Assembly (NCBI GenBank): GCA_903827955.1 | Contig: CAIKKJ010000158.1 | Location: 1 to 38,982, forward strand | Reading direction: 5' to 3' | DNA length: 38,982 bases | DNA from: an uncultured Verrucomicrobia subdivision 3 bacterium | Lineage (GTDB): Bacteria; Verrucomicrobiota; Verrucomicrobiia; Limisphaerales; UBA11358 | In this document: piece by piece, positions 1 to 38,982 of the stretch | Layout of the letters: the number at the start of each line of letters is the position of its first letter | Position numbering within the stretch: position 1 is the first letter of the stretch | Program-made: the position numbers and the translations under genes | The notes under the pieces: generated by a model | The model's database searches: none | Told to the model about the DNA's origin: nothing | Seen by the model: the letters and a program-made list of their open reading frames with translations, nothing else

Positions 1-1
1 C

Positions 2-550
2 ACCGGCCAGTTGACGATTTACGACACTGGTCCGGTCATGGGCGGCACCGCCAACAACAACGCGATGAATCTTGGCGCAACTAATAGCACCGTCACCGTG
101 CATCTCTACGGCCTGCCGAACGTCGTCGGCTGGATGAACGGACATGGCCGCAGCAACGTGCTGGATTTCCAGCTCGTCGGCACGCTGCAGAAAGTCAACG
201 GCGCCAATCCCACGCAGAGCACCAATCTGGCGGCCTACAATTTTAGTCCCACCGGCGGCCAAAGCATCGTTGTCTCCGGCCAAACCTACAAATGGTCGGG
301 CTTTCATGTGACTGGTTCCGTCATTCCTCCACCGACGATCTCCGCGAGTTTGGGATCAAGCCGCAATATGCTGAACCTCTCTTGGCCATTAACCTACACG
401 GGATGGCAATTACAGTGTCAAACCAACGTCTTGAAATTTGGCTTAAGCACCAACTGGCAAGATGTCGCCGACTCAACCAGCACTAACCAGATACAGTTTC
501 CTCTGTCTGTGACAAATGGATGCGTGTTATACCGGCTTATAATGCATTAA
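2..550 (+). CDS. C-terminal part of a secreted protein, 5' end outside the window
   Basis: The frame is open to the left edge, so the start lies outside the window; the first possible in-window start is a TTG at 11. About 182 residues are visible. The first hundred are rich in Gly, Asn, Thr and Val and look like beta-rich secreted sequence; I do not recognise the enzyme or domain. The last 70 residues, after a Pro-Pro-Pro linker, carry LSW, a GWQLQCQTN stretch, NWQDV and a final LYRL. This is the short C-terminal module common at the ends of large secreted Verrucomicrobia proteins and seen in four other proteins of this window. It therefore appears to be a complete C-terminus of a surface or exported protein. 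Function unknown. Confidence 0.75.
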   Translation, partial: TGQLTIYDTGPVMGGTANNNAMNLGATNSTVTVHLYGLPNVVGWMNGHGRSNVLDFQLVGTLQKVNGANPTQSTNLAAYNFSPTGGQSIVVSGQTYKWSGFHVTGSVIPPPTISASLGSSRNMLNLSWPLTYTGWQLQCQTNVLKFGLSTNWQDVADSTSTNQIQFPLSVTNGCVLYRLIMH

Positions 551-720
551 CATGCAATCAAAAATTGACCTTGAATTGCTTTGTAAAAACCATTTGATTT
601 GTTGTGCGTCTGTGGTTGGATGCAAGTGAAAGGCAGAGGTAAGACGACGGCGGGTTATTGAGGTAGGCTGCAGAGGAGCAAACGTGAGATTTTTGGCAGT
701 TCATAATCACCAAAACAACT

Positions 721-910
721 GTCAGTAAAAGTGTCAGTAAAACATAAACTAACGGCTGACAAAAAGTTCCGGACAATACTTGAAATGTCAGTAATATGCG
801 TTAATATCCCTTGTAAATACGTGGTTTTTGAGTCCGAATCCCACCCCTTCCGCCATTCGATATATTGTAATTTGGGGAGATTTTGGACGAAAACCGCCAA
901 AAGTCAGTAA
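721..910 (+). repeat. Four GTCAGTAA octamers flanking the tRNA-like sequence
   Basis: GTCAGTAA occurs at 721-728, 733-740, 787-794 and 903-910, all on the plus strand. Three lie to the left of the tRNA-like 3' end at 830-855 and one to the right. Short direct repeats around a tRNA 3' end are the layout of integrase arm sites in temperate-element attachment regions. That reading is inference, since no integrase gene is in view. Confidence 0.4.
830..855 (+). other. Orphan tRNA-Ser-like 3' end, possible attachment-site remnant
   Basis: Positions 837-855 read AATCCCACCCCTTCCGCCA, which matches a T-arm 3' strand, a 7-base acceptor 3' strand, a G discriminator and an encoded CCA. CTTCCGCCA is typical of bacterial tRNA-Ser. 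The expected 5' T-stem strand and the rest of the tRNA (D-arm, anticodon, GGAAGGG 5' acceptor) are missing upstream, so this is not a functional tRNA gene. Partial tRNA 3' ends of this size are left where integrative elements recombine into tRNA genes. Chance similarity remains possible. Confidence 0.45.
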
Positions 911-988
911 GCCGGGTCAGGTAGCGACTGTCTTACGCTGCTTGCCAACAAATAGACAAACGACTTCCGTTCCTCCATTTCCAAGGCC

Positions 989-1708
989 TTATTTTGCTGG
1001 GCTAAGGCCAGAAACGGAAGGTTGGGAGGATTGTAGATTGCCGAATTTATTTTCCGCCGGTGCGCTCACGGTTGTTTTTGGAAGTGAAATCGGATGTGAA
1101 AAAATCATCAACTGGTGATTTTTAAATGCGCCAGGATGATTTTTAAATCCTTCCCTCGTCGTGGCGTGAGAATAGTTATGTGCACCAGCTTGGATGATTT
1201 CCGGTCCGTCGGCCAATATTTCCGCATCGCCCTTCGTGCTTGGCCGCACAATAGCGATATGTCCCGGCCGCGCGGGGTCGGGATTTTTGCAGGTGATGAC
1301 CACGAGTTCGCCTTTATTTGCCAACTGTTGAGCCTCAAGGGGAGATGTGACCAAATGCCAGCCCTCATTTGTGCCGCTGCCGCAAAGCCAAGTCTGTTGA
1401 GCGTTGGCGAGCAACACGGCGGAATGTTCCGGCGGATGCAGGAGATAGACGCCAAGTTTTTCCGCCGCCGCCGCGGCAAACGCACTACAATGGGTGTGCG
1501 ACAAACTGTTCGTGTAAACTTTTCCATTCGGCTCGCCCGTGCGCCAATCCACCTGCCGCCCAGCCAGCCAGAGCTGCTCGACGTGCATGGAGTCCAGCAC
1601 GGCGGCTAGCCGTTCTCCGGCCGGCGTGATTTCACTAGCCAGGCTGGTAGACAAACTGGCCGAGATAATCCAAAGGAGTAGCGGCAATAAAATGGTTCGA
1701 ATTCTCAT
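989..1708 (-). CDS. Secreted protein with putative Cys/His papain-like (NlpC/P60-like) domain
   Basis: The 239-residue protein begins with a Sec-type signal peptide (MRIRT, then a hydrophobic stretch to about residue 24). The body carries HTHCSAF with Cys74 at the start of a predicted helix, PGHIAIV with His150, and GPE with Glu170, the order and spacing of NlpC/P60-type amidases and peptidases. The whole of residues about 35-205 is clearly homologous to residues about 465-635 of the larger protein at 11881-14034. Shared landmarks are LDS, THCSAF, LG-YLL-PP, GHIAI, GPE and GF-H-GAF. The last 30 residues are low-complexity. It stands alone, 104 bases from its upstream neighbour, with an upstream copy of the 19-nt element at 1788-1806. 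A role in cell-wall or peptide cleavage is inferred from the predicted catalytic residues only. Confidence 0.65.
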   Translation of the reverse strand: MRIRTILLPLLLWIISASLSTSLASEITPAGERLAAVLDSMHVEQLWLAGRQVDWRTGEPNGKVYTNSLSHTHCSAFAAAAAEKLGVYLLHPPEHSAVLLANAQQTWLCGSGTNEGWHLVTSPLEAQQLANKGELVVITCKNPDPARPGHIAIVRPSTKGDAEILADGPEIIQAGAHNYSHATTREGFKNHPGAFKNHQLMIFSHPISLPKTTVSAPAENKFGNLQSSQPSVSGLSPAK

Positions 1709-1787
1709 TTCAATTTAAAAAAGCAAAGTTTCCTACACTGGTTGATTAAATATTCACAATCATTCTATCGCCAAACTCGGGCGATAA

Positions 1788-1806
1788 AATAGTGTCTTTG
1801 TGCTAT
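1788..1806 (-). promoter_or_regulatory. Copy A of a dispersed 19-nt intergenic element
   Basis: The plus strand reads AATAGTGTCTTTGTGCTAT; the minus strand, towards the Cys/His-domain gene, reads ATAGCACAAAGACACTATT and ends 79 bases before its ATG at 1708. Four further copies lie at 4825, 14082, 30410 and 31874, all between genes. ATAG and CTAT at the ends form a short inverted repeat. It is a candidate operator; the protein that would bind it is unknown. Confidence 0.5.
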
Positions 1807-1812
1807 GGCGCG

Positions 1813-2937
1813 TCAGTCTGGCAAAACACCCAGTGTTTTTTCGCCGATCAACTCAAACGCCATGCCGCTGAATTGTTTCACGAACTCGATCAGCGGTATT
1901 TCAAAAATTCCGTGCTTTGTAACGTAGCCACTTTGCGGGCCAGCCGCACCAACCGGAGTAAAATCTTGTCCGTGAGGATTCCACAATTTAACCTGATCGC
2001 CGATTGCATCGTAGCTCAAGACCGCATACGCGTGATTCGGCGTGAGGCCGGGCGTGGTCGGCTTGATCGTTCCACACGTCATCAGCCGTTTTTCATGCGT
2101 GGCCGCGCGTAGTTTTCCGCGTAACTCAGCGAGTCTGGCGGGAATATCATTTGTCGCGGAGCCCGGCATTTTTGCGAACTTAAACGAAAACCGCTGCATG
2201 TCGTGGCCGGTGATGTAGGCCAGCATCGTGCCCGCCGAACCGCCGCGTGCAAGCGCATCCAGCGGTGAATCCAGTCGCTCGTTTTCGGGCCGGTCCTCGT
2301 TGCGCGCCGTGCCGAGGGCTTTCTCGTAAAGGTTCACCCAGATGCCTTCGTGTTCGTTTGACGAAGTCATCGCAATCTCCGCATCCGTTGGTGGCGCGAC
2401 CTCGACATTTTTCTGTCCGAGCCGCACACGATAATTCCCGTTCGTCTCCACGACAAACATCGCCGCGACCTGCCGCGGATCGCGGCTCACCATCGCACCG
2501 AGCGGCGCGAGGCAGAAACAATTTCCCAGCTTGCCTTGATGAATCGTCTCCAAACGCGGCAATCCTTCGGCGAACAGATTTCGGTTCGTCGCGCCGGCGA
2601 TGCGCTTCAATCCGTCGCGAAAAAATTGCGCCAAGTCAGGTTGTTTCGTGCCGGCGATGGTTGCGATGTTGGCGGAACTGAATTCCGGCAGGGGAATTTT
2701 GGCCAGGCGCGACGCCCTTTTGAGCGCGGCAATGGCGGCGGCATTTGTGCCGGTCGTCTTGGCGTCGGCTACGGCCGTGTCGAGTTCGTTCGATGATAAA
2801 ATGCCGTCGTGGTTCAAATCCCAACGCGCGAAATTTTTTTGCAAGACGGCGAGAAAATCATCCGCCGTTTGCGCGTTTGCCGCCGCGGCGGCAATCACGG
2901 CGATTAGACAGAGAAAAAATTTGCGGCCGGCAAACAT
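1813..2937 (-). CDS. Exported calpain-type (C2) cysteine protease with EF-hand
   Basis: The protein has 374 residues. A signal peptide covers residues 1-22 (ending ANA). A canonical calcium-binding EF-hand loop lies at residues 40-51, with D40, N42, D44, G45, I46 and E51. The calpain core follows: QGKLGNC with Cys140 in place of the usual QGxLGDCW, NHAYAV with His302, and LWNPHG with Asn320, giving the Cys-His-Asn triad in order. The usual Trp after the catalytic Cys is Phe, and the usual NPWG is NPHG, so it is a divergent member. The EF-hand beside a calcium-type protease suggests calcium-dependent activity outside the cytoplasm, by inference. It sits 3 bases after the dehydrogenase-like gene and is probably cotranscribed with it. 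Confidence 0.8.
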   Translation of the reverse strand: MFAGRKFFLCLIAVIAAAAANAQTADDFLAVLQKNFARWDLNHDGILSSNELDTAVADAKTTGTNAAAIAALKRASRLAKIPLPEFSSANIATIAGTKQPDLAQFFRDGLKRIAGATNRNLFAEGLPRLETIHQGKLGNCFCLAPLGAMVSRDPRQVAAMFVVETNGNYRVRLGQKNVEVAPPTDAEIAMTSSNEHEGIWVNLYEKALGTARNEDRPENERLDSPLDALARGGSAGTMLAYITGHDMQRFSFKFAKMPGSATNDIPARLAELRGKLRAATHEKRLMTCGTIKPTTPGLTPNHAYAVLSYDAIGDQVKLWNPHGQDFTPVGAAGPQSGYVTKHGIFEIPLIEFVKQFSGMAFELIGEKTLGVLPD

Positions 2938-2940
2938 CGT

Positions 2941-3930
2941 TTACGCGTAGCTCGGCACGCCGATGTCCGTCATCAGCAACAAGCCGGGCGGCGCTTTCAA
3001 GATGCGCGGGGCCGCGTTGACGACGGCGGAAACGGTCGCGGAATCACCGGCAACACCGGTGGAAATCGTCATGTCCAGCGCCGGTTCGCCGTCAATCTGG
3101 CAGCGGTCGTGCGGGTTTAGCGCGTCGAGATACATCTTCAAATCCAGCGTGATTTTGACTTCGTTGCCGACGGTGACTTCGCCGCGTTGATGCAGGCCGC
3201 AGCACTGGCCCTTTTTCACGTTGACGTGCGGCGTGGTGATGTCGTGGTCGGCGACCATCGCCTTGCAGGATTCGGTAAGTTTGGAAATTTTCCAGCCGAG
3301 GCAATGCGCGATGAGCGCGGCAGATTCTTTCAAGCCGGCGTGGCCGGCTTTGCCTTCGGAAAACAATTTTTCAAACGCGGCCGGCTCAAGGCCGCTGCCG
3401 ATTTTTTTTTGCAACGGCCCGCGCCGCGTGGTGGCGTTAACGACGCGCTGCACGTGGACGGCTTTCACCGAACGGCAGACGCCCGTCAAACAAACCGGCA
3501 CGACGTCCATGACGAAGCCGGGATTGACGCCGGTGCCGAGCACGCGCGCGCCGAACTGCTTGCAGACAAAATCCAGATGCGCGGCGGTCACTGGATCGCG
3601 CAACGTCGGAAACAATAATTCTTCGCAGGAGGAGACGACGCTGATGCCGTGCCGGGCCATCGGTTCAATCTGCTCGCATGCGGCTTTGATCTTGGAAACG
3701 GATGTGTGGAAAATCACATCGGGTTTGCCGGCGGCGGCGAGCAGTTCGTCGAGCGAGCGAAAAACTTTCACCCCGGCAAGCGCGGGCAGGCCGGTAAGTT
3801 CGCCGAGCGATTTGCCGATTTTGGCGGGGTCAATGTCAATGCCACCGATGATTTCAATCCACGGTTTGCTGGCCGCGAGTTTCAGGGTTTCAATGCCGAT
3901 GGGGCCGAGGCCGAATTGTGCGGTTTTCAT
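2941..3930 (-). CDS. DapB-fold NAD(P)-dependent dehydrogenase, 2,4-diaminopentanoate dehydrogenase-like
   Basis: I chose the ATG at 3930 (MKTAQFG, 329 residues) over a TTG at 3960, because it places the Rossmann nucleotide loop (GLGPIGIETLK) directly at the N-terminus and avoids overlapping the upstream gene. Residues about 3-130 form a dinucleotide-binding fold. The C-terminal half contains GTGVNPGFVMD, RRGPLQKKIGSG and a late GEPALDMTIS stretch, which resemble 2,4-diaminopentanoate dehydrogenase and relatives of dihydrodipicolinate reductase. Substrate is uncertain: the family acts on amino acids or imines in ornithine and lysine breakdown. There is no signal peptide, so it is cytosolic, although both neighbours in the apparent operon are exported. 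It starts 26 bases after the upstream amidotransferase-like gene. Confidence 0.72.
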   Translation of the reverse strand: MKTAQFGLGPIGIETLKLAASKPWIEIIGGIDIDPAKIGKSLGELTGLPALAGVKVFRSLDELLAAAGKPDVIFHTSVSKIKAACEQIEPMARHGISVVSSCEELLFPTLRDPVTAAHLDFVCKQFGARVLGTGVNPGFVMDVVPVCLTGVCRSVKAVHVQRVVNATTRRGPLQKKIGSGLEPAAFEKLFSEGKAGHAGLKESAALIAHCLGWKISKLTESCKAMVADHDITTPHVNVKKGQCCGLHQRGEVTVGNEVKITLDLKMYLDALNPHDRCQIDGEPALDMTISTGVAGDSATVSAVVNAAPRILKAPPGLLLMTDIGVPSYA

Positions 3931-3956
3931 TTTTCGTGGAATTTTTTTTGAAAAAA

Positions 3957-4787
3957 TCAAGGCGGGCCGGCGTTGCGCGAACTCACCCAGTTGACCGCCT
4001 GCGGCACGATGTATTCAAGGCCCGCCGTTTGCTCGGGATGCGGGCTGATGCAAATGACTTTTCCTTTCTGAAACGGGCCGGCGAAAATGGCGGGCGAATT
4101 AATCTGGATGCCGACAGGGGTGTTGTTGCTGGCGACTTCGCTGCGAAACCACGCGAGGACTTTGTAAGGCGGCAGATTGGTGGCGTCTGCCGGGCCGACA
4201 ATCGGCCCCTGATGATAAAGGCAGTCAACATTTGTGTCGCCGCCAAAGATTTTTTCACCCGCTGGAGTGACTTCAAGTTTTAAGACGGCCTTGCCTCGCT
4301 GCCATTTTGGCGAAAGCGTCCGGGCGTTGATGAGGTGCAGACTCCACGGATAACCCGCCGTGGCAAGATACGCGCCGGCGCAGATGCCGATGTAGCCGCC
4401 GCCATGGCCGACAAATTTTTCGACCTGGGCGCGCCCGTCTTCGCCGATGGCCTTGGCTTCTTGGCTGCCGCTGCCGCCGGCGAAAATCACCACATCGAAA
4501 TTGGTCAGGGCGCCGGCACGAATCTGGTCGGGCGAAATTTCCTCAAGCGAGGTAGGCGCGGCAGGAGCGTTTAGTGTTTTTATCAGGTCGGGCGGGCCGT
4601 TGCCGCCGGTGCCCGGCCCCTTGTAAAGCGCGACTTTGATTTTCGCCGGAGACGTTTGGCTTGTTTTTTGATTATCGGCGATGGCTTGAGTTGTCCAAGC
4701 GGTAAAAAAGGCAGTTAAAATCAGAATCAGCGGAAACATCAGCCGTGATTTTCCGATTGCCGAGGCGGTTTTAGCTTCTGGGGACAT
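3957..4787 (-). CDS. Exported class I glutamine-amidotransferase-like protein (BPL_N-like)
   Basis: The ATG at 4787 is preferred over the TTG one codon upstream; the product has 276 residues. Numbering here counts from the TTG, so subtract one for the ATG start. A hydrophobic segment at about 18-38 ending AIA looks like a signal peptide or anchor. The core has VVIFAGGSGS, then GGGYIGICAGAY with the nucleophile-elbow Cys137, and late ISPHPEQT with His251 and Glu253, forming the Cys-His-Glu set of class I glutamine amidotransferase folds. It matches the stand-alone domain related to the N-terminus of some biotin-protein ligases. No synthetase partner is seen, so the reaction is unknown. It is first in the set 4787-1813, with copy B of the 19-nt element 37 bases upstream. 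Confidence 0.72.
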   Translation of the reverse strand: MSPEAKTASAIGKSRLMFPLILILTAFFTAWTTQAIADNQKTSQTSPAKIKVALYKGPGTGGNGPPDLIKTLNAPAAPTSLEEISPDQIRAGALTNFDVVIFAGGSGSQEAKAIGEDGRAQVEKFVGHGGGYIGICAGAYLATAGYPWSLHLINARTLSPKWQRGKAVLKLEVTPAGEKIFGGDTNVDCLYHQGPIVGPADATNLPPYKVLAWFRSEVASNNTPVGIQINSPAIFAGPFQKGKVICISPHPEQTAGLEYIVPQAVNWVSSRNAGPP

Positions 4788-4824
4788 CAACGAGAGAGGC
4801 TACTCACTGCCCCCAACACACTCC

Positions 4825-4843
4825 ATAGCACAAAATCACTATT
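4825..4843 (+). promoter_or_regulatory. Copy B of the dispersed 19-nt element
   Basis: The plus strand reads ATAGCACAAAATCACTATT. It lies in the divergent gap, 37 bases before the minus-strand amidotransferase-like gene (ATG 4787) and 191 bases before the plus-strand pseudopilin (ATG 5035). It could serve either. It has the best symmetry of the five copies together with the copy at 31874. Confidence 0.5.
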
Positions 4844-5034
4844 CCGTTGACGGAAAGTATGTCATAGATTTGATTACCGTTCGACTGGTGTGACTTAAAA
4901 TTGGTTTATGTTTTTGAGACGCGATTGATTGTGCCAGCGAATATTTTCACCAACTCAAATCTAAAAGCGCCAATAATTTTATGTCGCGCCAGTGTTTTGT
5001 CGGCAAATTCATCTCAATCTCAAAAAGGCAAACT

Positions 5035-5793
5035 ATGAAATCAAAAACTGTTGCTCGGGCAATCGCAGCCTTCACGTTAATCGAACTCCTGGTGGTTATC
5101 GCCATCATCGCCATTTTGGCGGCCATGCTGCTGCCTGCGCTGGCCAAGGCCAAGGCCAAGGCGTATCAAATCTCTTGCCTTAACAATATGAAACAAATGG
5201 GGCTGGCGTTTCAGATGTTTGCCGATGACAACGGCGATTTGTGTGCCGGGCCGTTGCAGCGCGAGGTATTTTCGGGATACTATCAAGGTGACAATACGGC
5301 TGCATCTTTTTACTACAAAGACCAGCCTTACTATTATCTTTATAGTTATCTCGGGCTCCCCAACCCTGCCGGTGTTAGCGCTGCGGTCTCCCCAACGATG
5401 CAGAACACCGTGCCGATTTTCACTTGTGTGGCGCAGGTGCAGATTCCTATTACATCCACCGGGCCCGCAGCAACTCAAAAAGGTTTTCGTGTCAGCTATT
5501 CAACAATTGGGAAAATTGATCCGAACGATAACAGCTCACGCCCATTTGGCTATCCAACGGGTTTCTCCAGCACGCCAGCGGCAAATCCGCTCAAAATGTC
5601 TGGCATCTCAAAATACACCAACAGTTTGAGCGAGCTCTATGCTATCCGTGACGTGGACAATGAACTAGATAATGGCACGCTAACTTGGTATGGTGAAATT
5701 TCGAAAAAGGCGGTTCACGGCAGCAACCTTCGAAATGTGCTCTACTTTGACTGGCATGCTGCGGGCACACATGGAACCAATTATCTTAAGTGA
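5035..5793 (+). CDS. DUF1559-type pseudopilin (prepilin N-terminal methylation domain)
   Basis: The ATG at 5035 was chosen over one at 4981 because it is preceded by AAAAAGG at a workable distance and yields a normal prepilin leader. The product has 252 residues. The leader has several basic residues (K2, K4, R8), then cleavage before F13 in [13 protein letters not shown], with Glu17 at mature position +5, followed by [14 protein letters not shown], a hallmark of PVC-group pseudopilins. The residue before the cut is Ala rather than the usual Gly. The C-terminus has [14 protein letters not shown], close to the H-X9-DG motif of this family but with Trp for Gly. It is an inner-membrane-anchored, type II secretion-like minor pilin by family. 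It lies 67 bases upstream of a large secreted protein gene on the same strand. Confidence 0.88.
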
Positions 5794-5860
5794 TAAAAAT
5801 AATAATATCCGCGTTACTCGCTCATTTGACGAAGCCCCAACCTTCCCGACCATAAACCCC

Positions 5861-8800
5861 ATGAAAACAAAATTGAACTTAACGGATTGGCTGTCTTACC
5901 GGAATCAGTTGCGGTCTTTGACTCTTATCTCGATGTTTGGTGCGGCGATGTTGTGCGGCACGACTCTTCGCGCCAACGATGTCAGTTGGACCGGCGGCGG
6001 CACCGGCTTAAGTTCGGACTGGCGGACGGGAGCGAACTGGAGTTCCAGCGTCGTGCCTGGGAGTTCAGACAACGCAGTATTCAACGGTGGCAGCGTCACG
6101 AACAATTCCCTGATTGACATGGCGGCCGCCGGCGGAACGCAACAGGTTGGTTCCATTTCGGTCGTCTCCGGCCAGACGGTCAATGTGATTATCGGCAACT
6201 CTTCCACCACGACCAGTGGCACACTTGTCCTGAACGGCGTCGGTGGCGTTCTCCTATCCGACAGTGCCGGCGCGGGCGGCGAGTTGATCATTGAAAACTT
6301 CAACCAGCCGCTTGCGCTCGGGCTGGCTGCATCCGGGGCCATCTATGCCAGCAGCTCCACCGGAAACCCGGTGGCATCCACGGATCCGGGGCGGGTGGAA
6401 ATTTATAGTTCGATTATTGATGTCGGTGGCTCGCGCAGCATCACTTTAACCGGACCGGGCAACGTCTATCTGCGTGGTGTGAACACGTATTCTGGCAATA
6501 CGACCATCCAAAATGGCGCGTTGGAACTGGATGCAACGGGCACGGTTGGCAATGGTGTAGGGACGATTTATCTTTCCGGCGGCAACATCCAATCCGGCGC
6601 GAGCCGCAACGGCTACAGCTCTGGTCCTTGGATTCCCAATCCCATCGTGCTCACAGCGGATGCGCATATTTTCAACTCGGCCAGCACGGCCAATTCGACG
6701 CGTAATATTCCGTTTTCGGGAAGTTTAACGGGCAGCGGTGGTTCCTTGATTATCTGCAATCCCACCGGCGTCAGTGGAAATAGTTTTGTTCCCCGTTTTT
6801 CAGGTGCCTTTACCAACAGCTTGCCCGTGGTTTTGGGAGATACTTCTGGAACCGCTTTTTCTGATAATACTTTGGATTTTAGTGCCATTGATTTGTGCAA
6901 CGCGGTTACCAACGGCATGCAGGTTTGGAACGGAGTATTTTCCGGTCCCGGTAACCTCCGCCGTTCCAGCCCGGTCCTGAGCTTTTCTGCCATGCCCGGC
7001 GGCGTCGCGATTTTAACCGGGAACAATACTTTTTCCGGCGGTTCATCCATCAATGACGGCACCTTGTTTGCCAACAACTCCACCGGCTCCGCTCTCGGTT
7101 CCGGCTTGGTCGGAGTTTACAGTCACGGAACACTCGCCGGCAATGGCACCATTCTCGCGGCCGTTACCAACGGCCTCGGCGGAACAATCCAGCCGGGCTC
7201 AACCGCCACCAATGTTGGCAAGCTTACGGTCAATAGTCTGTTATTTGGCCCGTCTGGCAATTACACGTGGCAAATTTCATCGGTCACGGGAACCGCAGGC
7301 ACGGCGTGGGATTTGATCAACGCCAGCAGCGCCGGTTGGACGGATAACGGCAACAGCACCAATAAAAATGTCATTCATTTGAAATCACTGGGCGTGCCGA
7401 CCGGCTGGAACAATGCAACCGCTTACACCTGGCTGATCATCTCGAATAACCCGGCCAACACCACTGGATTTAATGCGGCCAACTGGTCGGTCGACCCTAC
7501 CTATTTTGGCGCAACCGCCGCCGGTGCCTTCAGCGTGACCACGGACGGCAACGGTTCGCTCGACTTGGTTTACACACCGCTCGCCAACACGCAACCGGTG
7601 GCGCACATGGTGATTCTGGCACCGGGTGAAACCCTGACGCCTGGCAGCGCGCCGGGCAAAACCGGTTCACCCACCGCGCAACGTTCGACGGTTGGTTATT
7701 CCGTGACCGTGAAAGCTTTGGACGCCAGTTACAATCTCTGCTCGAATTCTTTTGATACCGTGACACTCACTTCCAGTGCCGCGGGCGACACGTTGCCTGC
7801 GATAGCACCGCTTGTGAACGGGAGCATCACTTTCTCGCTGGTGAATAACACCGTGGGTAACATCACCGTGACGGCCACCAACGTGACCGAAGGCATCGCT
7901 GTGCCTACCGGCAGTTCGATTGTGCCGGTGAATATCAATACTTCCACGACGACCTTGGCCAGTTCGGTCAATCCGGCCCAGCCGGGGGTGCCCATTTCAT
8001 TGTCGGCCACGGTTTCTTCCACTGCGGCCACGCGCACCGGGACGGTGACCTTCATGAAAAATGGCACAAATGTTTTGGGCACCGCGACGCTTGCTGGCAA
8101 CTCCGCATCCATCACGCTTTCCGGCGGCACGGGAACAAATTCCATCACTGCCATTTACAGCGGCGACGCGAACAACACCAGCAGCACCAACTCGCCGGCG
8201 TTGACACAAGTCATCAATCCCAGCGGTGCCGGTGTGGTGCAGGCCGGAGTGGCGGCATTGATGCAGGACGGACAGGATTACGCCGCCGCGACGAGCACGC
8301 CGATTACTGGTCGTGGACCGTGGGTATGCGGCGGCGGCACTGCATCTTCTTCCTTCATTAAAATTATCGCCGGCGACTTGTCTGGTGCCACCAGCCCGGA
8401 CATCCGGCCATTGCCGGCGGCAGGAGTTAATACTAATCATTTGCAAATTTCCAAGGCCGGCACGAACAGCCGTTGGTATTTCCGCAGCATGACCAACAGC
8501 GCCACATCCGGCTCGGTATATTTTTCGTTTCTCTTGAACGTGTCAGTGAATCCAACCACTGCGGATGAGTTCATGGGAACGATGATTTCCAGCACCATAA
8601 CCAATACGCCGGCACCGACGGATCCGCTGTCGTTCCACGCGCGGGTGGGCGCGGACGGAACGCATTTTGACTTGGGTGTCCAACGATTAAACGGAGAAAC
8701 GGCCTGGACGGGCGACTTGGCGGACAACACGACCTATCTGGTAGTTTTGAAATATACTTTCGGTTCAGCCGCAGGCTGCAGCATCTATGTCAACCCGATT

Positions 8801-9568
8801 CCCGGCGGCACGGAACCCACACCCAATGCGACTGCTTTTTCGGACGGAGTTACGGCTGAACCAGCCAACATCGGTCAGGTATTATTTTATGAAGCCGGCT
8901 CGGCGGTCACTTACCTTACTTCTGGAACATATAACTACGACGTGATACGGGTGGACAACAATTGGGCGACCGTCACTCCTTCCGTCAACGGAGCTACGTT
9001 GAATGCGATGAGTCTGGCATTCAGCCCGGCCTCGCAGAGCATTCAGGTTAATCAGAAATCGTCGTTGATCACCGTCACCTTGCAACAGAGCAACCTGACA
9101 TTTAATGCTACCGCTGACACCTTGGTAAACTTGAGCTCCACCTCTGGTGGCGGGACATTTCTGTCTGGTGTCAATGGCACCAACGTCATCAATAGTGTCA
9201 CCATCAGCAACGGCACGAGCTCGGCGTCTTTTTATTACAAGGACAGCAACGCCGGCACTCCGACCATCACTGGAGTCAGCGGCTTGCTGGCCACGGCCAC
9301 GCAGTCGGAAACAGTCACCAATCCGCCGGCGAGTTCAGCGCCGGGATTCCCGCCTGGCAGCATCACCCGTTTGTCCAGTGGTAACATCTCTTTGAGCGTT
9401 ACCGGTGCGGTCGGTGTGGCTTGGTCACTGCATGCCACCAACAATCTGACTATCCCCAGGCCTTGGCCCACCATCCAATCCGGCACTATTGGCAGCAGTC
9501 CGTTTACAATCAATGACCTGGTCGCCACGAATTATCCGAACCGGTTCTACTATTTCAGCGCCCCGTAA
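5861..9568 (+). CDS. Large secreted PATR / Ig-like repeat protein
   Basis: The start is the ATG at 5861 (1235 residues); earlier in-frame starts fall inside the pseudopilin gene. The N-terminus has a long leader with a hydrophobic core at about 22-38. Autotransporter-associated beta-strand repeats lie at about 194-233 (VYLRGVNTYSGNTTIQNGAL) and 382-416 (AILTGNNTFSGGSSINDGTL). Then come a PGE...APGKTG repeat at about 580-690, an Ig-like domain at about 690-785 (TGTVTFMKNGT), a beta-sandwich-like module opening ALMQDGQDYAA at about 797-1043, a further beta domain at 1047-1157, and a C-terminal module ending NRFYYFSAP. No 12-strand autotransporter barrel is visible, so secretion must use another route. 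Residues from about 578 to 1158 are paralogous to the giant protein at 32149. Probable surface or matrix protein; ligand unknown. Confidence 0.82.
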   Translation: MKTKLNLTDWLSYRNQLRSLTLISMFGAAMLCGTTLRANDVSWTGGGTGLSSDWRTGANWSSSVVPGSSDNAVFNGGSVTNNSLIDMAAAGGTQQVGSISVVSGQTVNVIIGNSSTTTSGTLVLNGVGGVLLSDSAGAGGELIIENFNQPLALGLAASGAIYASSSTGNPVASTDPGRVEIYSSIIDVGGSRSITLTGPGNVYLRGVNTYSGNTTIQNGALELDATGTVGNGVGTIYLSGGNIQSGASRNGYSSGPWIPNPIVLTADAHIFNSASTANSTRNIPFSGSLTGSGGSLIICNPTGVSGNSFVPRFSGAFTNSLPVVLGDTSGTAFSDNTLDFSAIDLCNAVTNGMQVWNGVFSGPGNLRRSSPVLSFSAMPGGVAILTGNNTFSGGSSINDGTLFANNSTGSALGSGLVGVYSHGTLAGNGTILAAVTNGLGGTIQPGSTATNVGKLTVNSLLFGPSGNYTWQISSVTGTAGTAWDLINASSAGWTDNGNSTNKNVIHLKSLGVPTGWNNATAYTWLIISNNPANTTGFNAANWSVDPTYFGATAAGAFSVTTDGNGSLDLVYTPLANTQPVAHMVILAPGETLTPGSAPGKTGSPTAQRSTVGYSVTVKALDASYNLCSNSFDTVTLTSSAAGDTLPAIAPLVNGSITFSLVNNTVGNITVTATNVTEGIAVPTGSSIVPVNINTSTTTLASSVNPAQPGVPISLSATVSSTAATRTGTVTFMKNGTNVLGTATLAGNSASITLSGGTGTNSITAIYSGDANNTSSTNSPALTQVINPSGAGVVQAGVAALMQDGQDYAAATSTPITGRGPWVCGGGTASSSFIKIIAGDLSGATSPDIRPLPAAGVNTNHLQISKAGTNSRWYFRSMTNSATSGSVYFSFLLNVSVNPTTADEFMGTMISSTITNTPAPTDPLSFHARVGADGTHFDLGVQRLNGETAWTGDLADNTTYLVVLKYTFGSAAGCSIYVNPIPGGTEPTPNATAFSDGVTAEPANIGQVLFYEAGSAVTYLTSGTYNYDVIRVDNNWATVTPSVNGATLNAMSLAFSPASQSIQVNQKSSLITVTLQQSNLTFNATADTLVNLSSTSGGGTFLSGVNGTNVINSVTISNGTSSASFYYKDSNAGTPTITGVSGLLATATQSETVTNPPASSAPGFPPGSITRLSSGNISLSVTGAVGVAWSLHATNNLTIPRPWPTIQSGTIGSSPFTINDLVATNYPNRFYYFSAP
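7594..9336 (+). repeat. Block paralogous to 34408-36120
   Basis: Reading the two translations side by side shows the same domain order and long stretches of identity. They share PGE...APGKTGSP, GYSVTV-ALDA-YN, SSTTTLASS-NPA, a TGTVTF Ig-like core, GQDYAA, GSVYFSFL, DPL-FHAR, THFDLG, GTYNYDV or GTYQYDV, and SVTISNGTS-A-FYY. This is one contiguous shared segment of roughly 570 residues between two genes 26 kb apart. It indicates duplication or recombination between surface-protein genes. Confidence 0.8.
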
Positions 9569-9686
9569 GACGTTTGATTTGGTGAACAGGAAAGCCCTCA
9601 ACATCGGAGCGCTTTCATCGGCGATTGGGCGAGTAAAACAATATCTGTCATTTTCGATTGTGACGCCCGGTCTAGATTTTCCGCCT

Positions 9687-11880
9687 ATGTCACGCCGAGG
9701 AAAGCGATTCCAAGCACCGCTGCTGTCGGGAATTCTGCTCTTGCTTTTTGGTTGCTTAAGCCCACCAGCCACCAGCGCGCAAAATTACGTTCCGGGACAA
9801 GCATATTTCGACCGCAGTAATTACGTCGAATATGTTGCCGGCGATTTGCCGGTGATTATTTCCGCGCCTCATGGCGGTGCGCTGACGCCGGCGGAAATAC
9901 CCGACCGCCTGGATGACGGTTCCGATCCCAACTTCACAACCGTCACGGATTCCAACACCGAAGAAACCGCGCTGGCGTTGCAAGGCGTTTTTGCCAGTTA
10001 CTTCGGCCACGTTCCGCATGTCGTCCTCTGCCAGTTGAAGCGCACAAAAGTGGATTGCAACCGCAGTCTCGACCAGGGCGTATATCAAACGAACATCTAT
10101 GCTGCCATCGCGTGGAACGATTTTCAAAACTGGATCAACACCGCCAGCAACGCCGCCGTTGCCCAGAGCGGACGCGGTTTCTACATTGACCAGCACGGGC
10201 GGCCACACAATCCAACGGCTGGAACTCGGCTATCTGCTCACCAGCTCGCAGTTGATGAACAGCGACAGCACGCTCAACAGCGTTTCCTATCGCAATCAAT
10301 CCAGCATCCGAACGCTCGCCACGCTCGCCAGCAACCAGTTCGCCCTGTCTTTCTCCCAGGTTCTGCGCGGTAGCAACAGTTTTGGCGGCCTGATGGCTGC
10401 GCGTGGCTATCCATCCGTGCCCAGCCCCGACATGCCCAATCCCGGCAGCGGCAACCCGTATTTCGACGGCGGATACAACACGGCGGCCCACACCTCGCAA
10501 TCTGGCGGCGGCCCCGTGGATGGCCTGCAGATCGAGGCCAACATGACCGGCGTGCGCGACACGGCCGTCAATCGCACCAATTACGCCATCGCGGTCGCGC
10601 AGGCGCTCGATTATTTTTTTACCAATTATTATGGCCTCGATTTGCGCCGCGCCGCGCCGTGCGTCTGGGCCGGCGGTTCTGGCAAATGGGCGACGGCTGC
10701 AAGCTGGTCAAACGGCATTTTGCCGGTCGCCGGAAACTATCTTCTCTTCAGCGGCTCCGGCGGCGCGGTAAGCAACAACCTCGGGTCGCTCACCACCGGC
10801 TCGGGTAGAATCTATTCGCTACTCTTCGCGACGAATGCTGGCGGCAGCTACACAAATTATGGCAATCCCATCAGTCTTACCGCCGGTATCACGAATTTTT
10901 CCACGTGGCCACACAGCATCAGCAACCACATCACTCTGCTTTCCCCGCAAACCTTCACCGCCTCGAACGGAGTGCTGAATTTCTTCGGCAACATTACCAA
11001 CGCTGGGTTCACGCTGAGCGTGAATACCGCGACGAATCTGGCAATGAATGGCATCATCAGCGGCGCGGGCGGAATGGTGAAAACTGGAAATGGAATTCTG
11101 ACGTTCACCGCTGCCAATAATTTTTCCGGTGCAATGACGAATTTTTCTGGCACGTTGCTGGCAAATAATTCATCCGGCAGCGCCAACGGCAGCGGCGCGT
11201 TGTTCGTGAATTCGGGCGCAACCCTTGGCGGCACTGGTATCGTCAGCGGGCCGGTTTCCATTTCAGGCGGCATTGCCCCCGGTAATCCTGTCGGCATATT
11301 GACGGTTACGAATGGTTTGATTTTCACTAACGGCGGAAGTTACCTCTGGACGCTGACGGCGAACAGCACCGGCTCGCCCGGCGTCAATTTTGATCAAATC
11401 ATTTTGTCGGGCGGCAACCTGATGTTAAATTCCAATTCGCCGCTGGTCATCAGCTTCACCAATTCCGCCACCGCGCCAGCGACCAACAACGTTTTTTGGC
11501 AGTCGCCGCGTTCCTGGAAAATCATTTCACTTGGTCCGTCCGCAACCAACATCGGCTCCGCCAGTTTTGGCGTGATCGCCAGCAACACTTTTTCTGCTGG
11601 CAAATTCACGAGCAGCGCCGATGTGGTGGGAAATGTTTTTTTGAATTTTCTGCCCACGCCGCCGCCGCTTATCACGCCGTTTGCCGGTGCCGGCGCGACC
11701 AACTTCCACGTCGCGTGGGGCGGTGTATCCGGCGTGACATATCAGGTGCAGTTCGCCACGAACCTCGCGCCCGCCAGTTGGCAGTTGCTCGGCAGCGTGC
11801 TGGCTACCAACAGCAGCACGTCATTTGACGACATTGCTTCGCCAAATCCGCAACGGTTTTACCGCGTGGTGATTCCGTGA
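9687..11880 (+). pseudogene. N-formylglutamate-amidohydrolase-like PATR protein, frameshifted
   Basis: One protein is split over two frames. Frame 1 (ATG 9687) has a signal or lipoprotein-type leader (LLLLFGC, Cys23), IISAPHGGAL with His62, KVDCNRS, and YIDQHG with His170, all typical of N-formylglutamate amidohydrolases. It then runs into unrelated sequence and ends at 10373. The frame offset by one base continues the homology as HTIQRLELGYLL and stays open to 11880. The shift lies in GGGCGGCC around 10197-10204; loss of two bases (CA) from GGGCACGGCC would restore a repeated His-Gly run, and gain of one base is the alternative. The second part ends the enzyme domain near 10655, adds PATR repeats (LTFTAANNFSGAMTNFSGT) and the shared C-terminal module ending RFYRVVIP. 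It may be a true pseudogene or a sequencing error. Confidence 0.72.
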
Positions 11881-14034
11881 TTACAACGCTTGAAGGCGGT
11901 AAAACTTTCTGAAGCTGCCGGCGGAATCGTTGAACGGTGCGTTGGTGTAGTAAAAAGTCAGCGGTGAGTTGGAGTTGGTGAATGTCAGCAACGGGTTCCA
12001 ATTCAGCAGATTTGAACTCCATTGCAACTGGTATTTTCTCCCGACGATGGTCGTCATGCCCGCCGAGAAATTCTGGGCTGCAATCGATGGCGCGGAAAAA
12101 ACCGGCCACGTCACGCCGACGGGATAACTTACGGAATGGCCGTAATACTTGATGCCGTTCGGAAATGCGCCGGCGTGCTGGTTGAAGCCGGTGGAGACGT
12201 TCGTGTCGCCAAAATTATATGTGCCGGACTGGCATTCCTCGGGGCCGGTATTGTTTACGTCCGTGTCGGTGCGGTTGCTGGCGCGCAGGATGGCGATGTG
12301 GCCGGAGCCGCTGGAGGATTTATACGAGGCCATCACGAGCACGCCGGCATTAGCCTGGTGCTGTGCGTTAGTCATGCCGATGATGGGAAACCAGCCGGCG
12401 CTGTTGGTCACGAACCAGTCGGCCTGATGATTGGCCAGGTCGACATCCGACGCATCCGGCGGACGCAGGAGATAGATTCCAAGCAGTTCTGCCGCTGACG
12501 ACGTGAAAGCGCTGCAATGCGTCGCAGTGCCAATGGTTTTGTTTGACCCGCTGCCGCCCGTCGCGCCGGTCAGCCAGTTCACGCTAGAACCACCGATCCA
12601 ATAATTAGTCACTTGGAGCGAATCCAAAAACACATTTAACGCCGCGCCGTTGGCGGAAATGCCATTGGAGACGATGTTGACGGTGCCGCTCAATCCGATT
12701 TTCGCATGTGTGTCTGTGCAAATCAGCAAGGCAGATTCAAGCGAACTGTCGAGGGCCGAGTAGCTAAACGTGCCCGCGCTCAGAGTCACATTCGTATTGT
12801 CAAAGATTCCATTTGCATCGGTGTCGAAACGGACATTGCCGGTGCTGCTGCTGAGATTCAAGACCGACGAGCTGTCTGTTGTGACGACGTTGCCGAACAC
12901 GTCCACGGCATAGCCCGAAGCAGCGAATGGCTGGCCTGCATACGCCAAGGCGGGTGCGGTCAAGATGTAATGGTCAGTCGCTGCGGGAACGATGTTGAAA
13001 TTACTGCTGGTCGTTGAATTGTATCCGCCGACTGAAGCGGTCAGCGAATAAATTCCCGCGGTGTTAATTACCAGATTATTGAACACCGCCGCGCCGCCCG
13101 CGCCGGTGCTCACCGTGGTTGTGCCGCTGGCAAACGCGCCGCCGTTCACACTAACGCTGACGGGCACATTGTTGGACGGCAGATTGGAGCCGAAGCCGTC
13201 CTGCAATTGAACGGTCACGGCGGCAAGTGAATTGCCGGCGGTTGAGTTGGATGGCTGAACGGAAAAAATCAGCGAGTTGCTTGTGGTGCCGGCCGGCGTG
13301 ACTTCGCCCCAAGTCGTCGCCACCCGAAATCGGCTGATGAGAAAAGTTCCCGCTGTGGAACTGCCCGAACGCAAATAGACATAGCTCAAGTCGGGCACGA
13401 TGGTCGTCGTCGTGCTGCTCGCATCGGGCGATGCCGGTTCAGTTCCGCCGGGTGAAGGGTTGATGTAAAGCGACGCGAGGCCGCTCGCAAAAATATATTT
13501 CATCACCACGAAACAAGGCACGTTGGTCGGCAGCGTGTTCGCGATGTAAGTGGTCGTGCCGGCCTTCGCACGAACGCCGAGTTTGAAACCGGTGCCGGAA
13601 CTGTTGTCAATCAAGTCGAGCGGGTCGGCGGACGAGCCGCCCGGCGGGGCATTCGTGTTTTGCAGCAGTCCGGCGATGTAATAATTGCCCGGCTTGGACA
13701 AAAAATTCATCACGAATGAGAAATAGACCACGCCGCTGTTTGCGGTCGTATCCAGCGGGCGGTAACTCACCGCTGTTGTGCCGGGCAACACTTCCGCGCA
13801 TTGGGCCGCTGGTGACAGGTCGGCGAGATTGGAATACGACAAGCTTGTGTTGGTGACGACGATCAGGCTGGTCGGGCTGGTCCATGGCGAATCATTGCCA
13901 AGAATACCAGCGGAATAGTTTAATGGTTCCTGCATCAGCAGCACCGCCCTGGCCATCGGCTGTGTGAAAAAAGACATAGCCAAGCAAACCAGGACATTAA
14001 AAAAAACTTGCGGTGGTTGTCGGTAAGCGAACAT
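11881..14034 (-). CDS. Secreted multidomain protein: beta-sandwich-like module, Ig-like domains, Cys/His papain-like domain
   Basis: The protein has 717 residues. The signal peptide ends near residue 30 (ARA). Residues about 31-250 are the module also found in three other proteins here (LMQEPLNYSA, GVVYFSFVMN, SLYINPSPGGTEP, WGEVTPA). Residues about 255-350 and 352-455 are Ig-like (AAVTVQLQDGFG; GNVVTTDSSSVLNLSS). Residues about 465-635 carry THCSAF with Cys507, GHIAIL with His579 and GPE with Glu599, homologous to the stand-alone protein at 989-1708. Residues 650-717 form the C-terminal module (YQLQWSSNLLNWN...FYRLQAL). It is probably an exported hydrolase with binding domains. Its stop codon directly abuts the stop of the converging gene. 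Copy C of the 19-nt element is 47 bases upstream. Confidence 0.75.
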   Translation of the reverse strand: MFAYRQPPQVFFNVLVCLAMSFFTQPMARAVLLMQEPLNYSAGILGNDSPWTSPTSLIVVTNTSLSYSNLADLSPAAQCAEVLPGTTAVSYRPLDTTANSGVVYFSFVMNFLSKPGNYYIAGLLQNTNAPPGGSSADPLDLIDNSSGTGFKLGVRAKAGTTTYIANTLPTNVPCFVVMKYIFASGLASLYINPSPGGTEPASPDASSTTTTIVPDLSYVYLRSGSSTAGTFLISRFRVATTWGEVTPAGTTSNSLIFSVQPSNSTAGNSLAAVTVQLQDGFGSNLPSNNVPVSVSVNGGAFASGTTTVSTGAGGAAVFNNLVINTAGIYSLTASVGGYNSTTSSNFNIVPAATDHYILTAPALAYAGQPFAASGYAVDVFGNVVTTDSSSVLNLSSSTGNVRFDTDANGIFDNTNVTLSAGTFSYSALDSSLESALLICTDTHAKIGLSGTVNIVSNGISANGAALNVFLDSLQVTNYWIGGSSVNWLTGATGGSGSNKTIGTATHCSAFTSSAAELLGIYLLRPPDASDVDLANHQADWFVTNSAGWFPIIGMTNAQHQANAGVLVMASYKSSSGSGHIAILRASNRTDTDVNNTGPEECQSGTYNFGDTNVSTGFNQHAGAFPNGIKYYGHSVSYPVGVTWPVFSAPSIAAQNFSAGMTTIVGRKYQLQWSSNLLNWNPLLTFTNSNSPLTFYYTNAPFNDSAGSFRKFYRLQAL

Positions 14035-14081
14035 GAATGGAATTTAGCATATAAATAATAGCGTCAATCCGGACGGTTGCC

Positions 14082-14100
14082 ATAGCACAAAGTCATTATG
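14082..14100 (+). promoter_or_regulatory. Copy C of the dispersed 19-nt element
   Basis: The plus strand reads ATAGCACAAAGTCATTATG, the least conserved copy at its 3' end. It lies in a divergent gap, 47 bases from the minus-strand 717-residue protein and 56 bases before the chosen start of the symporter at 14157. Confidence 0.45.
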
Positions 14101-14156
14101 GCGCGATGCGACGGCGCTTGTTTGACTTGTCCCCACATCAGTCCAAAATTCCGCAC

Positions 14157-15401
14157 ATGATTTCCTTTTTGAAAAAAATTACGCTCACGCGCTGGATTGT
14201 GATTGCCATTATCCTTGGGGTGCTCATCGGCTGGCAATTTCCAGAATGGTCGCAAAACCTCCAGGTCGTCTCGGACATTTTTCTGCGGCTCATCAAGTGC
14301 ATCATCGTGCCGCTCATTTTCAGCACGCTGGTTATCGGCATTGCCGCGCACAGCGACGATCTCAAAGCCGTCGGGCGGCTCGCGTTCAAGTCCATCATCT
14401 ATTTTGAAATCGTCACCACCATCGCGCTGGCGGTCGGACTGGTGATGGTCAACGTCTTTCAGCCCGGCCTCGGCGTGATGCTCCCGACTTCATCCGGCAA
14501 AGCCGACGTCGCCGTCGCCGCCGCGCCAAAAGCAAAGGACATCATCGAACACATTTTCCCGAGCAGCTTTTTTGAAAGCGCAACCAATAACGACGTGCTA
14601 CAAGTCGTCGTCTTCGCCATGCTCTTTGCGGTCGCGCTCACGCAAGTCAAAGGCAAGCCGAAGGAGACGATGCTGAATTTTTTCGGTGGCCTGTCCGAGG
14701 TGATGTTCAAATTCACGGGCATGGTCATGGCGCTCGCGCCGTTCGGCGTCGGCGCGGCTATCGCCGTGACCGTCGGTCATTCCGGGCTCGGCGTCTTGGT
14801 CAACCTCGGCAAACTTGTCGGCACGCTTTATGGCGCGCTGGCAATTTTTATTCTGGCTGTATTGTTGCCCGTCGCGTTGCTCGCCAAGATTCCCGTGCGC
14901 CGGTTTTTCAGCCATGTCAAAGACCCCGCGCTCATCGCGTTCTCGACCTCATCTTCCGCCGCCGCGTTGCCGCTCGCGCTGGAAAACATGGAAAAATTTG
15001 GCGTGCCCAAGCGCATCGTCGCCTTCGTTCTGCCCGCCGGTTATTCGTTCAATCTCGACGGCTCGACGCTTTATCTCGCCGTCGGGTCTGTCTATGTCGC
15101 GCAGGCCGCCGGGGTGCACATGTCGTTCAGCCAGCAGCTCGTGATGATGCTCACGCTCATGTTGACCAGCAAGGGCGTCGCCGCCGTGCCGCGCGCCACG
15201 CTGGTGATTTTGTCCGGCACGCTTGTCACGTTCGGCCTGCCGCTTGAAGGCGTCGCGCTCATCCTCGGCGTGGATACGCTCATGGACATGGCGCGCACGA
15301 TGGTCAATCTCATCGGCAACTGCCTCGCGTCCGCCGTGATGGCCCGCTGGGAGGGTGAATTGAAAATCCCTGCCGGCGAAAATGGTTCCGGCACCCAATA
15401 A
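14157..15401 (+). CDS. Dicarboxylate/amino acid:cation symporter (SDF family), probably glutamate/aspartate
   Basis: The ATG at 14157 (MISFLKK, 414 residues) is preferred over 14106 because it begins just before the first membrane helix and matches family length. Family hallmarks are the serine-rich re-entrant loop STSSSAAALP (Ser265-267), GYSFNLDGS (295-303) and the late VDTLMDMARTMVNLIGN that binds the substrate amino or carboxyl groups. It is an inner-membrane secondary transporter coupling sodium or protons to acidic substrate uptake. Only 10 bases separate it from gamma-glutamyltranspeptidase. That enzyme releases glutamate in the periplasm, so glutamate is the likely substrate, by inference. 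It differs clearly from the DctA-like paralogue at 27254-28531. Confidence 0.88.
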   Translation: MISFLKKITLTRWIVIAIILGVLIGWQFPEWSQNLQVVSDIFLRLIKCIIVPLIFSTLVIGIAAHSDDLKAVGRLAFKSIIYFEIVTTIALAVGLVMVNVFQPGLGVMLPTSSGKADVAVAAAPKAKDIIEHIFPSSFFESATNNDVLQVVVFAMLFAVALTQVKGKPKETMLNFFGGLSEVMFKFTGMVMALAPFGVGAAIAVTVGHSGLGVLVNLGKLVGTLYGALAIFILAVLLPVALLAKIPVRRFFSHVKDPALIAFSTSSSAAALPLALENMEKFGVPKRIVAFVLPAGYSFNLDGSTLYLAVGSVYVAQAAGVHMSFSQQLVMMLTLMLTSKGVAAVPRATLVILSGTLVTFGLPLEGVALILGVDTLMDMARTMVNLIGNCLASAVMARWEGELKIPAGENGSGTQ

Positions 15402-15411
15402 TTGCGTTCGC

Positions 15412-17079
15412 ATGAAAAAACCCCTTTTCACAATTATTGTCATTTCATTTTGCGCCGCGACAAAGTTTTTTGCCGGCGAACCGACCAACGGCATCGTTGC
15501 CTCCGTGCATCCGCTTGCGACACAAGCCGGATTGAGCGCTCTGAAGTCCGGTGGCAACGCGATTGACGCCGCCATCGCCGTCGGCCTTACGCTCGGCGTG
15601 GTGGACACTCATAATTCCGGCATCGGCGGCGGCTGTTTCATGCTCATCCATCTCGCGAACGGAAAAAATTTTTGCCTCGACGGTCGCGAAATGGCCGGTG
15701 CGGCGGCGACGCGTGACATGTTTGTCCGTAATGGCAAGGGCGACACGAGCTTGAGTCAGGTCGGAGCGCTCGCGAGCGGTGTTCCCGGCGAAGTTGCCGT
15801 CTTTGAATATGCGGAAAAAAATTTCGGCAAAAAAACTTTGCGCGACGCGCTGCTGCCCGCCGCCGAAATTGCCGAGAACGGTTTTCCGATTCCGGCGAAT
15901 TACGCGAAACTGATTGAAGCCGAAAAAGCGCGCATTCAAAAATTTCCCGCGACCGCCGCGCTGTTGTTGCCCGATGGAAATCCGCTGCAAACCGGTGACA
16001 TTTTGAAACAGCCTGACCTCGCGAAAACGTATCGCAGCCTCGCAGCGAACGGCAGCGACTGGTTTTATCGCGGTCCATTCGCGGCGGCGGTTGGCGACTG
16101 GATGGCTGCAAGCGGTGGTATTTTGACCTCGAACGATTTCGCGAATTATCACATCGAATTGCGCGAGCCGATTTCTACGACGTATCGCGGCTTTGAAATC
16201 GTTTCGTTTCCGCCGCCGAGTTCGGGCGGCGTGCACGTTTTGGAGATTTTGAACATTCTCGAACATTTTGACCTGAAAAATTTGGATGACTCGACGCGGT
16301 TGCACGTCATCGCCGAGGCGATGAAGCTCGCGTTCGCCGACCGCGCCTACTGGCTCGGCGATCCGGCGTTCGTGAACGTGCCGCGCGGGTTGATTGCCAA
16401 AACTTACGCGGCCGGCCTCGCGCAAAAAATTAATCTGACGAACACGATGGCGTTGCCGGAGCACGGTTTGCCGCCGGACTGGCAGACGGATTTGTTCAAA
16501 AAACACACGACGCATTTTTGCACGGCGGACGCGGCAGGAAACTGGGTTGCCTGCACGGCGACGATCAACACGAGCTTCGGCTCGAAGGTCGTGATTCCCG
16601 GCACGGGTGTGTTGATGAACAACCAGATGGATGATTTTTCCATCCAGCCCGGCGTTGCGAACCATTTCGGTCTCGTCGGCGCGGACGCGAATTCCGTTGC
16701 GCCCGGCAAACGTCCGTTGTCTTCGATGAGTCCAGCGATTGTTTTCAAAAACGGCGAGCCGGTCATCGCACTCGGCGCCGCGGGCGGGCCGAAAATCATT
16801 TCCGCCGTGTTGCAGGAAATTGTGGACATGATTGACCTCGGCGAAACTCCTGCACAGGCCGTCGCTACGCCGCGTATCCACGAACAGTGGTCGCCCGACC
16901 AGTTGTATGTGGAAAAAAAACTGCCGGACGATTTGAAGAAAAATCTCGCCGCGCGCGGCCACAAAATCTCCGAGCTGCCGCAGCAGGCGATTTCGCAGAT
17001 CGTCGCGCGCACGCCGGACGGCAAAAGTTTCACCGGCGCCGCCGACCCGCGTTCCAACGGCACGGCAGAAGGCTGGTGA
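15412..17079 (+). CDS. ggt: Gamma-glutamyltranspeptidase (glutathione hydrolase)
   Basis: The start at ATG 15412 gives 555 residues, a normal length, with a signal peptide at 1-22. The enzyme hydrolyses or transfers gamma-glutamyl groups from glutathione and related compounds in the periplasm. It is made as a proenzyme that cuts itself before the catalytic threonine. Seen here: SGGNAIDAAIA near residue 46, SGIGGGCFM, FPPPSSGGVH, the cleavage and catalytic site KHTTHF with Thr366 as nucleophile, NNQMDDFS, PLSSMSP and GAAGGPKII. All key residues are present. It is the second gene of a two-gene unit with the acidic amino acid symporter, which fits local recovery of the released glutamate. It converges on the SDR gene with a 29-base gap. 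Confidence 0.93.
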   Translation: MKKPLFTIIVISFCAATKFFAGEPTNGIVASVHPLATQAGLSALKSGGNAIDAAIAVGLTLGVVDTHNSGIGGGCFMLIHLANGKNFCLDGREMAGAAATRDMFVRNGKGDTSLSQVGALASGVPGEVAVFEYAEKNFGKKTLRDALLPAAEIAENGFPIPANYAKLIEAEKARIQKFPATAALLLPDGNPLQTGDILKQPDLAKTYRSLAANGSDWFYRGPFAAAVGDWMAASGGILTSNDFANYHIELREPISTTYRGFEIVSFPPPSSGGVHVLEILNILEHFDLKNLDDSTRLHVIAEAMKLAFADRAYWLGDPAFVNVPRGLIAKTYAAGLAQKINLTNTMALPEHGLPPDWQTDLFKKHTTHFCTADAAGNWVACTATINTSFGSKVVIPGTGVLMNNQMDDFSIQPGVANHFGLVGADANSVAPGKRPLSSMSPAIVFKNGEPVIALGAAGGPKIISAVLQEIVDMIDLGETPAQAVATPRIHEQWSPDQLYVEKKLPDDLKKNLAARGHKISELPQQAISQIVARTPDGKSFTGAADPRSNGTAEGW

Positions 17080-17108
17080 TTACATCAGCGCGTGTTTCGC
17101 GACGAACC

Positions 17109-17936
17109 TCAAATAATCGCCGTATCAATTTCTTCCGGACGCCATAAGATTCGACCTTCCATGCCGCCGGCGACAACGAGTGTCTGGCCGGTGATGTGGC
17201 GTGCCAGTTCGTCGGATGCCAGGAAAACGGCGGCGTTGGCCATGTCCTCGGGGCGGCCGATTTGCGGGAGGGACATTGTGCCAGTGACTTTGCGGACGAT
17301 GTCAGCGTCGCGCAATTTTGGCGCGGTGCGCGGCACGAGCGTCCAACCTGGGCAAATCGTGTTGATGCGTCCACCGCAATAATCCACGGTGTGCGGCGCG
17401 AGGCGGGCGAGTTCGTTTTTCGCGGTTTTCAGAAGGCCGTAAGCGAGTGCGGCTTTAGCGGCGGCGTAGTCAGAGTGGCCGGCTTCGCCGAATACTCCGG
17501 CGGTCGAGGAAATTAAAACGGCATTACCGCGTTTTTGCCGGGCGACGAGCCGCATGAATTCACGCAGACAAAGAAACGTTGAAGTCAGCACGCAAGCCAG
17601 CGTGGCGTCCCATTGTTTGAGCGACATTTTGTGGAGCGGCACGTCGCGCGTTTCCCAAGAACCGGCGTTGGCGATGAGGACATCGACGCGGCCAAATTTT
17701 TTTGCCGCAGCGGAGAAAAGTTTTTTCACCTCGCCCTCGCGGGTCAGGTTGGCTCGCACTACGAGCGGCTGCGCGCCGGGAATTTCACGGGCGAGTTTTT
17801 CTGCGCGGGCGAGGTGGCGATTGGCGTGCAACACCAGCCGGGCACCCTCGGCGGCGAAAGCTTTGGCCACCGCTGCGCCGATGCCGCCGGAGGCGCCGGT
17901 GACGAGCACCACTTGGTCTTTTAATTTTGAATTCAT
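17109..17936 (-). CDS. Short-chain dehydrogenase/reductase (SDR)
   Basis: The ATG at 17936 (MNSKLKDQ, 275 residues) is chosen over 18005 because the nucleotide-binding motif TGASGGIG then falls at residues 13-20, as usual for classical SDRs. Also seen are NAG at 90-92, the catalytic Ser144, Tyr157 and Lys161 (SS...YAAAK), and CPGW after the active site. It is a cytosolic NAD(P)-dependent oxidoreductase of FabG type; substrate unknown. The C-terminus (GGMEGRILWRPEEID) is slightly longer than the minimal family form. It is divergent from the sensor kinase at 18063 with about 126 bases between them. Confidence 0.88.
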   Translation of the reverse strand: MNSKLKDQVVLVTGASGGIGAAVAKAFAAEGARLVLHANRHLARAEKLAREIPGAQPLVVRANLTREGEVKKLFSAAAKKFGRVDVLIANAGSWETRDVPLHKMSLKQWDATLACVLTSTFLCLREFMRLVARQKRGNAVLISSTAGVFGEAGHSDYAAAKAALAYGLLKTAKNELARLAPHTVDYCGGRINTICPGWTLVPRTAPKLRDADIVRKVTGTMSLPQIGRPEDMANAAVFLASDELARHITGQTLVVAGGMEGRILWRPEEIDTAII

Positions 17937-18062
17937 AATGAATTGCTTGGATTGGATATTGTCAGCAGTAAAAACAAAATTATCCGCCCTGGCAACGTTG
18001 CTCATCGTCCGGCACGGGTGCTTCGGGCTGGATTGTGGCCGGCGAAGGGTTAAAATTTTTTC

Positions 18063-21032
18063 ATGTCCAATTCGCGTGCCAGGCTGGTCGGAATCAGCAT
18101 GGCGTTATTTTTTCTGGTGGGCTTGCTCTCTCGCGTTGCCTTCGGGGAATCGGGCGAGGATTGGTCAAAGCGGGTTTGGCAAATGGACGACGGTCTGCCA
18201 GCAGCCAACGTCACGGGTATTGCGCAGACTCGCGATGGTTTTTTGTGGCTGGGCACGCAATCCGGGTTGGCGAGATTTGACGGTGTGCAGTTTGAAGTGG
18301 TATCGCTTCCGGTCGGTCGGCCGCGTCCCATCATCCGCGCAATGCTTTGCAATGCGGAGGGCAATTTTTGGTTGGCGGAGGCGGGCGGCATCGTGGTGCG
18401 TTTTGGTGCAGGCGCGCCGCGTTTGTTTGACGTGAAGAACGGCCTGCCGAACACGCTGGTCGTGCAAATGGTCGAGACGCCGGACCATACGCTCTGGATT
18501 GCCTACGACGATGGCTCCGTGTTTCGCATCACGCTTAAGGATCAGGTCATCCGGCTCACCACCGCCGACGGTTTAAATGACGATGGCATCTGTTCGCTGA
18601 CGCTGGACGTTCACGGGACGCTCTGGTTTGCCAAGGGTCTGCAATTTGGTTTCTGGCAGGCGGATCGGTTTCATAAGGCTGGGGCGCTTACCGAGCGCAA
18701 CCCGCAAATTCTCGGCGCGCGGAATGACGGGGTTTGGCTCTGCACCGCTTCTCAAATTTTAAAATACACATCGAACAGCGTGCCGACGGTAATGGCAAAC
18801 TTCAATGGCGAGGACGGGCGCTTGAAACCTTCCGTGCTTTTTGAAGATTTTAACGGCCGACTTTGGATTGGCACGACCTCGGAAGGTTTGTTTCAACTCA
18901 ACCACACCAATCTTTTCAAAGTCGAAACGTCACAGAACAAAATTCATGCGATTTTTCGCGATCATGAAGGCAGCCTCTGGGTGGGCACGGATGGAGGTGG
19001 CCTAAACCGGATCCAGCCCAAAGTGCTCGAACTGCATGGCCGGGAAGAGGGACTGCCTTTCGAAACCGTTCGTTCGATGAGCGAGGATCGCAATGGTGAT
19101 TTGTGGGTTGTGACTCAGGACGGAGCGTTGACGCGGCTGCCGCACGACGATTGGGTGAGTGGTCAGCCGGTCGAGAATTGGTCGGGCGGCATTGCGCACA
19201 ACGTAGTCATGGACCAACAGGGCGCGATGTGGATCGGGACGTATCGGCGAGGGTTGTTCCGCTGGGAGAATGGAAAACTTTCCCGATTCACAGCGCAGAA
19301 CGGTCTTGCCGGAAACACCATCCGTTCGTTGATGGTGGACAGCCGGAATGATTTATGGATTGGTCTGGAAACCGAACAGATGGTTCAACGCCTGCACGCC
19401 GGACAGCTTCAATCGTTCAAGCAACCCGTCGGCAGCCGGGCAGTGCGCGCAATGGCAGAAGATGCGGCCGGGCAAGTCTGGTTCGGCACGCTCGACGGAC
19501 AGTTGCTTCGTGCGGACGGCGACAGACTGGTTGAAGTTGCGACGCCTGCCACTGATGCGCCGCATCCCATTCGTTGCCTTGGCACGACGCTGGACGGCAG
19601 TTTGTGGATTGGTTATGCAGTCAACGGCGTGTCCCGGTTAAAGGCGGGAAAAGTTTCACATATCGGCACGGAGGACGGGCTGTTTGATGGCAACATCTGC
19701 GCCATGATGCCGGATGCCAGCGGGCGGATGTGGTTTGCCTCCGACCGGGGAATTTTTTATGTCAGCCTGGAGCAATTGAACAAATTTGCGGACGGTCGCG
19801 TTTCCCGTGTGCAGAGTATTTTTTACGGACGGGATGCCGGGTTGCCCGGTTTGCAGGCTTATTACGGCTACTGGCCGGGCGCGTTGGCGACCAAATCCGG
19901 AGCGATTCTCTTTCCGACTCATTCGGGAATTGCCGTCGTTCATCCCAATCATGTTCGCGCCAATGCCGTGCCGCCCAATGTCCTCATTCAAAGCGTCTTG
20001 GTTGATGGAAAGGAAATCATGCCGGAAACCGATGCCGCGAACCGGCTGCTGCCCGACCATCGGAAAATTGAAATCACCTTCACCGCGCCCAGCTTCGTCG
20101 CACCGGAACAAATTCGTTTCCGTTACCGGTTAGCCGGATGGAGTGACGACTGGAGTGAGATTGAGCGCGCCCGCACCGTTAGCTTCTCTCGCCTGCCGCC
20201 CGGTGATTACACGTTTCAAATCACGGCTTGCAACAACAACGGCGTCTGGAATGAATCAGGCGCAACCTTTGCGTTCACCGTCGCGCCGTTTTTTTGGCAG
20301 AGCTGGCCGTTCCGCGTGCTGGCGATGATGGTTTTTCTGGCGCTGGTCGTGGGCGTGGTCAGACATTGGTTGCTTCGGCGGGTCCGGATCCTCCTCAAGC
20401 GCGTAGAACAGGAAGCCGCGCTGCAAAAAGAACGCACCCGGATCGCGCAGGACATGCACGACGAACTGGGTGCGCGGTTCACACAGATTTCCCTGCTCGG
20501 CGAGCTGTCGCGCTCGGCACTGGCGGAGCCGGAAAAGGCGCGCGATTTTCTTAGCCAGATCAGTCACGTTTCGCAGGTCGGCGTCAAGTCGCTCGATGAA
20601 ATCGTCTGGGCGGTCAATCCCAGCCATGACACGCTGGCCGACCTGCTGGATTACACCGGCCAATACGCGCGGGATTTTCTCGCGGCGGCGGGCATCGAGT
20701 GCCGGCTGAATTTTCCGGATCCGCTGCCGGAGGGAAAAGTTTCTGGAGAAATCCGCCACAGCGTTTTTTTGATTGTGAAGGAAACGTTAAACAATGTGGT
20801 CAAGCATGCGCATGCGGGAAGGGTGGAAATTATTTTTACGACCACACCAAGTGCGATGTGCTGGGTCATTGTGGACAACGGCCAGGGCTTTGAGCGCGCG
20901 CCAGACAATGCGCTGGCGGACGGCTTGCGCAACATCCGCCAACGGTCGGCCGCGCTGGGAGGTTGTGCGGACATCGCGAGCGTTCCGGGTCAGGGCACGC
21001 GCGTGACCGTGGAAATTCCGCTGCCAAAATGA
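18063..21032 (+). CDS. Two-component-regulator-propeller sensor histidine kinase
   Basis: The protein has 989 residues. A signal peptide or N-terminal helix covers residues 8-28. About twelve W-G-T-type propeller motifs follow (for example FLWLGTQSGLARFDG, LWIGTTSEGL, LWVGTDGGGL, MWIGTYRRGLF), consistent with two beta-propellers in the periplasm. A Y_Y_Y-type domain lies at about 665-742 (FRYRLAGWSDDW...PGDYTFQITACN), then one membrane helix at about 745-770. The kinase core has RIAQDMHDELG with His799 (HisKA_3 type), an N box ETLNNVVKHAHAG, a G1 box DNGQGFE and a G2 region GLRNIRQR. It should phosphorylate the NarL-type regulator encoded 59 bases downstream. Related propeller sensors often sense sugars or glycan fragments, but the signal here is unknown. 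Confidence 0.92.
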   Translation: MSNSRARLVGISMALFFLVGLLSRVAFGESGEDWSKRVWQMDDGLPAANVTGIAQTRDGFLWLGTQSGLARFDGVQFEVVSLPVGRPRPIIRAMLCNAEGNFWLAEAGGIVVRFGAGAPRLFDVKNGLPNTLVVQMVETPDHTLWIAYDDGSVFRITLKDQVIRLTTADGLNDDGICSLTLDVHGTLWFAKGLQFGFWQADRFHKAGALTERNPQILGARNDGVWLCTASQILKYTSNSVPTVMANFNGEDGRLKPSVLFEDFNGRLWIGTTSEGLFQLNHTNLFKVETSQNKIHAIFRDHEGSLWVGTDGGGLNRIQPKVLELHGREEGLPFETVRSMSEDRNGDLWVVTQDGALTRLPHDDWVSGQPVENWSGGIAHNVVMDQQGAMWIGTYRRGLFRWENGKLSRFTAQNGLAGNTIRSLMVDSRNDLWIGLETEQMVQRLHAGQLQSFKQPVGSRAVRAMAEDAAGQVWFGTLDGQLLRADGDRLVEVATPATDAPHPIRCLGTTLDGSLWIGYAVNGVSRLKAGKVSHIGTEDGLFDGNICAMMPDASGRMWFASDRGIFYVSLEQLNKFADGRVSRVQSIFYGRDAGLPGLQAYYGYWPGALATKSGAILFPTHSGIAVVHPNHVRANAVPPNVLIQSVLVDGKEIMPETDAANRLLPDHRKIEITFTAPSFVAPEQIRFRYRLAGWSDDWSEIERARTVSFSRLPPGDYTFQITACNNNGVWNESGATFAFTVAPFFWQSWPFRVLAMMVFLALVVGVVRHWLLRRVRILLKRVEQEAALQKERTRIAQDMHDELGARFTQISLLGELSRSALAEPEKARDFLSQISHVSQVGVKSLDEIVWAVNPSHDTLADLLDYTGQYARDFLAAAGIECRLNFPDPLPEGKVSGEIRHSVFLIVKETLNNVVKHAHAGRVEIIFTTTPSAMCWVIVDNGQGFERAPDNALADGLRNIRQRSAALGGCADIASVPGQGTRVTVEIPLPK

Positions 21033-21091
21033 CAATTGGCTTTGTTTTCAAACTTTTAACGGCACGATGTTTGTGAAGTTTATTAAAAGCT

Positions 21092-21718
21092 TTGAAAATT
21101 AAAGTTTCCATTGTTGAGGACAACGCCGGCACGCGCGTGAATTTGATGAAAGTTCTCCAGGCTGCTCCCGGACTAAACTGCCTGCACGCCTATCCCGACG
21201 GCGAAAAAGCATTGCGCGAAATTCCCATAGACATTCCAGACGTGGTGCTCATGGACATCCGGCTGCCGGGCATGAGTGGCATTGAATGTGTGACTCGGCT
21301 GAAAGAGAAACTTCCAAATCTCGCCGTCTTGATGCTCACGACTTACGAGGAGAGCGATTTGATATTTGACTCGTTGCGGGCTGGAGCCACCGGCTATCTC
21401 CTGAAGAACATGCCGCCGGCAGAGCTTGTGAACGCCGTGGTGCAGGCGCGCACGGGCGGTTCGCCGTTGTCCATGCGCATCGCGCGGAAGATTGTCGGCC
21501 ACTTTCAGGAAATCAAAAAACCCGCGTCGGAAACCGATGGGTTGACGAAACGTGAACACGAAATTCTTTCGTTGCTCGCCAAGGGGTTTCTTTACAAGGA
21601 AATCGCCGACCAGTTGCAGATCAGCATCAACACGGTGCGCGTCCATGTGCAGAAGGTTTACGAAAAATTGCACGTCCATTCGCGCAGCCAGGCCATCATG
21701 CGCTTTCTTGGAAAGTAA
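21092..21718 (+). CDS. NarL/FixJ-family response regulator
   Basis: The protein has 208 residues starting at TTG 21092; an in-frame stop at 21074 and the absence of any ATG before the receiver domain force this rare start. The receiver domain (about 1-120) has acidic VEDN, phosphoacceptor Asp55 in LMDIRLPGM, Thr84 in LTTY and Lys105 in LLKNMP. A LuxR-type helix-turn-helix lies at about 150-195 (LTKREHEILSLLAKG, KEIADQLQISINTVRVHV). It is the cognate partner of the upstream kinase. Its gene ends two bases before the stop of a converging gene, with no terminator in between. Confidence 0.93.
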   Translation: MKIKVSIVEDNAGTRVNLMKVLQAAPGLNCLHAYPDGEKALREIPIDIPDVVLMDIRLPGMSGIECVTRLKEKLPNLAVLMLTTYEESDLIFDSLRAGATGYLLKNMPPAELVNAVVQARTGGSPLSMRIARKIVGHFQEIKKPASETDGLTKREHEILSLLAKGFLYKEIADQLQISINTVRVHVQKVYEKLHVHSRSQAIMRFLGK

Positions 21719-21720
21719 AT

Positions 21721-23652
21721 TTATTTCAGCGGAATGTAGCAGACGTTGCCCGTTAGCATCATCAGAATGAAAATCAAGCACATCACCATCGGGCCGAGAT
21801 AATTTCTGCCCGTCAGGCGGAAGAAAAGCCGGTTGAGGATGGGCAGCAAAAACATCATCGGCGTGACGCCCAACAGCAGGTTTGTGTAAAGCCATTCTTG
21901 CGTCCAATACACGGCGCCCGTCGCCGCAAGATGGACGTATTGGATGGCTAGAATCAGCATTAGGCCAACGGAATTTCCCAGCGCGCCGATCAGCATTCCG
22001 GTGCGTTCGCTTTGACCTTCAAAACGTCCGCCAGCATTTACGCGCACCGAGTTGGCAAAATAAAAGATGAAAAACAGCGGCAAATATTCCAGCGCCACAA
22101 TGAGCATCTTTGGCGGAAACGAAGCGGTCGCCGAAATAAATGTGAAGCGGAAATCAGTGTGAAAAACCCCATACGAAAAAAATAACAGCGCGTAAAATGA
22201 CAGGAACACAACCAACGCGAGTATGAATGTTTTTATCAAGTTTCCAAAACCGATTTTCAATCCCCACATCTCCGGTTTGACACCATTTTTTTTGCCGAAC
22301 AGCCGCCAGGTCACGGAAAAAGTCAGCAGCCCGATGAGGCCGTTGGCGACCGCCCACAACAATATGGCGTTGTTGATGCGCTGCGGAAAGAACCAGGTTT
22401 GCACACCGGCGGTGGCTTGTGGAAACAAAACGGCGGTCGCCCGCGCCATGGGAATGAAAAGGAAACAGGCGACGAGCGCGGAAAAAGCGAACGTGGACCA
22501 AAAAATAATTTTACCGGTGCGCTGCGGCGCGGGCAAAGCCGGCGGCACGGGACGAACCAGCGATTTGAAAAATGGGTGCTGGAGCAACAGCCGCGTGAAT
22601 GGAACCAGAAATAAAAAGCCGCCGGCCAAAGAGAGCAGTGTGAAAAATTCTTTCCACGGCCAGATTTGATTTGAGGCTGGAATGCCCGGAGTCAGTCCAA
22701 ACGCCAGCGTAAAAAAATCAATCATTTTGGCGACGTGTCTCGGATCGTAAGGCATCAGCGGGTGGATGTTCCGTGTATTGTGAACCACGCGAAGCGTCCG
22801 GTTGGTGAGGTCGCCGTAAAGTTTTCCAATTTGAAGCTCGGAAATTTTTTTATCCTCATTGAAGATTGAATTTACAAACCGCAACGACTCGGCGGCGTCG
22901 CTCATGTGGGCGTTGCCCTTTTCCGTGCGGAACGCGCCCTCGTCGTAGTAGGCGTAGTCGAGTCCTGCGTTCACATTAAGGTCGGTGAGCGTGCTGTTGG
23001 TCAGCGTCAGCACGTAGCCGCCGATGAAGATCGCGGAAATTTTGTTTTGCGCTTTGGCGGCTTCGGCTTCGGCTTCGGTGACAATTTTTCCGCCGTCGGA
23101 ATCTTTCCGTTCGGCTTGTCGCAAAGCCTTGGCCTGTCGCCCGCCGAAACGCGCCGCCGATTGAAGCACCGCATTGCCGCCCGCCGAATAGCCTGCCGCG
23201 CCGATGTGCGACTTGATGACGTAATTAAAATTGGTTGCTTCGTAAACATATTCCGCCATCGGGATGACGCCGTAGCCTTCCATCGTGGCCGAACGCTTTT
23301 GCGTCGTGGAACTGGACGCACCCTGATTGTAAGGATCAATGGTGACGACGGCGACACCGCGGCGTGCAAGTTCGATGGAATAGCTGGTCATCGTCTCCTT
23401 GCTGCGCTCAAACCCAGGGCAGACCACGACGAGCGGCACGGGGTTCTCTGCGGTCGCAGTTTTCGGTCGAAACAAATCTGCTTTGATCCACTGGCTGTTT
23501 TCCGTTGGCAGCGTGAAGCCGGTGACTTGGACACTTCCAAAATCGGTTTGCACCAGCCAGGCACCGCAGCCGCCGACAAGGATGAGTGCGAGTGCAATCC
23601 ACAGCCAAAAAAATGAACGTTTTTCTGAATGGTTGTCGTTTGATGAAATCAT
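21721..23652 (-). CDS. Membrane-bound alpha/beta hydrolase with C-terminal polytopic domain
   Basis: The ATG at 23652 (MISSNDN, 643 residues) lies 20 bases after the SGNH-hydrolase gene; the open frame extends further upstream only as a shadow of that gene. There is one N-terminal membrane helix at about 13-34. An alpha/beta hydrolase domain follows (about 40-310), with VVVCPGF, nucleophile elbow GYSAGG (Ser156) and a candidate catalytic histidine in VVHNTRNIHP (291 or 297). A charged Ala/Glu/Lys-rich insertion lies at about 175-203. Residues 336-640 form eight predicted helices. The soluble domain probably faces outwards. I know no named family with this exact architecture. It is the last gene of the run 30320-21721 and may be an esterase or lipase coupled to a membrane module. 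Confidence 0.75.
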   Translation of the reverse strand: MISSNDNHSEKRSFFWLWIALALILVGGCGAWLVQTDFGSVQVTGFTLPTENSQWIKADLFRPKTATAENPVPLVVVCPGFERSKETMTSYSIELARRGVAVVTIDPYNQGASSSTTQKRSATMEGYGVIPMAEYVYEATNFNYVIKSHIGAAGYSAGGNAVLQSAARFGGRQAKALRQAERKDSDGGKIVTEAEAEAAKAQNKISAIFIGGYVLTLTNSTLTDLNVNAGLDYAYYDEGAFRTEKGNAHMSDAAESLRFVNSIFNEDKKISELQIGKLYGDLTNRTLRVVHNTRNIHPLMPYDPRHVAKMIDFFTLAFGLTPGIPASNQIWPWKEFFTLLSLAGGFLFLVPFTRLLLQHPFFKSLVRPVPPALPAPQRTGKIIFWSTFAFSALVACFLFIPMARATAVLFPQATAGVQTWFFPQRINNAILLWAVANGLIGLLTFSVTWRLFGKKNGVKPEMWGLKIGFGNLIKTFILALVVFLSFYALLFFSYGVFHTDFRFTFISATASFPPKMLIVALEYLPLFFIFYFANSVRVNAGGRFEGQSERTGMLIGALGNSVGLMLILAIQYVHLAATGAVYWTQEWLYTNLLLGVTPMMFLLPILNRLFFRLTGRNYLGPMVMCLIFILMMLTGNVCYIPLK

Positions 23653-23672
23653 CGCGTTGAAAATATAAAAAA

Positions 23673-26327
23673 TTAGGGCAAATAAACGGCGCGGTAAAAA
23701 ACAGTTCCGCTGGTTCCCGACGAGAAACTGAACGGTGCGTTGTTGGTTTGCACGGAATTCCAGTTCAGCAAATTCGTCGAAGTTTGAACCGCGTAACGGC
23801 TGCCGGTGATTCCCGAAATGTTGAATTGAAAATTTCCGCTGATCAATGCCGGCGAAGTCAGCGCGGGAGCAAAATTCACGGCGGTCGCAACCACGGAAGT
23901 TGCGGTGAGGCTCGTGACCAGCCCGATTCCGTTCGCGCCGACGACAGGATTGGTGATGCTGGTGAAGTTGCCGGCGACCGAAGCGGCCGTGACCAGGTTG
24001 AATTGCTGGCCGGGGGCGGGCTGAAATCCGTTCGCCAGAGTGACGTTCAAAGTTCCCGCCAGTGTCACCGTTCCGCTCACCGCCAGCGCGTTGGATGAAC
24101 TGCCGAGCCGGATTGCCAATGTGGCATTTGCGCCGTTGGAAAGGTTGCCGTAAAGATTGGCGGTGGTCGTGTTGGTCAGCAACAAGGTGCCGCCGGACAA
24201 TAAATTTAACGGTTGTGCGACGGTGCCGAATTGATTGAAACCCAACTGGCCACCTTGGAAAATGAAAACAGCGTTGCCTGCGCCGGGCAGGATTTGCATC
24301 GCGTAAAGCGTTCCATTTGACAGGTTGTATTGGCCGGTGCTGTTGGTTTGTTGCGCCAGAGTTAGTGCCCCAATGACGTTTAATGTGCCGGCGTTGTGTT
24401 GCACAAAGCCTTTGCCTTCCTTGCCAACAATCATCGAGCCGGCAACCGAGAGAGTGCCTCCGGTCGAGAAGTAAAGCCTGCCCTGGCCCGCCTGATTGTA
24501 GTTCGTGTCGAGAGTTCCCAGCCAAAGGTTGCTGATAGCTCCGACATTCGTGTTCACCTTGACCGACGGCGACGGTTTTCCGGAAGCCCCGGAGATGACG
24601 GTGGTGTTGGTCGGCGCGGTGGCCGGGTTCGTATAATTTTGCCAGTAGTAAGCCCAGTAAAAATGATTTGTGCCCAGGTTATACGTGTCGGGTGCAAACG
24701 GGTCTTGCAACACTGATTGGGCGGCGATTTGCTGCAGCAGCGCCGCGCTGGCGGTGTCAATGTCGGAGTGATAGGTGCTGCCCTCAGGGCTGCGGCCGAA
24801 AATTGAACTGTAAAACACACACGCGACCAGATACGCGCCAAAATTATTCGGATGACGGTCGCCGAGCGAGTCGTTCAAAATGTAGAGATTGAGGCTGGGT
24901 TGCGTTGCGCGGACGGTGGCCCAAGCCAGGCCAATCGGCGAGATGGCCGCGCCCAGCTGGTTTGCAATCATGGAATAACCTTCCCGCAAGGCAATGTTCA
25001 TGTTCAGAAAGCTGCCGAAGCCGCCGTCGCAGTTGGTCTTGTATTGTGCCGGAAAATCATAACTGCCGCAGTTGCCGCTGGTGTCGCCGTTGATGTAGCC
25101 CCACGTTTCGTAAAACATCGTCCGCTCATTGTGATTGGTGATCATTGTGTTCAACGTGCGGCAGGCCGGAAACATGGAGTTGTTCCGCGGTGACGGCAAG
25201 GATGGTTCCTGACTCTGGTCCTGCAAAATCACCAGGTCATAATTGCCGGTGTTGATGTCATTGGTGGCGGTCGGATCGGTGGCGAACTGGTAGAGATACC
25301 AGCTGGAATTGGCAATGGTGGTGTTGGAGGCCGCGTCACCAAAACTATGCGCCAGATTTATCAGGATGGCTGGAATGTTGTTAGAATACGAGGTGCTGAT
25401 GCCCAACAGGCTGTCGCCCAAAAAGAGCAGCCGCATCGCCGGGGCGTTGTTCGTCGGAGGAGGATTGTTCGTAACCGTTCCGGAGCTATTCGTCGGGGTC
25501 ACGTTAGCCCAATTTGCATCCACCCGCATGACATCATAGCTGCAGGTTAGCGAAGTGTTGGAAGAACTTTCCCAAAAGAGAAGAGTTCCCAAGTTGACTG
25601 GTTCGGCGGTCCCGCCCTTCGTCGCGGTTGCGCTGGCCGTGGGTTGTGCCGCGCCCGGGACCGGGTTGATGAAAAGCTGGCACGGTTGCCCAGCTCCAAA
25701 TGTATATTGCAAGACGACAAGATAATCCGTGCTGTCGGCGAGATTTGTGGACGACCAGTTCACTGTGCCGGCGAGACTTTGGATTCCCAAATTGTAATGA
25801 CTCGTATCGGCCACTTTTGAGTGAAGCGTGAGCGGATCATTGCCCGACGGATTGGCCGGGTAGCTCCCGCCGGCGACGCTGGGGATCAGTTCGCCCAGGA
25901 TCTCATCACTCGTTGTGGGATTCGCTGATACATTCATCAGGAATGAGAAATATACCGAACCATTGGTGAACGAAGTTCCGATACTACGATAGTAAGTTCT
26001 GGAACTGGAGCCTGCCTTTTTAATCTGGAGATTCGCCTCCGGGTAGGTGGCGTTCGTTAACCCCCCCAGCGCCGGCGTGGTCGTGCCGGTCAGATCGCCC
26101 AGATAAATGCCGATCGCCGTGGTTGAGGCTGCCGCCGCTCCGCCGCTGCTGGCGAGTAACCATGGACCTCGGCCGGTGACCGGTGTCGAACTAAGCGCGG
26201 CATAATCCTGGCCGTCTTGCATCAAAGCCTGCGCGTGCGCCACGCAATAAAACAGCGAGGTGCAAACAACGCAAAATAAAATCATTCGCGTGCCGAAAAG
26301 TTTTTTTTGCTGAGGCTTTGGCAACAT
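23673..26327 (-). CDS. Secreted SGNH hydrolase with N-terminal beta-sandwich-like module and PATR-like tail
   Basis: The protein has 884 residues. A basic leader is followed by a hydrophobic stretch ending AHA-QA at about 33. Residues about 35-278 are the shared module (ALMQDGQDYAA, TGRGPW, GSVYFSFLMN, SYDVMRVDANWANVTP). Residues about 298-540 form an SGNH/GDSL-type hydrolase: LLFLGDSLLG with nucleophile Ser306, LVILQDQSQEP, and GDRHPNNFGAYL with His492. The acid residue sits two rather than three positions before His, so the catalytic acid is uncertain. Residues 560-790 are beta-rich PATR-like sequence (GKGFVQHNAGTLNV, LSGGTLLLTN). The end is the C-terminal module (YAVQTSTNLLNWN...FYRAVYLP). 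It likely removes acyl groups from an external polymer. It lies in a run of five minus-strand genes. Confidence 0.78.
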   Translation of the reverse strand: MLPKPQQKKLFGTRMILFCVVCTSLFYCVAHAQALMQDGQDYAALSSTPVTGRGPWLLASSGGAAAASTTAIGIYLGDLTGTTTPALGGLTNATYPEANLQIKKAGSSSRTYYRSIGTSFTNGSVYFSFLMNVSANPTTSDEILGELIPSVAGGSYPANPSGNDPLTLHSKVADTSHYNLGIQSLAGTVNWSSTNLADSTDYLVVLQYTFGAGQPCQLFINPVPGAAQPTASATATKGGTAEPVNLGTLLFWESSSNTSLTCSYDVMRVDANWANVTPTNSSGTVTNNPPPTNNAPAMRLLFLGDSLLGISTSYSNNIPAILINLAHSFGDAASNTTIANSSWYLYQFATDPTATNDINTGNYDLVILQDQSQEPSLPSPRNNSMFPACRTLNTMITNHNERTMFYETWGYINGDTSGNCGSYDFPAQYKTNCDGGFGSFLNMNIALREGYSMIANQLGAAISPIGLAWATVRATQPSLNLYILNDSLGDRHPNNFGAYLVACVFYSSIFGRSPEGSTYHSDIDTASAALLQQIAAQSVLQDPFAPDTYNLGTNHFYWAYYWQNYTNPATAPTNTTVISGASGKPSPSVKVNTNVGAISNLWLGTLDTNYNQAGQGRLYFSTGGTLSVAGSMIVGKEGKGFVQHNAGTLNVIGALTLAQQTNSTGQYNLSNGTLYAMQILPGAGNAVFIFQGGQLGFNQFGTVAQPLNLLSGGTLLLTNTTTANLYGNLSNGANATLAIRLGSSSNALAVSGTVTLAGTLNVTLANGFQPAPGQQFNLVTAASVAGNFTSITNPVVGANGIGLVTSLTATSVVATAVNFAPALTSPALISGNFQFNISGITGSRYAVQTSTNLLNWNSVQTNNAPFSFSSGTSGTVFYRAVYLP

Positions 26328-26351
26328 ACTGATACGAGAAGCAGCAAAATC

Positions 26352-27257
26352 TTAACGGGTTTTCACGACAGAAGCATTGTTCGTAGAAAACAATGCCTCC
26401 TGCACTGCTTTCGCGGCGAGCATGGCCTTGCCGTCGTGGGCGATGCCGGGCACTTCGACCTTGCGCCAGTTAAACTGCCAGCCGTGAGTTTGCGCCAGTT
26501 TTTGCGCGGCCTCAAAACAGTTTCTTCCGCGTTCGAGTCGGAATGCGCCCTGTAACTCGGCGGCGGCGGAGCGGTCGAGTTCGGGATGATGCGGATCATT
26601 GTCGTCGAGGCCGAGGCACAACGTCAGCGGCGCGTTGAAGTAACGTTGCAAGGCCGAATCGTTGCTCAATTCCTCCGGCAGCCCGCCAAAACCGTAGCCG
26701 AATTTCCAGTCGCGGCGTGGAAACAAATCTGAGCCGGGGTTGCACGCGACGATGCGTTTGGCTTCCATCGGATACAGCGCGGCGAGCCGCATCAGAAATT
26801 GGCCGCCGCCGGAGTGGCCAATGAAATAGTAGGGCAGGGCGGGTTCGTGCTCGGCTTGTCGCACCGCTTCAACAATCGCGGGCAGCCGGGCGTAAGTCCA
26901 GTTTTCGCGCGATTGGACAACGCCTTTTTTCATTACGCCGCCGCGCTGATACTCTTCGTTGTCATATTGGTTCGTGCTGAACAGCGGTGCGGCAATAATC
27001 AAGCCGTAACGGTTTGCTAGCGGGATGCAGTTGCGGCAGTAATCCTCGGCGTTGCGCAGCAGGCCGTGAAAAACCATGACGAGCGGACCGCCATGATAAT
27101 TTGGGGGTTTGTAAGTAAAAACCGTGATTGCGTTTGTGCCGCTGCCGACTTCCATCCGGCTCAAGCCTTGCGGAATCGGCGCGGCATGGACGCAAAACAG
27201 CATCGCTTGAATAGCGAGCAAAACTCTCAATGCGGTTGGGAAAAAATAATTTCTCAT
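26352..27257 (-). CDS. Secreted alpha/beta hydrolase, esterase/PHB-depolymerase-like
   Basis: The ATG at 27257 (MRNYFF, 301 residues) overlaps the stop of the dctA-like gene as ATGA, suggesting translational coupling; the longer frame is only a shadow of that gene. A signal peptide covers residues 1-25. VMVFHG supplies the oxyanion region near 61-65, GHSGGG carries the nucleophile Ser149, and GIAHDG carries His274. An Asp in LGLDDND (about 218-221) is the likely acid. The layout fits secreted esterases of the depolymerase/feruloyl-esterase group. A 24-base gap leads to the SGNH-hydrolase gene. Substrate unknown; the context suggests an ester of an organic acid. Confidence 0.8.
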   Translation of the reverse strand: MRNYFFPTALRVLLAIQAMLFCVHAAPIPQGLSRMEVGSGTNAITVFTYKPPNYHGGPLVMVFHGLLRNAEDYCRNCIPLANRYGLIIAAPLFSTNQYDNEEYQRGGVMKKGVVQSRENWTYARLPAIVEAVRQAEHEPALPYYFIGHSGGGQFLMRLAALYPMEAKRIVACNPGSDLFPRRDWKFGYGFGGLPEELSNDSALQRYFNAPLTLCLGLDDNDPHHPELDRSAAAELQGAFRLERGRNCFEAAQKLAQTHGWQFNWRKVEVPGIAHDGKAMLAAKAVQEALFSTNNASVVKTR

Positions 27258-28531
27258 AAATTCGAGCGGCCATTGTTTGCCAGCCGAAAATTTTTGTTCA
27301 GCGTCTCGGCGGTGATTTCTTTTTCCCAGCGGCTGATGACCACCGTGGCGACGCCGTTGCCGATGAGGTTGGTGAACGAGCGGCACTGGCTCATCAACCG
27401 GTCAATGCCGACGAGCAGCGCGAGCGATTCAATCGGCACGCTTGGCACGGCGGTGAGCGTCGCGGCGAGGCAAACAAAACCTGCCCCGGTCACGCCGCTC
27501 GCGCCTTTTGAGGTAATCATCGCCACGAGCAGCAGACTGATTTGATGCGGCAAATCGAGCGGCGTGTTCGTGGCTTGCGCGAGAAAAACCGCCGCCATCG
27601 CCATGTAAATGTTCGTGCCGTCGAGATTGAAACTGTAGCCGGTCGGAATCACCAGGCCGACAGTGGATTCGGCGCAACCAAGGCGCTTCATTTTTTGAAT
27701 GATGCCTGGCAGCGCGGTTTCCGATGAGCTGGTGCCAAGAACTAAAATTAATTCCTCCTTGATGAACGCGAGAAATCGGAAAATGGAAAAGCCGCTGAAC
27801 CACGTAATCGTTCCCAGCACAATGACAACAAACATCGCGGCCGTGATATAGAATCCGGCGATCAACTGAAACAGATAACCCAGCGAACGCATGCCGTTGC
27901 TCCCGACAGTGAAAGCCATCGCGCCGAACACGCCGATGGGCGCGAACATGACGACAAGGCGCATGATGCCAAAGAAAATTTCCGAGCCGGATTCAATGAC
28001 GCGCAGCGCCGGCTTGCCGCGTTCGCCCAGGCCTTGCAGCGCAAATGCAACCAGCGCGGCCACGACCAGCACCTGCAACAAATCGCCGGAAACAAACGCG
28101 CCAAAAAAAGTTTTCGGAATGAGGTTCATCAAAAAATCCACCGTATTCAACGCATGACCGCTGCCGGTGTAATTTTTCGCGATGTTCGGATCGAGCGTGG
28201 CCGGGTCAATGTTGAAGCCCGCGCCGGGCTTGAGCACGTTCACGACCACGAGGCCGATGACCAGCGCGAGCGTGGAGACGGCTTCAAAATACAGCAGTGT
28301 CTTGCCGCCGATGCGCCCGAGTTTTTTCAGGTCGCCCATCGAGGCGATGCCGTGGACGACGGTGCAGAAAATAATCGGGCCGATGAGCATCTTCACCAGA
28401 TTGATGAAGGCGTCGCCGAGCGGCTTCATTTTCACCGCCGCGTCCGGCTGAAAAAATCCCAGCGCAATGCCCAGCAGCATCGCGGCGAAAACCACGACGT
28501 AAAGCGGCGGCCAGGCGCGTGTAGTTTTCAT
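27254..28531 (-). CDS. dctA: C4-dicarboxylate transporter, DctA-like
   Basis: The protein has 425 residues. It is an SDF-family inner-membrane symporter for succinate, fumarate and malate. Seen: VKMLIGPIIFCTVVHGI near the N-terminus, the LGTSSSETALP loop (Ser268-270), VIPTGYSFNLDGTNIYM (294-310), AQATNTPLDL and the late GIDRLMSQCRSFTNLIGNG. These are much closer to DctA than to glutamate carriers. It is located 13 bases after PEP carboxykinase and overlaps the following esterase gene by 4 bases. Uptake of C4 acids followed by oxaloacetate to PEP conversion is a coherent gluconeogenic unit. Confidence 0.9.
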   Translation of the reverse strand: MKTTRAWPPLYVVVFAAMLLGIALGFFQPDAAVKMKPLGDAFINLVKMLIGPIIFCTVVHGIASMGDLKKLGRIGGKTLLYFEAVSTLALVIGLVVVNVLKPGAGFNIDPATLDPNIAKNYTGSGHALNTVDFLMNLIPKTFFGAFVSGDLLQVLVVAALVAFALQGLGERGKPALRVIESGSEIFFGIMRLVVMFAPIGVFGAMAFTVGSNGMRSLGYLFQLIAGFYITAAMFVVIVLGTITWFSGFSIFRFLAFIKEELILVLGTSSSETALPGIIQKMKRLGCAESTVGLVIPTGYSFNLDGTNIYMAMAAVFLAQATNTPLDLPHQISLLLVAMITSKGASGVTGAGFVCLAATLTAVPSVPIESLALLVGIDRLMSQCRSFTNLIGNGVATVVISRWEKEITAETLNKNFRLANNGRSNL

Positions 28532-28544
28532 GCGGTGGCGAATG

Positions 28545-30320
28545 TCACAACCGCGCGACGAGCAACTCGCGCTGGAAAATCATTTCCTTCGGCAGATGCG
28601 AATAGATTTTCATGAATAGTTCGTCCTGTTGCAGCAATTCGCGCCGCCAGTCGTCGTAGTTGATGTTTTGCACGCGATCGAATTTCTCAGCGGAGTAGTC
28701 CGCGAGGCCGCTCAAGTCAAAATCCTTCGCATACGGCACCCAGCCGAGCGGCGTCTCGACGGCGTTGGCGCGGCCGTTGCAGCGGTCCACAATCCATTTC
28801 AGCACGCGCATATTTTCGCCGAAGCCGGGCCAGAGAAAATTTCCCGCCTCATCCTTGCGGAACCAGTTGACGTGAAAAATGCGCGGCGGAAATTTGATGA
28901 GCTTGCGCATCACAATCCAATGGCGGAAATAATCGCCCATGTCGTAGCCGCAGAACGGCAGCATCGCCATCGGGTCGCGGCGCACCTGGCCGACGCCACC
29001 GACGGCGGCGGCGGTCATCTCGGAACCCATCGTCGCGCCGATGTAAACGCCGTGGATCCAGTTGAAGGCCTGATACACGAGCGGCATCGTGTCCGCACGG
29101 CGACCGCCAAAAATAATTGCGCTGATCGGCACGCCGTTCGGATCGTTCGCGAGCGCGTCGAGTGAAGGATTGTTCGCCATCGGCGCGGCGAAACGGGAAT
29201 TCGGATGTGCGGCTTTATCCTTCGAGTCGGGCGTCCATTTGTTACCGCGCCAGTCGAGACATTCCTGCGGCACCGGGCCGTCTTTGCCTTCCCACCACAC
29301 GTCGCCGTCGGGCGTGAGCGCGACATTCGTGAAGATCGTATCGCGCTGAATGGTTTTCACCGCGATGGGATTGGATTTTGAATTCGTTCCCGGCACGACG
29401 CCGAAATAACCGGCCTCGGGATTGATGGCGTAAAGCCTTCCGTCTGGGCCGGGTTTCATCCACGCAATGTCGTCGCCGACCGTCCAAATTTTCCAGCCCT
29501 TGAAATGCGCGGGCGGAACCATCATCGCGAAATTCGTTTTTCCACACGCGCTCGGAAATGCCGCCGCGACGTAGGTTTTTTCGCCGGCTGGCGATTCGAC
29601 GCCGAGGATCAACATGTGTTCCGCCATCCAACCTTCGTTACGGCCAAGATACGAACCGATGCGCAGCGCGAGACATTTTTTGCCGAGCAGCACGTTGCCA
29701 CCGTAGTTGGAGCCGACGGAGATGATGGTGTTGTCCTGCGGAAAATGCGCGATGAAACGGCGGTCAGGGTTGATGTCCAACATGCAGTGCAAGCCGCGAT
29801 TGAATTCGTCACTGGTGCCGAGTTGCTTCCACGCGACGTCGCCGATGCGTGCCATGATGCGCATGCTCAACACAACGTAGATCGAATCGGTCAGTTCGAT
29901 GCCGACCTTCGTCAGCGGCGAACCAAGCGGTCCCATCAAATAAGGCACGACATACATCGTGCGACCTTTCATCGCACCGGCGCACAAGCCGTGCAACTTG
30001 GCATACATCGCTTTCGGCGCCATCCAATTATTTGTCGGGCCGGCTTCTTCCTGCATCGGCGTGCAGATGAAAGTGCATTGCTCGACGCGTGCGACGTCGT
30101 TGGGATTGGAACGATGATAATAGCAGCCGGGCAATTTCTTCTGGTCCAGCTGAACGAGAATTCCTTTCGTCACCGCTTCGGCAGTGAGTGCTTCTTTCTC
30201 GGCCTCCGAGCCGTCGCACCAGACGACCTGATCTGGCTGACATAATTCCACCATGGATTTTACCCAGTCATTCACGAATGAATTGGATGAACCGTTTTGA
30301 TGCGTGCTTTTCGACTTCAT
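28545..30320 (-). CDS. pckG: Phosphoenolpyruvate carboxykinase (GTP)
   Basis: The protein has 591 residues, close to family size. It converts oxaloacetate plus GTP to PEP, CO2 and GDP in the cytosol, the entry step of gluconeogenesis. Seen: substrate Arg78 in DVARVEQ, SNYGGN (Tyr206), metal ligands Lys214 or Lys215 and His235 (AEHMLIL), the GTP P-loop FPSACGKT (255-262) with the characteristic reactive Cys259, kinase-2 VGDD (281-284) and the FGGRR region. These identify the GTP-dependent and not the ATP-dependent form. It is the first gene of the five-gene minus-strand run. Copy D of the 19-nt element lies 89 bases upstream of its ATG. Confidence 0.95.
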   Translation of the reverse strand: MKSKSTHQNGSSNSFVNDWVKSMVELCQPDQVVWCDGSEAEKEALTAEAVTKGILVQLDQKKLPGCYYHRSNPNDVARVEQCTFICTPMQEEAGPTNNWMAPKAMYAKLHGLCAGAMKGRTMYVVPYLMGPLGSPLTKVGIELTDSIYVVLSMRIMARIGDVAWKQLGTSDEFNRGLHCMLDINPDRRFIAHFPQDNTIISVGSNYGGNVLLGKKCLALRIGSYLGRNEGWMAEHMLILGVESPAGEKTYVAAAFPSACGKTNFAMMVPPAHFKGWKIWTVGDDIAWMKPGPDGRLYAINPEAGYFGVVPGTNSKSNPIAVKTIQRDTIFTNVALTPDGDVWWEGKDGPVPQECLDWRGNKWTPDSKDKAAHPNSRFAAPMANNPSLDALANDPNGVPISAIIFGGRRADTMPLVYQAFNWIHGVYIGATMGSEMTAAAVGGVGQVRRDPMAMLPFCGYDMGDYFRHWIVMRKLIKFPPRIFHVNWFRKDEAGNFLWPGFGENMRVLKWIVDRCNGRANAVETPLGWVPYAKDFDLSGLADYSAEKFDRVQNINYDDWRRELLQQDELFMKIYSHLPKEMIFQRELLVARL

Positions 30321-30409
30321 GCTAATTTTTTTGGTTCTTTTGACTTACAGTTTGGCCATTTGGTTTTGCCAAATCTGGAGTGAATCTATCCGGCTTCCCG
30401 AGGATAGAT

Positions 30410-30428
30410 AATAGTGTGTTTGTGCTAT
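30410..30428 (-). promoter_or_regulatory. Copy D of the dispersed 19-nt element
   Basis: The plus strand reads AATAGTGTGTTTGTGCTAT; towards pckG on the minus strand it reads ATAGCACAAACACACTATT, the same orientation to its gene as copy A. It lies in the 190-base gap between the end of the M20 amidohydrolase gene and pckG. The gap shows no other gene. Confidence 0.5.
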
Positions 30429-30510
30429 ATGTAAAAACACCGCGCTAATTTTTCCGGTTGACCAATCGGCCATGCTTGCTTGGCAGCGGGAAAACGCGGG
30501 CGGGTTTGGA

Positions 30511-31827
30511 TTACGGTTTCAACAAATCCAGCGCGGCGGCGGTCAGCGCAGTCACGCCTGTTTTAATGGTTGGTTCCGGATCGGGTGCCCAGCGGGATGA
30601 ATGCAGCGAGGGCAGGGCAGTGCCGTCTTTCATGGCTTTTGCATAAACCTCCCGCTTCACCGCGCCGACGTTGAACATGAAGATGGGGATTTTTTCCTCG
30701 GTGCGGCCGTAGCGGCTGAAATCCTCTGCGCCGGTGCCCGGCTCTTTCGTCGTCACATTCGTTTCGCCAAACTGCGCGCTCAAAACGCCGACGCTGCGCT
30801 GCGTCAATTTTGGATCATTGTAAAGTGACGGCGTATAATCTGCGCCTGTTTTTACAAGCGGCATCAGGTCATCCGGAACACCGGCGGTGGTGGCGCAACC
30901 GCGCACGATCCGCTTGATCGCCTCCAGCGTCCGCCGCCGCGAATCGTCGCCGTAAGTGCGGACGGTAAGCTGCAGTTTTACTTCGTCGGGAATGACGTTG
31001 TTCTTCGTGCCACCATGAATCGTGCCGACGGTCACGACTACGGCTTCGCCCGGCCGTGTTTCCCGGCTGACGATGGTTTGCAACGCGACGACGATTTGTG
31101 CCGCGAGCAAAACCGGATCTTTTGTTTTATGCGGATATGCGCCGTGGCCGCCGACGCCGCGCACGGTGATGTCCACGGAATCCGCGTTGGCTGAAGAATA
31201 ACCCGACGCATAAACAATCAGTCCTGCTGGCGCGTCCGCGGAATCATGGAACGCCACGCAATAATCCGGCAGCGGAAACCGTTTGAACAAGCCGTCAGCG
31301 ATCATCGCCTTCGCACCGCCGCCGCGTTCTTCGGCGGGCTGGGCAATCAATACCAGCGTGCCGCGCCACTGGTTCGTGAGTTGCGCGAGCAACCGCGCGG
31401 TGCCCACGAGCGAGGTCATATGGATGTCATGGCCGCACGCGTGCGCCACGCCCACTTCTTTTCCGGAATCATCCAAAGTTTTGACTGTGCTGGCGAAGGG
31501 CAGGCCGGTTTCCTCGGTCACGGGCAGCGCGTCCAGTTCCGTGCGCAGCAACAAGGTGTGGCCTTTACCGTTGTGCAGCACGGCGACCACGCCGCAGCCA
31601 CCGACATTTGTGATGACCTCGTAGCCCGCCTGCCGCCACTCGGCGGCCATGCGTGCAGCGGTGTTCGTTTCATGAAAAGATAATTCGGGATTTGCGTGCA
31701 GGGTTTTGTAAAGCTCCAGCAGGTTTGGAAATTCTTTGTCTAGCCAAGGTTTCGTATCGATGGGGGCAGCCGGGGCATCGGCGAATGCGAGAACCAGCGA
31801 GAAAATGGCGGGCCAGAAACGCTTCAT
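30511..31827 (-). CDS. Exported M20D-family amidohydrolase
   Basis: The ATG at 31827 (MKRFWPA, 438 residues) is chosen because it begins a proper signal peptide (1-21); the upstream GTG-type start adds a poor leader. It is a zinc- or manganese-dependent aminoacylase/hippurate-hydrolase/carboxypeptidase type. Seen: HACGHDIHM with Cys131 and His133, QPAEERGGG with Glu166 and Glu167, AFHDS with His194, GGHGAYPH in the lid domain, GAEDFS and the late LHSSRW metal ligand. It cleaves N-acyl or N-terminal amide bonds, probably in the periplasm. It is separated from pckG by 190 bases and probably has its own promoter; copy E of the 19-nt element is 46 bases upstream. Confidence 0.88.
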   Translation of the reverse strand: MKRFWPAIFSLVLAFADAPAAPIDTKPWLDKEFPNLLELYKTLHANPELSFHETNTAARMAAEWRQAGYEVITNVGGCGVVAVLHNGKGHTLLLRTELDALPVTEETGLPFASTVKTLDDSGKEVGVAHACGHDIHMTSLVGTARLLAQLTNQWRGTLVLIAQPAEERGGGAKAMIADGLFKRFPLPDYCVAFHDSADAPAGLIVYASGYSSANADSVDITVRGVGGHGAYPHKTKDPVLLAAQIVVALQTIVSRETRPGEAVVVTVGTIHGGTKNNVIPDEVKLQLTVRTYGDDSRRRTLEAIKRIVRGCATTAGVPDDLMPLVKTGADYTPSLYNDPKLTQRSVGVLSAQFGETNVTTKEPGTGAEDFSRYGRTEEKIPIFMFNVGAVKREVYAKAMKDGTALPSLHSSRWAPDPEPTIKTGVTALTAAALDLLKP

Positions 31828-31873
31828 TGTGTCATCATGACCAACGGCAGAAGCCAAAGCCAAATTTATTTGA

Positions 31874-31892
31874 ATAGCACAAAATGACTATT
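31874..31892 (+). promoter_or_regulatory. Copy E of the dispersed 19-nt element
   Basis: The plus strand reads ATAGCACAAAATGACTATT, one difference from copy B. It lies 46 bases before the minus-strand M20 amidohydrolase and 256 bases before the plus-strand giant gene. Spacing favours the amidohydrolase, matching copies B and C (37 and 47 bases before minus-strand genes). Confidence 0.5.
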
Positions 31893-32033
31893 CCAACAGA
31901 TTTGTGAAGCGTCTATTGTAGCCAGATATCAGCCTTATTTCAAAGAGATGTTCCTGACGCGCGTAGTTTGGTGCAAAGTTTTGCTATTACTGCGCGGAAG
32001 GATTTTGAATGTGCTAGATTATTTAGATTCGGA

Positions 32034-32093
32034 ATGAAACTGACGACAAAAGACATTCAGAACAAGCCCGATTCAGAATTGCGTTTTCCCTGA
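32034..32093 (+). CDS. Possible 19-residue upstream ORF
   Basis: ATG at 32034 opens MKLTTKDIQNKPDSELRFP and stops at TGA 32091-32093, 55 bases before the giant gene. It follows AT-rich promoter-like sequence. There is no conserved leader-peptide signature (no run of one amino acid, no attenuator hairpin that I can see). It may be a chance open frame. Confidence 0.2.
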   Translation: MKLTTKDIQNKPDSELRFP

Positions 32094-32148
32094 CCCAGCC
32101 ACCGCACACCGCGCCTCCTTGCCTTAACCCAAAACCAAAATCCCAATT

Positions 32149-35100
32149 ATGAAAGCCAACAAAGTCAAAGTCATCAAACGGTTCTTGTGCCCGAAGACAG
32201 GTTTTGTGGTGAGATGGCACGCATTGCTGGCCACTGCATTGCTGGCTTGGGTTGCCCAACCAGCCCTGGCAAGTTTTCCGAATAACGCCGGCAGAATTTG
32301 GGTTGGTGTTGGGGTTGACACTTCATTTTCCGCCGCCTCGAGTTCGAGCTGGATTCCGGGAAGCGTGCCGATCCAAGCCAACGACCTCTGGATCGGCACC
32401 AGCACGCTTGCTGGGGGAACGAACGTGGTGAGCTGTGGCACGGCGACCACTAAATCACTCATGGCCTGCCATGGCATGACTTTTAATAATAATTTCAACA
32501 CAACAAACTCAATTACCATCGGCAGCACCGGAAATTTTTCAATCGGGGTTAGCTCGGGCACGAACGTCCCCCCGCTCCCGTCATACATTGAAACCTTGAT
32601 GACCAGCGGCACGGTTCGTTTTCAAACCTATGACCCTACGAACGTAAATTTGGTCGGCAATCTCACCCTTCGTCTGGGAGCCAATCTGGTATTTGCAACG
32701 AGTGCGGGCAGCACAATTCAAGTCGCGTGCCTTATCGAGCAAACTAACTTCGCAGGTGCGGGGAATTATTCTGTTCCATACTCCATCAGCAAGATCAACC
32801 CCGGCACTTTGAGTTTGTTGAACAGCAATAGTTTTACCGGCGGTGTGACACTTAACGCCGGCACGCTGAATGTGGGAACCAACTCCGCACTCGGTGCTGC
32901 GTCTGGCACGTTCACCATCGCGGGCGGAACGCTGGACAACGTGAGCGGCTCGGCCCTGACCTTGCTCAATTATCCGGTCGCGTGGAACGGTGATTTTACT
33001 TTTACCGGAACCTCCAGTTTGAACTTGGGCACTGGCGCGGTGACTTTGAACAACGCGCGGCAGGTAACAGTCTCGGCCAACACGCTGACTGTCGGCGGAA
33101 TTGTCGGACCCTCCACCGGCGGTTTTGGATTGACGAAGAGCGGCAATGGCACGCTGGCGCTCAACGCTGCTGAAACTTACAACGGTAACACCACCATCAA
33201 TGCGGGCACGCTGACGTTAGGCGCCAGCGCATCGATTGCGAACAGCCCGAACATCACCGCCAATGGCATTTTAGATGTTTCCGCCGTCAGTGGTTTTACT
33301 TTGGGCGGCAGCCAGAACCTGCTGGGTTCCGGCGCAGTGAACGGCAGCGTGGCCACCACTACCGGCTCGAAAATTTTTCCAGGCACGGACGGCACGACTG
33401 GCACTTTGACCCTGTCCAATTCGCTCTCACTGGCCACCGACGTGACTTGCAATTTTGACCTCGGTTCCACGGCAACGGGACCGAATGACCAACTGGTGGT
33501 CAACGGCTCCGGCTCCGGGGCGCTCACGGTGAACAACAATTCCTTCGTCATCAAAGCCGCATCCACGCTTGACCTTGCCGTTGACTACACGCTGGTCTCG
33601 GTTCCCAACGGAACCATCTCCGGCACGTTCAATTCCACCCCGACTTGGTCGGGCACCCCGCCGGCCAACTTTTTGAGTTATTCGATTATCACCAGTGCTC
33701 ATGCCGTAACGTTGCACTACACGCCCGCCGTCGTCGGGGTGGATCACTATGTAGTGACGCCTTCGGTCAGTTCCACGAATGCTGGAAAAGTATTCACGGC
33801 GGTGGTGCAGGCTTACAACAACGTCAATGCGCCCATCACCGACAACAGCGTGGATGGAACCTTTGTGGTGATGAGCAGTTCCGGCTCCGCGCAGTTTGAC
33901 GCAAACGGCGACGGCACCTATGGCGACAACATCAAAACTCTGACGAACGGCACCTTTACCATCAACGTAACTGACCTGAAGGCGGAAAACGTCACGTTGA
34001 CCGCCAGCACGGGACTGAACACCGGAACCAGCGCCAGCGTCAGCATCACGCCGGGCACACTGACTCAATTGCAACTGTTGTTGCCCGGCGAAACTGCCAC
34101 GCCGGGCGTTGCGCCAGGCAAAACCGGCGCGCCAACCACACGCACGGCGGGCAGCGGTTTCAGCGTGACGGTGAACGCCGTGGACGCGAACTGGAACGTC
34201 GTTTCCACCAGCGACACAATTCATCTTTCAGCGGCGAACGATGCGAATGCGGTTTTGCCGGTAAACACAGCCTTGAGCGCGGGCACGGTAACGTTGGGAG
34301 TGACCAACATTTTGGCGGGCAGCGGTCGCACGCTCACGGCCACGGACGTCTCCAACGGCGGCATCACCGCGAGCACCAGCCCGGCTTACACGGTCATTCC
34401 GGGCACGGTGGCGAAACTGGTGATTGTAACTCCCGGCGAGAGCTTCACCTTGGGCGCGGCTCCGGGCAAGACTGGGTCGCCGAGCGCGCAGAATTCCACG
34501 GTTGGTTATTCGGTGACGGTGGACGCGCTGGATGCGCAATATAATTTGGTCACGAATTCCACGGACACCATTGGCGTGACTTCAAGTTCGGGCGGCGACA
34601 CGTTGCCCGCCAATGCCGCGCTCGTCGGCGGAACCAAAACTTTTGCGCTGACGAACAACACCGTCGGCAGCACCACGCTGACCGCCACCAATGTGACGCA
34701 AGGCCCCGCGGTGGCAACCGGAAGTTCGACGGTGACGGTCAACATCAACAGCACCACGACGGCGCTGGCGAGTTCCATCAATCCGGCGAATGCGGGTCAA
34801 TCATTCACGCTGACGGCAACCGTGTCCGGTGCGGGCAAGCGCACAGGAACGGTGACGTTCAAGAACGGCACGGCCGTTTTGGGCACTTCGCCACTTTCTG
34901 CGAATGCCGCAACGTTCACGCTGTCTGGTGGCGTAGGGACTTATTCGCTCACCGCAGTCTATAACGGCGATGCCAACAACACCGGTAGCACTTCGAGTGC
35001 GTTGTCACAGGCGATACAGACCGGCAGCGCGGTCGTGGGAGCGGCGGCGTTGATGGAAGAGGGCCAGGATTACGCCGCTTCAGCATCGACTGCGAATCCT

Positions 35101-38100
35101 CCGGTCGGTCGCGGGCCGTGGGGAATCGGCGGCGGCAGCGGCTCGACTTCATTCATTGGAATTTACGCGGGAGATTTGTCGGGAGCAACGAGCCCTGACA
35201 TCAAGGCCTTGCCGAACACGGTCAATCCGGCGGCTTTGTTGCAGGTGGCCAAAGCCACAAGTGCCGGTCGCTATTATTATCGCAACATGAGCAACAGCGT
35301 CACCTCCGGCTCGGTGTATTTTTCATTCCTGATGAAGGTGACGGTGAACCCGACGTTGACCGATGAAATCATGGGGTCAGTGCTGGCCTTGAACGGTAAT
35401 ACTCAACCCGCCGCGACCGACCCCCTGACGTTCCATGCGCGCAAAGGTGCTGACACGACACATTTTGATTTGGGCATCGAACGTCTGAACGGCACCACTT
35501 CGTGGACGGGTGATCTGGCAGCCAACACCACTTATTTAATTGTGGTCAAATACACATTTGGTTCCGCTGCCAGTTGCAGTCTTTTTGTCAATCCCACACC
35601 CGGCGCCGCGGAGCCGTCCCCGACCGTCAGCGCAACTTCCGACGGCGTGACCGCCGAACCTGTGAACATCGGCGCAGTGTTGTTTTTTGAAAACTCAAGC
35701 CTGACTTCGGGAACATATCAATACGACGTGATGCGGGCGGACACCAGCTGGGCGACCGTAACGCCGTCAATCAACTCTTCCTCCGCGCTGGGTGCGGCGG
35801 CGTTGGCGCTTTCCCCCGGACCGCAATCATTGATTATCAATTCCAATTCTGCATTGATGACCGTCACTCTGTTGGATCAAAGCAACAACGTGTTCACCGC
35901 TACGTCGGACACGACGGTCAATTTAAGCTCCAGCTCCAGCTATGGCGCCTTTCTTTCCGGAGCGGACGGCACGACCGTCATCGGCAGTGTGACCATCAGC
36001 AACGGAACCAGTGCGGCCACTTTTTACTACAATGACGCCAGCGCGGGAAATCCGACCATCACCGCTTCAAGTGGTTTGCTGACGCCGGCTTCACAAGCCG
36101 AAAGTGTGAATCCCCCGCCTGGCCTGATTGGTCATCTCACCATCACGCCCTCGACGAGTTCAACTTCTGCGGGAACAGTATTCACCGCCACCGTGCAGGC
36201 ATACGACACTAACAATGTGGCGATAACTGACAGCCGGGCGGATGGATTGTTAGTGACACTAACCAGTTCCGGCCTGGCGCAGTTTGATGCCAATGGCGAT
36301 GCAACGTATGGGGACAATGTCAAGGCGCTCACCAACGGCACGCTCACCATCAATGCACGGGATTTGAAAGCAGAAAGCGTAACCCTTTCCGCCAGCCTCG
36401 GAACGTTTAGCGCTTCCAGCTCAAGTGTCAGCATCAGTGCTGGCTCGGTGGCAAAATTGCAATTGCTGTTGCCGGGGGAAACGGCCACGCCCGGTGTCTC
36501 GCCCGGCACGACCGGAACGCCGTCAGCGCGCACAGCCGGTTCGGGTTACAGCATCACCGTCAACGCGGTGGATGCGAACTGGAACGTTGTTGGGTCGAGC
36601 GATACGGTGCACATCACCGCTGCGAATGACGCTAACGTCATTCTGCCCGCGAACACGGCGCTGTCTGCGGGAACGGCCACATTGTCCGTGACAAACATCA
36701 TCGCCGGCAGCGGACGCACGCTCACAGCGACCGATGTTTCCAACGGCGGAATCACGGCCAGCACCAGCCCGTCGTATAACGTGGTTGCCGGCGCGATTGC
36801 CAGATTGGTTCTGATGGCACCCGGCGAATCGCCCACTTACAACGTGGCCCCCGGCAAGACCGGCACGGCGAGCCATCAACTCCAAACCGGATCGTTCACC
36901 CTGACGGTCAATGCGATGGATGCGAATTACAATCTTGTGACCACGGCTTCGGACACGGTGCAAATTAGTTCGACGGACGGTGGCGCTACTTTGCCGGCCA
37001 ACGCCGCGCTCTCCGGCGGCATCGGGTCGTTCAGCATCACGCACGCCGCATCAGGTTCAGTCACCGACACCGCAACGGATGTGTCCAACGGCGGCGTGAC
37101 GACTGGGACAACCGCTGTGCCAGTGGACATCATTCCACGCTTCCGCACGGCAACCAGCGGCAACTGGACGAGCACGAGCACTTGGGAATATTCGACCGAC
37201 GCCGGCTCGACTTGGAATCCGGCGACCGGCACACCAAGTTCCGCTACGACCGCTCTCACGGAATTGACCAGTGGCAAAACGGTGACAGTGGCTGCAAATG
37301 TTTCCATCAATCGCACCACGGTTGACGCGGGTGCTGCCGTGTCCGTGCCTTCGGGAATTACTCTCTCGGTGGTCACTGGTGCGGGAACTGATTTGGATGT
37401 CTTCGGTGTCATCACCAACGCCGGCGTTGCGACAAATGTCAGTGCCACGGTAAAAATGGAAAGCGGTTCCGTCTACTACCACAATCAGGACGGCGGTTCG
37501 TTGCTGGTGGCCAACTGGAACGTCAATTCCACCTGCGATGTTATCGGCTGGGTTTCGGCCACGACGGTTTCGGCTGGAACACAAATTCGCCAAAAATTTG
37601 GCAACTTCACTTGGAACAGCCCAAGTCAGATCAGTGCCATGAGTTTCGGTTCCAGTGTGCCGACTAATTTTGCCGGCAACTTCAACGTGGTTTCCACAGG
37701 CAGCGGAACGCTGGCATTGTGTATCGGCTCCACGGTTAATTTGGAAATCGGAGGCGACCTGAACATCAGTGGCGGCACACTTTATGGTTCCACTACCGGC
37801 AGCGGCACGGAGGTGGTCAATGTTGGCGGTAACGTGAATCTCTCGTCGGGAATCTTGAACTTGGAAACCAGTGTGAGCGGCACGGAGCTGGTGACCTGGA
37901 ACCTTTCCGGCGATCTCAATGTCACCGGCGGCACGTTGACGGCAGCAACGACCAATGTGGTGGCGGCGCCAACCATCAACTTTGTGAAAGCTGGGACACA
38001 AAAGTTGGTTATCAGTGGTGGCGGTCAGATCGTTTCAGCCAACACCATCAGCTGGATGGTGACCAACGGCGCGACGCTGGACTTGGGAGCGAATATTATC

Positions 38101-38982
38101 AACGGCAGCAAACCCTTCGCGGTCGGCGCCGGCGCCGGCCTTGTCAGTGCTCAGGTCAATGGCTTCAAAGGCAACCTTAATGTTCCCACCGTCGTTTTAA
38201 GCACTGGTGGTAAATATACCTATAACGGCACCTCGGCTCAATCGGCCGACACATTACTGCCAGCAACAGTTGCCGGACTGACTGTGAATAATAGCAGTGG
38301 TCTTACTCTAAATCAGGCCACGACAGCGACAAATCTCGCACTGGTGGCAAGTCCGGTGATTGGCAACCTGACCGTTCCAAACGGCGGAACAATGAATGTC
38401 AGTGGCGGCGGTTGCTCGGTGACCGGCAATCTCAGTCTGAATACTGGCGCATTGACGCTGGTTTCCTCAAATAACTTCCCGCAGTTGACCATGAATGGTG
38501 GAACAATGACGATGAGCGGCAACGCCATCACGTTGACGGTGCAAGGTGCGCCGCTTGCGCAAGGCAACGCCTTGTTGGTGGATGCCGGTTCGGGTGGTTC
38601 TGTCACGGGCACAACGGCGAACTTTGCCATTGTGAACGGCAACGGCTTGCAGGCAGGGTTGCTTGGCACACCGCAGATTATTGGTGGAAAATTGTATCTT
38701 ACCGTGGCCGGACTTTATCTCGCTTATGACGCGGGTTTGGGGTTGTTTGGTGGTGAGAACCTCATCCTCACCAACAAGAGCGGTTTGACGCTTTACGCCT
38801 GGTCGTCGGCTGACCCGTCCGTTTCAGTCACGAATTGGACATTGGAAGGTGTGATGAACGAGTTGCCATTGGGATCTACCGGCTACAGTCGCTACGGCAT
38901 CAATTTGAATCCTGGTGCCTCGCCCACGTATTATATCTTCGGCGGCACGAATGGTGGGCCTTACCTTGCGAGCGAACCGCTG
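32149..38982 (+). CDS. Giant secreted PATR / Ig-like repeat protein, 3' end outside the window
   Basis: The frame from ATG 32149 stays open for 2278 codons to the window edge. The leader (MKANKVKVIKRF, hydrophobic core about 24-40, ending ALA) is signal-peptide-like. PATR repeats lie at about 221-367 (GTLSLLNSNSFTGGVTLNAG; GTLALNAAETYNGNTTINAG). Repeated PGE...APGKTG-type units occur around residues 640, 755, 1437 and 1550. An Ig-like domain is at about 865-955, the shared module (ALMEEGQDYAA) at about 963-1209, and a second beta domain at about 1212-1324. From about 1664 there is a GNWTSTSTWEY segment and a long beta-helix-like region to the edge. It is a surface or matrix protein by composition. 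No stop and no barrel are visible. It is paralogous to the protein at 5861-9568. Confidence 0.85.
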   Translation, partial: MKANKVKVIKRFLCPKTGFVVRWHALLATALLAWVAQPALASFPNNAGRIWVGVGVDTSFSAASSSSWIPGSVPIQANDLWIGTSTLAGGTNVVSCGTATTKSLMACHGMTFNNNFNTTNSITIGSTGNFSIGVSSGTNVPPLPSYIETLMTSGTVRFQTYDPTNVNLVGNLTLRLGANLVFATSAGSTIQVACLIEQTNFAGAGNYSVPYSISKINPGTLSLLNSNSFTGGVTLNAGTLNVGTNSALGAASGTFTIAGGTLDNVSGSALTLLNYPVAWNGDFTFTGTSSLNLGTGAVTLNNARQVTVSANTLTVGGIVGPSTGGFGLTKSGNGTLALNAAETYNGNTTINAGTLTLGASASIANSPNITANGILDVSAVSGFTLGGSQNLLGSGAVNGSVATTTGSKIFPGTDGTTGTLTLSNSLSLATDVTCNFDLGSTATGPNDQLVVNGSGSGALTVNNNSFVIKAASTLDLAVDYTLVSVPNGTISGTFNSTPTWSGTPPANFLSYSIITSAHAVTLHYTPAVVGVDHYVVTPSVSSTNAGKVFTAVVQAYNNVNAPITDNSVDGTFVVMSSSGSAQFDANGDGTYGDNIKTLTNGTFTINVTDLKAENVTLTASTGLNTGTSASVSITPGTLTQLQLLLPGETATPGVAPGKTGAPTTRTAGSGFSVTVNAVDANWNVVSTSDTIHLSAANDANAVLPVNTALSAGTVTLGVTNILAGSGRTLTATDVSNGGITASTSPAYTVIPGTVAKLVIVTPGESFTLGAAPGKTGSPSAQNSTVGYSVTVDALDAQYNLVTNSTDTIGVTSSSGGDTLPANAALVGGTKTFALTNNTVGSTTLTATNVTQGPAVATGSSTVTVNINSTTTALASSINPANAGQSFTLTATVSGAGKRTGTVTFKNGTAVLGTSPLSANAATFTLSGGVGTYSLTAVYNGDANNTGSTSSALSQAIQTGSAVVGAAALMEEGQDYAASASTANPPVGRGPWGIGGGSGSTSFIGIYAGDLSGATSPDIKALPNTVNPAALLQVAKATSAGRYYYRNMSNSVTSGSVYFSFLMKVTVNPTLTDEIMGSVLALNGNTQPAATDPLTFHARKGADTTHFDLGIERLNGTTSWTGDLAANTTYLIVVKYTFGSAASCSLFVNPTPGAAEPSPTVSATSDGVTAEPVNIGAVLFFENSSLTSGTYQYDVMRADTSWATVTPSINSSSALGAAALALSPGPQSLIINSNSALMTVTLLDQSNNVFTATSDTTVNLSSSSSYGAFLSGADGTTVIGSVTISNGTSAATFYYNDASAGNPTITASSGLLTPASQAESVNPPPGLIGHLTITPSTSSTSAGTVFTATVQAYDTNNVAITDSRADGLLVTLTSSGLAQFDANGDATYGDNVKALTNGTLTINARDLKAESVTLSASLGTFSASSSSVSISAGSVAKLQLLLPGETATPGVSPGTTGTPSARTAGSGYSITVNAVDANWNVVGSSDTVHITAANDANVILPANTALSAGTATLSVTNIIAGSGRTLTATDVSNGGITASTSPSYNVVAGAIARLVLMAPGESPTYNVAPGKTGTASHQLQTGSFTLTVNAMDANYNLVTTASDTVQISSTDGGATLPANAALSGGIGSFSITHAASGSVTDTATDVSNGGVTTGTTAVPVDIIPRFRTATSGNWTSTSTWEYSTDAGSTWNPATGTPSSATTALTELTSGKTVTVAANVSINRTTVDAGAAVSVPSGITLSVVTGAGTDLDVFGVITNAGVATNVSATVKMESGSVYYHNQDGGSLLVANWNVNSTCDVIGWVSATTVSAGTQIRQKFGNFTWNSPSQISAMSFGSSVPTNFAGNFNVVSTGSGTLALCIGSTVNLEIGGDLNISGGTLYGSTTGSGTEVVNVGGNVNLSSGILNLETSVSGTELVTWNLSGDLNVTGGTLTAATTNVVAAPTINFVKAGTQKLVISGGGQIVSANTISWMVTNGATLDLGANIINGSKPFAVGAGAGLVSAQVNGFKGNLNVPTVVLSTGGKYTYNGTSAQSADTLLPATVAGLTVNNSSGLTLNQATTATNLALVASPVIGNLTVPNGGTMNVSGGGCSVTGNLSLNTGALTLVSSNNFPQLTMNGGTMTMSGNAITLTVQGAPLAQGNALLVDAGSGGSVTGTTANFAIVNGNGLQAGLLGTPQIIGGKLYLTVAGLYLAYDAGLGLFGGENLILTNKSGLTLYAWSSADPSVSVTNWTLEGVMNELPLGSTGYSRYGINLNPGASPTYYIFGGTNGGPYLASEPL
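33742..34491 (+). repeat. First copy of an ungapped 250-codon internal duplication
   Basis: This segment aligns codon for codon with 36130-36879 in the same gene. FDANGDGTYGDN starts at the same offset as FDANGDATYGDN, and LLLPGETATPG and SGRTLTATDVSNGGITASTSP are conserved. DNA similarity is also high in places, suggesting a fairly recent duplication or ongoing gene conversion. Confidence 0.85.
34408..36120 (+). repeat. Block paralogous to 7594-9336
   Basis: It has the same domain order as the block in the 1235-residue protein: PGE...APGKTGSP unit, Ig-like TGTVTF domain, GQDYAA module, then SVTISNGTS beta domain. Here it sits between the two copies of the 250-codon duplication, overlapping the first by about 80 bases. 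Confidence 0.8.
36130..36879 (+). repeat. Second copy of the 250-codon internal duplication
   Basis: Equal in length to 33742-34491 with no visible gap. Landmarks at matching offsets are FDANGD (159 bases in) and LLLPGET (Pro codon 342 bases in). Another PGE...APGKTG-type unit continues beyond its end. Confidence 0.85.

Follow-up and report, generated by a model that had tools for sequence, protein, structure and literature searches.

A recurring module of secreted proteins in a Verrucomicrobia subdivision 3 bacterium: a candidate glycan-docking jelly roll lacking a family entry in the databases searched

Module-bearing genes and their neighbours

The window, the whole stretch of 38,982 nucleotides that was analysed, encodes four secreted proteins that share a module of about 235 residues. 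The first is a beta-strand-repeat protein (5861–9568, plus strand) with PATR-type repeats, a Big_3_5 domain (residues 757–841 of ORF 5690), module copy m1 (8243–8989, plus strand; residues 852–1100 of ORF 5690–9568, equal to 795–1043 counted from ATG 5861) and a C-terminal FYY tail. Its PATR repeats score 25.7 bits in Pfam (cut-off 27) and lie above the cut-off with NCBIfam TIGR02601. A second secreted beta-strand-repeat protein (32149–38982, plus strand) has PATR repeats, Big_3_5 (residues 875–956), copy m4 (35035–35775, plus strand; residues 963–1209) and more repeats; this gene does not stop near 36120, and its frame is open to the contig end, which is also the window end.

The remaining two proteins are encoded on the minus strand, and in both, judged by eye, the module directly follows the signal peptide. 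In the SGNH protein (23673–26327), copy m3 (25485–26240, residues 30–281) is followed by a DUF4886-like SGNH hydrolase part (24720–25436, residues about 298–536), beta-strand repeats recognized by eye and a C-terminal FYR tail. The SGNH assignment stood in part: DUF4886 reaches 24.1 bits in the window protein, below the Pfam cut-off of 26.7, and 33.1 bits, above it, in a relative (L037), while in the relative from G042 the family was not listed at E ≤ 1e-4. The SGNH motif reads GDS at residues 304–306 of the window protein and GNS in two relatives. The usual spacing of the SGNH histidine block is DxxH; the block in the window protein and both relatives is LGDRHPN, which departs from it. In the Cys/His protein (11881–14034), copy m2 (13285–13953, residues 28–250) precedes Ig-like parts (by eye), a Cys/His part (12115–12618, about residues 473–640, with THCSAF at 505 and GHIAIL at 578) and a C-terminal FYR tail. 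The Cys/His part had no Pfam match and is papain/NlpC-like by eye only. A classical autotransporter was rejected, as no Pfam Autotransporter barrel was found at E ≤ 0.001 in the 95%-complete genome.

Next to the SGNH gene lies an SDF sodium:dicarboxylate symporter gene (27254–28531, minus strand), 84 and 74% identical to the SDF genes that adjoin the SGNH gene of G042 and G176, respectively. An alpha/beta hydrolase frame (21721–24525, minus strand) gave weak DLH/PETase/FrsA-like matches and shares 60 and 69% identity with neighbours in the same two; as listed, it reaches into the end of the SGNH gene, and its true start is probably further downstream. A Reg_prop/Y_Y_Y/HisKA_3 kinase (18063–21032) and a LuxR-type response regulator (21092–21718), both on the plus strand, match G042 at 48 and 65%, respectively. 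The neighbours SDF, gamma-glutamyltranspeptidase, M20 peptidase and PEPCK point to organic or amino acids more than to sugars, which counts against the glycan-docking role proposed below.

The module as a family

By sequence comparison the four modules are homologous. Pairwise identities range from 30 to 64% (BLASTP), and the weakest pair has an E value of about 2e-16. Copies m1 and m4 are the closest (64%, E 7e-104), followed by m1 and m3 (50%, E 4e-80); m2 is the most divergent (30% to m1 over 251 columns, E 2.5e-19; 31% to m3, E about 2e-16). The original prediction of a module recurring in four secreted proteins was thus borne out, with all four copies in open frames where it had placed them, and its residue ranges fit when ATG 5861 is taken as the start of the first gene. 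Its landmark motifs are less evenly shared than it had proposed: the copy in the 14034 gene has neither GRGPW nor the Cys before SLYINP, and DPL-FHAR is weak there.

In the 3.86-Mb genome, a profile built from the four sequences matched only the four window places at E ≤ 0.001. With a 34-sequence profile, five further divergent copies were found on other contigs, giving nine copies in the genome. Relatives of the module occur in 88 of 293 genomes sampled from the order, 74 of 387 from the phylum and 48 of 247 from the phylum of a Flavobacterium, with several paralogues per genome (up to nine). Beyond the four copies in the window, the domain thus forms a widespread family, with members from two phyla in these samples. 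One match among phage records (MT838529, E 7e-6) raised the question of a phage origin, which was rejected: judged by eye, this record encodes fructose-bisphosphatase, glycogen synthase and an IS30-type transposase, so that it is probably mislabelled bacterial DNA. No relative was found in the viral contigs scanned with A3.

No family for the module was found in Pfam or NCBIfam among 34 members, only scattered single-member matches (best E 0.003), so that the proposal that it has no named family held in these two databases. At E ≤ 0.1, seven Pfam families were listed for the 34 members, all of them weak, and Laminin_G_3 (PF13385) was not among them; PF13385 has ten matches elsewhere in the genome and none in the window, and the module does not reach the curated cut-off of this family. 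A solved homologue was rejected at the sequence level, as no PDB chain matched at E < 0.1 (best E 0.43 and 0.15). Word searches of open-access papers gave no paper that could be tied to the module. The best reading is that the module is new as a family, of a known fold class, and lacks an entry in the databases searched. Although the Pfam and NCBIfam copies consulted lack it, it is present in 19–30% of the genomes sampled in the three groups, and with a named model many secreted proteins now called 'hypothetical' could be annotated.

Conservation was assessed in 97 domains, after 13 loci had been dropped as duplicates, along with exact repeats and matches of fewer than 180 profile positions, and is given for the columns present in m1. 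Hydrophobic residues and Gly/Pro make up the majority of the conserved positions. Well conserved polar residues include Tyr13, Tyr93, Asp233 and Arg236; His is the commonest residue in no printed column, and Lys reaches at most 0.49. The N-terminal motif is (D/E)-x-F-x-Y-x-x-G plus Trp27. Conserved acids lie near both ends of the module (Asp/Glu9 and Asp233) and may form a structural metal site. The module showed no excess of constraint over the remainder of its proteins: the values are 0.70 versus 0.74/0.84, 0.73 versus 0.61 and 0.64 versus 0.63, so that the module is not clearly the more constrained part.

Predicted fold and similar structures

AlphaFold2 models of two different members have mean pLDDT values of 67 and 65; the N-terminal third is poor, with most of the first 60–70 residues under 50. 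Both predicted models look like concanavalin-A-like, LamG-type beta sandwiches (jelly rolls). Foldseek placed calreticulin and Emp47p lectin domains at the top of the list for one model and the alginate lyase Aly36B for the other; ERGIC-53, CBM66 and PL20 are also among the matches, with E values down to 9e-6 and listed TM-scores mostly of 0.3–0.5. In VIA-align, which ranked Foldseek's own candidates only, so that other folds could exist outside these rows, the best match of both models was the sialidase BT_1020 (PDB entry 5mqr; chain residues 417–613), with Z 12.6 and 3.0 Å over 168 residues for the first model and Z 14.6 and 3.4 Å over 172 residues for the second. The aligned region, which we take to be a lectin-like domain, is part of a single 1082-residue sialidase chain and has no sequence match to the module at E < 0.1.

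The 97-sequence profile aligns collinearly with the Laminin_G_3 domains of the same genome, with a score of 28.6 and an hhalign probability of only 24%. None of 100 shuffles reached this score (maximum 17.0), the reversed profile gave 13.8 and an unrelated fn3 control gave 16.3; the control likewise scored above all 60 of its shuffles (maximum 13.6), and beating shuffles is therefore not in itself specific. In the alignment, TTYLVVLKYTF corresponds to the W-HVAVTRN strand, SIYVNP to LYQNG and YDVIRV to LDEFRIH of L106. The two nevertheless differ in length (151 positions in Laminin_G_3 versus about 235 residues), PF13385 does not recognize the module, and the (D/E)-x-F-x-Y-x-x-G motif and Trp27 are the module's own. 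DUF1080 (PF06439), presumably a LamG clan mate, was rejected as the nearest relative, as its hhalign score of 13.6 lies inside its shuffles (maximum 15.8). The two predicted models agree with the LamG-like sandwich originally proposed, the Laminin_G_3 comparison, with its low hhalign probability, may point the same way, and the module probably belongs to the concanavalin-A-like (LamG-type) jelly-roll superfamily.

This fold also serves lyases, glucanases and structural domains. Structures of PL20 (Z 13.0), GH131 (Z 12.8), PL7 and PL36 are among the near matches of the fold searches, which together with the well conserved Tyr, Asp and Arg residues, possibly a catalytic cluster, would suit an enzyme of this class, either a lyase of the PL7/PL20/PL36 type or a hydrolase like GH131. 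We consider such an enzyme very unlikely, given the lack of a conserved His, the low Lys conservation and the presence of separate catalytic domains in the same chain; moreover, no lyase model matched the module alone except PF14099, weakly, in one of 34 members (E 0.024).

Similar in size and predicted fold are TtX122A/B (PDB entries 8q28, 8q29 and 8q2a) and Cip1 (PDB entry 3zyp), with Z of 10.4–12.7 and no sequence match to the module in the PDB at E < 0.1. According to PMC10916295, X122 occurs with cytochrome domains in extracellular proteins, and for the solved TtX122 no clear activity and no clear binding to plant walls were seen. A module copy of our genome (on C191) occurs in a comparable way with a di-haem oxidoreductase. 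The X122 patch described in that text (Arg118/His100/His213) contains His, unlike the conserved residues of the module, as compared by column conservation rather than by superposition. CBM66 (PDB entry 4b1m) and other concanavalin-A-like carbohydrate-binding modules resemble the module in its predicted fold and in modular use with glycan-active enzymes; CBM66 has about 160 residues against about 235, and binding by the module is putative.

Partner domains, sorting signals and the proposed role

Before partner domains were scanned, 23 loci were set aside because they were duplicates, fragments, part of the window itself or L042, and ORFs of fewer than 150 codons were removed as well. Of the 85 remaining ORFs, many of them cut at the edges of the fetched stretches, 73 were scanned together. 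Of the other 12, L037, L039 and L041 (these three from the match onward) and L045, L087, L093, L103 and L104 were scanned singly; the L009 gene was scanned as L131:1846–5061 and gave no family at E ≤ 1e-4; L034, L035 and L040 were left out.

The module is found either by itself, carrying a PEP-CTERM or T9SS tail, or in a chain with other domains, often directly behind the signal peptide or within large surface proteins. Same-chain partners include polysaccharide lyases, a CBM, an SGNH hydrolase and a di-haem oxidoreductase, in keeping with the predicted reuse of the module with unrelated partners. Among the glycan-active enzymes are Chondroitinase B (L071), pectate lyase 4 (L016) and an RHGA-like enzyme (L070); Alginate_lyase, SASA, CBM_6, CBM96 and GDSL lipase were found in one member each. 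Such glycan-active domains are rare in the set, each being present in one of the 73 ORFs. A Hymenobacter member combines the module with CBM_3. In the bacterium's own genome, the DHOR (di-haem oxidoreductase) fusion immediately precedes a GH5 gene, and the second gene upstream of another copy is a GH17 gene.

The commonest partners, sorting, Ig and fn3 domains, are uninformative on the ligand: PEP-CTERM was found in 9 and Por_Secre_tail in 13 of the 73 ORFs, and Ig_3, I-set and fn3 in 10, 9 and 9. The frequency of the last three would fit a concanavalin-A-like spacer or stalk without a ligand, lending surface proteins only stability or length, as would the mostly hydrophobic or Gly/Pro conserved residues and the lack of clear binding by the look-alike TtX122 in the text cited above (PMC10916295). 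This reading appears rather unlikely to us in view of the short proteins. In the order and phylum samples, 15 ORFs of at most 350 codons end, judged by eye, in a PEP-CTERM-like tail; all but L017, which has none in frame, also begin with a signal-like N-terminus (14 ORFs), and three short proteins (L087, L090 and L098) have a T9SS-like tail. The module is nearly the whole of these proteins, in which a pure spacer would have nothing to space.

We lean towards an exported, non-catalytic glycan-docking jelly roll of a family without an entry in the databases searched. The module would hold its cargo (the SGNH hydrolase, the Cys/His hydrolase, the beta-strand-repeat proteins, polysaccharide lyases and the di-haem oxidoreductase) on an extracellular glycan, either the substrate or the cell's own matrix. 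Carbohydrate binding is suggested by the fold class, the partner domains and the sorting signals; we infer the lack of catalysis and the ligand as well. As a special case, the ligand could be the cell's own exopolysaccharide or surface matrix, with the module as a shared surface scaffold. The PEP-CTERM-like tails of the stand-alone forms point this way, since PMC1569441 reports that PEP-CTERM sorting correlates with exopolysaccharide genes, as do up to nine paralogues per genome on diverse cargo. T9SS-tailed members, however, have no such known exopolysaccharide link, and chains with lyases of foreign polymers fit substrate binding equally; we regard this special case as unlikely. It is similarly doubtful that the two phyla share a surface-retention system with the module as its common dock, in which stand-alone copies anchored by PEP-CTERM or T9SS tails and copies fused to lyases, hydrolases or di-haem oxidoreductases would bind the same extracellular glycan class and one exopolysaccharide-bound layer would gather the degradative cargo of a genome; if so, the module would found a new carbohydrate-binding module family. 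An attached module would flag new lyases, esterases and oxidoreductases, and the short stand-alone proteins are directly usable for glycan-binding tests.

Copies of the module and their spread

A recurring module had been predicted in four secreted proteins, and this was borne out by BLASTP, with all pairs of copies matching at E ≤ about 2e-16. The copies lie in four open frames: m1 (8243–8989, +) in the first PATR protein, m4 (35035–35775, +) in the second (the 32149 gene, which runs open off the contig end), and m3 (25485–26240, −) and m2 (13285–13953, −) in the SGNH and Cys/His proteins, respectively, each directly after a signal peptide (by eye). Copy m1 shares 64% identity with m4, 50% with m3 and 30% with m2 (E = 2.5e-19); m3 and m2 are the weakest pair (E of about 2e-16). 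The proposed sequence landmarks are present with minor changes in m1, m3 and m4, whereas m2 lacks GRGPW and the Cys.

The window is an entire contig, one of 213 in a 3.86 Mb genome. A four-sequence profile matched this genome at the m1–m4 places only; a 34-sequence profile (A2) recovered nine copies in eight frames, the further ones being three in two frames on contig C191 and one each on C136 and C178. Four of the eight frames fall inside 27.6 kb, which was reached in 27 of 200 000 random-placement simulations (a test picked post hoc); because such clustering is improbable at random, the window copies look like a local expansion. A FastTree phylogeny groups m1, m3 and m4 with five close relatives in a single clade (support 1.0) that excludes m2.

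Counting this genome, the module was matched in 88 of 293 genomes of the order sample (E ≤ 1e-3) and 74 of 387 of the phylum sample (E ≤ 1e-5). Of the eight loci from a genome-contig scan, three bear the titles Bacteroidetes, Chitinophagaceae and Flavobacterium, and 48 of 247 genomes from the phylum of the Flavobacterium genome matched; per-genome copy numbers in all three samples are lower bounds, since a cap applied to the number of candidates scored in each genome. Four plasmid records, all Hymenobacter, were found with the L039 module as query, and no relatives among viral contigs. A record labelled Bacteriophage sp. (L042; MT838529.1) carries a module protein with fructose-bisphosphatase, glycogen synthase and IS30-type transposase genes (by eye) and is probably a mislabelled Bacteroidales fragment. 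Neither the Pfam nor the NCBIfam copy searched has a family for the module, in agreement with the original prediction; it is a real, widespread, new family of known fold class.

Predicted fold and conserved residues

Structures were predicted from ten sequences with m1 first (model 1; mean pLDDT 67, pTM 0.72, residues 1–25 and 34–72 below 50) and from the same ten with the relative L040 first (model 2; mean pLDDT 65, pTM 0.70, residues 1–22 and 25–62 below 50). The top Foldseek matches were the calreticulin lectin domain for model 1 (E = 9e-6, TM 0.42) and alginate lyase Aly36B for model 2 (E = 2e-5, TM about 0.4). VIA-align ranked the sialidase BT_1020 first for both (Z = 12.6, 3.0 Å, 168 aligned; Z = 14.6, 3.4 Å, 172 aligned), followed, with many ties, by trypanosomal and Akkermansia sialidase chains, PL20, Cip1, TtX122, GH131, calreticulin and others; these share the ConA-like fold. 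A ConA-like jelly roll is well supported as the predicted fold class.

The module profile scored 28.6 when aligned with ten Laminin_G_3 domains from this genome (hhalign probability 24%; 100 shuffles ≤ 17.0, reversed 13.8). It scored 16.3 against fn3, above fn3's own shuffles (maximum 13.6), and 13.6 against DUF1080; for scale, Laminin_G_3 against DUF1080 scored 34.7. The profiles are suggestive of remote kinship to Laminin_G_3, and PF13385 scans of 34 module members and of this genome did not assign the module to that family. The earlier guess of a LamG-like sandwich agrees with both predicted models and with the profile comparison.

Conservation was scored over 97 module domains in m1 columns (consensus letters, m1 numbering). 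Residues conserved above 70% are F11, Y13, G16, G23, W27, L46, G90, Y93, S95, F96, L97, G145, T164, V168, N184, P185, P192, D233, R236, W241 and V244; an acidic residue (Glu or Asp) occupies position 9 in 92% of the domains, and N65, D177, E191, E234, Y165 and Y171 are polar positions at 50–70%. No column among those printed has His as its commonest residue. The two acids D/E9 and D233 may form a putative structural metal site. Conserved Tyr, Arg and Asp residues could also suit a module that is itself a ConA-like polysaccharide lyase or GH131-like hydrolase, which we consider improbable.

Partner domains and proposed role

The simplest reading, which we hold with modest preference, is that the module docks secreted cargo to extracellular glycan: an exported, self-folding jelly roll would attach unrelated cargo to its putative ligand. 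Counted in favour are the fold class, the stand-alone anchored forms, and the lyases, CBMs and other glycan-active domains that share a chain with the module, with GH5 and GH17 genes nearby. Counted against are the many uses of the ConA-like fold, a module no more conserved than the remainder of its proteins, and TtX122, of similar fold, for which PMC10916295 gives no clear activity or plant-wall binding. Carbohydrate binding, the earlier guess, is a likely though putative role.

Among 73 module ORFs (best 25 of 44 families), Por_Secre_tail occurs in 13, Ig_3 in ten, fn3 in nine and PEP-CTERM in nine (four matching NCBIfam TIGR02595); Chondroitinase B, Alginate_lyase, Pectate_lyase_4, SASA, CBM_6, CBM96 and GDSL lipase occur in one each. 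Partner domains are under-counted because many module ORFs end at the edges of the stretches analysed. Among ten proteins in which domains were located, L071 carries Chondroitinase B, L016 carries pectate lyase 4 and L070 an RHGA-like lyase. At L015:1345–3321 a module–Ig frame passes, at the edge of its contig, into an FtsA-like end that scores below the cut-off of Pfam FtsA; this contig is probably misjoined.

By eye, a PEP-CTERM-like tail ends fifteen short module ORFs of 272–350 codons in the order and phylum samples (L017, L018, L025, L028, L033, L046, L047, L051, L052, L053, L055, L058, L061, L064 and L072), all with a signal-like N-terminus except L017 (14 of 15); L087, L090 and L098 are T9SS-tailed counterparts. 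PEP-CTERM is linked to exopolysaccharide (PMC1569441), and the ligand may therefore be the cell's own matrix.

On C191 of this genome a module–TIG–fn3–DHOR gene (L132:4980–8426; DHOR, di-haem oxidoreductase) is directly followed by a GH5 cellulase gene and then a module–fn3–module gene; its product parallels the X122–cytochrome proteins of Teredinibacter (PMC10916295). On C136 a GH17 gene lies two genes upstream of the module gene.

The SGNH locus and neighbouring genes

Genes for the module–SGNH protein, an SDF symporter and an alpha/beta hydrolase share one locus in the window (18063–28531), genome G042 (L131:231–11373) and genome G176 (L037:4625–10492). Identities of the window copies to the G042 and G176 relatives are 61% to both for the module–SGNH protein, 84% and 74% for the symporter, and 60% and 69% for the hydrolase, whose Pfam matches are PETase/FrsA-like and weak in the window copy. 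The window and L131 have two further genes in common, for a Reg_prop/Y_Y_Y/HisKA_3 kinase (48% identity) and for a regulator of LuxR type (65%); neither was found among the L037 proteins scanned (part of its frames). The locus could perhaps serve sensing, hydrolysis and uptake of an ester, with the released acid imported. The SGNH motif is GDS in the window and GNS in the relatives L131:1846–5061 and L037:5806–8538; in all three proteins the His block is LGDRHPN, not DxxH.

A C-terminal tail of ~60 residues (S-NLLNW ... FYR) ends proteins at 23673 (−), 11881 (−) and 9568 (+). It is 40% identical between the SGNH and Cys/His proteins (E = 2e-8), and the third tail (9568, +) shows no significant similarity to either of them (E = 0.05 and 0.12). 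The shared FYR-type tail is possibly a sorting or capping domain. Several module ORFs close with ends resembling it (by eye). The window also carries a calpain-family protease gene (1813–2937) and a pilin-like N_methyl gene (4981–5793); a pilin-like N_methyl gene likewise follows the module genes on C191.
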